DNA from: Flavisolibacter tropicus | Lineage (GTDB): Bacteria; Bacteroidota; Bacteroidia; Chitinophagales; Chitinophagaceae | DNA: 64,000 nt | Direction of reading: 5' to 3' | NCBI RefSeq assembly: GCF_001644645.1 | Contig: NZ_CP011390.1 | Coordinates: 1,488,001 to 1,552,000, forward strand | Part shown: piece by piece, positions 1-64,000 of the stretch | Layout of the letters: every line of letters starts with the position of its first letter | Position numbering within the stretch: the first letter of the stretch is position 1 | Program-made: the position numbers and the translations under genes | Notes under the pieces: model-generated | Database searches by the model: none | Told to the model about the DNA's origin: nothing | The model's input: only the letters and a program-made list of their open reading frames with translations

Positions 1-943
1 TGCTCCAATAAGAATTGCCATAATCGATTCGGCAAATGGCCAATATTTTGATTGCTCACCTTTTTGCCGGAAGCACTACCTCTTAATTCTTGAAACTTAG
101 ACTTTAACGTTTGCTCATTATAGTTAGGCAGCCAATTGATGTGCACTTTAAACTCGTAGTTTTTTTCTTTTAATTCTCTAGCCCCCATGCACTTAAACGT
201 AATACAGATGGCCCACTCAAGCCCCAGTGCGTAATGAGAATGGGGCCTTCTTCTTGAAGTTTCGTCCCCTCTATCTTTACCCTTGCGCTCTCTACACTAA
301 CGCCCATCAAACTATTCAAAGGGTGTTTCGGCAAATTAAAAGTAAATAAAGAAGGTACCGGTTCCGCATTAGTATGTCCTAAGTCTAACAGCCATTGAAA
401 CATCGCTTGTTTAGGATAACCTCCGCAGGCTATGCACGCATAATCCGCCTTTAAACTTTCACCACTTGCCAGCTTAACCTGAAATTGGTTAAGCCTTGTT
501 TCATTAGCTGAATTAGGAGCAATTAACTCTTTTACATCTGCGTTCATTCTAATTACAACGCCATATCCTCTAGCTTCATTTAAAAGACAATCAATAATGG
601 TTTCAGAAGAATCCGTAATGGGAAACATCCTTCCATCTGGCTCCGCCTTTATCTTTACGCCACGTTCTTCAAACCATTTTATGGTATCCGTTGTATTAAA
701 CTGATGGAATGTTTTCTTAACGAAGTTTTGCCCTCTTGGATAGCGTTTACTTAATTCAGTAATATCAAATAAATGGTGCGTTACATTACAACGCCCACCA
801 CCTGAAATACGAACTTTTGATAAAAGCTTATTGGTTTTCTCCAATAGAATAACTTCTAAGCTAGGCTGCAAACGGGCTGCATTTATCGCACAAAAAAAGC
901 CAGCCGCCCCACCACCAATAACTACCAAACGTTTTTTACTCAT
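1..943 (-). CDS. HI0933/BaiN-family FAD-dependent oxidoreductase, partial and frameshifted
   Basis: Flavoprotein of the HI0933-like (YhiN/BaiN) family; substrate unknown. The N-terminus has a Rossmann FAD-binding motif (VVIGGGAAGFFCAINAA, residues 7-23) and the family motifs KVRISGGGRCNVT and GPSVLRLSAWG. The start at 943 is the first ATG. The frame stops at 170 after 257 residues, but the next frame continues the same family sequence (AWGARELKEKNYEF, then NWLPNYNEQTLKSKF) to the window edge. One extra base in the C5 run at 182-186 would join the two frames, so this is a frameshift or a base-calling error, not a natural end. The family is about 400 residues, so the C-terminus lies beyond the window. 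It sits 3' of map, directly after a terminator. Confidence 0.85.
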
Positions 944-950
944 AAAAAAG

Positions 951-968
951 AAAGCCCTTTCGGGCTTT
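951..968 (-). terminator. Intrinsic terminator after map
   Basis: Stem AAAGCCC (951-957) / GGGCTTT (962-968) with a 4-base loop. On the minus strand it begins right after the map stop codon and is followed by CTTTTTTATG, so the T-tract runs into the start codon of the next gene (943). Confidence 0.75.
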
Positions 969-969
969 A

Positions 970-1770
970 TTAATACTCGGCAAAGAGATTAGGATTTGCT
1001 TTTTCAGCAGCTTCTATGGTGCTATAATTTGAAAGGACATCAGCTTGACCCTTTTTAATACAAACATCATGTTCAAAATGCACAGAGGGCTTACCATCTG
1101 CGGTACGTACTGTCCAACCATCGCTATCGGTAAACACATCTTTTTTACCCATATTGATCATGGGCTCAATAGCCAGCACCAGACCTTCTTTTAACACTGG
1201 CCCAGTACCTCTTCGTCCATAGTTGGGTACTTGTGGGTCTTCATGAAGGTGACGCCCTAAACCATGTCCTACCAACTCACGCACTACACCATATTTATGC
1301 TTCTTTTCCGTATGCTCCTGAATGGCAAAAGATATATCGCCTAGGCGGTTACCAGCTACAGCTTTTTCAATTCCTTTATACAAGGACTCTTTGGTAATCT
1401 TTACTAATTGAATCACATCATCGGCAGGCTTACCAATCATAAACGTATAAGCATGATCTCCATGCCATCCGTTTTTAATCACACCTACGTCTACGGAAAC
1501 AATATCGCCTTCTTTTAACTCTTGTTCATTGGGAAAACCATGTACCACTACATCGTTTACGGAAATACAAGAATTAAATGGGTAACCATTATAATTCAAA
1601 AAGGAAGGGATAGCCTTATTATCCCTGATAAACTCACCTATTATTTTATCAATAGCGAGTGTGGTTAAACCAGGTTTCAAGATAATAGCCACTTCAGTCA
1701 GTGCTTTACTTACCAGCAAGGCACTTTCCCGCATGAGCTCTATTTCCTGATCATTTTTATAATAAATCAT
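970..1770 (-). CDS. map: Type I methionine aminopeptidase
   Basis: Removes the N-terminal methionine from nascent proteins in the cytosol. The 266-residue protein has the pita-bread fold signature and all five metal ligands: D94, D105, H169, E202 and E233, in the contexts VDVG, HGDHA, GHGLGRHLHEDP, AIEP and HFEH. H77 in VVHGFP is the usual substrate-contact histidine. It has no N-terminal zinc-finger extension. It lies downstream of secY, the common place in ribosomal clusters, but is separated from it by a strong hairpin terminator, so it may have its own promoter or depend on read-through. Confidence 0.97.
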   Translation of the reverse strand: MIYYKNDQEIELMRESALLVSKALTEVAIILKPGLTTLAIDKIIGEFIRDNKAIPSFLNYNGYPFNSCISVNDVVVHGFPNEQELKEGDIVSVDVGVIKNGWHGDHAYTFMIGKPADDVIQLVKITKESLYKGIEKAVAGNRLGDISFAIQEHTEKKHKYGVVRELVGHGLGRHLHEDPQVPNYGRRGTGPVLKEGLVLAIEPMINMGKKDVFTDSDGWTVRTADGKPSVHFEHDVCIKKGQADVLSNYSTIEAAEKANPNLFAEY

Positions 1771-1785
1771 ATTGGCTGCAAAAAT

Positions 1786-1817
1786 AAAAACCTGGCAAGT
1801 AGTCTCACCAGGTTTTT
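1786..1817 (-). terminator. Intrinsic terminator between secY and map
   Basis: Perfect 10-bp stem AAAAACCTGG (1786-1795) / CCAGGTTTTT (1808-1817) with a 12-base loop. On the minus strand the stem ends in a T run followed by ATTTTTGC. It is placed 24 bases after the secY stop and likely marks the end of the long ribosomal transcript. Confidence 0.8.
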
Positions 1818-1840
1818 ATGATATTCTAAAAAAATTAAGC

Positions 1841-3184
1841 TTAGTATGAAGCCTGAGTTACAGTTTGACGTCCTTGAATACGACCGCTCTTCATTAAGCC
1901 ATCATATTGACGCATCAATAACTGAGTTTCAATTTGCTGTAAAGTGTCAAGGATTACACCTACCATGATCAGCAGTGAAGTTCCGCCAAAAAAGGTAGAG
2001 AAACCATGAGTTACACCTAAACGCTGAGCAATACCAGGCAGAATACCAACTAATGCCAATAACAAGGCACCTGGTAAGGTAATGCGATCCATTACCTGGC
2101 CGATATAATCAGCTGTAGGCTGACCAGGTTTTACACCTGGAATGAATCCATTGTTCTGCTTCAGGTTATCAGCAATTTGCTTTGGATTAAAGATCAACGC
2201 TGTATACAAGAAAGTAAAACCAATTACCACTACGGCGTAAATGACCATGTACCAAACATTGGAATGATCAGTAAATACCGAAGCAATGCCTTGGCCAGTT
2301 GCGGTACCTGTAAAGTTGAACAATGTTGGCAGGAACAATACAGCCTGAGCAAAGATGATAGGCATTACACCAGCGCTATTTACTTTGATTGGCAAGAATT
2401 GACGTGCACCACCAAATTGACGGTTACCTACAATTTGTTTAGCATAGTTTACAGGGATCTTTCTTGTACCTTGAACCAGCATGATACAACCCATAATGAT
2501 TGCAAACAGGATAGCTAATTCAATGATGAAGATCAGGATCTGACCAGTACGTACTGACTTATTGGTAAATTCTTGTAAGAACGACTGAGGCAGACGAGCC
2601 AAGATACCTACCATGATGATCAGAGATGTACCATTTCCTAAACCTTTGTCAGTGATTTTTTCACCTAACCACATTACGAATAGAGTACCAGCAGTTAGAA
2701 CAATCACTGTAGAAAGCCAGAAATAATCAGCATATCCTGGAATAATGGCTTGTGATTGAGAAGTTATTTGGCGTAAATATGCCACATATGCAGAAGCTTG
2801 AACCAAGGTAACTCCAACTGTTAGGTAACGAGTCCACTGGTTAATTTTCTTGCGACCGCTCTCCCCTTCTTTTTGCATTTTTTGAAACTGAGGAACTAAA
2901 ACAGTCATCAGCTGCATAAAGATAGATGCAGAGATATAAGGCATGATACCCAATGCAAAAATGGAAGCCTGGGAAAAGGCACCACCAGCAAAAGTATCGA
3001 TCAAGCCCAAGATACCACCACTTGCAGAGGCACCTAATTGCTGTAATCGAGTTGGATCAATACCGGGCAATACAATATGAGTACCTACTCTGTAGATGAA
3101 GATCAATAGAAGTGTAAAAAGGATTTTGCTACGCAGTTCCTCTATACTCCAGATATTCTTTAGTGTTGCAATGAATTTTTTCAC
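1841..3184 (-). CDS. secY: Preprotein translocase subunit SecY
   Basis: Pore-forming subunit of the SecYEG translocon in the inner membrane. The 447 residues carry about ten hydrophobic segments. The plug/TM2 region (IDTFAGGAFSQASIFALGIMPYISASI) and the motif GLGNGTSLIIMVGI are characteristic. It is the last gene of the spc part of the cluster. A hairpin with a T-tract between rplO and secY (3221-3241) suggests that its expression is set partly by read-through. Confidence 0.98.
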   Translation of the reverse strand: MKKFIATLKNIWSIEELRSKILFTLLLIFIYRVGTHIVLPGIDPTRLQQLGASASGGILGLIDTFAGGAFSQASIFALGIMPYISASIFMQLMTVLVPQFQKMQKEGESGRKKINQWTRYLTVGVTLVQASAYVAYLRQITSQSQAIIPGYADYFWLSTVIVLTAGTLFVMWLGEKITDKGLGNGTSLIIMVGILARLPQSFLQEFTNKSVRTGQILIFIIELAILFAIIMGCIMLVQGTRKIPVNYAKQIVGNRQFGGARQFLPIKVNSAGVMPIIFAQAVLFLPTLFNFTGTATGQGIASVFTDHSNVWYMVIYAVVVIGFTFLYTALIFNPKQIADNLKQNNGFIPGVKPGQPTADYIGQVMDRITLPGALLLALVGILPGIAQRLGVTHGFSTFFGGTSLLIMVGVILDTLQQIETQLLMRQYDGLMKSGRIQGRQTVTQASY

Positions 3185-3220
3185 GGAAAATTGAAAGGTT
3201 TACGGTCCTGAAACAAAAAA

Positions 3221-3241
3221 AGACGCACTTGTTGCGCGTCT
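3221..3241 (-). terminator. Attenuator-like hairpin between rplO and secY
   Basis: Stem AGACGC (3221-3226) / GCGTCT (3236-3241); on the minus strand the stem is followed at once by seven T residues. It lies in the 74-base spacer between rplO and secY, inside what should be a single transcript, so partial termination is the likely effect (inference). Confidence 0.6.
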
Positions 3242-3258
3242 GTGCAATTTAAGGAAAA

Positions 3259-3708
3259 TTAAGCTACAATTTCAACAGAACCACCGGCTCCTTCAATAGC
3301 TTCTTTTGCTTTTCCGCTAATTGCGTTCACTTTAAAAGTAACTTTTGATTTCAATTCACCATTACCTAACACTTTCACGCGGTCAGTTTGGCTGATTAAA
3401 CCATTAGTATACAAGTTTTCTAAAGTAAACTCCGTGATACCATATTTTTCAACAATTTGATCAATTTGACCTAAGTTGAATACTTTGTACTCAATGCGGT
3501 TGATGTTCTTAAAGCCACGCTTTGGAACACGACGCTGAATCGGCATCTGACCACCTTCGTGAGCCATTTTACGCTGATAACCGGTACGAGATTGTTGGCC
3601 TTTGTTACCTTTTGTTGAAGTTCCACCATGTCCGGAACCTTCACCACGACCTAAACGTTTTTCTTTGTGCACAGCGCCTTTCGCAGGGCGTAAATTGTGT
3701 AGTTTCAT
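3259..3708 (-). CDS. rplO: 50S ribosomal protein L15
   Basis: Late-assembly protein of the large subunit. The 149 residues have the glycine-rich RNA-binding N-terminus typical of L15 (RLGRGEGSGHGGTSTKGNKGQ, residues 18 onwards) and the C-terminal KVNAISGKAKEAIEGAGG segment. It sits between rpmD and secY in the standard spc order. A hairpin and a TAnnTTTG element upstream suggest that it may also be transcribed separately. Confidence 0.98.
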   Translation of the reverse strand: MKLHNLRPAKGAVHKEKRLGRGEGSGHGGTSTKGNKGQQSRTGYQRKMAHEGGQMPIQRRVPKRGFKNINRIEYKVFNLGQIDQIVEKYGITEFTLENLYTNGLISQTDRVKVLGNGELKSKVTFKVNAISGKAKEAIEGAGGSVEIVA

Positions 3709-3765
3709 TGTATTTGATTTTTACTCTACGGGGAATCACCCCTCGCTTTGTTAACAAAAAGTTCG

Positions 3766-3773
3766 CAAAAATA
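3766..3773 (-). promoter_or_regulatory. Possible internal promoter -7 element before rplO
   Basis: On the minus strand this reads TATTTTTG, matching the Bacteroidota TAnnTTTG -7 consensus, 58 bases upstream of the rplO start and just past a terminator-like hairpin. No clear -33 TTTG is seen at the usual distance, so this is tentative. Confidence 0.35.
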
Positions 3774-3780
3774 AAAATGT

Positions 3781-3816
3781 AAAATGATATAGCCTGAGAT
3801 TTCAGGCTTTCATTTT
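3781..3816 (-). terminator. Hairpin between rpmD and rplO
   Basis: Inner stem AGCCTGA (3791-3797) / TCAGGCT (3802-3808), loop GATT, extended outward by AAAATGA (3781-3787) / TCATTTT (3810-3816). On the minus strand it is followed by TACATTTTTATTTTTG. Possible partial terminator or processing site within the ribosomal transcript. Confidence 0.6.
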
Positions 3817-3832
3817 ACATTTTACAAATATA

Positions 3833-4018
3833 TTATCCATTAACTTCTACAACAGATACCATATGTTCAACTTTGCGAACCATACCTAGGATCTGTGGAG
3901 TAGCTTCAACTTCTTTAGTAGCATTCAATTTATTCAAACCTAAAGCTTTCAAAGTCTCTTTTTGACGCTCTGGTCTGTCGATTGGGCTCTTTACTAAAGT
4001 GATTTTAATTTTTTTCAT
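3833..4018 (-). CDS. rpmD: 50S ribosomal protein L30
   Basis: Small large-subunit protein of 61 residues from the ATG at 4018. An upstream in-frame ATG at 4045 would add nine residues (MLISDKRLF) not typical of the family, so the internal start beginning MKKIKITLVKSPI is preferred. L30 is normally about 60 residues, and the KATPQILGMV-type core is present as EATPQILGMVRKVEHMV. Positioned between rpsE and rplO as expected. Confidence 0.95.
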   Translation of the reverse strand: MKKIKITLVKSPIDRPERQKETLKALGLNKLNATKEVEATPQILGMVRKVEHMVSVVEVNG

Positions 4019-4068
4019 AAAAAGTCTTTTGTCACTAATCAGCAATCATTGGCTTAAGTCAAAAAATA

Positions 4069-4096
4069 TTGACCATTGACCATTGACCATTGACTA
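4069..4096. repeat. 7-bp tandem repeat in the rpsE-rpmD spacer
   Basis: Four consecutive 7-bp units: TTGACCA three times, then TTGACTA. They fill part of the 82-base spacer between rpsE and rpmD. Related CCATTGACCATT text occurs at 6281-6299 and 51420-51438. Confidence 0.85.
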
Positions 4097-4100
4097 ATTA

Positions 4101-4619
4101 TTATCCGTTAAATACTTTCTTTAAACCAATTCTTCTGGTTTTAGCCACATCAATTGGCTCGCGTAATAAAGCTAAAGCTTTGAAGGTTGCTTTTACCACG
4201 TTATGAGGGTTAGCAGAACCTAAAGACTTAGCTAATACGTCGGTAACACCAGCGCTTTCTAATACTGCACGCATAGAACCACCGGCAATTACACCAGTAC
4301 CGTGTGCAGCTGGCTTGATTAACACTTTAGCAGCACCTTCTTTGGCTAACTGATCGTGAGGAATGGTACCGTGCATTACTGGAACTTTGATCAAGTTTTT
4401 CTTTGCATCTTCAATTCCTTTTGTAATCGCTTCTTGTACTTCTTTTGCTTTACCTAAGCCATGTCCTACAACACCTTGTTCATTACCCACAACCACTAAG
4501 GCAGAGAATGAGAAAGCACGACCACCTTTAGTAGTTTTTACTACACGATTGATAGCAACTACCTTTTCTTTTAATTCAAGGTCGCCTGCTTTTACTCTGT
4601 TTAAATTAGCTTTTGCCAT
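4101..4619 (-). CDS. rpsE: 30S ribosomal protein S5
   Basis: Small-subunit protein that supports decoding accuracy and mRNA unwinding. The 172 residues have the N-terminal double-stranded-RNA-binding-like domain ([21 protein letters not shown]) and the C-terminal domain with [16 protein letters not shown] and [11 protein letters not shown]. Standard position between rplR and rpmD. Confidence 0.98.
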
Positions 4620-4651
4620 TGTAATATTTAGTAATTACGTTTTAAGATTAA

Positions 4652-5011
4652 TTAGAATTGCAAACCACCTTCTCTTGCACCATCAGCTACAGCTTTTACA
4701 CGACCATGGTAAAGATTACCACCTCTGTCAAAAACTACAGTTTCAATACCAAGGTCTTTAGCTTTGCGAGCAATAGCCTGACCTACTAATTTGCTTTTCT
4801 CTGATTTTGTACCTGTTTGAGCTTTAATGTCTTTATCTCTTGAAGATGCAGAAGCAATAGTAACTGCACTAACATCATCAATCAACTGTACATAAATATC
4901 AGCATTGCTACGGAAGACAGACAAACGAGGCTTTTGAGCAGAACCAGAAATCTTTGTTCTGATACGGTAGCGAATGTTTTGTCTTCTTGTTGTTTTTGCG
5001 CTTGTTCTCAT
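4652..5011 (-). CDS. rplR: 50S ribosomal protein L18
   Basis: Binds 5S rRNA with L5 in the central protuberance. It is 119 residues long, with an Arg-rich N-terminus ([13 protein letters not shown]) and the conserved ending [32 protein letters not shown] tail. It follows rplF; the intervening spacer holds two strong inverted repeats (5026-5048, 5072-5104). Confidence 0.98.
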
Positions 5012-5025
5012 TTTTATTCTATTTA

Positions 5026-5048
5026 TTTCCCTGATACTGCCAGGGAAA
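5026..5048 (-). repeat. Hairpin with recurring loop, copy upstream of rplR
   Basis: TTTCCCTG (5026-5033), ATACTGC, CAGGGAAA (5041-5048): an 8-bp stem with a 7-base loop, 15 bases before the rplR start. The same loop and nearly the same stem recur at 7527-7547 upstream of rplX. Confidence 0.75.
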
Positions 5049-5071
5049 AGAAGGATTTATTTTAAAAAAGC

Positions 5072-5104
5072 TGAATAGTTGATGAATTCAACATCAACTA
5101 TTCA
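5072..5104. repeat. 13-bp inverted repeat in the rplF-rplR spacer
   Basis: TGAATAGTTGATG (5072-5084) and CATCAACTATTCA (5092-5104) are perfect inverted repeats around a 7-base loop. No T-tract follows on the transcribed strand, so it is more likely a structured spacer than a terminator. Confidence 0.75.
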
Positions 5105-5115
5105 ACTAGTTAACT

Positions 5116-5670
5116 TTATTTACCAGCAGCTTTACCAGCTTTCTTACGTACCACTTCACCCATATAACGTACACCTTTTCCTTTGTATGGCTCAGGCTTA
5201 CGCAGGCTACGGATTTTAGCAGCTACCTGACCTAGTAATTGACGATCAATACCAGTCAACGTAATTTCAGGATTTTTACCCTTTTCTTGTGCTGTAGCTA
5301 CAGTCAGTTCTTTTGGAACTTCAAAAATGATATTGTGAGAATAACCCAGAGCTAAGTCTAAAAGGTTACCAGTGTTAGAAGCTTTGAAACCTACACCAAT
5401 TAATTCCAGTTTCTTTTCGTAACCATCAGTTACACCTTTAACAAGGTTAGCAACTAAGGCGCGAGAAAGACCATGTAAAGCACGATGACGGATTTGATCA
5501 GTAGGACGAGTGATGTTAATTTGACCATCTTTCAATTCTACTTTGATATCGCGATCAATTGGCTGCTTTAATTCACCTTTAGGTCCTTTCACGGTAACAA
5601 CGTTATCGTTACCTATTGTAACTGTTACACCGCTAGGAACTGTAATGGGAGCTTTACCTATACGAGACAT
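5116..5670 (-). CDS. rplF: 50S ribosomal protein L6
   Basis: Large-subunit protein near the factor-binding site. The 184 residues begin MSRIGKAPITVP and end in the signature KPEPYKGKGVRYMGEVVRKKAGKA-type tail. The two repeated L6 domains are visible. Standard position between rpsH and rplR. A small hairpin AGCCTT / AAGGCT at 5701-5719 lies in its leader. Confidence 0.98.
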   Translation of the reverse strand: MSRIGKAPITVPSGVTVTIGNDNVVTVKGPKGELKQPIDRDIKVELKDGQINITRPTDQIRHRALHGLSRALVANLVKGVTDGYEKKLELIGVGFKASNTGNLLDLALGYSHNIIFEVPKELTVATAQEKGKNPEITLTGIDRQLLGQVAAKIRSLRKPEPYKGKGVRYMGEVVRKKAGKAAGK

Positions 5671-5750
5671 AATTTATATTTTTTGTTCTTCCGACCGGTC
5701 AGCCTTGTATAGGAAGGCTTAATGTATCGAAAGAAAGTTTGAAAACAGGA

Positions 5751-6149
5751 TTAATAAATGTAGCAAAGAACCTCGCCACCTACGTTTTGAGCTTTCGCTT
5801 CTTTGTCAGTCAAAACACCTTTAGAAGTAGAAATGATAGCTACACCTAAACCGCTTTTAACACGACGGAAATCAGCAGGCTTAGAATAGTGACGCAAACC
5901 TGGACGGCTTACTCTTTCTAAGCTATGGATTGCTGGTTGCTTAGTTTGTGGATCATACTTTAAGGCGATTTTGATTACACCTTGTTTGTTATCATCTTCA
6001 AACTTGTATTTCAAAATGTAACCTTGATTGTACAGGATCTCTGTCATACGCTTTTTCAGGTTAGAAGCTGGGATCTCAACGATTCTGTGACCAGCCATTT
6101 GCGCATTACGGATTCTTGTCAAGAAATCTGCTATAGGATCTGTTACCAT
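5751..6149 (-). CDS. rpsH: 30S ribosomal protein S8
   Basis: Primary 16S rRNA-binding protein of the central domain; in enterobacteria it also represses the spc operon. It is 132 residues, starting MVTDPIADFLTRIRNA, with the C-terminal STSKGVLTDKEAK and GGEVLCYIY motifs. The 152-base leader to rpsN has a short hairpin ATCTCG (6167-6172) / CGAGAT (6179-6184) and a repeat fragment. Autoregulation through it is only inference. Confidence 0.98.
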   Translation of the reverse strand: MVTDPIADFLTRIRNAQMAGHRIVEIPASNLKKRMTEILYNQGYILKYKFEDDNKQGVIKIALKYDPQTKQPAIHSLERVSRPGLRHYSKPADFRRVKSGLGVAIISTSKGVLTDKEAKAQNVGGEVLCYIY

Positions 6150-6280
6150 ATTATGTGCCCTCCTACATCTCGCCAGAACGAGATAATTGGAAAAGTTTTG
6201 TAGTTAATTGTTTAGTTATTCCGGTCGGCAATTTTCATTGCTTTCGTGGGTAGTGATTGTCAAGAAAAACTCTAGCCATT

Positions 6281-6299
6281 CACCATTGACCATTCACGA
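6281..6299. repeat. Dispersed repeat fragment in the rpsN-rpsH spacer
   Basis: CACCATTGACCATTCACGA matches CACCAATGACCATTCACGA at 51420-51438 at 18 of 19 positions, and the ACCATT units resemble the 7-bp array at 4069-4096. It ends directly at the rpsN stop codon. Confidence 0.7.
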
Positions 6300-6301
6300 T
6301 A

Positions 6302-6571
6302 CTACCAGCTTGCTTTTTTCAAACCAGGAATTTTTCCGTTTAAAGCCATGTCACGAAGAGCAACACGAGAAATCCCGAAGTAACGAGAATATCCTCTTGG
6401 GCGTCCAGACAGCTGACAACGGTTTTTCAAACGCACTTTAGAAGAGTTTCTAGGTAATGCATCTAATGCAGCCCAGTCTCCAGCAGCTTTTAACGCTTCT
6501 CTTTTCTCAGCGTATTGAGCTACCATTTTCTCTCTCTTACGTTGTCTGGCTTTTATTGATTCTCTAGCCAT
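6302..6571 (-). CDS. rpsN: 30S ribosomal protein S14 (zinc-free type)
   Basis: S14 of the small-subunit head, 89 residues. It lacks the CxxC...CxxC zinc ribbon of short S14 and has the long form's [35 protein letters not shown] motif region. Positioned between rplE and rpsH. Confidence 0.98.
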
Positions 6572-6593
6572 AGTTCTATATGAGTTTTAGAAT

Positions 6594-7160
6594 TTATTTT
6601 TTAATGTTTTTGAAAGGCATACCTAACTCTTTCAGTAATTCGTATGCTTCTTCATCAGTTGTAGCTGTTGTTACAAATGAGATATCCAAACCAGTAATTT
6701 TATTTACCTTATCGATATCGATCTCCGGGAAGATAATTTGCTCAGTTACTCCCATTGTATAGTTACCGCGACCATCAAAAGACTTTTCATTGATACCTTT
6801 GAAATCACGTACACGAGGAAGAGCTACAGCGATCAAACGATCTAAAAATTCATACATCTTCTCACCACGTAAAGTTACACGTGCACCAATTGGCATGTTC
6901 TTACGCAGTTTGAAGTTAGAGATATCCTTTTTAGAGTATGTTGCAATTGCTTTCTGACCGCTGATAGTAGTCATTTCTTCGATAGCGATATCGATTAATT
7001 TTTTATCAGCTACAGCACCGTTTACGCCACGGTTAATAGCAATTTTCTCTAATCTAGGAACCTGCATGATAGATTTATAGCTAAAGCGCTTCATCAAAGC
7101 AGGAACGACTTCGTCTTTATATTTAGACTTTAGACGTGGTTTAGTTGATACAGTTGCCAT
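6594..7160 (-). CDS. rplE: 50S ribosomal protein L5
   Basis: 5S rRNA-binding protein of the central protuberance and contact to the P-site tRNA. The 188 residues include [31 protein letters not shown] and [16 protein letters not shown]. The start codon overlaps the rplX stop by one base, which suggests translational coupling. Confidence 0.98.
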
Positions 7161-7492
7161 TACTTAATTACCTCCCCTGATTTTTTAGATACACGAACTT
7201 TTGTTTCACCCTGCTTTTCTCTCTTCACTTTGGTAGCTTGCTTGCCATCCCACAACATAACATTGCTGATATTGATAGGAGCTTCTTTCTTTACAATACC
7301 ACCTTTTGTGTTTTGTGCAGACGGTTTGGTATGCTTAGTAATGATGTTAACACCTTCCACAATCACTTTACCTTCTTCAACCAGTACTTCCTTTACCAGG
7401 CGTGGTTTTTTCAGATCTTTATCATCACCAGTGATAACAACAACCTGGTCGCCTTTCCTGATGTTATACTTTGGTTTGAATCTTGTTTTCAT
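7160..7492 (-). CDS. rplX: 50S ribosomal protein L24
   Basis: Assembly-initiator protein of the large subunit with an N-terminal KOW domain ([26 protein letters not shown]). It is 110 residues, as usual. It overlaps rplE by one base. Its 131-base leader contains hairpins GGTTC (7506-7510) / GAACC (7515-7519) and the recurring-loop hairpin at 7527-7547. Confidence 0.98.
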
Positions 7493-7526
7493 TTTTTTAT
7501 CCTCTGGTTCCGAAGAACCGTTTTAC

Positions 7527-7547
7527 TTTCCTGATACTGCCAGGAAA
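7527..7547 (-). repeat. Hairpin with recurring loop, copy upstream of rplX
   Basis: TTTCCTG (7527-7533), ATACTGC, CAGGAAA (7541-7547). The loop is identical to that at 5026-5048, and the stem differs only by one base pair in length. It lies 35 bases upstream of the rplX start. Confidence 0.75.
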
Positions 7548-7617
7548 CCTATTTAAGTGAACGTTAGTTATTAATTCAACTGCGTCGTGATTTCCGATAC
7601 ATCGGATATTCCCAGGC

Positions 7618-7986
7618 TTACAGAACTTCTGGAGCCAAAGAAATGATCTTCATGTAACCTTTATCACGAAGCTCTCTTGCTACAGGTCCAAAGATACGAG
7701 TACCTCTTGGCTCATCAGCAGCATTTAAGATAACTACAGCATTATCATCAAAACGGATATATGAACCATCTTTACGACGCAGCTTGTTAGTAGTACGTAC
7801 AATTACAGCTTTAGCAACGGTACCTTTCTTAATACCACCGGCAGGGATTGCATCTTTTACAGTAACGACAATTTTATCACCCACTCTTGCGTAACGCTGA
7901 CCGCTATTACCCAATACACGGATACAAAGTACTTCTTTGGCACCACTGTTATCCGCTACATTCAAACGGGATTCTTGCTGGATCAT
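7618..7986 (-). CDS. rplN: 50S ribosomal protein L14
   Basis: Large-subunit protein at the intersubunit bridge. The start is placed at 7986 ([17 protein letters not shown], 122 residues, the family length). An in-frame upstream ATG at 8040 would add 18 residues encoded by repeat-rich spacer DNA and is rejected. Family signature [13 protein letters not shown] is near the C-terminus. Confidence 0.97.
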
Positions 7987-8102
7987 TTTTCTAAGCTTTG
8001 AGCTATGAGCTGCTAGCGTATGGCTGCAAGCTGATAGCAATTAAAACAATTATATTTCAATAAGTACGGCTCGTAGCACATAGCTCGTAGCTCGTCGCTT
8101 TA
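7987..8102. repeat. AGCT-rich repetitive spacer between rpsQ and rplN
   Basis: The spacer is a patchwork of imperfect short repeats built on AGCT, for example GAGCTATGAGCTGCTAGC and, further on, GCTCGTAGCACATAGCTCGTAGCTCG. No gene or promoter is evident. A similar AAGCTT-based patchwork fills the next spacer (8379-8447). Confidence 0.7.
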
Positions 8103-8378
8103 TTATTTCACTTTCTCTACAATCTCCACTAATCTCCAACGCTTCGTCTTACTAAGAGGACGAGTTTCCATGATGCGAACGATATCACCAATGCTCGCCT
8201 CATTCTTTTCATCATGAGCATGGAACTTAGTCGTCTTTTTAACGAACTTACCATAAATTGGGTGCTTTACTTTACGCTCAACCGCTACAGTGATGGTTTT
8301 AGTCATCTTGTTGCTGGTTACTACCCCAATTCTTGTTTTTCTTAAATTTCTAATAATTTGAGTTGTTGTCTCAGCCAT
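8103..8378 (-). CDS. rpsQ: 30S ribosomal protein S17
   Basis: Primary 16S rRNA-binding OB-fold protein, 91 residues, with [22 protein letters not shown] and [23 protein letters not shown]. Standard position between rpmC and rplN. Confidence 0.98.
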
Positions 8379-8447
8379 ATTATTAAGCTTTACGCTTCAA
8401 GCTTTATGCTACAAGCTTAAGGCTTATAGCTTGCAGCATGCAGCTAG
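8379..8447. repeat. AAGCTT-rich repetitive spacer between rpmC and rpsQ
   Basis: The 69 bases consist mainly of degenerate copies of AAGCTTTA / AAGCTTAAGG / TAGCTTGCAGC. Same character as the rpsQ-rplN spacer. No open reading frame or promoter is recognised. Confidence 0.65.
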
Positions 8448-8657
8448 TTATGCACTTAGTTGTTTCTTCTTTAATTCTGTTTTCAAACGAGCCACTTCTC
8501 TGCGCAGGTTACGAATGCTCATTGGATTTTCCAATGGAGAAAGGGCGTGAGCAAATTCAAGCTTCTTTAAGCGCAACTCATCTTCTTTTATACGAGCTTG
8601 CAAATCTTGCTCGCTTAAACCTTGAATGCTTTTTTTGAAATCAATTGTCTTTGACAT
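8448..8657 (-). CDS. rpmC: 50S ribosomal protein L29
   Basis: Small helical protein near the polypeptide exit tunnel, 69 residues. The family motif appears as SIRNLRREVARLKTELKKKQ at the C-terminus. Standard position after rplP. Confidence 0.97.
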   Translation of the reverse strand: MSKTIDFKKSIQGLSEQDLQARIKEDELRLKKLEFAHALSPLENPMSIRNLRREVARLKTELKKKQLSA

Positions 8658-8679
8658 CTTCTTCTAGTTTATAGATGGT

Positions 8680-9102
8680 TTAGGCGCCTATTAAATCACG
8701 ACGCTTCACAAATTTTGTTGCGATTGGTAGCTTTCCAGCTGCTAAGTGTAAAGCTCCTTTTGCAATTTCTTCAGTTACACCATCAATTTCGAAAATGATG
8801 CGACCTGGTTTTACAACAGCAGCCCAGTACTCTAAGTTACCCTTACCTTTACCCATACGTACCTCTGCTGGCTTGTTGGTAATTGGCTTATCAGGGAAAA
8901 TACGGATCCACACGTTACCTTCACGTTTCATGTGACGGGTCAAAGCTTGACGTGCAGCCTCGATCTGACGATCGGTGATCCAATGACTATCCAAAGCTTT
9001 TAATGCAAAAGAACCAAAGGAAATAGTAGTTCCTCTTTTAGCATCGCCTTTCATGCGACCTTTCTGCATTTTCCTATGCTTCGTTCTTTTTGGCTGTAAC
9101 AT
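8680..9102 (-). CDS. rplP: 50S ribosomal protein L16
   Basis: Large-subunit protein that helps shape the A-site region. It is 140 residues, starts [19 protein letters not shown] and contains [20 protein letters not shown] and the signature [16 protein letters not shown]. Positioned between rpsC and rpmC. Confidence 0.98.
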
Positions 9103-9137
9103 TTTATATCAATTTGATAATTCGAAAATGGTTTTCA

Positions 9138-9169
9138 ATTAGCTAATTAGTTCATTAGCTAATTAGCTA
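9138..9169. repeat. 8-bp tandem repeat in the rpsC-rplP spacer
   Basis: Four 8-bp units: ATTAGCTA, ATTAGTTC, ATTAGCTA, ATTAGCTA. The unit is itself partly palindromic (TTAGCTAA). It lies just upstream of the rpsC stop-side border, in the 76-base spacer. Confidence 0.85.
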
Positions 9170-9178
9170 ATTTTTAAT

Positions 9179-9964
9179 TTATTGGTGTTGACCTCTTCCG
9201 CCACGACCACGAGAGAAATCACGACCACCTTGTCTTCTGTCGTCTCTTCTATCGCCTCTTTCGCCGCCTCTTCTTTCACCACCCTGTGCACCGGCTTCTT
9301 TACCACCGATGAAGTTTGGATTCAGATCTCTCTTCGCTAATACTTCACCTTTAGAGATCCATACTTTGATACCGATTTTACCGTATACAGTTTGTGCAAA
9401 TACGTTAGCATAATCAATATCCATACGGAATGTATGAAGAGGTACACGACCTTGCATGAACTTCTCGCTACGGGCAATCTCAGCTCCACCTAAACGACCG
9501 CTTAACTGGATTTTGATACCTTCAGCACCCATACGAAGCGCAGAAGCAATTGCCATTTTAGTAGCTCTTTTGAAGTTGATACGGTTCTCGATCTGACGAG
9601 CAATTGTATCACCAACAATGTTTGCATCTAATTCTGGACGACGGATCTCCAGGATATTGATCTGAACATCATCTTTACCAGTAAGTTTCTTCAACTCTTC
9701 TTTGATGCGGTCTACTTCACCACCACCTTTACCAATGATGATACCTGGCTTAGAAGTATGGATTGTAACAATCAATTTACCTAAAGTGCGCTCAATAACA
9801 ATCTTAGCGATACCGCCTTTGTTAATACGTGCATTCAGATAAGTTCTGATTTTGTTATCCTCAATCAGCTTATTGGCAAAGTCTTTTTTGCTACCATACC
9901 AGTTAGATTCCCATCCTCTGACGATACCTAACCTGTTACCAATAGGATTTGCTTTTTGACCCAT
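9179..9964 (-). CDS. rpsC: 30S ribosomal protein S3 with Arg/Gly-rich tail
   Basis: Small-subunit protein at the mRNA entry channel. The KH domain motif [20 protein letters not shown] is at about residues 72-92, and the C-domain includes [23 protein letters not shown]. At 261 residues it is longer than the E. coli protein because of an RGG/RDD-rich low-complexity tail (about residues 225-261, e.g. [20 protein letters not shown]). Such tails are RNA-binding or disordered elements in general; its role here is unknown. Confidence 0.98.
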
Positions 9965-9993
9965 GTTTATTGGTTATTCTTTAAATGTTTTAA

Positions 9994-10332
9994 TTAAGAT
10001 TTCGCGTCAACAATTACAGTTACGTGATTGCTTCTTTTACGTACACGGTATCCACGTCCCTGAGGAGCTGGGCGCATACGCTTTAATGTTCTGGCACCGT
10101 CTACAAAAACGGTCTTTACAAACAACTGACCTACTTCACCACCTTCATTCTTCTGCTTCCAGTTGCTGATAGCGCTCAACACCAATTTACGCATAGGCAC
10201 TGCTGGATGTTTTGGATTGTGCTCCAATACAGCCAAGGCCTTTTCTACTTGCATACCACGGATCAAATCAGCCAATAAGCGCATTTTACGTGGAGATGTT
10301 GGATAATTTCTCAGTTTTGCTACTGCTTCCAT
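9994..10332 (-). CDS. rplV: 50S ribosomal protein L22
   Basis: Lines the exit tunnel through its long beta hairpin. It is 112 residues, with [22 protein letters not shown] and the C-terminal [22 protein letters not shown] signature. No insertion in the hairpin of the kind linked to macrolide resistance is visible by eye. Confidence 0.97.
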
Positions 10333-10348
10333 TTTATTATTAGTTTCC

Positions 10349-10391
10349 AGTTCTGAGTCTTTAGTTCTGAGTCTTTTATGAACTCAGAACT
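10349..10391. repeat. 14-bp direct repeat with inverted copy, rpsS-rplV spacer
   Basis: AGTTCTGAGTCTTT occurs twice in tandem (10349-10362, 10363-10376), then an inverted copy ACTCAGAACT (10382-10391) follows. The transcript could fold either direct copy onto the inverted one, giving mutually exclusive hairpins. No T-tract follows on the transcribed strand. Confidence 0.8.
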
Positions 10392-10410
10392 AAGAACTCT
10401 AAACTATTTA

Positions 10411-10680
10411 TTAACCTTTTTTACTTGAGTGTCCTTTGAAGTTTCTTGTAGGAGCAAATTCACCTAATTTATGACCTACCATAAATTCTGTTACATAAAC
10501 AGGAATGAATTTGTTACCATTATGCACAGCGAAGGTGTGACCTACAAAATCAGGAGTGATTGTAGAACGACGGCTCCAGGTTTTAATCACGCCTTTTTTG
10601 TTTTTGCCTTCATTAATAGCAACCACTTTCTCTTCTAAGTGAGCGGCTACATAAGGACCTTTTTTAATTGAACGAGCCAT
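10411..10680 (-). CDS. rpsS: 30S ribosomal protein S19
   Basis: Small-subunit head protein contacting the A-site finger, 89 residues. It contains [41 protein letters not shown] and [15 protein letters not shown]. Standard position after rplB. Confidence 0.98.
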
Positions 10681-10735
10681 GTTATTTAATTTCTAGTTTC
10701 TAGTTTAATGTTTCTGGTTGACTTCAGTAACAGGC

Positions 10736-11575
10736 TTATTTAGCCAGCTTGCTACCATTCTTACGTTGGATAATCAGTTTATCGCTTCCTTTACCCTTCG
10801 TACGTGTTTTCAAGCCACGAGAGTACTTACCAGTTCTAGAACGAGGTTGACCTCCAGAAGCTCTACCTTCACCACCACCCATTGGGTGATCTACTGGGTT
10901 CATCGCAACACCACGGTTTCTTGGTTTAATACCTTTCCAACGGTTACGACCAGCTTTACCCATTGATTGCAATTGGTGATCGCCATTTGAAGCAACACCT
11001 ACAGTTGCATAACAATTGATCAATACTTTTCTTAACTCACCACTTGGCATTTTCAACACAGCATATTTCTCTTCTTTGTTAGAAAGCTGTGCAGAAGAAC
11101 CAGCGCTTCTTGCAATCTTACCACCTTGACCAGGCTGCATTTCAATGTTGTGAACAACAGTACCTAAAGGCATGTTTTTCAACATCAAAGAGTTACCTAA
11201 TTCAGGAGCTACTGCATCACCACTAACAACAGTCATACCTACTGTTAAGCCCTGAGGAGCTAGAATATATCTTTTTTCACCATCAGCGTAGTTCAACAAC
11301 GCGATGAAAGTTGTACGGTTTGGATCGTACTCGATAGAAGCTACTGTAGCAGGGATTTCTTTCTTATTACGTTTGAAATCAATGATACGGTAAGCCTTCT
11401 TATGACCGCCACCGATGTAGCGCATAGAACGACGACCAGATGAGTTACGGCCACCAGTGCCTTTTTTGCTTTCTACTAATGATTTCTCTGGAACGTTAGT
11501 AGTAACCTCTACATATGCATTACCGATTCTCCAACGAGTACCGGCCGTAATGGGTTTAAATTTTCTTAATGCCAT
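10736..11575 (-). CDS. rplB: 50S ribosomal protein L2
   Basis: Core large-subunit protein needed for subunit association and peptidyl-transferase function. It is 279 residues; [17 protein letters not shown] contains the near-universal catalytic-region histidine. Standard position between rplW and rpsS. Confidence 0.98.
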
Positions 11576-11630
11576 GACTTACTTTTCTTTATCAACATTT
11601 GCGGCTGTTGAGGCCATTCGTGTTAACTAA

Positions 11631-11930
11631 TTAAATATTAGAATACAAATCAATTGTTTCACCTTCAGCTACAGTTACCAAGGCTTTTTTATAAGCAGAT
11701 TTCTGTCCTTTAGTAAAACCTTTTTTTGTATAGCGGGTTTTGTTTTTAGCTGGAACTACTACTGTATTTACATCAGTGATAGTAACACCATAAAATTCTT
11801 CTACCGCTTTTTTAATTTCAAGCTTATTCGCTTTACGAGCCACTTTGAAAGCGTAACGACGCAAGCTCTCTTGCTGGCTATTTGCTTTCTCAGTTAAAAT
11901 GGGCTTTATCAATACTTCAGAAAGTTTCAT
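11631..11930 (-). CDS. rplW: 50S ribosomal protein L23
   Basis: Exit-tunnel rim protein and docking point for trigger factor and SRP. It is 99 residues: LIKPILTEKANSQQE at the N-terminus and KLEIKKAVEEFYGVTITDVNTV in the middle. Follows rplD. Confidence 0.97.
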   Translation of the reverse strand: MKLSEVLIKPILTEKANSQQESLRRYAFKVARKANKLEIKKAVEEFYGVTITDVNTVVVPAKNKTRYTKKGFTKGQKSAYKKALVTVAEGETIDLYSNI

Positions 11931-11956
11931 CTGAATTCTTTTTAAGTCTTTAAAAA

Positions 11957-12595
11957 TTAAGCTGCTACTTCAGCTTCTTCGCTTGCAAAAATTTTTGCAA
12001 CGCTTTCAGTTAACACTAATACTTCAGAGTTAACGATGTCGTATGTATTTACATCACTCAGTAACACACCTAAGACAGATGGAACATTACGTAAGCTTGC
12101 ATATACTACATCATTGTACTCAGGCAGTACAAACATCATTTTCTTCTTAGCTACTTTCAAGCTGCTCATGATGTTCATGAAGTTTTTAGTCTTTGGAGTT
12201 TCGAAGTTTAAATCTTCTACAACTACAATAGCATTATCTTTTGCCTTATGAGAAAGAGCAGAGATCTTAGCCAGGTCCTTCACTTTACGATTCAATTTGA
12301 TATCGTATTTGTGAGGTTTAGGTCCGAAGATCGTACCACCACCCTTATATAAAGGGTTACGGATATTACCTTTACGAGAACCACCAGTACCTTTTTGCTT
12401 ATGCAGCTTACGGCTGGCACCTTTTACTTCAGCACGGGTTTTTACTTTGTGTGTACCCTGGCGCTGTGCAGCTAAATATTGTTTAACAGCTAAATAGATA
12501 GCGTGGTTATTTGGCTCAACACCAAATATTTCTTCAGGAAGCTCAACAGTTCTACCTGTTTCTTGTCCTTGTATGTTTAATACTTTCAGTTGCAT
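11957..12595 (-). CDS. rplD: 50S ribosomal protein L4
   Basis: Exit-tunnel protein; in E. coli it represses its own operon through the mRNA leader. The 212 residues hold the tunnel loop region (KLHKQKGTGGSRKGNIRNP and GGGTIFGPKPHKYDIKLNRKVK). It starts two bases after rplC. A 349-base structured leader precedes rplC and could be its regulatory target (inference). Confidence 0.98.
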   Translation of the reverse strand: MQLKVLNIQGQETGRTVELPEEIFGVEPNNHAIYLAVKQYLAAQRQGTHKVKTRAEVKGASRKLHKQKGTGGSRKGNIRNPLYKGGGTIFGPKPHKYDIKLNRKVKDLAKISALSHKAKDNAIVVVEDLNFETPKTKNFMNIMSSLKVAKKKMMFVLPEYNDVVYASLRNVPSVLGVLLSDVNTYDIVNSEVLVLTESVAKIFASEEAEVAA

Positions 12596-12597
12596 GA

Positions 12598-13215
12598 TTA
12601 CTTCTGGATTAAAACGATTGAACCATTGTGGCCTGGAACAGAACCACTTACCAATATGTAGTTTTTGTCAGCAAAAACCTTAACGATTTTTAAGCCTTTA
12701 ACTTTTACTCTGTCAGTACCCATACGGCCAGCCATTCTCATCCCTTTGAATACTCTTGAAGGATAAGAAGAACCACCGATAGAACCTGGAGCTCTTTGAC
12801 GATCGTGCTGACCGTGAGAACCTTCACCCACACCAGAGAAACCATGGCGTTTAACAACACCCTGGAAACCCTTACCTTTTGTAATACCCACTACATCAAC
12901 TTTTTCGCCTTCAGCGAAAATGTCAACAGTGATAGTATCACCGATATTTTTTTCTTCAGAGTAATTTCTAAATTCTTTTACGAATTTCTTGGCCGCAGTA
13001 TTGGCCTTAACGAAGTGATTTTTTTCAGCAGCAATAGTGTGCTTTTCTTTCTTGTCGCCGTACGCGATCTGGAGGGCATTGTAGCCGTCAGTAGCTTCAG
13101 TCTTAACTTGGGTAACTACACATGGACCGGCTTCGATAATTGTGCAGGCAATTTGCTTACCACCTGGATCGAAGACACTGGTCATCCCAATTTTTTTACC
13201 AATGATTCCTTTCAT
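12598..13215 (-). CDS. rplC: 50S ribosomal protein L3
   Basis: Early-assembly protein of the peptidyl-transferase region. It is 205 residues; signatures are [31 protein letters not shown] text (present as [19 protein letters not shown]) and [24 protein letters not shown] long leader separates it from rpsJ, unlike the compact arrangement in most bacteria. Confidence 0.98.
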
Positions 13216-13564
13216 TTTTTCTTACGGTTTTTCCCCGCAAGGTTGTACAAGACAGATCCCTGGAATATGGAATCTTCAATCCTGGTTTATCACCGACCTT
13301 TTCCCGAGTCGACACTTTCTGTCTGGGGAAGTACCGGTGACAAACAAACCTCGAAGGGCTTGTTTATATGTTAAGCGTGGTTGCAGTTGGATCAGATCCC
13401 GTCCGATCTACTTTCATCCACAATGATATATTCAGAGCTCTTTTTTCATCCCCCACATAAAGCGGGTTAAGATTGAGAGATGACAAATAATTAGTTGATA
13501 AGAACTATTTCACTTTTACTCCTCCTATGAGGAAAGGATGTGATTCCTTTTCGGCTTTGATCTT
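13216..13564 (-). promoter_or_regulatory. 349-base structured leader between rpsJ and rplC
   Basis: No protein gene is seen here. The transcript can form a long irregular stem: TCACCG (13290-13295) / CGGTGA (13335-13340) enclosing a CTTTTCCC / GGGGAAG pairing and a GACA (13311-13314) / TGTC (13320-13323) tip. Immediately next to it is AAACAAACC (13342-13350) / GGCTTGTTT (13357-13365). The two adjacent structures and the position before rplC-rplD resemble an autogenous ribosomal-protein leader, but I cannot match it to a named RNA family. Confidence 0.5.
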
Positions 13565-13870
13565 TTACGCTTTGATCTCAACCTCAACACCTGAAGGCAG
13601 GTCTAGCTTAGATAAAGCATCCACCGTTCTTGAAGAAGACGTATAGATGTCTAATAAGCGTTTATGAGTTGCTAACTGAAACTGCTCACGGCTCTTTTTG
13701 TTTACGTGCGGTGAACGCAAAACTGTAAAGATCTTTTTACGAGTAGGAAGAGGAATAGGACCTGTTACTACTGCACCTGTGCTGCGAACTGTCTTAACAA
13801 TTTTCTCAGCTGATTTGTCTACCAGGTTGTGATCGAAAGACTGTAATTTGATTCTAATTCTCTGTGACAT
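13565..13870 (-). CDS. rpsJ: 30S ribosomal protein S10
   Basis: Small-subunit head protein, also NusE of the antitermination complex. The start is placed at 13870 ([20 protein letters not shown], 101 residues, family length). An earlier in-frame ATG at 13942 lies upstream of the likely promoter and would add 24 atypical residues. [28 protein letters not shown] is the conserved core. First gene of the S10 cluster. Confidence 0.98.
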
Positions 13871-13900
13871 AAGTCCAAACCCATTTTTGGAATGGGAGTG

Positions 13901-13932
13901 CAAAGGTAAGGGGAGTTTTTTACACAGACAAA
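13901..13932 (-). promoter_or_regulatory. Promoter of rpsJ / the S10 cluster
   Basis: On the minus strand: TTTG (13929-13932), 20 bases, TACCTTTG (13901-13908). This fits the Bacteroidota housekeeping sigma consensus TTTG-N19-21-TAnnTTTG. Its position 30 bases from the ATG also supports the shorter rpsJ start. Confidence 0.75.
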
Positions 13933-14243
13933 AGTTTCCCAAAGAAATTTTGTGAAGAAAGCTTTAATACCTGTCAGAAGATTCTTTCGGTTGTAAGTTA
14001 ATTTAAAAAAGAACACCTTTTTTATCTCTACAGTATTAAGTCAAAAAAATAAATAGTTACCCAGTAACTCTAGACATACACTATTGACTACTAATATATT
14101 ATGCGTCTTGTTTAGCTTTTCATTTTATCACTTTTCTTCATTATTCCTTTTCTTGCCGGCGTACTGTGGATATAGTTCACTTTACAACCAGTAAAAACCC
14201 ACTATTTATGTACTGTCATCACTAATCAATCATTACTCACCAC

Positions 14244-14271
14244 TCACGAGCTAGGCTTCTGCCGCGCTGCC
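14244..14271 (+). repeat. 28-bp dispersed intergenic repeat, copy 1
   Basis: TCACGAGCTAGGCTTCTGCC followed by GCGCTGCC. It matches 51433-51460 in the same orientation at 26 of 28 positions. Both copies are preceded by ACTCACC/CTCACC-rich text. Confidence 0.8.
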
Positions 14272-14279
14272 CTCCTTAG

Positions 14280-14345
14280 TCTCTTGCACCTTTCCTGTAC
14301 CTAATCTGTACCTAGTCTGTACCTCTCCTGTACCTCTTCTGTAGG
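14280..14345. repeat. 11-bp tandem array A
   Basis: Six units of exactly 11 bp: TCTCTTGCACC, TTTCCTGTACC, TAATCTGTACC, TAGTCTGTACC, TCTCCTGTACC, TCTTCTGTAGG. The TGTACC core is conserved and the first four bases drift. Two other arrays with the same period but different units are at 27677-27731 and 48550-48615. Confidence 0.85.
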
Positions 14346-14707
14346 TAAGTCCGTACCAACTGCACAGATAAAGCCCTCTACCTGCCTTCCACATTCACTA
14401 CTCCTCCTTCCATCCTCCTATACTACTCCTACTTACATCCATCAATTGTAAAGTAAAATTCTAATGCAACCACCTGAGAACCAAGTCAAAGTGATGAGCC
14501 CTAATAAACTCTTTTAGGAAAAGCTGTTACAGAAACCAATTCAGCCTGATAAGGAGTGACATCAATACTCGCAGGCATGTTGCGAACGGAAGGCTGAAAC
14601 CTGCAACATGAAATCTTGTAATATGAAATTTTAAAATTTAGCTCCTTTTCTCCCTAGCCCCTATTCTCTCTGCAATACAATTTTTTAATTCATGGTTTTG
14701 CGCTTAC

Positions 14708-14738
14708 TTGCAGCGTTTTTTCTGTTGAACTAAATTTA
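14708..14738 (+). promoter_or_regulatory. Possible promoter of the 14,743 gene
   Basis: TTG (14708-14710), 20 bases, TAAATTTA (14731-14738), a 7-of-8 match to TAnnTTTG. It ends only four bases before the ATG, implying a leaderless or near-leaderless transcript if correct. Confidence 0.4.
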
Positions 14739-14742
14739 AGGC

Positions 14743-15666
14743 ATGCAACCTGAGGCAGATATTGTTGTAGAGAAGCAAGAATCAGCTGGCAAAAAGCTGA
14801 TCAAATTGCTCTTTAAGATCCTTATTACGGCGCTGTGTTTTTGGTATATCTCTACAAAGATCGATTTCTCTAAAGCCTTCGATGCCCTCTGGAAAGCCAA
14901 CTGGTGGTTACTTTTATTAGCGGTTCTTTCCTTCATGTTTTCAAAGCTGTTAGCGGCATTCCGACTCAACATTAACTTCCGTAATATTAATGTTAAACTA
15001 ACTGAATGGAAAAACATCAAGCTCTACTGGTTAGGCATGTTTTACAACCTCTTCCTTCCCGGTTCCATTAGTGGTGATGCCTATAAGGTTATTATACTCA
15101 ACCGTAAGCACAATGCCCCCTACAAAAAAACAAGTATAGCAGTTTTACTTGATCGATTTAGTGGTTTATTAGCACTTGGTGTGATCATGGCCGTATATGG
15201 GGCTATTGTATTAGATATCTGGTGGTGGGATGTGATTTTGATTGCTGGAGCTATCTTGGCCATTGCAGCGCTTTATATTGTCGTTCGATTCATCTTTAAA
15301 GATTTCTTACCAGGCTTCTGGCCTACCTTCCTCTGGGGGATGGCTGTACAGGTCTTCCAGGTGGTTTGCTTGTATTGCATACTCTTCAGCTTAAAAGATG
15401 TGTTTGCGGCCTTGGGAATGGCTCCTCATCAGCCTGAATGGATCTTTATCTTCTTGGTAGCATCCGTTGTTTCCGTGGCCCCCATTTCTTTAGGCGGTGG
15501 CTTAGGTACTCGGGAGTTTATCTTTGTTCAGGGTGCTACATTCTTTCATTTAGATGCTCATGTGGCAGTGATTATTAGCTTGTTATTCTATTTAAGTAAC
15601 CTGCTTTCTTCTATATGGGGCGCGTATTTTATTTTTCACGACCCGCTGAAAGAAGACAGTATATAG
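14743..15666 (+). CDS. Lysylphosphatidylglycerol synthase TM-region (UPF0104/YbhN-like) membrane protein
   Basis: Inner-membrane protein of 307 residues with about seven or eight hydrophobic segments and the family motif region YNLFLPGSISGDAYKVIIL (about residues 100-118) and LDRFSGLLALG. The family includes the flippase-like membrane half of MprF and AglD-type proteins of glycolipid pathways. It lacks any synthase domain. It lies nine bases before an ArnT-like glycosyltransferase, suggesting joint work on lipid-linked sugars (inference). Confidence 0.85.
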   Translation: MQPEADIVVEKQESAGKKLIKLLFKILITALCFWYISTKIDFSKAFDALWKANWWLLLLAVLSFMFSKLLAAFRLNINFRNINVKLTEWKNIKLYWLGMFYNLFLPGSISGDAYKVIILNRKHNAPYKKTSIAVLLDRFSGLLALGVIMAVYGAIVLDIWWWDVILIAGAILAIAALYIVVRFIFKDFLPGFWPTFLWGMAVQVFQVVCLYCILFSLKDVFAALGMAPHQPEWIFIFLVASVVSVAPISLGGGLGTREFIFVQGATFFHLDAHVAVIISLLFYLSNLLSSIWGAYFIFHDPLKEDSI

Positions 15667-15675
15667 CAACTACCT

Positions 15676-17265
15676 TTGTGCCCTGAAAAACTGACACAGG
15701 TGCCACAATCTAAAACGTTCGACAAATCTTTCTGGTTCTTAATCCTTCTTTCTGCCGTACTTCTTTTTCCTTCTTTAGGCAAAATGCCTTTATGGATCTA
15801 TGATGAGGTACGCAATGCAGAGTGTGCGCGTGAAATGTGGGAACGCCACGATTGGATTGTGCCCACTTTTAATGGAGAGCTGCGTACACTCAAGCCCCCC
15901 ATTCATTACTTCTTTATGTTTGGCGGCTTTGAACTTTTTGGTGCTACTGAGTGGGGCGCACGCATCTTTTCTGCAGTCTTTGGTGTTCTGACAATAGCCA
16001 TCACCTATATTTTTACGGCTCGTTATACTACTAAACTAGCAGCCTTTACCACAAGTGCAGTTCTGTTGGCTTCTTCCCACTGGCTATTTGAATTTCGGAT
16101 GTCAGTTCCTGACCCTTATTTGATCTTCTTTAATACCTTATCCATTTTTACAGCATATGCTTATTTCCAGGAAAAGAAGTTCAGCTGGCTACTGGTAAGT
16201 GCTGTTTCCTTTGGTCTAGGAATCTTGGCGAAAGGCCCTGTTGCTGTTGTCCTACCTGGGTTAGGTTTACTATCCTGGTTAATTTGGGAGAAGAAGTGGA
16301 AAGCCATCTTCCATTGGCACATCCTGGCTGCAGGTATAGTAATGCTGGCTATTTCAGTGCCCTGGTATGTATTGGTGCATCAAGCTACAAATGGCGAGTG
16401 GACAAAAGGCTTTTTCTTACAGCACAATCTTGGCCGTTTCTCTGAGCCTATGGAGGGGCACGGTGGTTTATTTATCATAGTGCCACTATTTGTGTTGGTA
16501 GGGTTGCTGCCAGGTTCTTCTTTTATTGGTGAAGCGGTTAAAGACTTTCGCCAGCGTTACAGTCAATCATTCCTTCGAATGGCGCTTTGCATTTCGCTAG
16601 CCTTTGTCGTGTTTTATAGTATTTCTGGAACAAAGCTCCCCAACTACCCTATGCCTTGTTATTCCTTTGTGGCTATTTTACTGGGCTATTTAATTTCGAT
16701 TGGTGTATCCGGACAAACTAAGATAAAACAGTATCCTTTCTGGATTCTATTGGTTATTAACCTGGCCATTCCTATTGCTGCTTATTTTGGTATCAAAGGC
16801 GAGGTAGAAACAAGAGGATTTGAAAACCAAACGCTCCTAACAGCTATTCTTACTGTTGCTGCGGCAGTATCACTTTATTTGCATAAACGCTCAGGATTTA
16901 AAACAGCCGTAACTGCTTTGTTTGGCTTTTATATCCTGTTCAATCTGGTTTTGTTGAACTACCTCTACCCCATGGTTTACAACAATAACCCACTTTCAAA
17001 GACCATAGATAAAGTCAAGCAGTACGATAATGTAGTTGCGTACCAGATCTTTCACCCTTCGTTTACTTATTACTTACCCAAGCGCGTTCGGGTTTTTGAT
17101 AATAAAGACTCACTACAACAATATTTAAAAACAAATGAAGCCTTAGTGATTTCTCGGGAAAAATTGCTTCCTGAATTAGAATCATTAAAACTAGATACGG
17201 TAGCTATTCATCACGATCTATTTGAAACATCTACTACTGTATTAATGACAAACAAGAAAAAATAA
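15676..17265 (+). CDS. ArnT-like family 39 glycosyltransferase
   Basis: Polytopic inner-membrane protein of 529 residues. The N-terminal periplasmic loop YDEVRNAECAREMWERHDWI (about residues 41-60) holds the DE catalytic region of PMT/ArnT enzymes, followed by LKPPIHYF and many membrane segments, with a soluble C-terminal part. Such enzymes move a sugar from a polyprenyl phosphate carrier to lipid A, protein or another acceptor; the acceptor here is unknown. The start is TTG at 15676; GTG at 15700 is an alternative. Paired with the preceding flippase-like gene. Confidence 0.88.
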   Translation: MCPEKLTQVPQSKTFDKSFWFLILLSAVLLFPSLGKMPLWIYDEVRNAECAREMWERHDWIVPTFNGELRTLKPPIHYFFMFGGFELFGATEWGARIFSAVFGVLTIAITYIFTARYTTKLAAFTTSAVLLASSHWLFEFRMSVPDPYLIFFNTLSIFTAYAYFQEKKFSWLLVSAVSFGLGILAKGPVAVVLPGLGLLSWLIWEKKWKAIFHWHILAAGIVMLAISVPWYVLVHQATNGEWTKGFFLQHNLGRFSEPMEGHGGLFIIVPLFVLVGLLPGSSFIGEAVKDFRQRYSQSFLRMALCISLAFVVFYSISGTKLPNYPMPCYSFVAILLGYLISIGVSGQTKIKQYPFWILLVINLAIPIAAYFGIKGEVETRGFENQTLLTAILTVAAAVSLYLHKRSGFKTAVTALFGFYILFNLVLLNYLYPMVYNNNPLSKTIDKVKQYDNVVAYQIFHPSFTYYLPKRVRVFDNKDSLQQYLKTNEALVISREKLLPELESLKLDTVAIHHDLFETSTTVLMTNKKK

Positions 17266-17266
17266 A

Positions 17267-17290
17267 GCCACTCCGAAGAATCGGAGTGGC
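17267..17290 (-). terminator. Terminator between convergent genes
   Basis: Perfect 10-bp stem GCCACTCCGA (17267-17276) / TCGGAGTGGC (17281-17290), loop AGAA. On the minus strand it is followed by TTTATTTTTTC, so it mainly serves the minus-strand DUF4382 gene; the plus side has no T-tract. Confidence 0.8.
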
Positions 17291-17316
17291 GTCTATCATT
17301 CATCAAAAAAACACAA

Positions 17317-18129
17317 TTATTGTAAGCGCAGGGTATCCACAGTAGTAACAACGTTGTTCGTTACAGTTACTCCTGTTTTTACTTTATTCGAAATTGCGCT
17401 GTCAGATGGCAAGAAATGAAGGTCATAAGTACCTGCATTTAAGCCTTTGATTATATAGCTACCAGCAGCTGTATAGGTGCTGGCTACTGTATCAGTTCCT
17501 TGAATGGCAAGAACAGAAGTACGTACAGAGTCTGGTAACACAAAACCACGGATAGAACCACCCATTGCTTGCATTACGGCACGGATCACAGGCTTCAACA
17601 TATACTTGCCGTTACCATTTCCATTACCAGTTTGATGTATAGACTTAGCCACATCAAAATCCAATAATAGTTTGTATGTGATGCCTTCATTCAAATCTTG
17701 GTGAATATTGATCTTTAATCCAGATTGTTGTGCACTTGGTGTAGTAAGCATATACTTTACGCTATCCACCAATACATAGTTATTAGTGCCAAGGATCAAA
17801 CGAATCTGTTCAATTTTACCTGGCTGAATATCAGCATCTGTCAATAAAGTATCCTTGTCATTTACTAAGTCCAGAAGGTTATAGGCACCTTTTTTTACGT
17901 TAGGCAAGCTTACCCAACCTTGAGATGTGTCTGTAGAATAATTGATGCGCACATCTTGTAAGTCAATGTATACAGCGTCATAATCCCCAGGATCATCTGT
18001 TAGAGCTACTTGTAAACGGGCTTTATCGGCCCCTCCTGTGCTGGAGTGTTCCTTGTTGCAAGACGTAAAAGTTAAAAGGGCAGCAGCGGTCAGTACGGAT
18101 AAACCATAGAGTGTTTTTCTAAGCATCAT
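17317..18129 (-). CDS. DUF4382 lipoprotein
   Basis: Exported lipoprotein of 270 residues with unknown function. The signal peptide ends in FTSC with lipid-attachment Cys24. The DUF4382 core is recognisable (RLQVALTDDPGDYDAVYIDLQDVRIN, about residues 38-63, and QIRLILGTNNYVLVD). The C-terminal region (about 195-270) looks like a carboxypeptidase-regulatory/prealbumin-like beta domain (IRGFVLPDSV, YTAAGSYIIKGLNAGTYDLHFLP). Located between fusA and a convergent glycosyltransferase; it has no obvious link to the ribosomal genes. Confidence 0.85.
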   Translation of the reverse strand: MMLRKTLYGLSVLTAAALLTFTSCNKEHSSTGGADKARLQVALTDDPGDYDAVYIDLQDVRINYSTDTSQGWVSLPNVKKGAYNLLDLVNDKDTLLTDADIQPGKIEQIRLILGTNNYVLVDSVKYMLTTPSAQQSGLKINIHQDLNEGITYKLLLDFDVAKSIHQTGNGNGNGKYMLKPVIRAVMQAMGGSIRGFVLPDSVRTSVLAIQGTDTVASTYTAAGSYIIKGLNAGTYDLHFLPSDSAISNKVKTGVTVTNNVVTTVDTLRLQ

Positions 18130-18231
18130 AAAATACTTTTAGGTGAGCAGGTGTTTGCTCGGTTAACATTACACTAACAGACCGTTAGGAATCCCTTAAG
18201 TTTAATCGCGCCCAAAACTTTTATTAAAACA

Positions 18232-18268
18232 AAGGGTTATACATACACAAATACTAGTTATAACCCTT
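18232..18268. repeat. 10-bp inverted repeat upstream of the DUF4382 gene
   Basis: AAGGGTTATA (18232-18241) and TATAACCCTT (18259-18268) form a perfect inverted repeat with a 17-base spacer, about 105 bases upstream of the gene start. It could be an operator or an RNA hairpin; nothing more specific can be said. Confidence 0.5.
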
Positions 18269-18308
18269 ATTTATAACCGCCTATTCTTGCCCATTAGGCA
18301 TAAAAAAA

Positions 18309-18330
18309 AGCCCCGCCAAAAAGCGGGGCT
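18309..18330 (-). terminator. Intrinsic terminator of fusA
   Basis: Stem AGCCCCGC (18309-18316) / GCGGGGCT (18323-18330), loop CAAAAA. On the minus strand it is followed by eight T residues. It lies 22 bases past the fusA stop. Confidence 0.9.
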
Positions 18331-18351
18331 CATATAAAAAGCAATGAATTA

Positions 18352-20499
18352 TTATTCAGCGCTCACTTTTCCTTTGCTCTTAGCAATCACTTCTTCAGCG
18401 ATGTTGTTTGGAGCTGGAGCATAGTGAGAGAACTCCATGGTAGATGATGCACGACCAGAAGATAAAGAACGTAATTGAGTTACGTAACCGAACATTTCAC
18501 TCAATGGAACTTTTGCTTTGATTACCTGTACACCAGCACGGGTATCCATACCTTCCATCATACCACGACGACGGTTCAAGTCACCTGTTACATCACCCAT
18601 ATATTGGTCTGGAGTCAATACTTCTACTTTCATGATTGGCTCAAGTAATACTGGTTTTGCTTTACGGGCAGCTTCACGGAAACCTTGCTTAGCACACAAT
18701 TCGAATGACATAGCATCAGAGTCAACCGCGTGGAATGAACCATCGTAGATTCTGATCTTCATGTTATCTACAGGGTAAGAAGCCAATGCACCGTTAGTCA
18801 TGGAAGCTTCAAAACCTTTCTGAATTGGTTGAATAAATTCACGAGGAATAGAACCACCAAAGATGTCGTTTACGAACTGGAAGTTCTTATCAGGATTTGC
18901 CTCTTTCCAATCAGCATCAACAGGTCCTAAAGTGAACATGATATCAGCGAACTTACCACGACCACCAGACTGCTTTTTCAGCACCTCACGGTGTTCAACA
19001 GTATTATGGAAAGCTTCTTTGTAAGCTACCTGAGGAGCACCTTGGTTTACTTCCACTTTGAACTCACGACGCATACGGTCAATGATGATTTCTAAGTGTA
19101 ATTCACCCATACCACGCAGGATAGTCTGACCAGTATCTTCGTCTGTGTTTACACGTAATGTTGGATCTTCTTCAACCAGCTTGGCGATAGCCATACCCAT
19201 TTTATCAACGTCAGCCTGAGTTTTAGGCTCAATGGCGATAGCGATTACCGGCTCTGGAATGAACATGTTTTCAAGAACGATTGGGTGGTTCTCATCACAA
19301 AGAGTATCACCAGTTTTGATTTCTTTAAAACCTACAGCTGCACCAATATCACCTGCTTCAATGAAATCAATTGGGTTTTGCTTGTTAGCAAACATCTTCA
19401 TGATACGAGAGATACGCTCTTTCTTACCGCTTCTTACGTTCAATACATAAGAACCAGCATCTAACTTACCTGAGTAAGCGCGGAAGAACGCCAGACGACC
19501 TACGAATGGGTCAGTCATGATCTTGAACGCCAAGGCTGCAAATGGTTCTTTTGCATCTGGCTTACGTGTAATTTCTTCACCAGTGTTAGGATCTGTACCT
19601 GTGATGGCTTCGATATCTACTGGAGAAGGCAGGTAACGACAAACCGCGTCAAGTGCAGTTTGTACACCTTTGTTTTTGAAAGAAGAACCGCACATCATTG
19701 GAACGATGCTCAGGTCGATGGTAGCTTTACGGATAGCTTCGTGAATTTCAGCTTCAGAGATGCTGTCTGGATTATCGAAGAACTTCTCCATCAAAGTATC
19801 ATCGTATTCAGCAACAGCTTCAATCAACTGAGCTCTCCAATATTCTACTTCTTCTTTCATATCTTCTGGTACAGGAATCTCATCGAAGGTCATACCTTCA
19901 GTTTCCATATGCCAAATGATACCTTTATTAGTAATTAAGTCTACTACACCTTTGAAGTCATCTTCAGCACCGATTGGCAATTGAAGAGGAACAGCTTTAG
20001 CACCTAACATTTCACGCACCTGCTTAACTACGTTTAAGAAGTCAGCACCGGAACGGTCCATTTTGTTTACGAAACCGATACGTGGTACACGGTAACGGTT
20101 TGCCTGGCGCCATACAGTTTCAGACTGAGGTTCAACACCATCCACAGCAGAGAATAACGCAATCAAACCATCCAATACACGCATAGAACGCTCTACTTCT
20201 ACAGTAAAGTCCACGTGTCCTGGAGTATCAATGATGTTGAAATAATATTTTTTAGTGTTTGCATCAGCCTTACCTTTTACAGTAGGGAAGTTCCACTGGC
20301 AGCTAACAGCAGCAGAAGTAATAGTGATACCTCTTTCTTTTTCCTGTTCCATCCAGTCAGTGGTAGCAGCACCGTCATGTACTTCACCAATTTTGTGAAT
20401 CATACCGGTGTAGCGTAAGATACGCTCAGTAGTAGTGGTTTTACCGGCATCAATATGCGCGGCAATACCAAAGTTGCGTTGAAATCTCAAGTCTGCCAT
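18352..20499 (-). CDS. fusA: Elongation factor G
   Basis: Ribosomal translocase GTPase, 715 residues. G motifs: AHIDAGKT (14-21), [21 protein letters not shown] and NKMDRSGAD; domains II-V follow, ending in [23 protein letters not shown]. It lies apart from rpsG, with a histone-like gene on the other strand in between, and has its own promoter element and terminator, so it is probably a single-gene transcript. Confidence 0.98.
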
Positions 20500-20870
20500 G
20501 AGTATTAAATTGATTGTTGTGTACTAATTTTTTAATGTGGATTTCCATACCTTAGCAGCGCCCAATTGCTTTACCTGCCTGCATTTCCGCCCACTTTTCA
20601 AATATCAGATTTGTATTGAATTGTAAACTCAAGTTCATTTAAACTTAACATTCACCTTTCATCACTCTCGAATTTGAGGGTGCAAAGGTAATGAAATACA
20701 GGTCAATTCCGCATCTTAACGAAACTTTGTTTGTTAAAGATGAAAGCAATTATGTATAGCACGTAGTTAAGGAATAGTACTTTACCTTCGCACAATTTTT
20801 GCAATTCACTTACAATCGTTGTATTTTTCCAACATTGAAAATTTATTAACCCTCTCAAAACCCATTAAAC
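20500..20870. other. Divergent promoter region between fusA and the histone-like gene
   Basis: 371 bases with no gene. The left part is the approximately 180-base fusA leader. The -7 element for fusA is at 20683-20690. On the plus strand TACCTTCG (20783-20790) matches the -7 consensus at 7 of 8 positions and may serve the histone-like gene, but no -33 box is found at the right distance. Confidence 0.55.
20683..20690 (-). promoter_or_regulatory. -7 promoter element of fusA
   Basis: Reads TACCTTTG on the minus strand, the same octamer as at rpsJ and rpsL, and is followed by GCACCC. The -33 region is poor: no TTTG lies 19-21 bases upstream. It implies a leader of about 180 bases. Confidence 0.6.
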
Positions 20871-22019
20871 ATGGCAAAAGCAACCAAGAAAGCAGCCGCT
20901 AAAAAAGGTGGCCAAGCGTCTAAAGGCGGTGGCCGATCTATTTCAAAAGGCGCATCTAAGGGTGCAACAAAAACAGCATCTAAAAAAACCTCTAAAAGCG
21001 CAAGCAAAAGCGCTAGCAAAGGTGGATCTAAAGCTGCATCCAAATCAGTAAGCCGTGGCGGTGCTTCTAAAGGAGCTTCTAAAGCCGCTTCTAAATCTTC
21101 TACCCGTAGTTCGGTTAGCAAAAAAGCTGCCGCTAAAAAAGCAGCCCCTGCAAAGAAGGCAGCAGCTAAAAAGGCAGCTCCGAAAAAGGCAGCAGCTAAA
21201 AAAGCCGCTCCTGCTAAGAAAGTTGCAGCCAAAAAAGCTGCTCCTGCTAAAAAAGGCGGAGCCAGCAAGGCAGCAGCAAAAAAAGGTGGCAGTTCTAAGA
21301 GTGCATCTAAAGGTGCTTCTAAATCAGCAGCTAAAGGCGGTCGTAGCGTAGCAGCTAAGAAAGGTTCTAAAGCTGCCGCTAAAAAAGCAGCCCCTGCAAA
21401 GAAGGCAGCAGCTAAAAAGGCAGCTCCGAAAAAGGCAGCAGCTAAAAAAGCCGCTCCTGCTAAGAAAGTTGCAGCCAAAAAAGCTGCTCCTGCTAAAAAA
21501 GTTGCCGCTAAAAAAGCAGCACCGGCTAAAAAGGCAGCTGCAAAAGGTGGTAGCAAAGCAGCAGTAAAAACAGCTAGCAAAGGTTCCAAAGCAGCAGTAG
21601 CTAAAAAAGCAGCACCGGCAACTAAAGGAAGCAGTGCTACAAGAACTGGTGGTTCTTCTGCAACACGTTCTGGCGGCACTTCTGCTACTCGTACTGTAGC
21701 GCCTAAACCAAGCCGCAGCACTACTCCTGCTAAAACGCGCAGTGCATCTGGTGGCCGTCGTACCAACGTAGGTAATCGTTCTACAAATGGCACATCTGGA
21801 TTAGGTCGTGATAATGTTGCAGAAACTACTCGCACTACCAATACAGAAGATATTACGTCTATAGATCAACCAGTTGGTGATTTAAGTACAGGCCTGGGTG
21901 ATACAGTTGGTAGCCCCGCTCCTGACTTTAACAATGAAGCTATTGATGTAAATACTAGCGATATTGATATTACCAGTGGTGGTGCAGATGAAGGCGATAT
22001 GAACAACAATCGTTCATAA
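20871..22019 (+). CDS. Lys/Ala-rich histone H1-like protein
   Basis: Predicted nucleoid-associated protein of 382 residues. Residues 1-120 are Ser/Lys/Gly-rich (SKSASKSASKGGSKAASK); about 80-255 are tandem AAKKAAPAKK-type blocks like the C-terminal tail of eukaryotic H1 and bacterial AlgP/Hc1-like proteins. The last 80 residues are Thr/Asp-rich and acidic (EDITSIDQPVGDLSTGLGD). No folded domain is seen. The gene lies on the opposite strand between rpsG and fusA with its own strong terminator. Two identical 133-bp blocks inside it suggest recent internal duplication and likely length variation among strains. Confidence 0.85.
   Translation: MAKATKKAAAKKGGQASKGGGRSISKGASKGATKTASKKTSKSASKSASKGGSKAASKSVSRGGASKGASKAASKSSTRSSVSKKAAAKKAAPAKKAAAKKAAPKKAAAKKAAPAKKVAAKKAAPAKKGGASKAAAKKGGSSKSASKGASKSAAKGGRSVAAKKGSKAAAKKAAPAKKAAAKKAAPKKAAAKKAAPAKKVAAKKAAPAKKVAAKKAAPAKKAAAKGGSKAAVKTASKGSKAAVAKKAAPATKGSSATRTGGSSATRSGGTSATRTVAPKPSRSTTPAKTRSASGGRRTNVGNRSTNGTSGLGRDNVAETTRTTNTEDITSIDQPVGDLSTGLGDTVGSPAPDFNNEAIDVNTSDIDITSGGADEGDMNNNRS
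21123..21255 (+). repeat. 133-bp exact direct repeat, copy 1, within the histone-like gene
   Basis: Identical base for base to 21369-21501, offset 246 bp (82 codons, so in frame). It encodes the AAKKAAPAKKAAAKKAAPKK block series. Identity at the DNA level, including synonymous positions, points to a recent duplication or gene conversion. Confidence 0.9.
21369..21501 (+). repeat. 133-bp exact direct repeat, copy 2, within the histone-like gene
   Basis: Second copy of the block at 21123-21255, in the same reading frame. Recombination between the two copies would delete or add exactly 82 codons. Confidence 0.9.
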
Positions 22020-22031
22020 GTAAATCACTAT

Positions 22032-22074
22032 AAATAAAAAACCCGTTTTGAGTGTCAAAACGGGTTTTTTATTT
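22032..22074. terminator. Strong bidirectional terminator after the histone-like gene
   Basis: Core stem AAAAAACCCGTTTTGA (22036-22051) / TCAAAACGGGTTTTTT (22055-22070), loop GTG, extended by AT pairs to 22032/22074. The stem is perfect for at least 16 bp and ends in T runs on both strands. Confidence 0.92.
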
Positions 22075-22112
22075 ATATCTACTACGTCAGTAAATAGTGC
22101 TCAATAAAAAAA

Positions 22113-22128
22113 GCACCCAATTGGGTGC
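22113..22128 (-). terminator. Intrinsic terminator of rpsG
   Basis: Stem GCACCC (22113-22118) / GGGTGC (22123-22128), loop AATT. On the minus strand it is followed by seven T residues. It lies 32 bases past the rpsG stop and shows that the str transcript ends before fusA. Confidence 0.8.
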
Positions 22129-22160
22129 CTTTAGTAATATATATCAAAAGAATTGACTTA

Positions 22161-22628
22161 TTATACTTTAAAGTGAGCAAACGCTTTGTTAGCTTCAGCC
22201 ATACGGTGAGTATCTTCTTTCTTTTTGAAAGCAGCACCTTCACCTTTGCTTGCAGCAACGATTTCGTTAGCTAATTTGTCAGCCATGCTACGACCGTTAC
22301 GCTCGCGGCTATAACGGATCAACCATTTAATGCTCAAAGAGATCTTACGATCCTGACGAACCTCAGATGGAATCTGGAAAGTAGCACCACCAATACGACG
22401 GCTGCGTACTTCTACTGCAGGCGTAACATTAGATAAAGCTCTTTTCCATACTTCATAGCCATCCTCACCAGTTTGCTTTGCTACTTTTTCAACAGCATCA
22501 TAGAATATCTCGTAAGCAACACTTTTCTTGCCTTCCCACATGATATTGTTTACAAAACGGGTAACCAGTTTATCGTTATAACGAGGATCTGGAGCTAGAG
22601 GGAGCTTTTTCGCTTGTGATTTACGCAT
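22161..22628 (-). CDS. rpsG: 30S ribosomal protein S7
   Basis: Nucleates 3'-domain assembly of 16S rRNA. It is 155 residues and contains [40 protein letters not shown] and YQIPSEVR-type text ([12 protein letters not shown]). It is co-directional with rpsL, 87 bases downstream of it. Confidence 0.98.
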
Positions 22629-22715
22629 CGAATTTTAATTTTTAAGTCACCGCAGGGGCAGAACGTCTTCAAGTATTAAAACTTTACTCTGTACTGCGGT
22701 CGTTTTTATAAATAA

Positions 22716-23120
22716 TTATTTTTTGCCCTTAGCTGCTGGTTTAGCACCGCCTTTATCTTTCTTGGTACCATATTTAGAGCGGCTCTGCTTACGGTCTTTA
22801 ACACCGGCAGTATCCAGAGAACCACGAACAATATGATAACGCACACCTGGTAAATCCTTCACACGACCACCGCGGATCAACACGATAGAGTGCTCTTGCA
22901 GGTTGTGACCTTCACCAGGAATATAAGCGATAACTTCAACTTTATTGGTCAAACGAACTTTGGCTACTTTACGTAACGCAGAGTTTGGTTTCTTTGGTGT
23001 TGTAGTATAAACACGGGTACATACTCCGCGACGCTGAGGACAGCTATCCAAAGCTCTCGACTTGCTTTTTGCACGGATGATTTCTCTTCCTTTACGAACT
23101 AATTGTTGAATAGTAGGCAT
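22716..23120 (-). CDS. rpsL: 30S ribosomal protein S12
   Basis: Decoding-centre protein of 134 residues. The [10 protein letters not shown] and [17 protein letters not shown] loops carry the usual residues, so there is no visible streptomycin-resistance replacement. The C-terminus has a lysine-rich extension ([15 protein letters not shown]). First gene of the two-gene rpsL-rpsG unit. Confidence 0.98.
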
Positions 23121-23144
23121 TACAAACCTTTATTTTTGGGACGG

Positions 23145-23174
23145 CAAAGGTAGGGGAAAATTTAGATTATCAAT
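23145..23174 (-). promoter_or_regulatory. Promoter of rpsL-rpsG
   Basis: On the minus strand: ATTG (23171-23174), 18 bases, TACCTTTG (23145-23152), then GCCGTCCC. Same -7 octamer as at rpsJ and fusA; 24 bases from the ATG. Confidence 0.7.
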
Positions 23175-23265
23175 ATTGGTTTCCAGTTTTTTTTCCCTTT
23201 TAAAGATTTTTTGACAAAAAGAAACCCCTTTTTCAGCCTTAAAACGAACCATTCTGTGATAAAAT

Positions 23266-23290
23266 AATGCCCGGCGTTTGGCCGGGCATT
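23266..23290 (-). terminator. Intrinsic terminator of ilvE
   Basis: Perfect 10-bp stem AATGCCCGGC (23266-23275) / GCCGGGCATT (23281-23290), loop GTTTG. On the minus strand it is followed by ATTTTATC. It lies 28 bases past the ilvE stop. Confidence 0.8.
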
Positions 23291-23317
23291 TATATAGTTA
23301 AACCTTTTAATAGACAA

Positions 23318-24385
23318 TTATCCTATTTTGGTCATCCAACCATACTTATCTTCTCTTTTCCCCTCGCGGATGTCGGTCAACCATTTTTTAATAGTTGGAG
23401 CTGTTTTCCACTGATCTACGTTAAAGTTCATTACGAAATCTTTGTAACGCAATTCCTTGATCATAGTAATCGTAGCAGCTGTACCTGTACCAAATACTTC
23501 ATACAATACTCCTGCTTTATAGGCATCAATAAGCTCATCTACGCTAATTGGACGCTCTTCAATCGTAAATCCAGCTTCTTTTAATAAAGTAAGGGCACTA
23601 TCTCTGGTAACACCAGCCAAAATAGTTCCAGCACCTAGATCCGGTGTTACAGCCTTATCACCAATGATAAAGATCACGTTCATGGTACCGATCTCTTGTA
23701 CATACTTGTGTTCAAAAGCGTCAGTCCACAATACTTGGTCGTATCCTTTTTTCTTAGCCTGGGCTGTAGCATACATAGAAGCGCCATAGTTACCAGCAGC
23801 TTTAGCATATCCTATACCACCAGGTACCGCACGCACATATTGCTCTTCTACATAAATACGCATTGGGGTATTATAGTAAGGACCTGTAGGGCTTAACAGG
23901 ATCATGAACTTATAAGATTCAGACGGCTTCACACCAATTACTTCGTCTGATGAGAACATGAATGGACGAATATAAAGTGAATGATCTTCTGTCTGAGGGA
24001 TCCAATTTTTATCTAATGCCACTAACTGCTTCATGCCTTCCATGAAGATCTCTTCAGGAACTTCAGGCATTTGCATGCGCTCAGCAGAAATGTTAAAGCG
24101 GCGGAAGTTGTCTTGCGGACGGAAAATATACGAATTGCCTTCGCGGTCTTTGTAGGCTTTAATACCTTCAAAAATAGCCTGACCATAGTGCAGTGCAGCT
24201 ACAGATGGACTTAATAATAATGGCTGATAAGGTTTGATTTCAACGTTTTTCCACTCCCCGTTTTCGTAGTCAGCTTCCAGCATATGGTCGCTGAAGAACT
24301 TTCCAAAGGGTAAATTTTCCAGATTAAGATCCTGCAATTTGCTCCTCTCAACCTTGTTAATAGTAATATCAGAAGTAGCCAGCAT
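23318..24385 (-). CDS. ilvE: Branched-chain amino acid aminotransferase
   Basis: PLP-dependent fold-type IV aminotransferase for the last step of Val, Leu and Ile synthesis or the first step of their breakdown. It is 355 residues, the long (type II, BCAT) form. Likely PLP lysine K195 is in IGYAKAAGNYGAS; other signatures are ALHYGQAIFEGIKAYK, YIRPFMFSS and EVFGTGTAATI. Single-gene unit with its own terminator. The divergent neighbour is a hypothetical gene. Confidence 0.96.
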   Translation of the reverse strand: MLATSDITINKVERSKLQDLNLENLPFGKFFSDHMLEADYENGEWKNVEIKPYQPLLLSPSVAALHYGQAIFEGIKAYKDREGNSYIFRPQDNFRRFNISAERMQMPEVPEEIFMEGMKQLVALDKNWIPQTEDHSLYIRPFMFSSDEVIGVKPSESYKFMILLSPTGPYYNTPMRIYVEEQYVRAVPGGIGYAKAAGNYGASMYATAQAKKKGYDQVLWTDAFEHKYVQEIGTMNVIFIIGDKAVTPDLGAGTILAGVTRDSALTLLKEAGFTIEERPISVDELIDAYKAGVLYEVFGTGTAATITMIKELRYKDFVMNFNVDQWKTAPTIKKWLTDIREGKREDKYGWMTKIG

Positions 24386-24549
24386 GATAGAGATGTGATT
24401 TTTTTATGTTTAGCAATCGTTTTACGTTAAATCCTATTATATGATGCAATATTGGGGGAAGCTCCTGTTAACAAGCATATATAATATAATTTAGCGCTGC
24501 AAATAAACGAAAAAGAATTCTAATAAGGGGTGAAAACCAAGCAGTACCA

Positions 24550-25074
24550 ATGAGCCTGAATCAAATAAATTTAACACCACAATTACTGACAGACCTATAT
24601 GCTAATGCTTTGATAGAAACACATGCAATTGCTGTGCCTAAGAGCACGCCAACTGAAGAAAGCGCAAAACCAGTCAAAAGCAGTACTATCAGCTATTTAG
24701 GCAACAATCGCAGGCACATTTTAGTCATTGTTAATGACGATCGCGTTAGCTTTTTAACAGAGGAGGAATTAACATTTTTTACTAAAGTATTAGGCGCATG
24801 CGAGCTAGGAATTGATGATGTAGCCATTGTCAACTGGAGTCATCTTCCTAAAAAAGATTACCAATCGCTTCTGGAAGAATTACAGAGTAAGAAGGTGTTA
24901 CTCTTTAACCTTACTCCCATCGAATTTGGCTTACCGCTACACTTCCCTCCCTTTCAAATCCAAGAATTTGATCAACGCACCTATTTACAAGCGCCCAGTT
25001 TGGCTAGCATAGAGCAAGATGTTACAGCCAAAAAACAATTATGGACAGCATTAAAGAAACTTTTCGCTATTTAA
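24550..25074 (+). CDS. Conserved hypothetical protein
   Basis: Predicted soluble protein of 174 residues that I do not recognise. The central part alternates beta and helix (ILVIVNDDRVSFLTEEELTFFTKVLGACELGIDDVAIVNW), suggesting a small alpha/beta fold. There is no signal peptide or membrane segment. It ends nine bases before rdgB and probably shares its transcript. Function unknown. Confidence 0.7.
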   Translation: MSLNQINLTPQLLTDLYANALIETHAIAVPKSTPTEESAKPVKSSTISYLGNNRRHILVIVNDDRVSFLTEEELTFFTKVLGACELGIDDVAIVNWSHLPKKDYQSLLEELQSKKVLLFNLTPIEFGLPLHFPPFQIQEFDQRTYLQAPSLASIEQDVTAKKQLWTALKKLFAI

Positions 25075-25083
25075 CCCTTTTAC

Positions 25084-25668
25084 ATGAAACTCATATTTGC
25101 CACGAACAATCAACACAAGGTTGAAGAAATCAGAGCTGTACTACCCAAACAGCTATCCATTATAACATTAAAAGAAGCCGGTATTGACAAAGACATTCCG
25201 GAGCCTCATCCTACACTTGAAGAAAATGCCCAGGAAAAAGCTACTGTTATTTATAAAATGACTAGTACAAACTGCTTTAGTGAGGATAGTGGTTTGGAAA
25301 TTAGAGCCCTTAATGGTGAGCCTGGAGTAAAAAGCGCCCGGTATGCTGGTGATGACAAATCATCTGCCGATAATATTAAAAAAGTATTGACCCAATTGCA
25401 GGACCAAGCCAATCGTGAAGCACAGTTTAGAACAGTCATTTGCTTAGTATGGAACGGAGAAGAACATTTTTTTGAAGGGATATGCAAAGGCCAGGTTATT
25501 CAAGAAGAAATAGGATCTCAAGGCTTTGGATATGACCCAATTTTTATACCTGACGGTGCCCAAAAGACCTTTGCCCAAATGACCATGGAAGAGAAAAACC
25601 AGTACAGTCACAGACGCAAAGCCGTAGGCAAACTGGTAGCATTTTTGAATGATGTAGCAGTAAAATAG
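25084..25668 (+). CDS. rdgB: XTP/dITP diphosphatase (RdgB/HAM1 family)
   Basis: Hydrolyses non-canonical purine nucleoside triphosphates (ITP, dITP, XTP) to monophosphates and so keeps them out of DNA. It is 194 residues with FATNNQHKVEEI (5-16), the metal-binding SEDSGLEI (D68), GFGYDPIF and SHRRKA. It follows a hypothetical gene by nine bases, and the sigma-factor gene begins 25 bases later. Confidence 0.96.
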   Translation: MKLIFATNNQHKVEEIRAVLPKQLSIITLKEAGIDKDIPEPHPTLEENAQEKATVIYKMTSTNCFSEDSGLEIRALNGEPGVKSARYAGDDKSSADNIKKVLTQLQDQANREAQFRTVICLVWNGEEHFFEGICKGQVIQEEIGSQGFGYDPIFIPDGAQKTFAQMTMEEKNQYSHRRKAVGKLVAFLNDVAVK

Positions 25669-25693
25669 TAATTTGAGCGGTTTAAGCAACCAA

Positions 25694-26242
25694 ATGATTT
25701 CCGATACCGACTTAATAGAAGGATGCCAACGCGAAGACCGTAAAATGCAACAGCAGTTGTATCAACGGTTTGCCCCCAAAATGTATGGTGTTTGTTTGCG
25801 CTATGCTGGGAATATAGAAGAAGCTGAAGACATCCTGCAAGAGGGTTTTATTAAGGTGTTCAGAAAGATTGGAAGCTTTCGTGGAGAAGGGTCTTTTGAA
25901 GGATGGATCCGCCGAATTTTTGTCAATACTGCTATTGAACACTTCAGGAGAAAATCATACCTGCAGCCTATTACAGAAAGAGAGGAAACTACGGTAGAGA
26001 ACAAATACCTATCGGTACTTGACAGCTTGGCCGAAAAAGACATTATCAATCTGGTGCAGCAATTGTCGCCGGGATATAGAACAGTGTTTAACATGTATGT
26101 AATAGAAGGTTATACACACAAGCAAATTGCCGAAATGCTGGGTATCAGTGAAGGTACCAGCAAATCACAACTATCGCGCGCCAAATCGATCTTACAGGAA
26201 TTAGTGCAAAAGCATATCGAAAAACATAAAAGAGTACCGTAG
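25694..26242 (+). CDS. ECF-type RNA polymerase sigma factor
   Basis: Sigma-70 family extracytoplasmic-function sigma factor of about 182 residues. Region 2 covers roughly residues 5-70 (LYQRFAPKMYGVCLRYAGNIEEAEDILQEGF; the DILQEGF segment is the -10-binding part). Region 4 is at about 120-170 (HKQIAEMLGISEGTSKSQLSRAKSIL). ATG at 25694 is preferred; a TTG at 25673 would add seven residues. The next gene, two bases later, encodes a membrane-anchored protein that is a candidate anti-sigma factor. Confidence 0.92.
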   Translation: MISDTDLIEGCQREDRKMQQQLYQRFAPKMYGVCLRYAGNIEEAEDILQEGFIKVFRKIGSFRGEGSFEGWIRRIFVNTAIEHFRRKSYLQPITEREETTVENKYLSVLDSLAEKDIINLVQQLSPGYRTVFNMYVIEGYTHKQIAEMLGISEGTSKSQLSRAKSILQELVQKHIEKHKRVP

Positions 26243-26244
26243 AC

Positions 26245-26964
26245 ATGAGCAGCCAACTACAACATAAATTTCAACAGTTTGAGGCAACACCTCCTAAAGA
26301 TGCTTGGCTTGCTATAGAAGAGCGTTTAGATGATGCATCCTCTACTTTGCAGGAGCGACTTTATGATTATGAAGCTGCTCCCCCTTTTTCAGCATGGAAT
26401 GAAATAGCGACTACACTGGGAAAGCATTCTACAAATAAAGCTGTTACAACACCTATTTATCAAACCAAATGGTTTCGCTTAGCCACAGCTGCAGCTATTC
26501 TTGGACTTATAGCTCTTGGCATTTTTAACTTTGGTATTAATAGGCCCACTGCTACCATTGCCAAACAGCAACCTGTGCTTAAGCAAGTTCAACCGCTTTC
26601 AACATCACCAAAAGCCACCCCGGCCACAAGTACAACAAACACGCATAAAGAGCCTGTAAAAGCTATAACACCCATTAAAGAAGAAAGTATTAGTGTACCC
26701 GCTTCAACTTCTCCAAAAGAGAACACAGCCATTATTACCAAACACTATAAAGTGGTAGCTAAAGAAGATGGACAAATTGTACGTCTTTCCCAAAAAGCCT
26801 ATGCCGTTTTTGACTGTGCAGTAAAAGGTGCTGCGCAAAAAAGCTCTACCTGCAAGGAGAATATTCAAACTATGCAGGCCAAAATGGCTTCCTCGCTTGT
26901 CACTCCATCTACCGACTTTGCCGGCTTGATTGATATGATCAAGACGCTTGAAGAAAATAAGTAA
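26245..26964 (+). CDS. Membrane-anchored protein, possible anti-sigma partner
   Basis: 239 residues: a cytosolic N-terminus (1-75) with two copies of the motif F/Y-E-A-x-P-P-x-x-A-W-x-x-I (FEATPPKDAWLAI, residues 11-23; YEAAPPFSAWNEI, 43-55), one membrane segment at about 82-100 (FRLATAAAILGLIALGIFNF) and a Pro/Thr-rich periplasmic part. Gene order and topology fit a regulator of the sigma factor encoded just upstream, but no zinc-binding anti-sigma motif is present. Role inferred from context only. Confidence 0.65.
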   Translation: MSSQLQHKFQQFEATPPKDAWLAIEERLDDASSTLQERLYDYEAAPPFSAWNEIATTLGKHSTNKAVTTPIYQTKWFRLATAAAILGLIALGIFNFGINRPTATIAKQQPVLKQVQPLSTSPKATPATSTTNTHKEPVKAITPIKEESISVPASTSPKENTAIITKHYKVVAKEDGQIVRLSQKAYAVFDCAVKGAAQKSSTCKENIQTMQAKMASSLVTPSTDFAGLIDMIKTLEENK

Positions 26965-26972
26965 TCCTGAAC

Positions 26973-27416
26973 ATGCCCAGAATCAAGATTGATCTACCGA
27001 AAGAATTTTCGTTTACCTGTTCTATACCTGTACGTATTTCTGATGTAAACTATGGTGGCCACGTAGGCAATGATGCTATTCTTTCTATCCTGCACGAGGC
27101 AAGACTCCAATTCTTAAAAAGCTATGGCTGGACAGAAATGAACGTTGCTGGCGTTAGCCTCATCATGAGCGATGTAGGTATTGAATTTAAAGGAGAGGCT
27201 TTTTATGGTGAAACTATCATTGCATCTGTGGTTGCTGGAGATGCTAGCCGCGTAGGCTTTGACCTGTATTACAAATTAACAAAGCAGACCACTGATAAAG
27301 AAGTAGTGGTAGCATTGGCCAAAACAGGCATGGTTTGTTTTGACTATAATACTCGTAAAGTAGCATCCTTACCACCTGCAGCTGCAAAAGCACTTAAGCT
27401 AACTAAAGAGTCATAG
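26973..27416 (+). CDS. 4HBT-family acyl-CoA thioesterase
   Basis: Hot-dog-fold protein of 147 residues. The active-site motif region VRISDVNYGGHVGNDAILSILHEAR (about residues 20-44) is that of the 4-hydroxybenzoyl-CoA thioesterase/YbgC family, which hydrolyses acyl-CoA thioesters. The substrate is unknown. It starts eight bases after the putative anti-sigma gene and ends the operon. Confidence 0.85.
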   Translation: MPRIKIDLPKEFSFTCSIPVRISDVNYGGHVGNDAILSILHEARLQFLKSYGWTEMNVAGVSLIMSDVGIEFKGEAFYGETIIASVVAGDASRVGFDLYYKLTKQTTDKEVVVALAKTGMVCFDYNTRKVASLPPAAAKALKLTKES

Positions 27417-27935
27417 GTTCAATTTATCTTTAACGTTCACTGGACTACATCATTTAAAAAAAAGCCTGCAATATATTTTCAATTTGACTACAATCTGCTC
27501 TTGTATTAAGATCTATAGTTTCAATTACTCCTAGTATTTAAAAGCATTGATTGGCTTAAAGTGCACTTTAAAAATGGGCGACTTTAAGCCATTGATATTA
27601 TTAACCTTACTAGTGGTTTAAAAAGCCACTAGCTAAATTCAACCTACATACATTTACTATATACCTAAATGCACCTTTGTTCGAGACTTGTTCGAGACTT
27701 GTTCGAGACTTGTTCGAGACTTGTTCGTAGCAGCCCGAAGGATTCCCGAAGAAGCCCCGACGAAAGGTAGAACAAAAGGAAGGGAAAAGATTCAAGAAAT
27801 CGTTTCGTTTGCTTGAGTTGGAAAGGCTTGTTAAAATAATAAAGTAAAACTTGGACTCTGCTCAAGACACCTGATTAGCAGCGTTTTAGTAACAGCCCCT
27901 TACTATAAGTATACTGTTTTCTGCTATTAAAAAAG
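27417..27935. other. Intergenic region between convergent genes
   Basis: 519 bases with no credible gene. It holds 11-bp tandem array B (27677-27731). Short open frames on the minus strand across the array (encoding SRTSLEQVSNK-type repeats) are by-products of the repeat. No clear hairpin terminator is seen for either flanking gene. Confidence 0.7.
27677..27731. repeat. 11-bp tandem array B
   Basis: Four identical 11-bp units TTGTTCGAGAC (27677-27720) followed by a diverged fifth, TTGTTCGTAGC. Period identical to arrays at 14280-14345 and 48550-48615, unit sequence unrelated. Confidence 0.9.
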
Positions 27936-28670
27936 CTAAAGCGTATTCCAGATTCGCCAGCTTTCTTCGGCCTGGCCAATCAGCATATCATAACCGTTAG
28001 CGGTTTGAGAACCTTGCTGAGCACCTAATTGCAAAAACTTGGTCTGTGTGGGATTGTAAATTAGATCAAAGAGGAAGTGTTTTGAAGAGAGAAGGTTATA
28101 GGGTATTTGCGGTGCATCATTAATGTTGGGATACATGCCCAAAGGCGTAGTATTAATGATCAATGTATACTGTTCCAAAAGAGCTTTATCGATATCACTA
28201 TACGTGATTGTCTTTTCCGCTTTCTTTCTAGACACTACTAAGTAATCAATGCCTAAAGAAGTTAGAGTGTATGCTACCGCTTTTGCAGCGCCACCCCACC
28301 CTAGTATCAAGGCCTTGGTGTGATGCGGCTTTAACTGAGGTTGCAATGAGTCTCTAAAACCAATAACATCGGTATTAAAGCCATAGAACTTACCGTCAAT
28401 AACTTTTACGCAGTTACAGGCACCAACAGCTTGAACAATTTCATTTTGTTGAAATAAGAAGGGAAGAATTTCCTCTTTGTAAGGAATGGTAATATTGAAT
28501 CCCTTAAGGTCAGGATATTGACTCAATAAAGAATCAATATCCTGAATTTGAGGAAGTTCAAAATTTTGATAAGAACAGTCGGCTATACCCTCCTGTTCAA
28601 ACTTTTTTGAAAAGTATGTTTTGGAAAATGAGTGGGTTAATGTTTTACCAATTAAACCGAACTGTCTCAT
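27936..28670 (-). CDS. aroE: Shikimate dehydrogenase
   Basis: NADPH-dependent reduction of 3-dehydroshikimate to shikimate. It is 244 residues: SFSKTYF near the N-terminus for shikimate binding, NITIPYKE with catalytic K65, NTDVIGF with D101, the dinucleotide-binding GWGGAAKAVAYTL, and NTTPLGMYPN. The start overlaps the stop of the preceding gene by four bases, so translation is probably coupled. The other aromatic-pathway genes are at the right end of the window. Confidence 0.96.
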   Translation of the reverse strand: MRQFGLIGKTLTHSFSKTYFSKKFEQEGIADCSYQNFELPQIQDIDSLLSQYPDLKGFNITIPYKEEILPFLFQQNEIVQAVGACNCVKVIDGKFYGFNTDVIGFRDSLQPQLKPHHTKALILGWGGAAKAVAYTLTSLGIDYLVVSRKKAEKTITYSDIDKALLEQYTLIINTTPLGMYPNINDAPQIPYNLLSSKHFLFDLIYNPTQTKFLQLGAQQGSQTANGYDMLIGQAEESWRIWNTL

Positions 28671-29440
28671 TTAAACTGCTCTTTATTTAAGAACAAGTTG
28701 AATGTATCGCCACGAAGACCAACGCGCATGGCCTCTAACGCTAATATCTCTGTTGGAGCGATATTTCCCAAGTTTACATTGCAACCGATCAACTCGATAA
28801 AGTACAGTTGTTGTGCTTTTTGAGGAGCTTCCCAAATGATCTTGTCGGCAGGAATCTGCGTTAGGATCTCTTGAACCAGACCTTCACGTACTTCACCACT
28901 ACCACGGTAGATACCTACGTTACCAGCTTCGCGCGCTTCTGCAATTACGTAAGAAGCACCAGCGTCCAATTCAGCACGCATTAATTCAATCCACTTATAA
29001 GGAGGAATAATGTGCGCCGCATCTTTGCTACCGACTTCACTTAGTACAGTACCATGCTGTGTTAGTTTTTCAATATATCCACATTTCTCAGAATGAGGGA
29101 TGGTAATTGAACCATCACTTACTTCCATATACTGAATGCCGTAGTTTTTACAAACAGCTATGTAATCGTCAAATTGATTACGAATTAAGAAAGCTTCAAA
29201 TAAAGTACCTCCAAAATAAATAGGTACATTATAGGAACGATAAACTTCCAGCTTTGCTTCCAAATTAGGAGTAACGAAAGAGGTTCCGAAACCTAACTTA
29301 ACGATATCTACGTGAGGATAACCAACGCTCATGAAGTTTTTGGCTTCTTCTACGCTTAAGCCTTTATCCATCACCATTGTTAATCCAGCGGTACGGGGCT
29401 TTTGATGCCTGTCAGGAATTTGCGACAAATTAAAATTCAT
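28667..29440 (-). CDS. Phosphosulfolactate synthase family protein (ComA-like)
   Basis: TIM-barrel protein of 257 residues, full length for the ComA family, which adds sulfite to phosphoenolpyruvate to make (R)-phosphosulfolactate. Seen in the sequence: TMVMDKGLS near the N-terminus, DIVKLGFGTS, GGTLFEAF, MEVSDGSI, EVGSKD and IAEAREAGNVGIY. In archaea this is the first step to coenzyme M. Bacteroidota lack coenzyme M, so a link to sulfonate metabolites such as sulfonolipids is plausible but inferred. It overlaps aroE by four bases. Confidence 0.88.
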   Translation of the reverse strand: MNFNLSQIPDRHQKPRTAGLTMVMDKGLSVEEAKNFMSVGYPHVDIVKLGFGTSFVTPNLEAKLEVYRSYNVPIYFGGTLFEAFLIRNQFDDYIAVCKNYGIQYMEVSDGSITIPHSEKCGYIEKLTQHGTVLSEVGSKDAAHIIPPYKWIELMRAELDAGASYVIAEAREAGNVGIYRGSGEVREGLVQEILTQIPADKIIWEAPQKAQQLYFIELIGCNVNLGNIAPTEILALEAMRVGLRGDTFNLFLNKEQFK

Positions 29441-29471
29441 TCTCTGCAGTTTGATGCTTTAAAAAGTGTCG

Positions 29472-29479
29472 CAAAATTA
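29472..29479 (-). promoter_or_regulatory. -7 promoter element of the comA-like/aroE pair
   Basis: Reads TAATTTTG on the minus strand, a full match to TAnnTTTG, 31 bases before the start codon. No good -33 TTTG is found. Confidence 0.5.
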
Positions 29480-29500
29480 GGGAACTACCTCGACTAATTG

Positions 29501-30922
29501 TTATTTAGAACGTTTGCGTTTGTTTCGAGCTATTACTTCTATTACCGCATTATTCTGCAAAATGGCTGAATCTAAGGCTAGAAGCTTGTTTAGCGAACGG
29601 GGAGCCGCACGCAATGCCTCTTCTAGGTATAAAAATGCCTCTTTCGGTTTGCCCATAGCAAGTAAAACCGCCGCCAAATAGTATATAAATAACGGCTTCT
29701 GATGTGTGTATTCTAAAGCGGCCAACACTTGATCGTAGGCCTCCTCGTAATATTCGGCCTGATACAAGCAGCGTATAAGAGCTTCCCAACCAGCAGAATT
29801 CTTAGGCTTCGCTCTAACTACAGTAGTAAAATAGGTTATAGCATCTTTAATTAAGCCTAATTTAAGCTTACACTCTCCCATCAACAGATTATATTCTGTT
29901 TGTAATTGATGGATCTTTAAAGCCGCTTCTAAGTGTTTGCTGGCACTTACCCAATGCTCCTCGTTATAATAGGTACAGGCGATTTTATAATGCAGCTTAC
30001 TGTCATCTGGCGACATATGAGAAGCCTTGCGGTAATGAAACCGTGCCTGGGCGAAGTTCTTCAAACGATCATAACAGTGGCCTATAGCCTCATATATCAC
30101 TTCTTCCGGCTTAGACAACTCCAGTACCTTTTCTAAAGCTTCTATAGCCTCGTGGTATTTACGAATACGTATATAAGCGTCGCCCATATTGCGGTAGGCG
30201 TAATCAAATTTTTCATCAATCACAATCGCATATTGATAGGCATCGATTGCTTTTTCATACAGCTTCAGGCCTTGGTAAGCAGCTGCCAGGTTGAACCAGG
30301 CCAACTCATTATAAGGATGTTCATCTATGATATTTAAATGCAGGCGAATGCTTTCTTCATTACGTCCAGTAAAGTCCGTCCAGAAGCAGATCTTATAGAG
30401 CGCCTCTTGATTGGTAGGATCTTCTTGCAAGATCATGTGTAAGCAATCAAACACTTTTTCAAACTCCTCATAATCGTCGTAAACATCAGCCAGCTCAAAC
30501 AAAAGTTCAATCTTTTCTTCGCCTTCAAACCGGGCAATAGCTTCCTCTAAGAGCTCAACTGCACGCTCTTGCTTGTCCAGCGCCAGATAAGCATCTGTTT
30601 TAAGGATATAAAGGTTTACATCCGTACCATCAAACATTTCAGCTTTTTCCAGTACCTCTAAAGCCTCATGATACTTCCTGGAAATCAATAAGATATTTGC
30701 TTTACGAAGTAATAAAGAAGAGGAAAAGGGAAAATACTCCAGGCTCGTTTCTACAGCTTCAAGTGCTTTTGTGTAGTCTTCCTGGTCGTCGTAGTAATCA
30801 ATAATTTTTTCGAAAGATTCTTCTTCTAAAAAGACAGCGCTCTTACCGTAACGAAGGTTATTGTAGTGTTTCAATAACTCTATAATATCTTCTTTATCGT
30901 TCTGATAGGGATCTGTAATCAT
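29501..30922 (-). CDS. Tetratricopeptide-repeat protein
   Basis: 473 residues made almost wholly of TPR units, with typical spacing such as NMGDAYIRIRKYHEAIEALEKVLEL and NLAAAYQGLKLYEKAIDAYQYAI. There is no signal peptide, so it is probably cytosolic and a protein-interaction scaffold. Function unknown. It is upstream of the comA-like gene, separated by 60 bases that hold a -7 element. Confidence 0.85.
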   Translation of the reverse strand: MITDPYQNDKEDIIELLKHYNNLRYGKSAVFLEEESFEKIIDYYDDQEDYTKALEAVETSLEYFPFSSSLLLRKANILLISRKYHEALEVLEKAEMFDGTDVNLYILKTDAYLALDKQERAVELLEEAIARFEGEEKIELLFELADVYDDYEEFEKVFDCLHMILQEDPTNQEALYKICFWTDFTGRNEESIRLHLNIIDEHPYNELAWFNLAAAYQGLKLYEKAIDAYQYAIVIDEKFDYAYRNMGDAYIRIRKYHEAIEALEKVLELSKPEEVIYEAIGHCYDRLKNFAQARFHYRKASHMSPDDSKLHYKIACTYYNEEHWVSASKHLEAALKIHQLQTEYNLLMGECKLKLGLIKDAITYFTTVVRAKPKNSAGWEALIRCLYQAEYYEEAYDQVLAALEYTHQKPLFIYYLAAVLLAMGKPKEAFLYLEEALRAAPRSLNKLLALDSAILQNNAVIEVIARNKRKRSK

Positions 30923-31052
30923 TCTATAATTTCCTAGTACAATATAACATAATGCAGAAAAAAGCCAATTTTCTGTAACTAATTAACAACTCATGCGTAT
31001 AATTAATGTAGAAAGAAATGCCCGAAAATAGTGTAATTGTTAAAATTTTTAG

Positions 31053-31060
31053 TATTTTTG
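31053..31060 (+). promoter_or_regulatory. -7 promoter element before the 31,069 gene
   Basis: TATTTTTG, a full match to TAnnTTTG, ending eight bases before the ATG. The -33 region is weak (ATTG at 31036-31039 is too close). Suggests a very short leader. Confidence 0.45.
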
Positions 31061-31068
31061 CAAAACAC

Positions 31069-31434
31069 ATGAATCTAACCTCCTTCATAAAAAGAAATTG
31101 CTCCAAAAGAAGACTGGCAACTGCAGTTTGCTTTTCGATTTCTGTGGCAGCCTTTGCCGCATTGGGAGATGTAGGTTTTAGAAGAACTCCTTCTCCAAAC
31201 CAGTCTTTATTGGGGTTCAAGCCTGAATATAATCATGTGAAAACCTTTACCTTAAAGTCTACTTACAATTATAGAGGTAATTCCGTTTTCAGCTTGGATA
31301 AGCCTGATGACCAATATGTGTTAATGAACACTTTTGTTACTTATCAAAAAGGCAATACCACTTATACCCTTCCTTTAAAAAAGAAAGTTTTACTTAATAA
31401 AGTAAAACTTGGTACAGGCACTCAGTCTTATTAA
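31069..31434 (+). CDS. Small hypothetical protein with N-terminal membrane segment
   Basis: 121 residues; not recognised. A basic N-terminus followed by a hydrophobic stretch (ATAVCFSISVAAFAAL, about 18-33) suggests export or anchoring. The mature part is short and basic (KGNTTYTLPLKKKVLLNKVKLGTG). ATG at 31069 is preferred over an in-frame ATG at 31018 because the latter lies before the likely promoter. It is convergent with the next gene, with only three bases between them. Confidence 0.6.
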   Translation: MNLTSFIKRNCSKRRLATAVCFSISVAAFAALGDVGFRRTPSPNQSLLGFKPEYNHVKTFTLKSTYNYRGNSVFSLDKPDDQYVLMNTFVTYQKGNTTYTLPLKKKVLLNKVKLGTGTQSY

Positions 31435-31437
31435 TAC

Positions 31438-32091
31438 CTATTGCCCTTTACTTTCTTCATAGCTTAATACACGGAAGCCTGATTTTGGCAAGTCAAATTT
31501 GGCTGCAGGCACAGGGCTTAAGTTTATCTTAGCAACAGTATACGTCACCTTAAAATTGCCCACGTTTGACTCATACTCCATTGCCAAACCAGGTAAGGTT
31601 CTATTTAAATACTGAAAATCTTTATTATCAGGCACTAAATCAGTAGCATACCACACTGTGAATGAGGTTCCATCAGCCAGTTTACCAATTGCTTTTTTAC
31701 AATTATATCCAAGAACGGTTTTTGTTTCATCCGTATAGGTAAAATCTACCTTTTCACTTTTTTGATTGGCTTCTTTCCAGTTGGCAGGTGTATAATTAAT
31801 CAGGTATTTCTGATCACCATATTCCTTCAAAATAGTAATGGTATTCTTACTTCCATCAATAATAGTAGATTGGGTACCTAAAGAGCTCACCATCTCTGTA
31901 CGGCTTTTATTGCCTTTCAGATAGACAGTTGATGTGGCACCATCAAGAAAATCGGCGGCCTGAGGTTTATTGGAGCTGGTATTGATAACAATATCATAAG
32001 CTATAGTGCCTTCTGACAGTTTTTTCTGAGCTATTGCTGATGTATTCCATCCTAATAAAAGAGCCGTTGCTGCGTAAAAGAATCTTTTCAT
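31438..32091 (-). CDS. Exported GLPGLI/DUF4412-like protein
   Basis: 217 residues with a signal peptide cleaved near AIAQ (residue 21-22). The body is beta-rich: GTIAYDIVINTSS, STVYLKGNKSRTEM, GYNCKKAIGKLADGTSFTVWYATDLVP and LPGLAMEYE. These features resemble the secreted GLPGLI/DUF4412 proteins common in Bacteroidota; function unknown. Located 3' of yidC in the same direction, after the yidC terminator. Confidence 0.7.
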   Translation of the reverse strand: MKRFFYAATALLLGWNTSAIAQKKLSEGTIAYDIVINTSSNKPQAADFLDGATSTVYLKGNKSRTEMVSSLGTQSTIIDGSKNTITILKEYGDQKYLINYTPANWKEANQKSEKVDFTYTDETKTVLGYNCKKAIGKLADGTSFTVWYATDLVPDNKDFQYLNRTLPGLAMEYESNVGNFKVTYTVAKINLSPVPAAKFDLPKSGFRVLSYEESKGQ

Positions 32092-32117
32092 GGGTTTTTA
32101 TTCAGTGTAAAGACGTA

Positions 32118-34012
32118 TCAAATATCACAATTAGTTGCGTACGAAAAAGCCCCGCTTTTTGCGGGGCTTTCAAAATGTGTATAATTACTTCTTATTTTTT
32201 GTTGCATTTCCTGCACTTTTCGTTGCTGATCCTGCATTTGCTCCATTCTTTCTTGCCACTTGGACTTAGTCTTTGGCTTTTTCCTATTTTCTTCCATTTT
32301 AGCCAAAATCTTATCATGGTTGATGATATAGTTCTGGATAACAAACTGCAATAACAATGTTATAACGTTTGACACCGTGTAATACCATGTTAAACCTGCA
32401 GGCAAGCTGTTAAACACAAACAACAAGATTACCGGGAAGATATAAGGCATATACTTCATTACCGGATTACCTTGATCAGGCATGCTATTCATACTGTATA
32501 ATGAAATAGCCAAGCTGGTTAAGATAGCGGTAATGGTAAACAAACTCACATGATCGCCATAGAAAGGTACATTGAAAGGCAATTGAGCAATGGAGTCATA
32601 CTGTGATAAATCATGAGCCCACAAAAAGTTCTTACCTCTTAATGCCACATTTGAATTAAAGAAACTGTACAAGGCAAAGAAGATAGGGATCTGTAATAAT
32701 GATGGAATACATCCTCCTAGTGGGTTTACGCCTGCTTCGCGGAACAGCTTCATCTGATCCATGCTCATAGCCTGCTGATCACCACCATGCTTTGCTTTTA
32801 GCTGCTCAATTTCTGGACGTAACACCTTCATTTTAGCACCGCTCAGGTAGCTGGTATATGTTAAAGGAGAAATAAGCAGACGAATAAATAAGGTTAAAAG
32901 CAAGATAACAATACCAAAGTTGGAGGTCAGCTGTTTGAATAAGTCAAACACTGGGATTACGATCCAGCGGTTGATATACTTTACAAATGCAAACATACCG
33001 CTGCCCAGGTTTACCATATCTTCCATATCATTGCCATACTGCTTCAATATCTTATAGTCAGTAGGACCATAGTACATACCTAATGGCACACTAGCTTTGC
33101 TTCCAGCAGGAAGTTGCATCTTCAAATTGGCTGTTGCTTCAACTACTACATTTCCGGTTTTTGGAGTTACCCATTGAATGCTACCTGATGTAAAGTTATT
33201 TTTAGCAACAAAGGTTGAGTTAAAGAATTGTTGCTTAACGGCCACCCAGTTTACTCCCTTATTAAAGGTTTCAGCATCACTGCTTAAAGCAGTAGAGTGG
33301 TCATAGTCTCCGTTTTCACGATAAGCAACATTGGATTGTTGTCTTTCATACTTCAAATCCTTTTGTAGCTGTACAGCACGATTCTGCCAGGTAAAGTTGA
33401 TTTGATTCTGAGATAACAAATTATTGGCGCCCTCTACTCCTAGGTTGAAATCAACAAAGTAATTTTTAGGCTTAATAACATATTGATGTACCAAAGCACC
33501 TTGTGGAGATTGCAATTGGAAGGTGATTACCTGGTTTCCATTGGCATCTTTTGTTACCTGACCACCACTAAAGTAGAAGCTAGAGATGTCAGCTGTTTTA
33601 TTATTGCCAGTGTTTATGGAATAGGTAAACTTATCAAAATCAGTTGCTGCCAGTTTTACGGTAGAGCTATCTGGAGCCTTAAATTCCTTTAATTCCACCC
33701 ACTTAGGTTGGCCACCTTTATTGGTGAAGCCTACACGAATGAATTCATTTTCTACAGGGATAATGGTTTCTGTTCCATTTATAGCGCTTGCAAACTCTCC
33801 AGCCTGTTGTTGTACACGTTGTGAGTCTAAACGAGCAGAGTCTTTGCCAGTTGTGCAGGATTGGGCTTAGGATGTTTTAGTAACTCGATGGAATCAAGGC
33901 GGGCTTTCTCTTTTTGATAAGCTTGTTGTTCTTTACTGGTATAAAAGAAATAACCAAAAAACAGAACCGCTAGGACAACGAAACCGATGACGGTATTACG
34001 GTCAAAATTCAT
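32118..34012 (-). CDS. yidC: Membrane protein insertase YidC, frame-broken
   Basis: Inserts proteins into the inner membrane alone or with SecYEG. The N-terminal 61 residues (MNFDRNTVIGFVVLAVLFFG, TM1) run 34012-33827 and then stop. The next frame continues the protein without a gap (DSARLDSQRVQQQAGEF, then the periplasmic domain and the C-terminal insertase core LLTLFIRLLISPLTYTSYLSG, about five TMs). One more A at 33843-33845 (TTT on the plus strand) would restore one frame. At the 3' end the frame runs through the terminator hairpin to 32118; an in-phase-shifted TAA at 32192-32194 beside a T6 run is the more likely natural end. As yidC is normally essential, base-calling errors are the first explanation. 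Confidence 0.9.
32146..32170 (-). terminator. Intrinsic terminator of yidC
   Basis: Perfect 10-bp stem AAAGCCCCGC (32146-32155) / GCGGGGCTTT (32161-32170), loop TTTTT; on the minus strand it is followed by TTCGTACG after the T's of the stem. It lies inside the nominal yidC frame, which is why that frame's last 20 or so residues are doubtful. Confidence 0.8.
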
Positions 34013-34087
34013 TGTGAATCAATTGATATGATTAGGAGGCAAGAAGTGAAAACTTATCGACTTCATTGCTACCTGTTTTAAAGGCGG

Positions 34088-34120
34088 CAAAGATATGTAG
34101 AAGTAAGCTATAAGAAGCAA
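34088..34120 (-). promoter_or_regulatory. Promoter of yidC
   Basis: On the minus strand: TTG (34118-34120), 22 bases, TATCTTTG (34088-34095), 75 bases before the start codon. The -7 is a full consensus match; spacing is at the long end. Confidence 0.55.
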
Positions 34121-34126
34121 GAAACC

Positions 34127-34156
34127 AGAATGGCAGCCTTATAGGACTGCCATTCT
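34127..34156 (-). terminator. Hairpin between pyrG and yidC
   Basis: Perfect 10-bp stem AGAATGGCAG (34127-34136) / CTGCCATTCT (34147-34156), loop CCTTATAGGA. No T-tract follows on the minus strand (GGTTTCTTGC), so termination after pyrG may be weak and the hairpin overlaps the yidC promoter region. Confidence 0.55.
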
Positions 34157-34198
34157 TAACAAAGATTATTTAAAATAAGGTATAGAACCCTTTTGTTC

Positions 34199-35851
34199 TT
34201 ATTTCATTATTTCACTTTGCAACAAAGGATTACGTGCAGAGGCCTTTCTTTCATTATTAGCTTTAGCAGCTTTTACAAAATGAACAAACAAAGGATGCGG
34301 CGCCTCTACTGTGCTTTTTAGTTCTGGATGGTACTGACAACCAATAAAATAAGGGTGGCCAGGCAACTCTATTATCTCTACTAATCCTGTCTCTGGATTT
34401 TTGCCAGAAGCAACCATACCAGCCTGTTCGTATTGCTCCAAATACTGGTTATTAAATTCATAACGATGGCGGTGACGCTCTGTTATTTCAGTTGTGCCAT
34501 ATACTTGTTCAGCCAATGAGCCTTGTTTAATTTCACAAGGATATGATCCAAGACGCATAGTGCCGCCTTTTGTGGTAATGGCTTTTTGCTCTTCCATCAT
34601 ATTAATAACGGCATTTTCTACATGCGGATCCATTTCCATTGAATGGGCATCCTTGATATCCAATACATTACGACCATATTCGATTACAGCCATTTGCATT
34701 CCTAAGCAAATGCCGAAAAATGGTAAGCCAGTCATACGCGCATGCTTTACGGCCTCAATTTTCCCTTCAATGCCTCTGTTTCCAAAACCTGGAGCCACTA
34801 ACAAGCCATCCAGATTAGCGAATTTTTCAGCTACATTCTCTGGAGTAATAAATTCAGAGTGTATAGATACCACTTGCACCTTGCACTCATTTATTGCGCC
34901 GGCATGAACAAATGCTTCCAAAATGGATTTATACGCATCCTGAAGCTCAATGTATTTTCCAATCAGACCAATTGTAATTTTAGACTTTGGATACTTTAAT
35001 TTATCCAAAAACTCCTTCCAACGACCTAATTCTGGTTCGTGATAGCTAGTCATATTAAGTTTCTTCAAAACAATCTGATCTAGCTTTTCATTCATCATCA
35101 ACAGCGGCACTTCATAGATAGTGCTGGCATCTGGAGCCTCAATAACCGCTTCTGGCTTTACATTACAGAACAGGGCAATTTTACGCTTAATATCATTTGA
35201 AATAGGCTCCTCAGTACGGCAAACAATTATATCGGGGAAAACACCGCTTTCGCTTAGCATCTTCACAGAGTGCTGCGTTGGCTTGGTTTTTAGCTCTTTA
35301 GCCGCTTTCAAATAAGGTATCAGGGTAAGATGAACAACTAAAAGATCTTCTTCTGGCAACTCCCACTGTAACTGACGAACTGCCTCTATATAAGGAAGCG
35401 ATTCAATATCCCCTACTGTTCCCCCCAGCTCTGTAATCACTATATCATACTGCCCGGTTTGTCCCAAAAGCAACATGCGTCTTTTAATTTCATCTGTAAT
35501 ATGAGGGATTACCTGAACCGTTTTACCCAGGTAGGCACCTTCTCTTTCCTTTGTGATAACATGCTGGTAAATTCTACCTGTTGTTACGTTATTAGCTTGA
35601 GTTGTATGAATATTTAAAAAGCGCTCATAGTGCCCTAAGTCTAAGTCTGTTTCAGCACCGTCTTCTGTAACATAACACTCACCATGCTCATATGGGTTTA
35701 AAGTACCCGGATCCACATTAATGTAAGGATCAAATTTTTGAATTGTTACACGCAAGCCTCTTGCTTGTAAAAGTTTAGCTAAAGAAGCTGCAATAATACC
35801 CTTACCTAAAGAAGATGTTACACCACCGGTAACAAAAATATATTTTGCCAT
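34199..35851 (-). CDS. pyrG: CTP synthase
   Basis: Converts UTP to CTP with glutamine-derived ammonia. It is 550 residues: the synthase domain begins MAKYIFVTGGVTSSLGKGI with a P-loop and IQKFDPYINVDPGT; the class I glutamine amidotransferase domain (about 295-545) has the nucleophile cysteine in FFGICLGMQ and the HPE near the end (GCQYHPEL). Full length and intact. Confidence 0.98.
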   Translation of the reverse strand: MAKYIFVTGGVTSSLGKGIIAASLAKLLQARGLRVTIQKFDPYINVDPGTLNPYEHGECYVTEDGAETDLDLGHYERFLNIHTTQANNVTTGRIYQHVITKEREGAYLGKTVQVIPHITDEIKRRMLLLGQTGQYDIVITELGGTVGDIESLPYIEAVRQLQWELPEEDLLVVHLTLIPYLKAAKELKTKPTQHSVKMLSESGVFPDIIVCRTEEPISNDIKRKIALFCNVKPEAVIEAPDASTIYEVPLLMMNEKLDQIVLKKLNMTSYHEPELGRWKEFLDKLKYPKSKITIGLIGKYIELQDAYKSILEAFVHAGAINECKVQVVSIHSEFITPENVAEKFANLDGLLVAPGFGNRGIEGKIEAVKHARMTGLPFFGICLGMQMAVIEYGRNVLDIKDAHSMEMDPHVENAVINMMEEQKAITTKGGTMRLGSYPCEIKQGSLAEQVYGTTEITERHRHRYEFNNQYLEQYEQAGMVASGKNPETGLVEIIELPGHPYFIGCQYHPELKSTVEAPHPLFVHFVKAAKANNERKASARNPLLQSEIMK

Positions 35852-36161
35852 TGCTGAATGGTTATTAATAAACTATGATCAATGATTTATAAAGACAGCC
35901 TTAATGCTAGCAAGCAATCCGTTGTGTCGCACTCTGAGCTGTTAATGTCTTAGAAATAAAGCGACCAACGGAATAGTAAATTATTCGGGAGGTCATGCAA
36001 ACCTACACCAATTTTTGGACTGCCAACTTGCTTTTAACAGACCTGTGGAAAAATGGGGATTAACATTATTCCACTATATTGATTAAAAACAAAGTTGCAT
36101 GGAGTAAAGTAGAGTTTCCTCAATCCATGCAACTTAAAATATTTAGCGAAGTCTTATAGTC
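35852..36161. other. Intergenic region between pyrG and purL
   Basis: 310 bases without a gene. It contains the purL terminator (36092-36135). The promoter of pyrG should be here, but no good TTTG/TAnnTTTG pair was found. Confidence 0.6.
36092..36135 (-). terminator. Terminator of purL
   Basis: Perfect 12-bp stem AAGTTGCATGGA (36092-36103) / TCCATGCAACTT (36124-36135) with a 20-base loop. On the minus strand it is followed by TGTTTTTAATC. Begins 27 bases past the purL stop. Confidence 0.75.
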
Positions 36162-38396
36162 TTACAACATTGCTAAAGCACCTTCACTCTCTAAGTCTTT
36201 AGATAGGTGCTTTTCAATAGCTGTTAAATAGATATTTTTCCAATAACCTATTTCATTCCAATTTTCGCCATCAATTTGAATAGCGCCACTTGTAACTTTA
36301 CCGATAGCTTTAAAAGGAACTCCTGCCACTAACCCTTCAAATGCTTCTTTATTTTCTGCAGCTACAGAAACCACAACACGGCTCTGCGCTTCACCAAATA
36401 AGAAAGCATCTTTTCTTACTGAAGTATCTGAAGAAATTTCAAATCCTTTATTCTCTGTAAATCCTTTTTCACAAAGTGTTATAAATAAACCGCCTTCACT
36501 TATATCGTGAGCGGATGAAATAACGCCCTGACTAATCAGCTCAGCAATTTTTTGCTGTAATTCAAATTCCTTATCCAGATCAAATGAAGGAGCAGGACTC
36601 ATTTCAACACCCACAATTTTATGCAGGTATTCACTACTGTTGATGTCATTTGCAATCTCACCAATAATATAAATTATGTCTCCGTCTTGCTTAAAGTTCA
36701 AGGTCATCTTTTTGTTCAGGTCTTCAACTGAACCTACCATACCAATTGTTGGGGTTGGATATACTGGCCCGTCAGGACTCTGATTGTAGAAGCTTACATT
36801 ACCACCAGTAACAGGGGTATCAAACTTTCTACAAGCTTCGCCCATTCCTTTTACAGCATGTACAAACTGATAATAAACCTGAGGATCAAATGGGTTACCA
36901 AAATTCAAGCAATTGGTTACACCTAAGGGCTTTCCGCCACTACAAACAATGTTACGTGCAGCTTCAGCAACAGCAATCATTGCACCTTTATAAGGATCAG
37001 CATGCACATAGCGGCTATTACAATCAACTGTAACAGCTAAACCTTTACCAGTTTCTTTTACAACTACAATAGCTGCGTCTGTAGGGGCATTGGTAGAAGC
37101 ATTTACTGTTCCAACCATACTATCGTATTGATCATACACCCAACGCTTAGAAGCAATTGTTGGCAATTTTATTAATTGCTCAGCTACTTTCTTTAAATCT
37201 TTAGGTTCAGCGATTGAGTTGCTATCAAACTTATTAATCTCTTCAAAATAAGCTGGCGTCTTGTATTCTCGATCATATTGTGGAGCACCACCGCCTAATA
37301 CTAACTCCTGAGCTGGAATTTGAGCTTCCAACTCACCATTCATATAGAAGCTTAGTATACCGTCATCAGTTACATGACCGATTACGGCACTTGGCAGGTC
37401 CCATTTTTCGAAAATGCGTTCTACTTCTTGCTCACGCCCTTTTTCTACTACCAGTAACATGCGCTCCTGGCTTTCACTTAATAAAAGCTCCCAGGCTTTC
37501 ATATTTTGCTGGCGCATTGGTACTTTATCTAAGTCAATTCGCATTCCTACTTCGCCTTTTGCACTCATCTCTGCAGTAGAACAAATAATACCTGCAGCAC
37601 CCATATCCTGCATACCCACAACTGCACCGGTAGCTATTATTTCAAGGCAAGCCTCTAAAAGTTTTTTCTCCTGGAATGGATCGCCAACCTGTACAGCTGG
37701 TAACTCCTCAGCACTTTCTTCTGTAATATCAGCGGAAGCAAACGATGCACCACCTATACCATCTTTACCGGTAGCACTACCAACATACATCACAGGATTT
37801 CCAGTTCCAGCAGCTGTAGCAGAAACAGTTTCACCAACTTTTACTACACCAACGCTCATAGCGTTGACGAGAGGATTGGTATGGTAGCAATTTTCAAAAT
37901 AGATCTCGCCACCTACTGTTGGCACGCCAAAACAGTTACCGTAATGACTAATACCATGTACAACGCCTGCTAATAGATGTTGCGTTTTACCATCCTTTAA
38001 ATTTCCAAAACGTAAAGAATTTAACGCAGCAATTGGACGGGCTCCCATTGTGAAAATATCACGGTGAATACCACCCACGCCCGTTGCAGCACCTTGAAAT
38101 GGCTCAATAGCAGAGGGGTGATTATGTGATTCAATTTTAAAAACAACACCAAAGCCATCACCAATATCCATTAAACCTGCATTCTCTTCGCCGGCCTTTA
38201 CCAGCATTCTGCCACCTTCACGAGGTAAGGTCTTTAACCACTTAATTGAGTTCTTGTAACTGCAGTGCTCACTCCACATTCCGGAAAAAGCACATAACTC
38301 ATTGAAATTAGGAGTGCGGCCGAGTTTCTTTTTAATTAACTCGAACTCTTCTTCTGTTAGGCGAAGCTGCTGGGCTGTTTTTGCTGTAATTTCCAT
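36162..38396 (-). CDS. purL: Phosphoribosylformylglycinamidine synthase II (small PurL)
   Basis: Fourth step of purine synthesis, FGAR to FGAM. At 744 residues it is the small PurL that needs separate PurQ and PurS. Motifs: GMWSEHCSYKNSIKWL (about 39-54), IESHNHPSAIEPFQGAATGVGGIHRDIFTMGARP (ATP and metal binding), LLSESQERML and VTGGNVSFYNQ. purQ and purS are not in this window. Confidence 0.97.
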   Translation of the reverse strand: MEITAKTAQQLRLTEEEFELIKKKLGRTPNFNELCAFSGMWSEHCSYKNSIKWLKTLPREGGRMLVKAGEENAGLMDIGDGFGVVFKIESHNHPSAIEPFQGAATGVGGIHRDIFTMGARPIAALNSLRFGNLKDGKTQHLLAGVVHGISHYGNCFGVPTVGGEIYFENCYHTNPLVNAMSVGVVKVGETVSATAAGTGNPVMYVGSATGKDGIGGASFASADITEESAEELPAVQVGDPFQEKKLLEACLEIIATGAVVGMQDMGAAGIICSTAEMSAKGEVGMRIDLDKVPMRQQNMKAWELLLSESQERMLLVVEKGREQEVERIFEKWDLPSAVIGHVTDDGILSFYMNGELEAQIPAQELVLGGGAPQYDREYKTPAYFEEINKFDSNSIAEPKDLKKVAEQLIKLPTIASKRWVYDQYDSMVGTVNASTNAPTDAAIVVVKETGKGLAVTVDCNSRYVHADPYKGAMIAVAEAARNIVCSGGKPLGVTNCLNFGNPFDPQVYYQFVHAVKGMGEACRKFDTPVTGGNVSFYNQSPDGPVYPTPTIGMVGSVEDLNKKMTLNFKQDGDIIYIIGEIANDINSSEYLHKIVGVEMSPAPSFDLDKEFELQQKIAELISQGVISSAHDISEGGLFITLCEKGFTENKGFEISSDTSVRKDAFLFGEAQSRVVVSVAAENKEAFEGLVAGVPFKAIGKVTSGAIQIDGENWNEIGYWKNIYLTAIEKHLSKDLESEGALAML

Positions 38397-38413
38397 GATT
38401 GATTAGAAAGCGG

Positions 38414-38421
38414 CAAAGCTA
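38414..38421 (-). promoter_or_regulatory. -7 promoter element of purL
   Basis: TAGCTTTG on the minus strand, full TAnnTTTG match, 17 bases before the start codon. No convincing -33 element. Confidence 0.45.
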
Positions 38422-38507
38422 CAATGCCTTCGATTGCATACCTATTTTTTTATTCAAAGCTTGTGGATAATAATTTCTATTTTGCGCAGATTAAACTCTC
38501 ATATTGA

Positions 38508-39782
38508 TTGGACCACCTGTTGTTTGTAGCTTATTTACTGCTTTTTGCATGGCTGGTAACAAAGATTGACTTCTTTATTAAATCAGGATTAAATTCCACT
38601 CAGCTTATCATCCTATTTCTGCTTAAAGTTATTGCTGGTATCTTTTACGGATGGCTTGGCGTTTATTATGGCCAACAGCTGCAGATGGTAGATACCTGGT
38701 ATTTTCACTATAATGGTCTTAAACAATATCAACTTCTTTTAAACCATCCATTGGATTTCATTACCAGTCTGTTTCACACCAATTATGATGAGGGGTTTTC
38801 AAAGTTTTTAGATAGTAAAGACTCCTGGTGGAACGATGTTAAGTATCTTTTCTTTGATAAGTTGCTGGCAGTTTTCAATCTATTCAGCCTTGGCAATTAT
38901 TATATCAATGTCATTTTCTATTCCTTTTTAACCTTTTTTGGCCCTATAGCCCTTTATAGGGTTATGAAAAACGTTTTTCCCGCTAAAGAGCAGAGCCTAC
39001 AAATCGCTATATTCCTAATCCCTTCCTTTTTGTTCTGGAATAGTGGACTTCATAAGGATGGGCTTGTTTTCTTAAGTTTTGCGCTGATTTGCTATCATGT
39101 ATATTTGGGGTTAAAAGAGAAGAAGTTTTCATGGCAACGATGCGCCATCCTCCTTTTAGCCTTGTTTTTAATGATTTTACGCAGTTTTGTTTTAATCATT
39201 TTACTCCCAGCGGTTACAGCCTGGCTTATTGCACAAAAGTCAAAGTACAAACCTGTATATGTTTTTGGAGCCACCTACTTTATCTGTATCCTGTTCTTTT
39301 TTACAGCTCACTATCTCTTACCCAATGTTAATTTAATGGAAGCTGTTGCGGTCAGGCAACAAGAGTTTTTAGACTTACATGGTAATTCGAGCATAAAAGT
39401 TCATCCATTAGAACCCAGTTTTTGGGGTTTTATTAAAAATGCTCCGCAATCAGTTGCCCTAACAGTATTACGCCCCTATCCTACCGATGTACACCATTTC
39501 TTTTCCCTCATTTCTTGTATTGAAACACTGCTCTTCCTGTTCTTATATATAATATTCTTCTTGTTTAAAAGAAAGGATATTCATCTTACCCCCTTTCTTC
39601 TTTTTTGTTTAACTCTATCAATTACCATGTTTTTAATGATAGGCTATACAGTAAATATTTTAGGGGCAATAGTCCGCTATAGAAGCATCGCCCTACCTTT
39701 TTTACTATCGCCGATCATTGCTATGACGGATTGGAAAAGAGTGAAAACATTCATTTATATTAAATTATTTAATAACATATAG
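38508..39782 (+). CDS. Polytopic membrane protein of unknown function
   Basis: 424 residues with about ten hydrophobic segments; not recognised. A conserved-looking soluble loop near residues 60-115 contains DTWYFHYNGLKQYQLLL. IFLIPSFLFWNSGLHKDGLVFLSFALICYH (about 168-197) resembles the membrane part of some polysaccharide polymerases and mannosyltransferases, but that is only a suggestion. Start is TTG at 38508. It is a lone gene between purL and glutamine synthetase. Confidence 0.6.
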   Translation: MDHLLFVAYLLLFAWLVTKIDFFIKSGLNSTQLIILFLLKVIAGIFYGWLGVYYGQQLQMVDTWYFHYNGLKQYQLLLNHPLDFITSLFHTNYDEGFSKFLDSKDSWWNDVKYLFFDKLLAVFNLFSLGNYYINVIFYSFLTFFGPIALYRVMKNVFPAKEQSLQIAIFLIPSFLFWNSGLHKDGLVFLSFALICYHVYLGLKEKKFSWQRCAILLLALFLMILRSFVLIILLPAVTAWLIAQKSKYKPVYVFGATYFICILFFFTAHYLLPNVNLMEAVAVRQQEFLDLHGNSSIKVHPLEPSFWGFIKNAPQSVALTVLRPYPTDVHHFFSLISCIETLLFLFLYIIFFLFKRKDIHLTPFLLFCLTLSITMFLMIGYTVNILGAIVRYRSIALPFLLSPIIAMTDWKRVKTFIYIKLFNNI

Positions 39783-39928
39783 TTTTAGAGTAAACTCTTC
39801 CGTATTCATCACATCACTTCTGATTTTTTTGACATTTTTTCTACATTAAGCGACACATTTTAGAGTTTTATCGTTTTTTTTATCACTTTTATGCTTCATC
39901 TTCTTTTTCTTTGTTGAAAATTTACTTT

Positions 39929-42118
39929 ATGTCGCTTCGCTTTAACGCTTTACAAAACCTCTTTCACTCGGCTCCTTTAGTACAGGACCATCCTACTAAG
40001 ATTACAGCCATTTTTGCAGAGAACGTTTTTACTCATGAAGTAGCCCGACAATTTTTAAGTGATGAAGCTTACAAAAGCCTAATGGGCTCTATCAAAGCCG
40101 GTCAGAAGATTGATCGCGTTATGGCGAATCAAATTGCCAATGGAATTCGCGCCTGGGCCGAAAGCAAAGGTGTTAGCCATTTTACACACTGGTTTCAACC
40201 ATTGACTGGAACTACGGCAGAAAAACACGATTCATTCTTTACTGTAAAGAGTGATGGTACAGCCATTGAGCAGTTTGAAGGCGACGCTTTGATCCAACAA
40301 GAGCCAGATGCTTCCTCTTTCCCAAGTGGTGGTTTACGCGCTACTTTTGAAGCTCGTGGATATACAGCCTGGGATCCTTCTTCTCCTGCTTTTATTATGG
40401 ATATGGGATTAGGCAAAACCCTATGTATCCCCACTATCTTCGTTTCGTATACTGGAGAATCTTTAGATTACAAAGCCCCTCTTTTAAAGGCCTTAGACGC
40501 TGTAAACCGCGCTGCGGTTGACGTTTGTAATTACTTTGATAAAAATGTAACCCGCGTTACACCTACCCTAGGCTGGGAGCAAGAATATTTTGTGGTTGAT
40601 GAGGGGTTGTACAATGCCCGTCCAGACCTGGTTATGTGTGGCAGAACGGTTTATGGCCATAGTCCTGCAAAGGGTCAACAATTAGAAGACCACTACTTTG
40701 GCTCTATTCCAGAGCGTGTTTATGCGTTCATGCGTGATTTTGAAAAAGAATCTTATCGCTTAGGTATTCCACTGCGCACTCGTCACAATGAGGTTGCACC
40801 TTCTCAATTTGAGTGCGCTCCTATTTTTGAAGAAGCCAATATAGCAGTTGATCACAACACGCTTTTGATGGATATCATGACCCGTGTTGCTGAACGTCAC
40901 AAACTAAAGGTACTTCTTCATGAAAAACCATTTGCCGGTATCAACGGTAGTGGTAAACACAACAACTGGAGTTTGGCTACTGATACTGGTGTTAACTTAT
41001 TAGCGCCAGGTAAAACGCCAAAAACCAACTTAATGTTCCTAGCTTTCTTTGTAAATGCTATTAAAGCTGTACACGATTATAATGATTTGCTAAGAGCTGC
41101 TATTGCATCTGCTACAAATGACTATCGTTTAGGAGCTAATGAAGCGCCGCCTGCTATCATTTCTGTTTTCATCGGTCAATATTTATTTAAAGTATTAGAA
41201 GATGTAAAACAAAGAGTTGGTGATAAGTTTGACGAGCAAGATGAGAGCATGTTGAAGATGGATATCTATAAGAGTATTCCTGAATTGTTCATGGATAATA
41301 CTGATAGAAACAGAACTTCTCCTTTTGCCTTCACCGGTAACAAATTTGAATTCCGTGCTGTAGGGTCTTCTGCTAACTGTGCTAACGCTATGACTGTATT
41401 GAATACGATCATGGCACAAACACTTAAGCAATTCAAACAGGAAGTGGATAGCTTGATCGAGAAAGGTGAGAAGAAGGAAATTGCCATCATGCATACGATT
41501 CGCGAATACATCGTATCCAGCGAAAAGATTTTGTTTGAAGGTGATGGTTATAGTGAAGAGTGGGAAAAAGAAGCAGAACGTCGTGGGCTACCTAACGTTA
41601 AAACTACCCCTCTTGCTTTAGATGCAATGGTAACTGAGAAAGCGAAGTATTTGTTTGAGAAGAACCGCATCTATACCCATTCAGAATTGGAAGCGCGCCA
41701 TGAGATTGAACTAGAGAAATACATCAAAAAAGTTCAAATTGAAGGCCGCTTGATGGCGGAATTGGCAACAAGTCACATTTTACCAGCTGCCATTCGTTAT
41801 CAAAACCTGTTAGTAAATAACATTCGTGGATTAAAAGAAGTAGGTTTACCAGAAAAGAGCTACGCTAATCAGCGTCAGATCCTGGAAGTTATTTCTGGCC
41901 ACATCAATAACCTTAGCGACTTAGTAGAGCAAATGATTGAAGCACGTAAAACGTGTAACAACATGACTGATACTCGCGAAAAAGCTATTGCATATTGCGC
42001 TGATGTGAAAGAGAAATTCTTTGATCAGATTCGTTATCATGGCGACAAGTTGGAACTGTTGGTTGATGATAAGGAATGGTATTTACCAAAATACAGAGAG
42101 TTATTATTCTTACGTTAA
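39929..42118 (+). CDS. Glutamine synthetase, type III
   Basis: ATP-dependent glutamate plus ammonia to glutamine, the main ammonia-assimilation enzyme in many Bacteroidota. The 729 residues match the GSIII (GlnN) length, with the GSIII N-terminal domain, the ATP-grasp-like catalytic core (PTLGWEQEYFVVDE with metal-ligand glutamates, HNEVAPSQFECAPIFEEANIAVDHN, KPFAGINGSGKHNNWS) and a helical C-terminus. ATG at 39929 is preferred; upstream TTG codons would add six residues. It has a strong terminator shared with the convergent gene. Confidence 0.97.
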   Translation: MSLRFNALQNLFHSAPLVQDHPTKITAIFAENVFTHEVARQFLSDEAYKSLMGSIKAGQKIDRVMANQIANGIRAWAESKGVSHFTHWFQPLTGTTAEKHDSFFTVKSDGTAIEQFEGDALIQQEPDASSFPSGGLRATFEARGYTAWDPSSPAFIMDMGLGKTLCIPTIFVSYTGESLDYKAPLLKALDAVNRAAVDVCNYFDKNVTRVTPTLGWEQEYFVVDEGLYNARPDLVMCGRTVYGHSPAKGQQLEDHYFGSIPERVYAFMRDFEKESYRLGIPLRTRHNEVAPSQFECAPIFEEANIAVDHNTLLMDIMTRVAERHKLKVLLHEKPFAGINGSGKHNNWSLATDTGVNLLAPGKTPKTNLMFLAFFVNAIKAVHDYNDLLRAAIASATNDYRLGANEAPPAIISVFIGQYLFKVLEDVKQRVGDKFDEQDESMLKMDIYKSIPELFMDNTDRNRTSPFAFTGNKFEFRAVGSSANCANAMTVLNTIMAQTLKQFKQEVDSLIEKGEKKEIAIMHTIREYIVSSEKILFEGDGYSEEWEKEAERRGLPNVKTTPLALDAMVTEKAKYLFEKNRIYTHSELEARHEIELEKYIKKVQIEGRLMAELATSHILPAAIRYQNLLVNNIRGLKEVGLPEKSYANQRQILEVISGHINNLSDLVEQMIEARKTCNNMTDTREKAIAYCADVKEKFFDQIRYHGDKLELLVDDKEWYLPKYRELLFLR

Positions 42119-42124
42119 TACAAG

Positions 42125-42153
42125 AAAAATCCCGCTCAGTGAGCGGGATTTTT
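42125..42153. terminator. Bidirectional terminator after glutamine synthetase
   Basis: Stem AAAAATCCCGCTC (42125-42137) / GAGCGGGATTTTT (42141-42153), loop AGT. T runs on both strands. It lies between the glutamine synthetase stop and the stop of the convergent metal-cluster gene. Confidence 0.92.
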
Positions 42154-43005
42154 TTATTTTGAAATTGTCTTCTTCTTTTTTCGCTGAAGTGCATTTAAGA
42201 AAATGTGTTCATAGCCAATCATGAACTGCCTCCTGGAAAGCCGATAGATATCACTGCTTAGCTCAAAGCGATAACCCAAATTCAATTTACCTGTACTCTT
42301 AAAAATAAACTGAATAGAGGGCGCAAGATCAACATAATACGTCTCCCCTTCAAAGCCAAGGTTTCTTCCACCCAACAATTCAGCATACAGATTCACATTT
42401 GTCTGATCATAATCAGCATACTCCAAAGGAAACAGTAAATAGCCTGCCGATAAAGAATAGTTAAGTGCCCGATAAGCATACGAGTCTGCTTCAGCACTCT
42501 TTTTCGTCTTTTGATTCAGCACTTCCATTATACTGCCCGTACCCGAAATGGCTAACTTATTCCAAAGCTGAGTAGCTATCAACCCGGCCTGTATACCACT
42601 TTGGTCGCCCATCATATTAAGCTCATTGTGCTCTAACTGATTACGACTATAAGTAGCAGCAGCAAAAGCAGCCATCCGGAAGTGTTTGTGTACTTCATCA
42701 TTAGATAAAAAGCGGTATTTACCATATACACGGGCTCCTTCCCATTTAAATTGCTCATCCTGCATGTCAGAAAAGAGAAGCCCTCCGTGAACCATCCACT
42801 TCTTATCCAATCCTAACATTACCTCAGGCATATGTCGCTGAACTATTTGACCAGAATGCAATGCGCGCTCAAACATCGAAGTCATTTTTACACTAATTGA
42901 CTTAGATGGCATATTAGAAGCTGGCTCTGTGTAGGGATACAACTCTTGCGCACAGAGCTGACTGCCCACACTTAGCAAGCCAATCAAAAACAATAAATTC
43001 TTCAT
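42154..43005 (-). CDS. Outer-membrane beta-barrel-like protein of the metal cluster
   Basis: 283 residues from the ATG at 43005 (MKNLLFLIGLLSVGSQLCAQ, a signal peptide); an in-frame ATG at 43041 lies within the upstream hairpin and is rejected. The mature part has alternating aromatic beta strands (KWMVHGGLLFSDMQ, VNLYAELLGGRNLGFEG, KLNLGYRFELSSDIYRLSRRQFMIGYEHIF), typical of an outer-membrane barrel. It follows two HMA-domain genes and may be the outer-membrane part of that system (inference). Confidence 0.7.
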   Translation of the reverse strand: MKNLLFLIGLLSVGSQLCAQELYPYTEPASNMPSKSISVKMTSMFERALHSGQIVQRHMPEVMLGLDKKWMVHGGLLFSDMQDEQFKWEGARVYGKYRFLSNDEVHKHFRMAAFAAATYSRNQLEHNELNMMGDQSGIQAGLIATQLWNKLAISGTGSIMEVLNQKTKKSAEADSYAYRALNYSLSAGYLLFPLEYADYDQTNVNLYAELLGGRNLGFEGETYYVDLAPSIQFIFKSTGKLNLGYRFELSSDIYRLSRRQFMIGYEHIFLNALQRKKKKTISK

Positions 43006-43015
43006 GATTATAAAT

Positions 43016-43037
43016 AGCCCCTGCGGATGCAGGGGCT
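43016..43037 (-). terminator. Hairpin after the 43,046 HMA gene
   Basis: Perfect 9-bp stem AGCCCCTGC (43016-43024) / GCAGGGGCT (43029-43037), loop GGAT. On the minus strand it is followed by ATTTATAATC, a weak T-tract, so partial termination before the last gene of the cluster is likely. Confidence 0.65.
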
Positions 43038-43045
43038 GCATTGAA

Positions 43046-43588
43046 TTATATTACAACATGATAAATACGGGCTTGCTCTGCTACGTTTTCCTTGGCGCAG
43101 CAGGCTGCTGCCTTGCCAGTTTGTACGCAGGTAAGCTTTGAAGCACTACTCCACTTCTTGAACTCTTTTGCAGAAACAAAGCTTTTATCTACAATACTAA
43201 GTGTTGTAGCACCATTAAGCTGTTTGCCTGCTGCATTTAAAAAGTGAAAATATTGCCCTCCCAACTCAAAGTGCTTGTCTTTCTCAATAGTTACATTATT
43301 AAGATCAACATTCACTTTTAAGCTTGCCACAGAGAAGCCTGCATCTTGTACGGCTTTACTCAAAGCATCAAAATCTACAGCTGCACCAGACTTAAATGTC
43401 AAATTGTATTGCTGATTTTTAATATCCACTTGTACTTTTTCAACAAATGGCACGCCTTCCAAAGCCACTTTTACAGCCTTTGAGCACATAGAACAGGTTA
43501 GACCGCTGGCTTGTAGAGAAGCTTTAGAAAATTGCGCATTGGCTTGCATACCTATAAGGAAAGCAGCCAGCATAAGAATACTTTTCAT
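43046..43588 (-). CDS. Exported heavy-metal-associated (HMA) domain protein
   Basis: 180 residues with a signal peptide (MKSILMLAAFLIGMQANAQ). The HMA domain covers about residues 22-95, with metal-binding Cys32 and Cys35 in GLTCSMCSKAV. The C-terminal part (100-180) is a second small domain ending in a Cys motif (TCVQTGKAAACCAKENV). It probably binds copper or a similar thiophilic metal in the periplasm. It lies 18 bases after the preceding HMA gene. Confidence 0.85.
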   Translation of the reverse strand: MKSILMLAAFLIGMQANAQFSKASLQASGLTCSMCSKAVKVALEGVPFVEKVQVDIKNQQYNLTFKSGAAVDFDALSKAVQDAGFSVASLKVNVDLNNVTIEKDKHFELGGQYFHFLNAAGKQLNGATTLSIVDKSFVSAKEFKKWSSASKLTCVQTGKAAACCAKENVAEQARIYHVVI

Positions 43589-43606
43589 ATGAAAGCTGTT
43601 TTAAGG

Positions 43607-44113
43607 TTATGACTTTTTGCAACAAGCAGCGCCTTCTTTTCCAGCACCCGCAGTTTGAGCATCATGACTGCACTTGCCGTCTTTGCAGCAATCCATGCTT
43701 GCTGTACACTTACCATCAGCACAGCATTTCTTACATTCTTCTTTTGTGCAGGAAGTACCATCGCAACAGCTCTTCTGATCGCCTACTCTTTCATATTTAC
43801 AACAATCGTGAAGTTTGTTATAAGCCTCGTCTGTAGCTTTATAATTAGGAGTATCGTATCCAACAGCAGCTATACCTTCCTGGATTTTTGCTTCGTTGGA
43901 AGATTTGCTGTTGTATTTAATAGTTAGCGATTTTGAGTCTACATTCCATTGAGCATAGGAAGCTCCGGCATTTTTTGCAGCCGTTTCAATTTTATTCTTA
44001 CACATACCACATTCACCCGACACTTTAAATGTGGCAGACTTTGTTTGTGCATTTACAAGTTGAGCGAACAGAATAAACAAAGAGGAGAAAAGAACTATTT
44101 TAAGCGTTTTCAT
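43607..44113 (-). CDS. Exported HMA protein with metallothionein-like Cys-rich tail
   Basis: 168 residues: signal peptide 1-22 (ends VNAQ), HMA domain about 25-92 with Cys35 and Cys38 in SGECGMCKN, then a tail (101-168) with 14 cysteines, many as CC pairs (DCCKY, SCCDG, KKCCADGKC, DCCKDGKC, AACCKK). The architecture suggests a periplasmic metal chaperone joined to a metal-sequestering tail. Metal identity cannot be read from sequence; copper is the usual HMA ligand. Middle gene of the cluster. Confidence 0.85.
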   Translation of the reverse strand: MKTLKIVLFSSLFILFAQLVNAQTKSATFKVSGECGMCKNKIETAAKNAGASYAQWNVDSKSLTIKYNSKSSNEAKIQEGIAAVGYDTPNYKATDEAYNKLHDCCKYERVGDQKSCCDGTSCTKEECKKCCADGKCTASMDCCKDGKCSHDAQTAGAGKEGAACCKKS

Positions 44114-44192
44114 TTTTTAAATTTTTACTTGAATAAATAATATAACCTGCCTTAATAGCAAAAGCAGCCAATGACTAGATAAAACATTGTGT

Positions 44193-44582
44193 CTATAGTC
44201 TGAAAACGCAATTATTCAAGTAAGTATCCTGTTTAGATAGAAGAGGTGGACCATGTATTCGATCCTCCTGAGTAGAAACTGATTTTATTACAGGCAATAA
44301 AAACTCGGGAACAAAAGAAGCGGGAATTGCAGGCGCACTAAACAGGTAAATAGCTGTAGCGGACATAACCTGGTCCTGTTTCAGCTTCATAACCTTTACC
44401 TCATCGCGGCAGCAACCATGTTTTTTTTGAGTAGACATGCCGCACTTCTCACACTTCTCCTTTTCAGAAGTTCCTAGCTCCCATGAATGAAACTTGTTCA
44501 TGCAGTAATGCAGGTTTACAGTAAAACCTGTGCTTACTACAAAGTACAAAGTCAATAATATGGAAGCCGCAAACCTCTTCAT
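44193..44582 (-). CDS. HYC_CC_PP family protein
   Basis: 129 residues with an N-terminal hydrophobic segment (ILLTLYFVVSTGFTVNL). The family-defining motifs are all present: HYC at 25-27 (NLHYCMNKF), a CxxC at 44-47, CC at 57-58 (KHGCCRDE) and a late PP (HGPPLL). The family is Bacteroidota-specific with unproven function; the Cys/His content and neighbours suggest a metal-related role. It has a near-perfect promoter directly upstream and probably leads the cluster. Confidence 0.85.
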   Translation of the reverse strand: MKRFAASILLTLYFVVSTGFTVNLHYCMNKFHSWELGTSEKEKCEKCGMSTQKKHGCCRDEVKVMKLKQDQVMSATAIYLFSAPAIPASFVPEFLLPVIKSVSTQEDRIHGPPLLSKQDTYLNNCVFRL

Positions 44583-44590
44583 GAACGTAA

Positions 44591-44621
44591 CAAAGTTATA
44601 GGAGCTTTATTATAAAGCAAA
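44591..44621 (-). promoter_or_regulatory. Promoter of the metal cluster
   Basis: On the minus strand: TTTG (44618-44621), exactly 19 bases, TAACTTTG (44591-44598). Full consensus match in both boxes. It ends eight bases before the ATG of the HYC_CC_PP gene, so the leader must be very short or absent. Confidence 0.75.
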
Positions 44622-44652
44622 CCTGATTTTTGTCAAGGATCAAGATTAAGTA

Positions 44653-46662
44653 TCAATTAACAAAGCTCCAGAAAATCCCTAGGCGTAGCACTAAGCCAGG
44701 ATAAGGGTAATCGGGTGCAGAAAAGTTTTCATTTGTGAACGTAATGCCATTTGAAAACTTAAATGCATTCAAATTTTCCGCTCTTATGTATGCCTGGAAA
44801 CCACGAATGCGGAAATTGAAATAAGCATGGATATCAGGCTTGTTCTTAATAGAAGTAGTATCCTGAAATACAAACTGTCCATTGACAGGCGAATAGTTAT
44901 CTGCATCAAAAGGTGTATGATAGCGAATATCAATCCCGGTAGACATAAACAGGTTTCTAAAGAAATTACCCTCAAATGCTATGCGGTTACGTGTTAAAAA
45001 CAAAGGAACATTTACATCCACATTACCGGTTTTCTGCTGCAAATATGCCTCCATGTACCAGTTCACATGACGTGCAACTTTGAATGTTTTAAAAGCGCTA
45101 ATACGTAATATGTTGAATAAGGCACTCTCCTGCTCTACGGTATAAAAGTTTTTATAATAGAGGTAGTTACCCATTAGAAAATAATCGCCCCCGAGACTAA
45201 GCTTCAATTTAGGGTTTGAAATGGTTGCAAAAATGTGGGAGGTATTTTCTTTATTCAACGACAATGTTGGATTAAAGTTAAAACTACTCAGCCCTTTTTG
45301 AATATACGCCGGAGATCGGTTACTGTTTTCAAAACCTACTTGTAGACTACCTAACTTGCTACTAAGCAAACGCTGCAAGCTTATATAGGCATGATAGTCG
45401 CCTTGATTGTATCCACTAACATGCAAACGTCCGGATGCTAACATATCCCATTTCTGGTTTCGGGTACGGTTGCGATACTCACCATGTAAAACGGTATTGA
45501 CAAAGTTTTCTTTGTTACCGTCCTTCACCTTTCCATTTAACAATTGCAGCTCTGCCCCAAGCTTTAAAAACTGTTGCAGGTTCTTGGCATCTGGGAACGT
45601 GTAGATGGAAAAGTCATTATTTAACTCACGCCAACGGTCTTGTAAATACACTGTATCCCCTGTGTGTAATTGAATATTATAGTAGGCGGGATAATAGGTT
45701 GTATCAACTGAATAATCCTGAAATGTATAGCGGTTGCGGCGATACTGGAAAGTATGTTCAAACCGGAGGCGCGGATAAAACAACGGTATAACAGTTGAAT
45801 CCGTTACAATTGAATCTTTCTTACCGAAATCATATTGCTGACGGAGCAATCCAACAAACTCGCGGTAATCATTACCTGTAACCAAGCTTACACCGAACGG
45901 AGTACGCGTATAATCTTCGTTTTGAGGGCCAAACTTGGTAGGAATTGAAATCCGTTCTTCAAACACAGGATCATCCATATAGTTCCTGTCATTACGAATG
46001 CCACCATTTTCAGCTACCTGTAGCTTATTACCAATTAAGGCAACATAATTATTGTAACGCTTATTGGGTGATTGATACCAGGAAGTAAAGAGATAATTAT
46101 TGTGATTCGAACGTTGGTTTTTCAAATACCCGGGACTATTGATCAATCGATAGTGCAATCCAATATTCCAGTAAGGTTTAAAGTTTTGCGTATGATGTAC
46201 TTGAATGATTTGCTGCGTTTTGCTTCCTAATAAATAGGCCAGCTCTGTATAAGGCCGGGTAGTATTAAAAAACTGAATCTTATCTGCTGTCCATTTATAT
46301 AAATCCAAAGCATGAAACCCGGGATCAAAACCAGTACGAATAATTGGAGCAAATAAAATGGAATGGGCCGCTGTACCCGTATTACCTAAATAATTATAAG
46401 TAGTGGGAACCGGAAATCGTCGATAAAAATCGTTAATGGAGGAGTCCAACGAATAACTGCGTGTAGAGTCCAGATAACGGGCACTAATAGTTATACTGTC
46501 CTCAAACTTATTCCGACGTTGTAAGCTATCATTGTTTCCACCACCGCCGCCACCTTTAAAGCGGTTACCAATATCCCGAATAACGCCTTGCGCTTGTACA
46601 CCAGGTGCACTAAGCAAGAGCATTAAAGCAAAAAGGAGTTGGTATATACGTTTAATCTGCAC
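44653..46662 (-). CDS. Putative porin (Bacteroidota outer-membrane barrel)
   Basis: 669 residues with a signal peptide (LLFALMLLLSAPGVQAQG) and a glycine run (FKGGGGGGNND) after it. The mature part is a large beta-barrel-like sequence rich in aromatic, alternating strands, matching the Bacteroidota putative-porin family (long N-terminal plug-like part, RFPVPTTYNYLGNTG). Substrate unknown. It begins three bases after the purine nucleoside phosphorylase stop, so the two are probably co-transcribed; nucleoside uptake is a guess only. Confidence 0.8.
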   Translation of the reverse strand: MQIKRIYQLLFALMLLLSAPGVQAQGVIRDIGNRFKGGGGGGNNDSLQRRNKFEDSITISARYLDSTRSYSLDSSINDFYRRFPVPTTYNYLGNTGTAAHSILFAPIIRTGFDPGFHALDLYKWTADKIQFFNTTRPYTELAYLLGSKTQQIIQVHHTQNFKPYWNIGLHYRLINSPGYLKNQRSNHNNYLFTSWYQSPNKRYNNYVALIGNKLQVAENGGIRNDRNYMDDPVFEERISIPTKFGPQNEDYTRTPFGVSLVTGNDYREFVGLLRQQYDFGKKDSIVTDSTVIPLFYPRLRFEHTFQYRRNRYTFQDYSVDTTYYPAYYNIQLHTGDTVYLQDRWRELNNDFSIYTFPDAKNLQQFLKLGAELQLLNGKVKDGNKENFVNTVLHGEYRNRTRNQKWDMLASGRLHVSGYNQGDYHAYISLQRLLSSKLGSLQVGFENSNRSPAYIQKGLSSFNFNPTLSLNKENTSHIFATISNPKLKLSLGGDYFLMGNYLYYKNFYTVEQESALFNILRISAFKTFKVARHVNWYMEAYLQQKTGNVDVNVPLFLTRNRIAFEGNFFRNLFMSTGIDIRYHTPFDADNYSPVNGQFVFQDTTSIKNKPDIHAYFNFRIRGFQAYIRAENLNAFKFSNGITFTNENFSAPDYPYPGLVLRLGIFWSFVN

Positions 46663-46665
46663 GAA

Positions 46666-47487
46666 TTAATTGACGCTTCTTATTAGCTCACGAAATATAG
46701 TAGAGAACTTAGGTTCTGCTGCTGTTGCTGCTTCCAAAACCTCTTCATGCGTTATAATGTTATCTTCCTCACGGATACCGATATCAGTAATTACGCTCAT
46801 GGCAAATACGTCCATACCCATATGTACAGCAGTTATTACCTCCTGAACGGTACTCATTCCTACCGCATCTCCACCTAGCACATGAATCATTTTATACTCA
46901 GCCCGTGTTTCAAAAGTTGGACCTGTAACACCAAAGTACACGCCTTCTTTTAATTCAATACCTTGCTCAGCAGCTATTGCTTTAGCTTTAACAATTAATT
47001 CTTTTTTATAGGGCTCGCTCATATCAGGAAAACGAGGTCCTAAGCGATCGTCATTTTTACCCAATAGAGGATTTACAATGGCCAAGGAAATATGATCATT
47101 AATGATCATTAAATCCCCTACTTTCAAACCAGGCTTAACCCCACCAGCGGCATTTGAAATCAATAATGTAGTAACACCCAATAGTTTTAAAACTCGAATG
47201 GGAAATACAACTTCCTCTGCCCGGTAGCCTTCATAAAAATGAAAGCGGCCAGCCATAGCTATTATAGGTTTATCGGCAATTGTACCAATGATCAACTTAC
47301 CATGATGTCCCTCAACGGTAGACACCGGAAAGTGTGGAATATCCTCATAGGGTATTTCCTTTTCAATTACAATTTCTTTGGTAAAGTTTCCTAAGCCACT
47401 TCCCAACACCACTGCTGTTCTAATGGGTTGAGAAATCAACGGTTGTAAAAAAGCCGCGGCTGCTTGCAGTTTTGAATATGCGTCCAT
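46666..47487 (-). CDS. Purine-nucleoside phosphorylase
   Basis: Phosphorolysis of inosine/guanosine to base and ribose-1-phosphate (trimeric PNP family). It is 273 residues: VLGSGLGNF, GHHGKL-type phosphate loop (VEGHHGKLIIG), GRFHFYEGY, ISNAAGGV, GPTFETRAEYKMI and AVGMSTVQEV. The start lies 12 bases from a TATCTTTG element. Followed by the putative porin. Confidence 0.95.
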   Translation of the reverse strand: MDAYSKLQAAAAFLQPLISQPIRTAVVLGSGLGNFTKEIVIEKEIPYEDIPHFPVSTVEGHHGKLIIGTIADKPIIAMAGRFHFYEGYRAEEVVFPIRVLKLLGVTTLLISNAAGGVKPGLKVGDLMIINDHISLAIVNPLLGKNDDRLGPRFPDMSEPYKKELIVKAKAIAAEQGIELKEGVYFGVTGPTFETRAEYKMIHVLGGDAVGMSTVQEVITAVHMGMDVFAMSVITDIGIREEDNIITHEEVLEAATAAEPKFSTIFRELIRSVN

Positions 47488-47498
47488 AAAAAGTGCCG

Positions 47499-47506
47499 CA
47501 AAGATA
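47499..47506 (-). promoter_or_regulatory. -7 promoter element of the PNP gene
   Basis: TATCTTTG on the minus strand, 11 bases before the ATG. It sits just inside the end of the upstream gene's 3' flank. No clear -33 box. Confidence 0.5.
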
Positions 47507-47517
47507 ACCTTACTGTG

Positions 47518-48327
47518 TTAATATGGGTATTTATATAAGTCACAATATTCTTCATCACACACCAGCTTACGCCAGACGGGGTGTTGCCACACATCTTTGT
47601 AATCATACCATCGCCCATTGACCTTTATCTTGTTGTACACCAAACGTGTACCATGACTATAATCGGTATACCAATTGGCATGCCCGGTGTAGAGAGGCTG
47701 AATAGGTTTTCCATTTAACTGGTGCCAGCCATAGATAGCGACTTTATCAAGCCGATTTTCCTTAACCAGTTTCCCGGTAGTAACAATATCCTTCTTAATT
47801 CCACCTATTAAACCTTTCTGCCCTTTTCGCTGGCCTTCTATGATCAGGTGATGTTGATACATGGTGGGTGTGCTATCCCGAAAGGCAAACATAGGTACAG
47901 GTTCCAGCTTTACTTTTGCGGCTGCATAAATAGCATCGACCAGTTTTCGCGTGGGTAGAAAACAATGGAATTGATCAGCCAGTTTCTGCGCTGTTATAGG
48001 CGTAAGACAAACCCGCACCCAATCTGTATTCGTTCCCACACTCAAATAATCTGGTGTTACATATATAATAGCTTTTATCGTTTTCTGACTGGCCGTATCG
48101 AAAAGTTGTAAATGTACAGGTGTCAATTGCTGTAAGAATGAAGGCATATTTCCCTTCGAAATCTCGGCAATAACCATGGAATCTCTTTTTCGCCAATCAT
48201 TGGCTGCGCCCTCTTTAAATAAAATAGTACCCGCCTTTCTATCTGAAGTTGTTTTTTGTAAAACCAGCTTAGGAGCAGACGAACATCCTATAACAATAAA
48301 TCCTAAAAAAACTAACAGCCCTTTCAT
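47518..48327 (-). CDS. Hypothetical lipoprotein
   Basis: 269 residues from the ATG at 48327; an in-frame ATG at 48354 would add nine residues before the signal peptide and is less likely. MKGLLVFLGFIVIGCSSAP is a lipoprotein signal with Cys15. The mature part is not recognised; C-terminal text includes YGWHQLNGKPIQPLYTGHANWYTDYSHGTR and a WRKLVCDEEYCD motif. The periodic aromatic residues suggest an extracytoplasmic enzyme or binding protein, but no catalytic motif can be named. Confidence 0.7.
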   Translation of the reverse strand: MKGLLVFLGFIVIGCSSAPKLVLQKTTSDRKAGTILFKEGAANDWRKRDSMVIAEISKGNMPSFLQQLTPVHLQLFDTASQKTIKAIIYVTPDYLSVGTNTDWVRVCLTPITAQKLADQFHCFLPTRKLVDAIYAAAKVKLEPVPMFAFRDSTPTMYQHHLIIEGQRKGQKGLIGGIKKDIVTTGKLVKENRLDKVAIYGWHQLNGKPIQPLYTGHANWYTDYSHGTRLVYNKIKVNGRWYDYKDVWQHPVWRKLVCDEEYCDLYKYPY

Positions 48328-48523
48328 ACTGGAAAGATCATAAAAAATATACATGAGTTGACAAAAGACAAAAAAATCAAATTAGACAAAAGCTGCCTTT
48401 CTGATTTTGCATTGACATATTCAATAAGGTGTCGAATTAAATAACCACTATACTTACCTTATTGTGCGCGGCTTTGTTTCGATATTTATGATCTTTTTCT
48501 TCCCTATAACACACATTTATCCT

Positions 48524-48560
48524 GTATATATCTCGTCTCTATTAGGGGCGAGATATATAC
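48524..48560. repeat. 12-bp inverted repeat joined to array C
   Basis: GTATATATCTCG (48524-48535) is the exact reverse complement of CGAGATATATAC (48549-48560), the first unit of array C with one flanking base; the loop is 13 bases. Either strand could fold into a 12-bp hairpin. Confidence 0.85.
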
Positions 48561-48615
48561 GAGATATATACGAGTTATATACGGGTTATATACGGGTTAT
48601 ATACGAGATATTGCA
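48550..48615. repeat. 11-bp tandem array C
   Basis: Six 11-bp units: GAGATATATAC twice, GAGTTATATAC, GGGTTATATAC twice, then a degenerate GAGATATTGCA. The period equals that of arrays A and B; the unit sequence does not. Confidence 0.9.
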
Positions 48616-48815
48616 GAATGAGGGCAGGCAATAAGCAGGTTACTGGCTATATGCGCAGTTTCTATTTATAAAAGGACTGTTTTATCTAACAGTGGGTCCT
48701 TTCTTAATATTGGTAATCAACCATCACTTCTTCTGCTGGCCCTCCCTCCTAAAAGCAGGACAGAAGCAGCTGAAAACCCGTCATCAGCAAACGCTTTGTT
48801 TATTCAAAATTGAGA

Positions 48816-48849
48816 TTTGCTTATTGGCAGACTGATTCTCTTATCTTTG
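48816..48849 (+). promoter_or_regulatory. Promoter of sucC
   Basis: TTTG (48816-48819), 22 bases, TATCTTTG (48842-48849), 63 bases before the ATG. Both boxes match the Bacteroidota consensus, with spacing at the long end. Confidence 0.6.
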
Positions 48850-48912
48850 CCGCAAATTTTTAACATGAAGTGCAGAAAGCATTTCATCTAACCTTAATTA
48901 AATTATTTACAG

Positions 48913-50130
48913 ATGAATTTGCACGAATACCAGGCAAAAGAACTGTTGAAGAAATACAATGTGCCTGTGCAAGAAGGATTCGCTTGTAGCACACCTCAGG
49001 AAGCCGAAGAAGCGTACCGTACCATTAAGACTACTTACGGCAGCAGCTTTGCTGTAGTAAAAGCTCAAATTCATGCGGGTGGTCGCGGTAAAGGGAAGAT
49101 CCGTGAAACAGGCATCAACGGTGTGAAAGTTGCTAAATCGCTGGAAGAAGTGAGCGATTTCGCTACAAAGATCTTAGGTGGTACACTGGTAACCATTCAA
49201 ACAGGCGAAGCTGGTAAAGTGGTAAATAAGATTTACGTAGCGCAGGACATGTACTATGATGGTCCAACTGAGCGTAAAGAATTCTATCTGTCTATCCTTT
49301 TAGATCGTTCTAATGGTCAGAATGTAATTATGTACAGCACAGAGGGTGGAATGGACATTGAAGAAGTGGCTCATAACACTCCTGAAAAAATATTTAAAGA
49401 GTGGGTATACCCAGGTGGTGGCTTAAACGGTTACCAGGCTCGTAAGATTGCTTTCAACCTTGGCTTGAGTGGTGAAGCATTCAAGAACATGACCAAGTTC
49501 GTTACCAACCTGTATAATGCTTATATCGGTTTGGATTGCGCTATGTTGGAAATCAACCCATTGTTTAAAGCTGCTGATGATAAGATCGTAGCAGTAGACT
49601 GTAAGATGGGACTGGACGACAACTCATTGATGCGTCACCCAGACCTGGCACAACTGCGCGATATTTCTGAAGAAGATCCTACAGAAGTAGAAGCAGGTAA
49701 ATACAACCTGAACTTTGTGAAACTGGATGGTAACGTAGGTTGTATGGTAAACGGCGCTGGTTTGGCTATGGCTACAATGGATATGATCAAATTAAGTGGT
49801 GGTGAGCCAGCTAACTTCCTGGACGTAGGTGGTACAGCTAACGCTACTACTGTAGAAGCAGGTTTCCGCATTATCATGAAGGATCCTAAAGTAAAAGCAA
49901 TCCTTATCAATATATTCGGTGGAATTGTACGTTGTGACCGTGTGGCACAAGGTGTAATTGACGCTTATAAAAACATGGGCAATATCGAAATTCCAATCAT
50001 TGTACGTTTACAAGGTACCAATGCTGAGGAAGCCAAGAAGTTGATTGATGAGAGTGGTTTAAAAGTGCAGTCAGCTATTTTATTAAGTGAAGCAGCTGCA
50101 TTGGTAAACCAAGCAGTTTCAGCAGCATAA
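48913..50130 (+). CDS. sucC: Succinate-CoA ligase subunit beta
   Basis: TCA-cycle enzyme subunit that binds nucleotide and couples succinyl-CoA to ADP/GDP phosphorylation. The 405 residues start MNLHEYQAKELLKKYNVPVQ, with an ATP-grasp domain (VKAQIHAGGRGKGKIRE), the metal/carboxylate region EINPLF and C-terminal NIFGGIVRCD and VRLQGTNAEEAKKLI. sucD is not adjacent: a terminator follows, and the next plus-strand gene is an acetyltransferase. Confidence 0.97.
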   Translation: MNLHEYQAKELLKKYNVPVQEGFACSTPQEAEEAYRTIKTTYGSSFAVVKAQIHAGGRGKGKIRETGINGVKVAKSLEEVSDFATKILGGTLVTIQTGEAGKVVNKIYVAQDMYYDGPTERKEFYLSILLDRSNGQNVIMYSTEGGMDIEEVAHNTPEKIFKEWVYPGGGLNGYQARKIAFNLGLSGEAFKNMTKFVTNLYNAYIGLDCAMLEINPLFKAADDKIVAVDCKMGLDDNSLMRHPDLAQLRDISEEDPTEVEAGKYNLNFVKLDGNVGCMVNGAGLAMATMDMIKLSGGEPANFLDVGGTANATTVEAGFRIIMKDPKVKAILINIFGGIVRCDRVAQGVIDAYKNMGNIEIPIIVRLQGTNAEEAKKLIDESGLKVQSAILLSEAAALVNQAVSAA

Positions 50131-50152
50131 GTTTCAACAACTGATTCTTTAT

Positions 50153-50178
50153 AAAACCCAGCTAATCAGCTGGGTTTT
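50153..50178 (+). terminator. Intrinsic terminator of sucC
   Basis: Stem AAAACCCAGCT (50153-50163) / AGCTGGGTTTT (50168-50178), loop AATC, followed by CTTTTTTTC. Confidence 0.9.
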
Positions 50179-50226
50179 CTTTTTTTCTAGTACTTGCTTC
50201 TACACTTATAGTAATAAGCAAAAAAA

Positions 50227-50246
50227 TTCCCCTCTTAAGAGGGGAA
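50227..50246 (-). terminator. Minus-strand terminator-like palindrome
   Basis: TTCCCCTCTTAAGAGGGGAA, a 20-bp perfect palindrome. On the minus strand it is followed by seven T residues (TTTTTTTGC), the layout of an intrinsic terminator, although no established minus-strand gene lies upstream. It supports the hidden small gene at 50272-50429. Confidence 0.65.
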
Positions 50247-50271
50247 CCCAGTTTCATCAGGCGCGGACAGA

Positions 50272-50429
50272 TTAGGTTAATTGTTGCTGGCAAAACGCCT
50301 GGTTTAGTTTTTCATAAGGATTGGAAGTTGGTTTTTCGGACTCGGATTTTTTTGGTTTTTCGGATACTTGATTAGCTTTTCATGGCTATTGGATAATGTT
50401 TCCGAGAGAAAAGTTAAAATGGTTTCCAT
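50272..50429 (-). CDS. Possible hidden small gene (frameshifted), 52 residues
   Basis: From the ATG at 50429 one frame reads METILTFLSETLSNSHEKLI and KYPKNQKN, stopping at 50304. The next frame downstream continues as SESEKPTSNPYEKLNQAFCQ and stops at 50272. Adding one base to the T7 run (plus strand 50347-50353) fuses them into a 52-residue, charged, protein-like sequence. A terminator-like palindrome follows at 50227-50246. No family is recognised and coding is not proven. Confidence 0.35.
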
Positions 50430-50628
50430 CTTTTTATTATAGGCAGTCGACTTTGTTTATACCACTAACTGAAAGACTTAAAACCCGCTACAGGATTGCA
50501 CTTAGCCATTTGAACATAGGAATTTTTATATACATATGATTAAAAATCAATGCGTTATTATTTAGAATTTATAGTCCATTTAAAACAATCATTTTACCAA
50601 GACAGTTGGTTAAAGTAACATTGCATTC

Positions 50629-51117
50629 ATGCTTACTAATGTTCAAATCAGACCCATTCAATTAAATGATAACCCTGGCATTGCACAGGTTATTCGAACT
50701 ACCCTGGAAGAATTTGGTGCCAATAAACCAGGTACGGTTTACTTTGATAATAGCACCGATCATCTCTTTGAACTGTTTCAGGTGCCAGGTGCTATTTACC
50801 ATGTAGCAGTACTTGATGGCGAGATTATCGGTGGCGGTGGCATCTACCCCACGGAGGGCCTACCCACCGATACATGTGAACTAGTAAAAATGTATGTGCT
50901 TAAAAAAGTAAGAGGCATTGGTCTGGGACGGGCTCTTATTCAAAAAAGCTTAGACTATGCGAAAGAGGCTGGTTATAAAAATGTGTATTTAGAAACAATG
51001 CCTGAACTGCAGCAAGCATTGGCCACCTATCAAAAGTTTGGCTTTGAGTATATCAACCAGCCATTGGGCAATTCCGGCCATTTTGGTTGCGACTTGTGGA
51101 TGTTGAAAGAGCTGTAA
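50629..51117 (+). CDS. GNAT-family N-acetyltransferase
   Basis: 162-residue acetyl-CoA-dependent acyltransferase. The acetyl-CoA-binding motif A is VKMYVLKKVRGIGLGRALIQKSL (about residues 86-108; RGIGLGRA is the pyrophosphate loop), followed by motif B with YLETMPELQQALATYQKFGFEYI. Substrate unknown. It is a lone gene with a strong terminator at 51329-51373. Confidence 0.9.
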   Translation: MLTNVQIRPIQLNDNPGIAQVIRTTLEEFGANKPGTVYFDNSTDHLFELFQVPGAIYHVAVLDGEIIGGGGIYPTEGLPTDTCELVKMYVLKKVRGIGLGRALIQKSLDYAKEAGYKNVYLETMPELQQALATYQKFGFEYINQPLGNSGHFGCDLWMLKEL

Positions 51118-51328
51118 AGACCGATTTCAACCAGAGAGCGCTTCGCGCTGATTGGTGTCACGCAGAGGCGCTAGGAACGCAGGGAAAAAGTTTCGCACAG
51201 AGGAAAGGGGAAAAGGAGTAGGATTTCACGCAAAGATTAAAAGGCGTTAAGAAGCACAAAGAGTAATAAACAAGAAACAAGGAATGATGAAAGTAGAAGG
51301 GAGAAAATGTTCAATGAAGAAATAGAAC
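51118..51328. repeat. Degenerate CACGCAGAG-type repeat region
   Basis: About 150 bases from 51130 contain loosely repeated text: AGCGCTTCGCGCT (hairpin), CACGCAGAGGCGC, GAACGCAGGG, TTCGCACAGAGG, TTTCACGCAAAG. It has the look of a decayed interspersed repeat and no coding potential. Confidence 0.5.
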
Positions 51329-51373
51329 TATAAAACAAAAGCACTCAGATTAAAAGAGTGCTTTTGTTTTATA
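51329..51373. terminator. Long hairpin terminator after the GNAT gene
   Basis: Perfect stem of about 18 bp from 51329 to 51346 (ends in AAAGCACTC) pairing with 51356-51373 (starts GAGTGCTTTTG), 9-base loop. Because the stem is A-rich on one arm and T-rich on the other, it can work in both directions. It lies about 210 bases past the GNAT stop. Confidence 0.75.
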
Positions 51374-51432
51374 ATACGGTTTGAACTTCTGATATTGTGC
51401 GTTGGCCCTACTCACCGCTCACCAATGACCAT

Positions 51433-51460
51433 TCACGAGCTTGGCTTCTTCCGCGCTGCC
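51433..51460 (+). repeat. 28-bp dispersed intergenic repeat, copy 2
   Basis: TCACGAGCTTGGCTTCTTCC followed by GCGCTGCC; 26 of 28 positions identical to 14244-14271. It is preceded by CACCAATGACCAT, nearly the same as 6281-6294, so the element appears to be a mosaic. It ends seven bases before the sprT-like stop codon. Confidence 0.8.
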
Positions 51461-51467
51461 TTACCCT

Positions 51468-52118
51468 TTAAGGGCCGGGGGTGAGCAAAGGGCCGTGTCC
51501 AGTAAGTTCTTCTACCTCATAAACTGGGCTAAACAAGTACAAGCGTCCAGTCTTTACTTCTACGCATTTAAAGCGTTTGCGCATCTTCTCCCCTTTCTGA
51601 AATATGCGGCCGTCGTGTGTTTTAAAAAGTGCGTTATGCAATACTTCCTCCACCATCTTTAAGTGACTAGGGGTGTCATCATAATTTTTTAACGTACGCA
51701 GTAATATTTCGTCTGCACAACTGCTAGCGGCGGGGTTGTGCAACGTCCTTAAAAGAGCCTGTTTTATATCATCAGGGAAGGTGCCGTTTTGTATAAATTG
51801 TGCCAGCAACTGGCCAAAGATGCTTTTCCATTCTTTACCATGAGAGGCTACACTATTGCCATATTGCTCATACTGAAGCAGGTGAGCAATTTCGTGTATT
51901 AAAGTGATCAGGAAAGCATATGGATTTAAATTCCCATTGACACTGATACGGTGATTTTTATCACGGGTGCGGTGTCTATAATCGCCTAAAATGCTTTTCC
52001 TTTCCTGGGCAACTGTCAAATGCACCTTATACTGGTGCAAATACTGCAAAACAGGCTCAAAGGTATTAGGTGGCAGGTAATCCTGAAGTTTATGGATTGG
52101 TGCCTCTTTTTTAGCCAT
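51468..52118 (-). CDS. SprT-like zinc metalloprotease-fold protein
   Basis: 216 residues. The zinc site HEIAH is at 75-79 with a further His93 (ASHGKEW), the SprT pattern. SPRTN-type relatives cleave DNA-protein crosslinks in eukaryotes; bacterial SprT function is poorly defined. The start overlaps the preceding membrane-protein gene by eight bases. The last few residues (GHGPLLTPGP) are encoded next to the dispersed repeat, so the C-terminus may have been altered by it. Confidence 0.85.
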   Translation of the reverse strand: MAKKEAPIHKLQDYLPPNTFEPVLQYLHQYKVHLTVAQERKSILGDYRHRTRDKNHRISVNGNLNPYAFLITLIHEIAHLLQYEQYGNSVASHGKEWKSIFGQLLAQFIQNGTFPDDIKQALLRTLHNPAASSCADEILLRTLKNYDDTPSHLKMVEEVLHNALFKTHDGRIFQKGEKMRKRFKCVEVKTGRLYLFSPVYEVEELTGHGPLLTPGP

Positions 52119-52509
52119 TGGGATTCTTCTTCAGCAGCTTTGTCAACGAACTCACCTCCAAAAACGTGTACAAAAGGTATAAGCCCATTAAAGCAAATAA
52201 AGCCGGTTTGTTTAAATCTTTTTTATAGATCGCTATATAAACTAAGGCAGCAATCATACAAGCAAATAGTTTTATTGTAATACTGCCAAATACACCTCGC
52301 ACAAACGCATGCGGATTAGTGCTTTTCAAACTACGGATAGCAATCAACGCAGAAACGATCGTAACTAAAAACAAGATTAGATTTCCAATAATCAATACAT
52401 TTTGATCAGCCCCCCAGCGGGCAAGCATAGATTTCCCAGAAATAAAGAATGCATTAAGTGCAATAAATAGAAATAGAATAACAAACAGCGGCCGTCTACG
52501 ATTCTGCAT
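52111..52509 (-). CDS. Four-TM membrane protein, AtpI-like
   Basis: 132 residues with about four membrane segments (LFVILFLFIALNAFFI, NVLIIGNLILFLVTIVSALIAI, ITIKLFACMIAALVYIAIY, ALFALMGLYLLYTFLEV). The size, topology and position right after atpZ fit the ATP-synthase accessory protein I found upstream of atpB in Bacteroidota, but the atp operon itself is not here. Overlaps its neighbours on both sides. Confidence 0.6.
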   Translation of the reverse strand: MQNRRRPLFVILFLFIALNAFFISGKSMLARWGADQNVLIIGNLILFLVTIVSALIAIRSLKSTNPHAFVRGVFGSITIKLFACMIAALVYIAIYKKDLNKPALFALMGLYLLYTFLEVSSLTKLLKKNPNG

Positions 52510-52735
52510 TCGTCTTGTTTCGTTTAGAGGTTTCTTTAATCAATTTATAAATCATTAAGCAGAGCACAACAAACGGCAGTATCCAAACCAAGAGTGGTAA
52601 GGGCGCCTTTAGCCATGCATCTGCTTTATAGCCAACAAAAACGGCAATTCCCAAGGCAGCAAAGATCTGGCTACCCAAACCTGCATAACGCATGAGGTCG
52701 GAAGAAGGTTTATTTTGCTTTTGCTGGTAACTCAT
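52496..52735 (-). CDS. AtpZ/AtpI family protein
   Basis: 79-residue two-TM protein: MRYAGLGSQIFAALGIAVFVGYKADAWLKAPLPLLVWILPFVVLCLMIYKLI contains the family's YAGLGSQ and GYKADAWL-type motif. AtpZ/AtpI proteins help assemble or supply ions to the F1Fo ATP synthase. It overlaps the bactofilin stop by 26 bases and the following gene by 14 bases. Confidence 0.82.
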   Translation of the reverse strand: MSYQQKQNKPSSDLMRYAGLGSQIFAALGIAVFVGYKADAWLKAPLPLLVWILPFVVLCLMIYKLIKETSKRNKTNAES

Positions 52736-53114
52736 TTTCAGTCATTTGCACAATATTGGCTACTGCAGCTCCCATCTGGCAATGGCCATTAAAGGTGGTG
52801 GTGGGGTCTACTTGTAATTTAGCTGCTGTAATATTGCCTTCTATGGTTCCTTCAGATTTTAACTGAAGCAGGTCTTTTACAATAATATTACCTTTCACTT
52901 TTCCAGTAATATCTGCCTGTTGCCCCTCTATATTTCCATCCACAAAACCTGTGGGTCCCACTATGATCTTAGCGTTGCAACGAATATTACCTTTAATAGT
53001 TCCATCTATCCGAAGGTCATTATCACTAATAACATCTCCCTGAAAGGTAGTGCCAGCGCTGATTAGCGTAGCGCTATTAGGTGTACGGTCGTTTGGTTGT
53101 TTTTCTTTAAACAT
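52710..53114 (-). CDS. Bactofilin (polymer-forming cytoskeletal protein)
   Basis: 134 residues forming a right-handed beta-helix DUF583 domain: SAGTTFQGDVISDNDLRIDGTIKGNIRCNAKIIVGPTGFVDGNIEG and further repeats with regular G-x-[IV] spacing. Bactofilins polymerise without nucleotide and scaffold cell-wall enzymes at the membrane. The gene before it encodes a membrane anchor resembling the N-terminus of M23 peptidases, a typical partner. Confidence 0.93.
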   Translation of the reverse strand: MFKEKQPNDRTPNSATLISAGTTFQGDVISDNDLRIDGTIKGNIRCNAKIIVGPTGFVDGNIEGQQADITGKVKGNIIVKDLLQLKSEGTIEGNITAAKLQVDPTTTFNGHCQMGAAVANIVQMTENELPAKAK

Positions 53115-53125
53115 AAGATAGCGGT

Positions 53126-53521
53126 TTAGTCGTTAGAAAATTCTTCTTGAGGAAGTTGCAATTGAGTGGTGTCCAAATTTTGGTTAGCATCGCCACTTAG
53201 CACCTTTTTAACGTCATTAATATACTGCGTTTGAAAGTGTATCTGTTTTTCTAGTGAATCTGTAACATACTTCAATTGCCGGTATTCTCTACCTATACTT
53301 GCACTTCCGTAACCGGGAATATAGTATTTCAACGGGGTAAATACAACTAAAGCCACTGTTAAACCAACCAATAAGACAAAAAGGGTACTAAAAGCTATAT
53401 AAACACTCATACGAGAAAGGCGGAATGTGACCACTTCTTCATAGGTATCATCATTCATTATCACCAACCGGTATCTATTCTGCAGACGTTTTAAGGTGGA
53501 GCCTGCTTCCATTTTGGCCAT
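53126..53521 (-). CDS. Single-TM protein resembling the N-terminus of bactofilin-linked M23 peptidases
   Basis: 131 residues: a basic cytosolic N-terminus (LQNRYRLVIMNDDTYEEVVTFRLSRMSVYIAFSTLF), one membrane helix (about 43-62), TPLKYYIPGYGS and a short periplasmic coiled-coil. In Bacteroidota this N-terminal layout is found in peptidoglycan M23 endopeptidases, but here the protein ends before any LytM domain (no HxH motif). It probably anchors or positions the bactofilin. Twelve bases upstream of the bactofilin gene. Confidence 0.75.
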   Translation of the reverse strand: MAKMEAGSTLKRLQNRYRLVIMNDDTYEEVVTFRLSRMSVYIAFSTLFVLLVGLTVALVVFTPLKYYIPGYGSASIGREYRQLKYVTDSLEKQIHFQTQYINDVKKVLSGDANQNLDTTQLQLPQEEFSND

Positions 53522-53599
53522 AGTACGATATTGAGCTTTAAAGGTAGCGTAAACAATGTCGCAAGGTCCAAAATTTATCCTATCTTTTATACTAAATTG

Positions 53600-53630
53600 T
53601 TTGAAAATCAGTTATTACTCTTTTAGTTTG
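53600..53630 (+). promoter_or_regulatory. Possible promoter of the PorW/SprE-like gene
   Basis: TTTG (53600-53603), 19 bases, TTAGTTTG (53623-53630), a 7-of-8 match to the -7 box with ideal spacing. It ends 11 bases before the ATG at 53642. Confidence 0.45.
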
Positions 53631-53641
53631 CGCTTTTGATC

Positions 53642-56587
53642 ATGGTATTTTCACGATATATAGTTCGCTTTTTTTGCCTGCTTTTATTAACAATTGCCTA
53701 TAATACTTCAATAGCGCAACTGGGTTTTGATCTGGATATCAAAAAGCCAGAACCCTATGATAACCGAGAATTAAAATCAGAAAAAACAACTACTACCAAG
53801 CTAAAAGCCCCACAACGGTTTTTTCAAAACACCTATACTCACTACAATTACTTTTATAATTCAAAGACAAAGCTTAATAACATACTGGAGCGGGCCAAAG
53901 AGGCTCACCGGGACAACTATGCAACCCTCCTTCCCTTTTACAACTATTCCTTATCGGTTACCGCACAGGACAGCGTTCAACTAGACTCTGTGATCTATAA
54001 AGCAAAGACGGGCATAGTTTTGCATGACTTACGAAACGACTGGATTGATGACCTATATCTTTTATGGGGTGTTTCCTACTACATGAGGCAGCAGTTTGAC
54101 TCCGCCTACCAAATGTTTCAATTCATCAATTATGCCTTTGCCGAGAAAGAAAAAGATGGTTATTATAAATACATAGGCAGTCCAGCAGATGGTGCTAAAA
54201 CTACAAGTATTGTAACTAAAGAAAATGAAAGTGTTCTAAATCGAATGGTGGCTGACCCTCCTAGTAGAAACATTGCACTTATATGGTTGGCCCGTACACA
54301 AATACAACGAAAAAATTACGCCCAATCAGGAAGTCTATTGGCTTTATTAAAAGCAGACCCTTTCTTTCCTGAACGATTAAAAGGCGCCTTAGAAGAAACA
54401 CAGGCATTTTGGTTTTACAGACAAAACATGTGGGACAGCGCTGGAAGCCATTTAGTGGCAGCCTTGGGTGAAGCAAAGAATAAACAGGAACGTGCGCGTT
54501 GGGAGTTCCTGGCAGGTCAGCTTTTTGAACGCTCTAGTCAATCAGAGAACGCAGCAAACTATTATACTAAAGCCATTGGCCATACAACAGATCCTGTATT
54601 GGATATTTACGCACGCCTTAATCTTGTACGAATCAATAAAGAAGGTGGTAATAACTATATAGACAAGAACATTGAGGCACTCTTAAAAATGGCCAAAAAG
54701 GATAAATATCAAGATTACCGAGATGTTATTTATACAATGGCTGCTCAGATGGAAATTGAGCGACAAAACTTTGAGGCAGCGCAACTGTATCTTGCCCAAG
54801 CAGCTAAGTACCGTACAGACAATATAGAAGCCAAGAACAGCGCCAATATGCAATTGGCAAATCTTGCTTATGATCGTCATGACTATATACATGCCGCAGC
54901 TTATTATGATAGCATAAACATCCAAGAGGTCTCAAACGAAGACATTGACCGCTTAATAGAACGCAAAACTAATTTATCGCGCTTAATAGCTCATCTGAAT
55001 ATTATACAACGACAAGACAGTTTACAACACATAGCTGCGCTGCCTGAAGAAGAACGTGATGCTATTGTCAAAAAAATGGTGCGTCAGCTCAGAAAACAGC
55101 AGGGACTTAAAGATGAAGAACCTACCAAAGCTGCCGTGATAGCTGGCCCATCTTCAGATGCCTTTACTATACAGCAGCCTAAAGGCGATTGGTATTTTTA
55201 TAATGCTAGTTTAAAAACAGCAGGAGCAAGCACATTTAAGCAAGTTTGGGGCAACCGTCCTAACGTAGACAATTGGCGACGCCAAAGTGAGATAACAGCC
55301 CAACTGAATAGAAACAATCCATCAGCGAATTCAAAAGGCGGTATAACTAGCACCGGTTCAGTGGACAATAACTCAAACTCCCCCAGTTATGAATCCCTGA
55401 TAAGCCAATTACCCTTAACGCCAGAAGGCCTACAACGATCTAATGACAGCATCTCAAGAGCCCTCTTTAGTTCGGGTAGTATGTATGTGAATCAGCTTGA
55501 AGATTATCCATCAGCTATTACCACACTTGAACAATTGCGCAGCCGTTTTAAAGAAGGGTATGACGAAGCACAAGCACTGTTTCATTTATATTACAGCTAT
55601 ACCAAGGTAGGCGAACCAGCCAAAGCAGCCAGCATTAAAAACCTCCTAATAGAAAAATATCCAAATAGTAGGTATGCATCTATCTTGACAACAGGGAAAG
55701 ACCCTCAATCCTCAAAGCCAAGAGAAGATATTACCAAAACTTATGAAGGCATCTACGATCTGTATTTGGAAGGAAAGTTTTCAGAAGCTCAGGAAGCTAA
55801 ACGTAAGGCAGATAGTATTTATCATACCAACTACTGGTCTCCACAATTACTCTATATAGAAGCGGTATATCATATTAAACAGCGGGAAGATAGTGTAGCA
55901 CAAGAAAAGCTAGCCATGTTAATTGAACTTCATGGAGGAACGCCAATAGGAGCAAAAGCTAAAAATTTAAGTAATGTACTGAGCCGTCGCAAAGAGATTG
56001 AAACTGAATTGGCCAATCTCCAAATAGAACGCCCGAAAGAGGACACCATTTATATAGAACCAATGCCGACGGCGCCAAATGTTGTAAAGAAAGAGACCGT
56101 AAATGCCCGTCCAAAAGATTCAATCGTTATAGCACAACCAGTTGCAGCTAAACCTGTGGTTGATACTACCACACGAAAAGCTGTTGTAACAAAACCCGGC
56201 TCACCATTCAGTTATAAGCCTGATGCCCAACAATATGTGGCGGTCATATTGAATAAAGTAGATGTCGTTTTTGTTAATGAAGCTAAAAATGCATTTAACC
56301 GTTATAATAAAGAACAATTCTACAACCTCCCCTTAGAAACTAACCTTGTTAATATTAACGATGATGTAAAGGTGGTTTTAATTGGAAACTTTAGTAGTGC
56401 TCAAGGCGCCATTGATTATATACAAAAGACCAAGCCTATTACAGCTAGTGAAATTGTTCCCTGGCTCAAAGGAGGCAAGTTCTCTTTCAGCCTGATTTCT
56501 GAAGAAAATCTCCGCATTGTGACCGAAACCAAAGAATTTGATACCTATCTGAAATTTTTGGAGCAAAACTTGCCTGTTAAATTTTAA
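53642..56587 (+). CDS. PorW/SprE-like type IX secretion protein
   Basis: 981 residues with a signal peptide (FCLLLLTIAYNTSIAQ; no lipobox Cys, unlike typical PorW). KAPQRFFQNTYTHYNYFYNSKTKLNNILERAKEAHRDNYATLLPFYNYSL is characteristic of PorW/SprE. TPR units follow through about residues 130-800, then a Pro/Lys linker and a C-terminal SPOR-like domain (YVAVILNKVDVVFVNEAKNAFNRYN). PorW/SprE links the T9SS motor to the translocon and is needed for gliding and secretion in other Bacteroidota. ATG at 53642 is preferred over TTG at 53636. Confidence 0.82.
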   Translation: MVFSRYIVRFFCLLLLTIAYNTSIAQLGFDLDIKKPEPYDNRELKSEKTTTTKLKAPQRFFQNTYTHYNYFYNSKTKLNNILERAKEAHRDNYATLLPFYNYSLSVTAQDSVQLDSVIYKAKTGIVLHDLRNDWIDDLYLLWGVSYYMRQQFDSAYQMFQFINYAFAEKEKDGYYKYIGSPADGAKTTSIVTKENESVLNRMVADPPSRNIALIWLARTQIQRKNYAQSGSLLALLKADPFFPERLKGALEETQAFWFYRQNMWDSAGSHLVAALGEAKNKQERARWEFLAGQLFERSSQSENAANYYTKAIGHTTDPVLDIYARLNLVRINKEGGNNYIDKNIEALLKMAKKDKYQDYRDVIYTMAAQMEIERQNFEAAQLYLAQAAKYRTDNIEAKNSANMQLANLAYDRHDYIHAAAYYDSINIQEVSNEDIDRLIERKTNLSRLIAHLNIIQRQDSLQHIAALPEEERDAIVKKMVRQLRKQQGLKDEEPTKAAVIAGPSSDAFTIQQPKGDWYFYNASLKTAGASTFKQVWGNRPNVDNWRRQSEITAQLNRNNPSANSKGGITSTGSVDNNSNSPSYESLISQLPLTPEGLQRSNDSISRALFSSGSMYVNQLEDYPSAITTLEQLRSRFKEGYDEAQALFHLYYSYTKVGEPAKAASIKNLLIEKYPNSRYASILTTGKDPQSSKPREDITKTYEGIYDLYLEGKFSEAQEAKRKADSIYHTNYWSPQLLYIEAVYHIKQREDSVAQEKLAMLIELHGGTPIGAKAKNLSNVLSRRKEIETELANLQIERPKEDTIYIEPMPTAPNVVKKETVNARPKDSIVIAQPVAAKPVVDTTTRKAVVTKPGSPFSYKPDAQQYVAVILNKVDVVFVNEAKNAFNRYNKEQFYNLPLETNLVNINDDVKVVLIGNFSSAQGAIDYIQKTKPITASEIVPWLKGGKFSFSLISEENLRIVTETKEFDTYLKFLEQNLPVKF

Positions 56588-56694
56588 CCTAGCATTACAC
56601 CCTATTAATTAGCTTTGACTTATTCTAAGAGTGTAAGCCTTATGTAAACACATAGGTCAATGCATCATTCTATGAAAACCATAAAACCCTACAG

Positions 56695-59145
56695 ATGAAA
56701 AAAAGTGTTCGCATTTTTTGGATTGTCTTTTTTACTGGCTTTGGCATTTTTGTAATGGTTATTTTACTGGCCATGATGGGCGCATTTGGAAAGATGCCTT
56801 CACTGAGACAATTGGAAAACCCCAGCTTATTGCAGTCCTCAGAAGTATATGCTTCTGATGGCACCTTGATGGGGAAATACTATTTAGAAAAAGGAAATCG
56901 TAGTAACGTTGACTATAAAGATATTTCCAAGCATGTTATTGATGCACTGATTGCAACAGAAGATGAACGTTTTTATGACCACTCGGGCGTTGACGTAAAA
57001 TCGACTTTGCGCGCTGTCGTATTACTTGGTAAAGAAGGAGGTGGTTCTACTATAACGCAGCAGTTGGCAAAAAACCTTTTTAATGGAGAAGGTGCAAGCA
57101 ATGCATTAGAACGCGGTATACAAAAAATAAAAGAATATATAATCGCCATTAGGTTAGAGCGCAATTTTACCAAACAGGAAATTCTTGCCTTATACCTAAA
57201 CGCTGTACCATTTGGAAACAATATTTATGGTATTAGAAATGCCGCGAAAAGCTATTTTCAAAAAGAGCCAGACCGCCTAAATCCGGAAGAGGCTGCCTTA
57301 TTAGTAGGTATGCTGAAAGGCAACACCCTTTATAATCCACTTCGAAATCCTGTAGCAGCTAGAGACCGCAGGAATGTTGTTTTAGGACAAATGGAGAAAA
57401 ACGGATTTTTAACAGCCGCAAAATTAGAACAACTAAAGGCCCTACCTGTGAAAATTAACTATAAGAAAATGGATGAGAACACAGGCTATGCTCCCTATTT
57501 CCGTGAAGTGTTACGCGACGAGTTAAAAAATATTCTAAAAGATTTGGAACGGCCAGATGGCGAACCTTATGATATTTACGATGATGGTTTGAAAATTTAT
57601 ACAACCATTAATCCACGCATGCAGGAATATGCAGAAGAAGCTGTTGCCCAACAAATGCCTCTTTTGCAAAAGTCCTTAAATACACAACGCAATATTAAAA
57701 CTGGCAATGTTTGGAAAGGACATGATAATGTTCTTGAGGCTTCTATGCGTGCTAGTGACCGTTGGCGTTTTTTGAAAGATGAAGGATTAAGTGATGCTGA
57801 GATAAAAAAGACTTTTTATCAAAAAGTGCCAATGAAAATTTTTGCGTGGACAGCAAAGCGTGAGAAGGATACAGTAATGACGCCCATGGATTCTATAAAA
57901 TATCATAGACAAATGCTTCAAACTTCGTTTATGGTTATGGATCCGGTAACCGGCGAAGTAAAAGCTTGGGTAGGCGGTATTGACTTCAAAACGTATAAGT
58001 ACGACCACGCTAACTTGAAAACTAAACGCCAGGTAGGTTCTACCATAAAGCCATTGCTTTATGCACAAGCTATGGAAGAGCGTGGATTCACTATGGAAAG
58101 TGAAGTACTGGATCAGCAACAGGACTTTGGTGGAGGACGATTAGTACCCGCTACTAGTAAAACATGTTCTGGCCGATCTATGTCTATGGCATCTGCCCTA
58201 GCCTGGTCAAAGAACTGTGCAACCGCCTATATTATGAAACAGGTAGGACCTGCGCAGTTTGCCAACTTCCTGGAGCGTATTAATATTCCTACAAAAGTAG
58301 AGCCTCATCCATCTATTGCACTCGGCTCTTGTGATTTGTCACTTTATGAGATGATGTGGGGCTATAGCATTTTTGCTGGAAGAGGCTTTTCAACGAAGCC
58401 TTATTTTATCAGTCGTATTGAAGACCGTAATGGCAATGTGATTAAACGATTTGATTATAGCACAAACCGTAAAGAAGTAATCAGCGAGGTAACGGCCTAT
58501 AATATGTGTAAAATGATGGAAGGTCCTGTTACAAAAGGTACGGCAGCAGGCTTAATGTATCGATTAGGCGCCACTGAAATGGGAGGTAAAACCGGAACTA
58601 CAAATGACAACGCCGACGCCTGGTTTATGGGCTACACTCCTCAATTATTAGCAGGCACTTGGATTGGTTGTGATGACCGCTTTATTCGCATTGAAAGTAA
58701 CTCGGGTATGGGAGGCCAAGCTGCTCGCCCCATTTGGGAAGCATTCTTTAAAAAGGTCTATGCCGATAAAAGTTTAGGAATATCTAAAGAAGCAACTTTC
58801 CCCAAACCAGCAGATCTGGATAATAAAATGATTGATGCAGATCCTGCTTCTATTATTGAAGATAATCTTGAGAATGCTGAAGGCAATGACTTTGGAGTAG
58901 GAAATGCAAATGATTATAGTTTAGATGAATCATACGACTCTATTGGTGCGGAATCCAAACGACCAGTAGATGACAATAACAATGCAATTAAGCCAACCAC
59001 TAAACCTAAAAAAGACAGTTCTACTCAAAAAACACCAAAGATTGGTGAAATGAATACTGAAGAAAAGAAAGAGAAGAAAGGATTTCTTAAAGGCATATTT
59101 GGTGGCAAGAAAAATAAAGAGAATAAACAATCTAACGAATACTAA
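56695..59145 (+). CDS. Class A penicillin-binding protein (PBP1A-like)
   Basis: Bifunctional peptidoglycan synthase of 816 residues. TM at about 8-30; transglycosylase domain with catalytic E89 in ATEDERFYDHSGVD and GGSTITQQLAKNLF; transpeptidase domain with S449-x-x-K452 (GSTIKP), S505-K-N507 and K632-T-G634 (GGKTGTTNDNADAW). All catalytic residues are present. The C-terminal 100 residues are Asp/Asn- then Lys-rich and likely disordered. It lies 107 bases after the PorW-like gene. Confidence 0.96.
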   Translation: MKKSVRIFWIVFFTGFGIFVMVILLAMMGAFGKMPSLRQLENPSLLQSSEVYASDGTLMGKYYLEKGNRSNVDYKDISKHVIDALIATEDERFYDHSGVDVKSTLRAVVLLGKEGGGSTITQQLAKNLFNGEGASNALERGIQKIKEYIIAIRLERNFTKQEILALYLNAVPFGNNIYGIRNAAKSYFQKEPDRLNPEEAALLVGMLKGNTLYNPLRNPVAARDRRNVVLGQMEKNGFLTAAKLEQLKALPVKINYKKMDENTGYAPYFREVLRDELKNILKDLERPDGEPYDIYDDGLKIYTTINPRMQEYAEEAVAQQMPLLQKSLNTQRNIKTGNVWKGHDNVLEASMRASDRWRFLKDEGLSDAEIKKTFYQKVPMKIFAWTAKREKDTVMTPMDSIKYHRQMLQTSFMVMDPVTGEVKAWVGGIDFKTYKYDHANLKTKRQVGSTIKPLLYAQAMEERGFTMESEVLDQQQDFGGGRLVPATSKTCSGRSMSMASALAWSKNCATAYIMKQVGPAQFANFLERINIPTKVEPHPSIALGSCDLSLYEMMWGYSIFAGRGFSTKPYFISRIEDRNGNVIKRFDYSTNRKEVISEVTAYNMCKMMEGPVTKGTAAGLMYRLGATEMGGKTGTTNDNADAWFMGYTPQLLAGTWIGCDDRFIRIESNSGMGGQAARPIWEAFFKKVYADKSLGISKEATFPKPADLDNKMIDADPASIIEDNLENAEGNDFGVGNANDYSLDESYDSIGAESKRPVDDNNNAIKPTTKPKKDSSTQKTPKIGEMNTEEKKEKKGFLKGIFGGKKNKENKQSNEY

Positions 59146-59160
59146 ATAGTAAAAGCCAAT

Positions 59161-59193
59161 AATAAAGCCCTGCACAAAATGCAGGGCTTTATT
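59161..59193. terminator. Terminator of the PBP gene
   Basis: Perfect 13-bp stem AATAAAGCCCTGC (59161-59173) / GCAGGGCTTTATT (59181-59193), 7-base loop, 16 bases past the stop. The T-rich arm ends in TTTATTATTG. Confidence 0.8.
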
Positions 59194-59261
59194 ATTGATA
59201 TCAAATTCTTATTGTAATTACTTATTTCAGCAAACCATTTACTATTTAATTATGAAGCATA

Positions 59262-59297
59262 AAAAAGAAAGCACTACCGAGGTAGTGCTTTCTTTTT
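59262..59297. terminator. Terminator of the 59,314 outer-membrane gene
   Basis: AAAAAGAAAGCACTACC (59262-59278), GA, GGTAGTGCTTTCTTTTT (59281-59297): a 17-bp perfect stem with A/T tails on both sides, so it can act on both strands. It lies 17 bases past the minus-strand stop. Confidence 0.88.
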
Positions 59298-59313
59298 AGC
59301 AGTCTATTAAAAC

Positions 59314-59910
59314 TTACTTACCAATAGTACCGGCAATACCAATACTATTAAAGAAATGATAAGCAGAAGTTGTATTTGTTACAGGAACACGATATTGAGA
59401 GCTAATGAAGATTGCAGCTTCATTAAATAAATTAAACTTTAAACCACCTCCTAAAGGAAGGAAAGCACCTGCTTTTCCATTATATAAACTTGCGCCAACA
59501 CCAACGTTAATATAAGGAGTAAAGAAAAAATTATCTGGCAGCATCTTTAAATTCAAAGAAGCATCTGTTTCCAATAAAAACTTATCAGAAGACGGCGTTT
59601 CATCATCAACACTAAATTTAACGAAAGAACCAGCCATAGTTGCAGCAAAGTCAACGTGGTTTTGCAAACCTTTGAAATAAGTAACAGCAATGCCAGGAGA
59701 CATTTCTTTGGTTTTAGCCCATTGATCATTATTAAATACAGAACCAATTGAGCCAGAACGAATACGGCCAGGTGTTTGAAAATCGTTTAGAACGAAGCTT
59801 ACAGCTAAAGCCTTGGGTCTTATATAATTGGTATTTGAGGTAGTGTTTTGAGCAAAACCATTGAATGCAAAGGCAGCCAATGCCACTACAGACACCATAA
59901 ATTTCTTCAT
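59314..59910 (-). CDS. Outer-membrane beta-barrel protein
   Basis: 198 residues with a signal peptide (VSVVALAAFAFNGFAQ) and an OmpA-like/porin-family barrel pattern: SVFNNDQWAKTKEMSPGIAVTYFKGLQNHVDFAATMAGSF, NLKMLPDNFFFTPYINVGVGASLYNGKAGAFLPLGGGLKFNLF. It ends in a short strand FFNSIGIAGTIGK. Specific function unknown. It has its own promoter element and terminator. Confidence 0.8.
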   Translation of the reverse strand: MKKFMVSVVALAAFAFNGFAQNTTSNTNYIRPKALAVSFVLNDFQTPGRIRSGSIGSVFNNDQWAKTKEMSPGIAVTYFKGLQNHVDFAATMAGSFVKFSVDDETPSSDKFLLETDASLNLKMLPDNFFFTPYINVGVGASLYNGKAGAFLPLGGGLKFNLFNEAAIFISSQYRVPVTNTTSAYHFFNSIGIAGTIGK

Positions 59911-59939
59911 AAGTAGGTTGGTTGATTATTTTAAAGGGA

Positions 59940-59947
59940 CAAATTTA
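59940..59947 (-). promoter_or_regulatory. -7 promoter element of the 59,314 gene
   Basis: TAAATTTG on the minus strand, a full TAnnTTTG match, 29 bases before the ATG at 59910. No clear -33. Confidence 0.45.
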
Positions 59948-59990
59948 ACAGCTCTGCAGTAAATATCTAAAATTATTTATTGTATTGGCT

Positions 59991-60422
59991 TTACTTCTGG
60001 GTAAGCTTCTTTTTCCCTAATACTTCCACTTTTACCTGTGTAAGCCCTCGGCCTATATAACCCAACTTCTGAGCTGCCAACCTACTCAGATCGACAATTC
60101 GTTTATTCTTAGGATGTAGTCGGTCATTTACTTGCACAATGACCGTTTTATTATTTTGAAGATTTGTGACACGTATCCAAGTGCCTAATGCCAAAACATT
60201 ACAGGCTGCGGTTAGTTTTTCATGATCATAGGTATCGCCAGTAGCTGTTTTACGACCAGTAAATTTATCAGCGTAATAGCTGGCAGTACCATAATAGGCT
60301 TTTAATTCCGTAATTGATTTGGGAGAGGTCTCTGAATTTATAGAATTATCAATAGTAGAAAATTGAGCAGATACAGAAAAAGAGCATAAAAACAGAAAAA
60401 AGAAAAAGCTTAGGATCCTCAT
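59991..60422 (-). CDS. RlpA-like protein with double-psi beta-barrel
   Basis: 143 residues with a signal peptide (ILSFFFFLFLCSFSVSAQ). The RlpA DPBB domain (about 44-137) has GTASYYADKFTGRKTATGDTY, the catalytic-type region TAACNVLALGTWIRVTN, QVNDRLHPKNKRIVDLSRLAAQKLGY. RlpA enzymes are lytic transglycosylases acting on glycan strands without stem peptides. There is no C-terminal SPOR domain, so it is the short form. Confidence 0.88.
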   Translation of the reverse strand: MRILSFFFFLFLCSFSVSAQFSTIDNSINSETSPKSITELKAYYGTASYYADKFTGRKTATGDTYDHEKLTAACNVLALGTWIRVTNLQNNKTVIVQVNDRLHPKNKRIVDLSRLAAQKLGYIGRGLTQVKVEVLGKKKLTQK

Positions 60423-60556
60423 AGGGATGGATTTGGTGACAAAATTTCACGCACACATCTCTTTACTGCAGAGTAAATATCCTGATAAAAAAGCAAAGTT
60501 CGTACCATCTTACATGCTCTTTACGGTTGTTAATAAGCATAAAGACTTAGTAACAT

Positions 60557-61552
60557 TTATTCCAAAACACGTAATGTGCGATGTTCGATAAGCATTAGAT
60601 CTGCTAAAACCATGGCAGTAACAGCTTCTAAAACAGGTGGAACCCGCAACGCAATACAAAGATCATGTCTTCCTTTAACTGAAAATGTTTCCACTGATTT
60701 TGTTTCCCAATTCCAACTTTCCTGCTCTTTAGGAGTAGAAGATGTCGGTTTTACTGCTACACGAAACACCAGTTCATTTCCTGTACTGATCCCACCGATA
60801 ATACCTCCAGCGTAATTCGTGCGTGTATCCCCTCGTTCATTTATGATAGCATCATTATGAACACTACCAAACATATGAGCAGCTGCAAAGCCAGCCCCAA
60901 ACTCTATACCCTTTATAGCTGGAATTGAAAATGCAGCGTGACTGATTAAAGACTCTACTGAATCAAAGAATGGTTCACCAAGTCCTGCTGGCAACCCAGT
61001 AGCGCGACATTCAACGATGCCACCAATTGAGTCCTTGGCATTTATGGCTTTTTGCAAACCCGCTTCTATATCTTTTTCTCCGCCTATTTCAAGGATAGAG
61101 GCTTCAATAGAAATAGACGATAAGATTTTTTTAGCAACTACACCCGCAGCTACCAAACAAACAGTTAATCGTCCGCTAAAGTGGCCACCGCCTCTAAAGT
61201 CTTCAAAGCCTCCAAACTTTTGATGTGCAACAAAGTCTGCATGTCCTGGGCGAGGTACAGCACGTTGCTTTTCATAATCGCCAGAGCGCGTATTCTTGTT
61301 TTCAAAGAGGATCGTAAGTGGAGCTCCAGTTGTCTTATTATTATAAATGCCTGTTACGAAAATTGGAATATCATCTTCTTTACGAGGAGTCGTTCCTTTT
61401 TGTTGTCCTCCTTTCCTACGCTCTATATCAACTGTAAAATCCTCTTCCTGTAATGGCAATCCTGCAGGAACACCATCTATTGTTATTCCAACTGAAGGGC
61501 CATGTGACTCTCCAAATATGCTGACCTTAAAAAAACGACCAAAAGAATTCAT
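60557..61552 (-). CDS. aroC: Chorismate synthase
   Basis: Last step of the shikimate pathway, EPSP to chorismate, using reduced FMN. It is 331 residues, slightly short for the family. Signatures: FGESHGPSVGITIDGVPAGL, RPGHADF, GRLTVCLVAAGVVAKKIL and GRHDLCIALRVPPVLEAVTA. It is the last gene of the aroB-aroA-methyltransferase-aroC operon, 18 bases after the methyltransferase. Confidence 0.97.
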   Translation of the reverse strand: MNSFGRFFKVSIFGESHGPSVGITIDGVPAGLPLQEEDFTVDIERRKGGQQKGTTPRKEDDIPIFVTGIYNNKTTGAPLTILFENKNTRSGDYEKQRAVPRPGHADFVAHQKFGGFEDFRGGGHFSGRLTVCLVAAGVVAKKILSSISIEASILEIGGEKDIEAGLQKAINAKDSIGGIVECRATGLPAGLGEPFFDSVESLISHAAFSIPAIKGIEFGAGFAAAHMFGSVHNDAIINERGDTRTNYAGGIIGGISTGNELVFRVAVKPTSSTPKEQESWNWETKSVETFSVKGRHDLCIALRVPPVLEAVTAMVLADLMLIEHRTLRVLE

Positions 61553-61570
61553 AATTGTTATTACAATTTA

Positions 61571-62245
61571 TTAAAGCGCCTTTAAAACAAAAAGCAACGA
61601 AAGCGGTTTTAGTGTTTGTGGATGAACAGGCTCTCTGATTTCTTCAATCTTAAAACCTGCATTTATAAACAATTGACACCAATCTTGCAATGTTCTGAAA
61701 TACCATTGATAGGGTAAAACAAATGGCTGTTTAAGCCCTGTCCAACTACCCTCCTTCCATCCGCTAACGTAACTACCTGTTTCTGCTATTACTAACGGAT
61801 GTAATGTTTGAATGAATAATAATCCCTGAGGAATTAAAATGCTTGGTAAGTAACGGATCAGTTTTTCACTCTCCTCTTTGTCAAGCAAGGCAAAATTAAT
61901 TACCGCACTGTCATAATTATAAGGCTCTAAAACTTTACCGGATACGATATCCGAATATGAACCAATAAAATAATGAGGACCTCCTTTTACAATCGCATTA
62001 TTTACCAAAATCTCAATAGCGTCTACACCTTCTGCCTCTATATCCGCTTGTTGCAAAGTACGTGTTAGCCAGCCCTCTCCGCATCCTATATCAATGATAC
62101 GTTTTGGCGAATACTTCTTAATAGCGTCTACTATAGCCGCATTGGTCACCAGCTTTCGACTCTCAATTTCTTGATTATCGATCGTAACAATCCAATTAGT
62201 TGCATTAGCTTCCCAAGATTCCAGTATAGTGGCTGATTGGCTCAT
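61571..62245 (-). CDS. SAM-dependent methyltransferase
   Basis: 224-residue class I methyltransferase. Motif I is IIDIGCGEGWLTRTL (about residues 50-64), and the acidic residue after strand 2 is in EAEGVDAIEILVNNA. NFALLDKEESEKLIRYLPSIL is the usual post-motif region. Acceptor unknown. It is embedded between aroA (six bases apart) and aroC, which suggests co-expression with the aromatic pathway, not proof of a shared function. Confidence 0.88.
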   Translation of the reverse strand: MSQSATILESWEANATNWIVTIDNQEIESRKLVTNAAIVDAIKKYSPKRIIDIGCGEGWLTRTLQQADIEAEGVDAIEILVNNAIVKGGPHYFIGSYSDIVSGKVLEPYNYDSAVINFALLDKEESEKLIRYLPSILIPQGLLFIQTLHPLVIAETGSYVSGWKEGSWTGLKQPFVLPYQWYFRTLQDWCQLFINAGFKIEEIREPVHPQTLKPLSLLFVLKAL

Positions 62246-62251
62246 TACTAT

Positions 62252-63514
62252 TTAAGATTTCTGCAATTGTTCTAAATGCGACCAAAACGCAGGATATGAT
62301 TTATTTACCGCCTCGGCTCCTTCAACATGCACCTCACTTTCTGCTTTCAATGCAGCCACTGCACATGCCATTGCAATGCGATGATCACCGTGCGATGAAA
62401 CAACAGCACCATTTACAGGCTCACCGCCTTTTATTATCATCAAATTATCCTGTAATACAACCTCGACACCCATCTTTCCAAACTCTTCTTGCAAAGTAAG
62501 CCCCCTGTTACTTTCTTTATGGGCCAAGCGATTTACCCCCTCAATTACACTTGTTCCCTCACAATAAGCAGCTAATGCAACTAATGGTGGAAACAAGTCA
62601 GGACAATCAGTTGCATTGAAGTGAAAAGCTTTCAGCTTGCTTTTTTGGATTGTTATTTTTTCCACTTCCACACTCATTATCACTCCAGTCTGCATTAGCG
62701 CCTGAAGGACAGCCTTATCCGCCTGAGAAGAGTATACATCTAAACCCCTTACTTCAATATTACCATTGATAGCACCAGCCACTAATAAAAAAGCACCACC
62801 ACTCCAATCGCCTTCTACTGTATAATGAAGTGAATCAGTTGGTTTGCCATTGGACTTGTATGAGAAATGAAACCGTTCATAGTTCTCATTAGAGGGCACT
62901 TGCAAACCAAAATCTTTCATCACTTGTAATGTAAGATCTATATAAGGTTTGCTTGCAAGGTTATTTACTTTGATAGTAACGTTATTAGCACTAGCACCTG
63001 CAAACGCCATTAATAGTCCTGTTAGAAACTGTGAACTTAATGAACCATCAACCTCAATATCCTTAGGCTGTAATGGCCCTTTTACTTCTAATGGCAGATA
63101 TCCATTATTGCTTTTACACTGCACATCCAATTGGGGCAATACTTCATTAAAAAAATGCAATGGCCTCTTTGTTAAACTACCATGGCCATTAATAAAAATT
63201 ACATTTTTATACAAAGAGGCAATCGGTGTAAACATACGAACCGACAAGCCGCTTTCGCCACAATTGATTGTTTGACTTACCGGATTAACTCCATTGCTGG
63301 TTATGATAACAGTATCATCTTGTTGCATTACGGTAGCACCCAATTGTTGTATGATATCCAATGCAGCCATATCATCAGCTGAAATACCGGGGTTATGCAA
63401 AACTGTTTCACCACCCTTTATTAGAGAAGCCGCACAGGCTCTTTGCATTGCACTTTTTGATGCTGGAGCTGTAATAGTCCCTGAAACCGTTGAGGGTTTT
63501 ACAATTACCTTCAT
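62252..63514 (-). CDS. aroA: 3-phosphoshikimate 1-carboxyvinyltransferase (EPSP synthase)
   Basis: Transfers the enolpyruvyl group of PEP to shikimate-3-phosphate. It is 420 residues with two similar inside-out barrel domains: PASKSAMQRACAASLI (substrate Lys/Ser/Arg), NCGESGLSVRMFTPIASL, SSQFLTGLLMAFA, and GDHRIAMACAVAAL near the C-terminus. The start overlaps the aroB stop by four bases. Confidence 0.97.
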   Translation of the reverse strand: MKVIVKPSTVSGTITAPASKSAMQRACAASLIKGGETVLHNPGISADDMAALDIIQQLGATVMQQDDTVIITSNGVNPVSQTINCGESGLSVRMFTPIASLYKNVIFINGHGSLTKRPLHFFNEVLPQLDVQCKSNNGYLPLEVKGPLQPKDIEVDGSLSSQFLTGLLMAFAGASANNVTIKVNNLASKPYIDLTLQVMKDFGLQVPSNENYERFHFSYKSNGKPTDSLHYTVEGDWSGGAFLLVAGAINGNIEVRGLDVYSSQADKAVLQALMQTGVIMSVEVEKITIQKSKLKAFHFNATDCPDLFPPLVALAAYCEGTSVIEGVNRLAHKESNRGLTLQEEFGKMGVEVVLQDNLMIIKGGEPVNGAVVSSHGDHRIAMACAVAALKAESEVHVEGAEAVNKSYPAFWSHLEQLQKS

Positions 63515-64000
63515 GCTAAGGTTTGATAGATTTGATCAATAGAAATTGGTTGAATGACAGCTTTGCCTACTTTTTCCAGAAGTATAAATTGAATACTATC
63601 TTTTACCTTCTTTTTATCCTTACTCAACACACTAATCACCTTGTCTTTATTGAACTGGGCAAAGGTGGGCAACTGATACTTTTCTAAAAGAGATATAACA
63701 CGATCTGCCTGCTTAAATCCATTAATACTTTGAGATAAGTTTGCTGCATATGCCATTCCAATAGAAATCGCTTCACCATGTGTTAGCTCGTATTGATTTT
63801 CTAAGGCATGACCCAATGTATGTCCGAAATTTAGCAGCTTACGATCGCCTTTTTCAAACTCGTCCTGTTGCACAACCTTAGTTTTAATCAAGGCATTACG
63901 CTTTACCAAATCAGCTATCAACTGTTTCTTTTTTTGAAATGCAGCAATTGAATTTTCTTCCAATTGCTTAAACATGGCAACATCTTTTATACTGGCATGT
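63511..64000 (-). CDS. aroB: 3-dehydroquinate synthase, C-terminal part
   Basis: NAD-dependent cyclisation of DAHP to 3-dehydroquinate. The open frame runs off the right edge, so only the C-terminal half is seen. Zn and substrate motifs are present: LNFGHTLGHALENQ (metal-binding His) and LTHGEAISIGMAYAA (His). Its stop overlaps the aroA start by four bases, which fits a translationally coupled operon. Confidence 0.95.
   Translation of the reverse strand, partial: HASIKDVAMFKQLEENSIAAFQKKKQLIADLVKRNALIKTKVVQQDEFEKGDRKLLNFGHTLGHALENQYELTHGEAISIGMAYAANLSQSINGFKQADRVISLLEKYQLPTFAQFNKDKVISVLSKDKKKVKDSIQFILLEKVGKAVIQPISIDQIYQTLA

Follow-up and report, generated by a model that had tools for sequence, protein, structure and literature searches.

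Cyanobacterial STRRs are intergenic heptamer repeats, and REP, BIME and REPIN sequences, as well as MITEs, are dispersed intergenic non-coding repeats. An excess of units of 7 has been noted in bacterial intergenic repeats, with no agreed cause known for the preferred unit lengths. Arrays of the heptamer TAACTGA are reported from Beggiatoaceae, Cyanobacteria and Bacteroidetes, and some spacers in Bacteroidetes hold a mixture of heptamers (MacGregor, 2015, matching sections of PMC4679880), and section 3 of that paper summarises a 7-nt polymerase contact proposed for the heptanucleotide excess (Mrazek et al., 2007). Excerpts of surveys of prokaryotic tandem repeats of 5–11 nt, 11-nt units included, name heptanucleotides as commonest in most genomes (PMC4679880; PMC4060949) and repeats of 6–11 bp as over-represented in intergenic DNA of some archaea (PMC4060949); these excerpts give bulk counts by unit length and contain no dispersed elements with an 11-bp frame. 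For SARP operators, the excerpted text describes a 7+4 plan at 11 bp (PMC5930380). Each SARP, CarH or plasmid R1 ParR site lies at a single promoter or centromere, contains between two and about ten repeats and has a cognate protein.

We analysed a 64-kb window (the whole stretch of DNA under study) of Flavisolibacter tropicus in which three intergenic arrays, A1, A2 and A3, repeat at exactly 11 bp. Each is one copy of a separate dispersed intergenic family, and the genome holds more than a hundred scattered intergenic copies of elements with an 11-bp step. Like the heptamer arrays (PMC4679880, matching sections), they consist of fixed-length short tandem units, are intergenic, number many per genome and are patchy among relatives; unlike those arrays, A1–A3 have a step of 11 rather than 7, and palindromic 11-mer arms, a shared hairpin tail and frame-locked diverged arrays occur here that the same sections do not describe for heptamers. 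The F. tropicus genome carries both the 7-bp and the 11-bp class. Exact 11-bp tandem units, with eight conserved and three variable positions in A1, recall SARP, CarH and ParR–parC sites, whereas the presence of more than 100 copies in families with unrelated units, known here from sequence alone, sets the elements apart. They share dispersed, intergenic, non-coding character with REP, BIME, REPIN and MITE sequences, and also palindromic structure in A2 and partly in A3 (A1 is not palindromic), but differ in their internal modular 11-bp arrays, and no link to a RAYT or other transposase was found. The heptamer class is already known; for dispersed 11-bp arrays in bacteria, no description was found in the open-licence PMC literature among the matches listed.

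Three Arrays and Their Elements

The features of the window are as follows.

4068..4094, + strand: heptamer array, ATTGACC x 3.9, the window's example of the 7-bp class
14272..14386, + strand: core of the A1 dispersed element, array plus conserved right flank TCCGTACCAACTGCACAGATAAAGCCCTCTACCTGCC
14284..14349, + strand: A1 array, 11-bp units with consensus CTGTACCTNNY, last unit CTGTAGGTAAG
14424..14513, + strand: A1 tail, with the AAAGTGATGAG motif at 14488, common to A4 elements; limits approximate
27677..27731, + strand: A2 forward arm, five units, of which four are perfect TTGTTCGAGAC and one is altered
27732..27764, - strand: A2 inverted arm, three reverse-complement 11-mers, AGCCCGAAGGA TTCCCGAAGAA GCCCCGACGAA
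48505..48625, + strand: A3 dispersed element, hairpin, array and right end GAGATATTGCAGAATGAGGG; limits approximate
48524..48535, - strand: A3 inverted left arm GTATATATCTCG, which pairs with the first array unit
48549..48613, + strand: A3 array, six 11-bp units, five of CGRGWTATATA type and the last CGAGATATTGC

Five CTGTA-type units run in 11-bp register from 14295 in A1, preceded by a degenerate unit starting at 14284. TRF gives 4.6 perfect copies of TTGTTCGAGAC for A2 (27677-27727, 100% matches) and 5.7 copies for A3 (48549-48611, 92% matches). A previous sequence-only reading had reported the exact 11-bp period, which holds in all three arrays and array-free shuffles set apart from chance, as well as unrelated units in three different contexts. 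The likeness among the A1–A3 consensus units indeed falls within chance, the best match over all rotations and both strands being 7/11 (p 0.17-0.19 against letter-shuffled units), and a common origin of the units is not shown by these values. The contexts are likewise as reported: the ribosomal S10 gene lies on one side of A1, convergent genes surround A2, and divergent genes surround A3. The A2 and A3 inverted arms, the A1 flank and tail, and the dispersal of all three arrays are features beyond that reading.

Two further proposals of the same reading stand in part. The palindromic cores GTAC, TCGA and TATATA are present and also expected by chance: a 4-bp palindrome occurs in 54% of random 11-mers, hence in three of three with a probability of 16%. 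With a helical turn of 10.5 bp, a strict 11-bp step drifts by about 17 degrees per unit; a motif presented on one face of the helix is therefore tenable for short arrays but not for an array of about 15 units, which goes most of the way round.

Periodicity of Noncoding DNA

Self-matches in noncoding DNA of F. tropicus peak sharply at 7, 14, 21 and 28 bp and at 11, 22, 33 and 44 bp. In a sample of 21% of the intergenic DNA, lag 11 reached 322 and lag 22 reached 391 against a median of 86, with low neighbouring lags (65 at lag 10, 70 at lag 12); without the window, lag 11 in the intergenic sample was still 236 versus 82. The shared step is thus a property of the genome rather than a coincidence of three arrays, and the genome-wide excess that the sequence-only reading had asked for is observed in this sample. 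Among the 99 intergenic arrays of the 21% sample, the period was a multiple of 7 in 50 and of 11 in 30. Markov shuffles of noncoding DNA (112.6 kb five times, about 161 kb once) contained no array at 11, 22 or 33; about 5 kb of masked N was counted as noncoding in the 112.6-kb set and excluded from the 99-array count. Chance is excluded for the 11-bp arrays because the shuffles were array-free at these periods and reversed-pattern controls, including those for A2–A5, had no match in the F. tropicus genome.

Period 7 is stronger than period 11 in F. tropicus and recurs in five of six sampled relatives, ranking 11 second among the genome's two steps. Of the 41 arrays counted across the six relatives, 27 were heptamers and only two had period 11. 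Most 11-bp arrays of the F. tropicus sample fall into a few dispersed families, not many private arrays.

Copy Number and Distribution

The A1 family occupies 38 sites in the genome (39 rows, two of which are one site), A2 17 and A3 12, while A4/A5 occupy 64 (47 + 20, with three common to both). Loci were extracted at 30 of the 38 A1 sites, and 16 of the 17 A2 sites were used; the counts derived below rest on these. Flanks of different A1 copies, compared by ungapped anchoring, are unrelated to one another. Because the arrays are parts of dispersed elements, they are not private slippage events confined to three spacers; the earlier sequence-only interpretation as a whole is partly supported.

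None of the 37 related genomes searched (29 of them with completeness of 90% or more and contamination of 5% or less) matched the A1, A2 or A3 patterns; the reversed-pattern control matched once in two relatives. Another genus carries its own 11-bp family with an unrelated unit (131 matches, control 0). The absence from relatives that had been named as a possible refutation therefore applies to the A1–A3 units, but not to the 11-bp class. One A1 and one A2 pattern had no exact match in viral contigs. Among named genomes, an A1 pattern had no match, and a scan with aroE gave distant Bacteroidetes and others only.

Copies mostly sit in spacers with at least one gene start. Convergent spacers hold 2 of 29 classed A1 copies, 2 of 15 A2 copies and 1 of 12 A3 copies, where such spacers make up 17% of background spacer bases (stretches with more than 200 N left out). 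Copies with most of their length inside a mechanical ORF call of 80 aa or more (7/30 A1, 5/16 A2, 1/12 A3) were kept in these counts. The spacers that hold copies are long, with medians of 518-727 bp. About 300 bp separate the end of the window A3 array from sucC downstream; 16 other members of the genus with the sucC locus have no A3 match anywhere, and the A3-neighbouring gene has no match at sucC in all 16, hence no empty site is readable there.

Two marks of tandem operators were compared with the families. The 11-bp spacing of conserved cores with a variable spacer is seen in A1, whose logo (144 units, 30 copies) has eight conserved and three variable positions; the units of A2, A3 and G022 were picked by regex, so their logos are biased. 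Coherent target genes, assessed for A3 only, were not seen: Pfam annotation of 18 of the 24 flanking genes, plus sucC, gave no common function.

Unit-Wise Change and Frame Lock

Each of 30 A1 copies holds three to eight units, and copies within a family often differ by whole 11-bp units while retaining the 11-bp frame. The distribution of gap lengths among copies has spikes at 11 and 22. In A1, 154 gaps were of 11, against 58 of 10 and 54 of 12; in A4 (18 elements, with one site, L098 and L288, counted twice), length 11 occurred 87 times, compared with 32 for length 10 and 49 for length 12. Gaps at multiples of 11 numbered 237/1997 in A1 (181.5 expected), 137/1188 in A4 (108 expected), 18/158 in A3 (14.4 expected) and 16/133 in G022 (12.1 expected). 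Most gaps have other lengths, because unrelated mosaic DNA forms part of what was aligned and the pairs are non-independent.

The A4/A5 arrays, of about 15 units, are locked in one frame. In the array part of 17 distinct elements, which share ancestors and so do not represent 17 independent events, self-match was elevated at each of the twelve multiples of 11 between lags 11 and 132 (z 10.5 to 2.0); lag 8 was the sole other lag between 5 and 132 with z >2. In whole A4/A5 elements the multiples beyond 55 were weak (z 1.1-1.9). The units have diverged: with one site entering twice, 252 eleven-mers comprise 150 distinct sequences. Four consecutive units of the window A2 copy are identical, which we read as a sign of probable recent expansion. 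The idea that an 11-bp frame extends downstream of the G022 array as 33-mers gained no support (z <1).

Hairpins and Folding

A1 and A4 have a common downstream tail with a covarying hairpin. In fixed register, 82 of 145 cells were paired versus 66.2 with shuffled partners, and none of 5000 partner shuffles reached the observed pairing (six of 24 motif matches, which had no array upstream, were dropped). In the window A1 tail the hairpin is degenerate, with one of five pairs in fixed register. The A1 region itself (z -0.2) and one A4 array (z +0.7) fold poorly.

The A2 elements form long palindromes built from 11-mers. The fold of one copy reaches z -3.6, and that of the window copy is weak (z -2.0). 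A precise A2 hairpin was rejected, as in-register pairing did not exceed that of units shuffled within the element (p 0.39 for identity, 0.16 with wobble; elements with fewer than two paired units left out). Five A3 copies (L170-L172, L176 and L179) pair at 14/14 positions with two different arm sequences, whereas in the other seven the best arm pairing is 11-13/14 and its place is not always as expected. The window A3 copy folds with z -3.1 and two G022 copies with z -4.5 and -3.2. Inverted arms are present in A2 and A3, whose ends are approximate; an assignment to MITEs, which have terminal inverted repeats and target-site duplications, would be tentative. Rfam gave no match at gathering score in the window, and for seven loci only a chance miRNA match (E 0.19).

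Origin and Maintenance of the 11-bp Frame

With moderate confidence, we propose that these dispersed intergenic repeats change by the gain and loss of entire 11-bp units, and that tandem protein binding perhaps maintains their step. Recombination or a putative transposition route would carry copies of an element into further intergenic spacers, where slippage or unequal exchange would then lengthen or shorten the array by single units. Least certainly, the frame would be kept because each unit is a putative site of a tandem-binding protein with a fixed step of 11 bp, about one turn; units could then drift in sequence at fixed spacing, by analogy with SARP, CarH and plasmid R1 ParR proteins. 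Dispersal, species-specificity, unit-wise change and the A4/A5 frame lock argue for this proposal, as do the unrelated 11-bp family in another genus and the similarity of the A1 8+3 logo to the SARP 7+4 plan. It is weakened in that the families yielded neither a binding protein nor a transposase nor a target-site duplication, that A3 neighbours lack a common function and 16 sucC-bearing relatives lack A3, and that most gaps are not multiples of 11, A4 copies are kin and multiples beyond 55 are weak.

Alternatively, replication or repair machinery might slip neutrally in preferred steps of 7 and 11, with arrays arising wherever tolerated and dispersal a by-product of later recombination. Two sharp steps with unrelated units, the recurrence of heptamers in the six relatives, the four identical A2 units and the polymerase contact proposed by Mrazek et al. 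(2007; PMC4679880, section 3) are all consistent with such slippage, which we consider a serious but somewhat doubtful account: diverged A4 arrays retain their frame, most sampled 11-bp arrays belong to few dispersed families rather than being private, and period 11 accounts for just 2/41 arrays in the six relatives. A folded RNA or single-stranded DNA, in which 11 is the A-form helical repeat and a long hairpin gains a turn with every unit, is improbable. The A2 palindromes with their one well-folding copy, the five fully paired A3 copies and the window A3 fold, the two G022 folds and the covarying A1/A4 tail would suit it, but A2 arms pair no better in register, the A1 region, the A4 array and the window A2 copy fold poorly or weakly, the seven remaining A3 copies pair incompletely and in variable places, and the Rfam searches gave nothing above chance.

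That each family instead marks the regulon of one tandem-binding regulator seems very unlikely. Operators with 11-bp steps are known (PMC9304148 and PMC5930380, in excerpt) and few copies lie in convergent spacers; however, the unrelated functions beside A3 copies disfavour a regulon, the spacers are long with the window A3 array well away from sucC, A3 is absent from relatives, and conserved sequence reaches beyond the array. Hardly credible is a REP/REPIN-type element mobilised by a RAYT (Y1) transposase. The genome does have three Y1 transposase loci and A2 is palindromic, but these 3.2-kb loci carry other hairpin repeats and lack the two-unit A1–A5 pattern at <6 mismatches, and a RAYT link is disfavoured on that ground.

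Beyond the dispersed-repeat proposal, which leaves the period-7 class in need of a separate explanation, a broader reading is speculative and, in our view, rather unlikely: one bacterial family might possess intergenic elements with 11 bp as a structural frame, read or written in 11-bp steps by a putative host factor, with unit sequence free to change between families and genera, and with a parallel 7-bp class. Candidates would be a protein that binds DNA in tandem or forms filaments, or a copying enzyme whose step is 11 nt. Two sharp steps, several unrelated 11-bp families and a second genus offer a testable comparison: a copying step, if true, predicts that further duplications will be of 7 and 11 bp, and a binding protein that sequence will drift within a retained frame. 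A further caution is that a tandem array next to a promoter may belong to a dispersed repeat rather than being an operator.

Relationships Among Families

Variants of the A3 and A5 units match at 9/11 positions (p 0.003, 45 pairs tested), which is suggestive only of kinship between them. A1-type units are present within two A4/A5 arrays, and A1, A4 and A5 may therefore form one superfamily.

Dispersal of the 11-bp Arrays

The sequence-only reading had described three intergenic arrays repeating at exactly 11 bp, and TRF recovered all of them.

Tandem arrays in the window, with the second arm of A2
14295-14343, A1 array, 4.5 copies, exact 11-bp step (TRF)
27677-27727, A2 array, 4.6 perfect copies, exact 11-bp step (TRF)
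27732-27764, reverse arm of the window A2 copy, reverse-complement 11-mers
48549-48611, A3 array, 5.7 copies, exact 11-bp step (TRF)

The gene contexts were also as described: A1 has the S10 protein gene on one side, A2 is flanked by convergent genes, and the genes around A3 are divergent and include sucC. The units are indeed unrelated, as their likeness does not exceed that of shuffled 11-mers. Short palindromes are present in the units, but at a frequency within chance. The observation of the arrays thus stands, and its interpretation is borne out only in part.

Each array in the window belongs to a family whose copies are dispersed. Across the 5.94-Mb genome, a 115-base A1 query gave 39 matches at 38 sites (76-100% identity), a two-unit A2 pattern allowing up to two mismatches matched 45 times over the two strands, falling at 17 sites (the reversed control pattern gave zero in this genome), and the A3 element gave 18 matches at 12 sites. 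The families are species-specific, with no match to A1, A2 or A3 among 37 related genomes (17 from the same genus, 5 from the same family and 15 from the same order; 29 of the 37 with completeness of at least 90% and contamination of at most 5%), so they are either young in the lineage or elsewhere lost or altered beyond recognition.

Genomic Setting of the Copies

Spacers bearing A1 were divergent in 14 cases, tandem in 13 and convergent in 2 (30 loci, 1 unclassed); the corresponding counts were 5, 8 and 2 for A2 (16 loci, 1 unclassed) and 8, 3 and 1 for A3 (12 loci). Convergent spacers make up 17% of the bases in sampled spacers. Copy-bearing spacers are long, with medians of 727 (A1), 554 (A2) and 518 bp (A3). 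Neighbors of A3 include an ECF-type sigma factor, arginase, thymidylate synthase, a histidine kinase, an ABC transporter and a protease; 18 of the 24 flanking genes were scanned against Pfam, four of these without a match, and sucC is a nineteenth. In 16 other genus members with the sucC locus, A3 had no match anywhere in the genome, the gene adjoining sucC here had no match at sucC, and the nearest ORF upstream of sucC lay at 73-560 bp (at most 254 bp in 14 of the 16).

Three Y1 (RAYT-like) transposase loci (L188, L189, L190) are flanked by other hairpin repeats, e.g., GGCCTCAGCCAGGAGGCTGAGGCC. Within the window, a protein at 20871-22019 carries lysine- and alanine-rich repeats of 15, 18 and 33 bp at 21118-21545, and has a weak, sub-threshold Pfam match to histone H1-like HC2.

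Two Step Lengths in Intergenic DNA

The suggested check for an 11-bp excess in the intergenic period distribution was run on the window plus 60 stretches of 20 kb (1.264 Mb, 21% of the genome), counting arrays of period 5 to 40 above a fixed score threshold with masked runs dropped, and the excess was found. Among 99 arrays outside long ORFs, 50 had a period of 7, 14 or 21, 30 had 11, 22 or 33, and all other periods accounted for 19; one set of shuffled controls yielded three arrays, all with periods other than multiples of 11. Multiples of 11 thus make up 30 of the 49 non-heptamer arrays, against about 5 expected if the non-heptamer periods 8-40 were equally likely, although arrays within one family are not independent. 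Of 50 arrays inside ORFs, 16 had periods divisible by 7 and 6 had periods divisible by 11.

Exact 6-base self-matches, counted without masked letters, gave the same two steps in noncoding DNA, where the median was 86: counts were 618, 459, 326 and 163 at lags 7, 14, 21 and 28, and 322, 391, 159 and 171 at lags 11, 22, 33 and 44, with 65 at lag 10 and 70 at lag 12. Coding DNA (median 390) had a modest peak at 7 (538) and none at 11 or 22 (280, 309). A smaller noncoding rise at 8 and 16 bp (189, 170) is perhaps a third step class.

Element Anatomy and Frame Retention

The families differ in architecture. A2 copies run from forward 11-mers through a center to reverse-complement 11-mers, both arms being built of the same kind of unit; matched unit by unit, the arms agree no better than shuffled arms. 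In A3, an inverted left arm pairs with the first array unit, at 14/14 positions in 5 of 12 copies (involving two different arm sequences) and at best 11-13/14 in the other 7, where the location is not always as expected. A1 copies hold 3-8 units, most commonly 4 or 5 (30 copies); eight positions of the unit are conserved and three vary. A conserved right flank follows the array.

The outer flanks of A1 form mosaics in which the order of heptamer arrays and other modules varies. These long intergenic mosaics draw on a small vocabulary (several heptamer types, A1, other recurrent pieces) whose order differs from site to site. By eye, several A1 copies (L039, L040, L048, L059, L063, L067) adjoin a gene that is present in multiple copies and begins with MAKQVGPVFITGTIDGIIFYKLGD or a similar sequence; the one copy of this gene scanned had no Pfam match.

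The genome sample also yielded two further 11-bp families, A4 (two GTTACTCCGTA cores 22 bp apart) and A5 (TCACCCGTATC), whose patterns gave 84 matches at 47 sites and 28 matches at 20 sites genome-wide (controls 0), three sites being common to both. Elements read by eye run for about 14-16 successive steps in a single frame, with diverged units (150 of 252 eleven-mers distinct, one site counted twice). Across the array portions of 17 distinct elements, all multiples of 11 up to 132 showed elevated self-match (z = 8.4, 10.5, 5.4, 5.6, 4.0, 2.6, 2.8, 2.2, 2.0, 2.8, 2.6, 2.6), and of the remaining lags between 5 and 132 only lag 8 had z > 2; over whole 350-base pieces, multiples beyond 55 were weak (z 1.1-1.9). 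A4 is thus locked in frame. Copies of A1 and of A4 often differ by whole units: gaps of 11 and of 22 are commoner than those of neighboring length, although most gaps have other lengths; in A3 and a family from the related genome G022, the excess at 11-bp lengths is slight.

Two A4/A5 arrays contain A1-type units, and several A1 and A4 elements have a common downstream tail ending near CTAAAGATACAAAA. This tail forms a hairpin (82 of 145 cells paired versus 66.2 with shuffled partners; 29 distinct tails) that is shifted or degenerate in some tails, including that of the window A1 copy. Rfam gave no family match for the window at gathering score, and for seven loci only a miRNA match attributable to chance (E 0.19).

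Possible Origins of the 11-bp Step

PhoB-type sites are 11-bp, omega is associated with heptads, MetJ boxes are 8-bp, and STRR repeats are cyanobacterial. Tandem sites of 11 bp are described for SARP regulators (PMC5930380), CarH (PMC9304148) and ParR of plasmid R1 (PMC9426499). Heptamer arrays are reported in Cyanobacteria, Beggiatoaceae and some Bacteroidetes by a paper that credits a 7-nt polymerase contact idea to Mrazek et al. 2007 (PMC4679880), and another reports an excess of 6-11 bp tandem repeats in the intergenic DNA of some archaea (PMC4060949). Unlike the known heptamer arrays, A1-A5 step by 11, and our searches of open-licence papers turned up no account of dispersed families of 11-bp arrays.

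The arrays are best classed as dispersed repeats of intergenic DNA whose modules have a fixed length, with a step of 11 instead of the familiar 7. The elements may have been copied through recombination or through transposition of an unknown kind, and slippage would add and remove units. Least certain is the reason for 11: a candidate tandem-binding protein might explain why the frame is retained despite sequence drift. This protein is the weakest part of the dispersed-repeat reading, which as a whole we consider evenly poised between right and wrong. Alternatively, a preferred copying step would account both for units that are unrelated and for the 7-bp class that exists in parallel. An RNA helix could also be the reason for 11; it could fit A2, A3 and the G022 family, two copies of which fold better than shuffled sequences, but does not fit A1 or A4.

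Step Lengths in Related Genomes

An 11-bp step reappears outside this genome with a unit of unrelated sequence, but is not general among the sampled relatives. Six relatives, each sampled over 120-200 kb, gave 41 intergenic arrays, of which 27 had period 7 or 14 and 2 had period 11. One of these two belongs to G022, from another genus of the same family and the single case of another 11-bp genus, which has its own dispersed family (TTTCAAGYATG pairs, which matched 131 times over both strands against 0 for the control; at least 38 sites among the matches listed). A further relative, G013, carries three period-18 intergenic arrays (L165, L166, L168), two of them with ACAGGTTTT ends.
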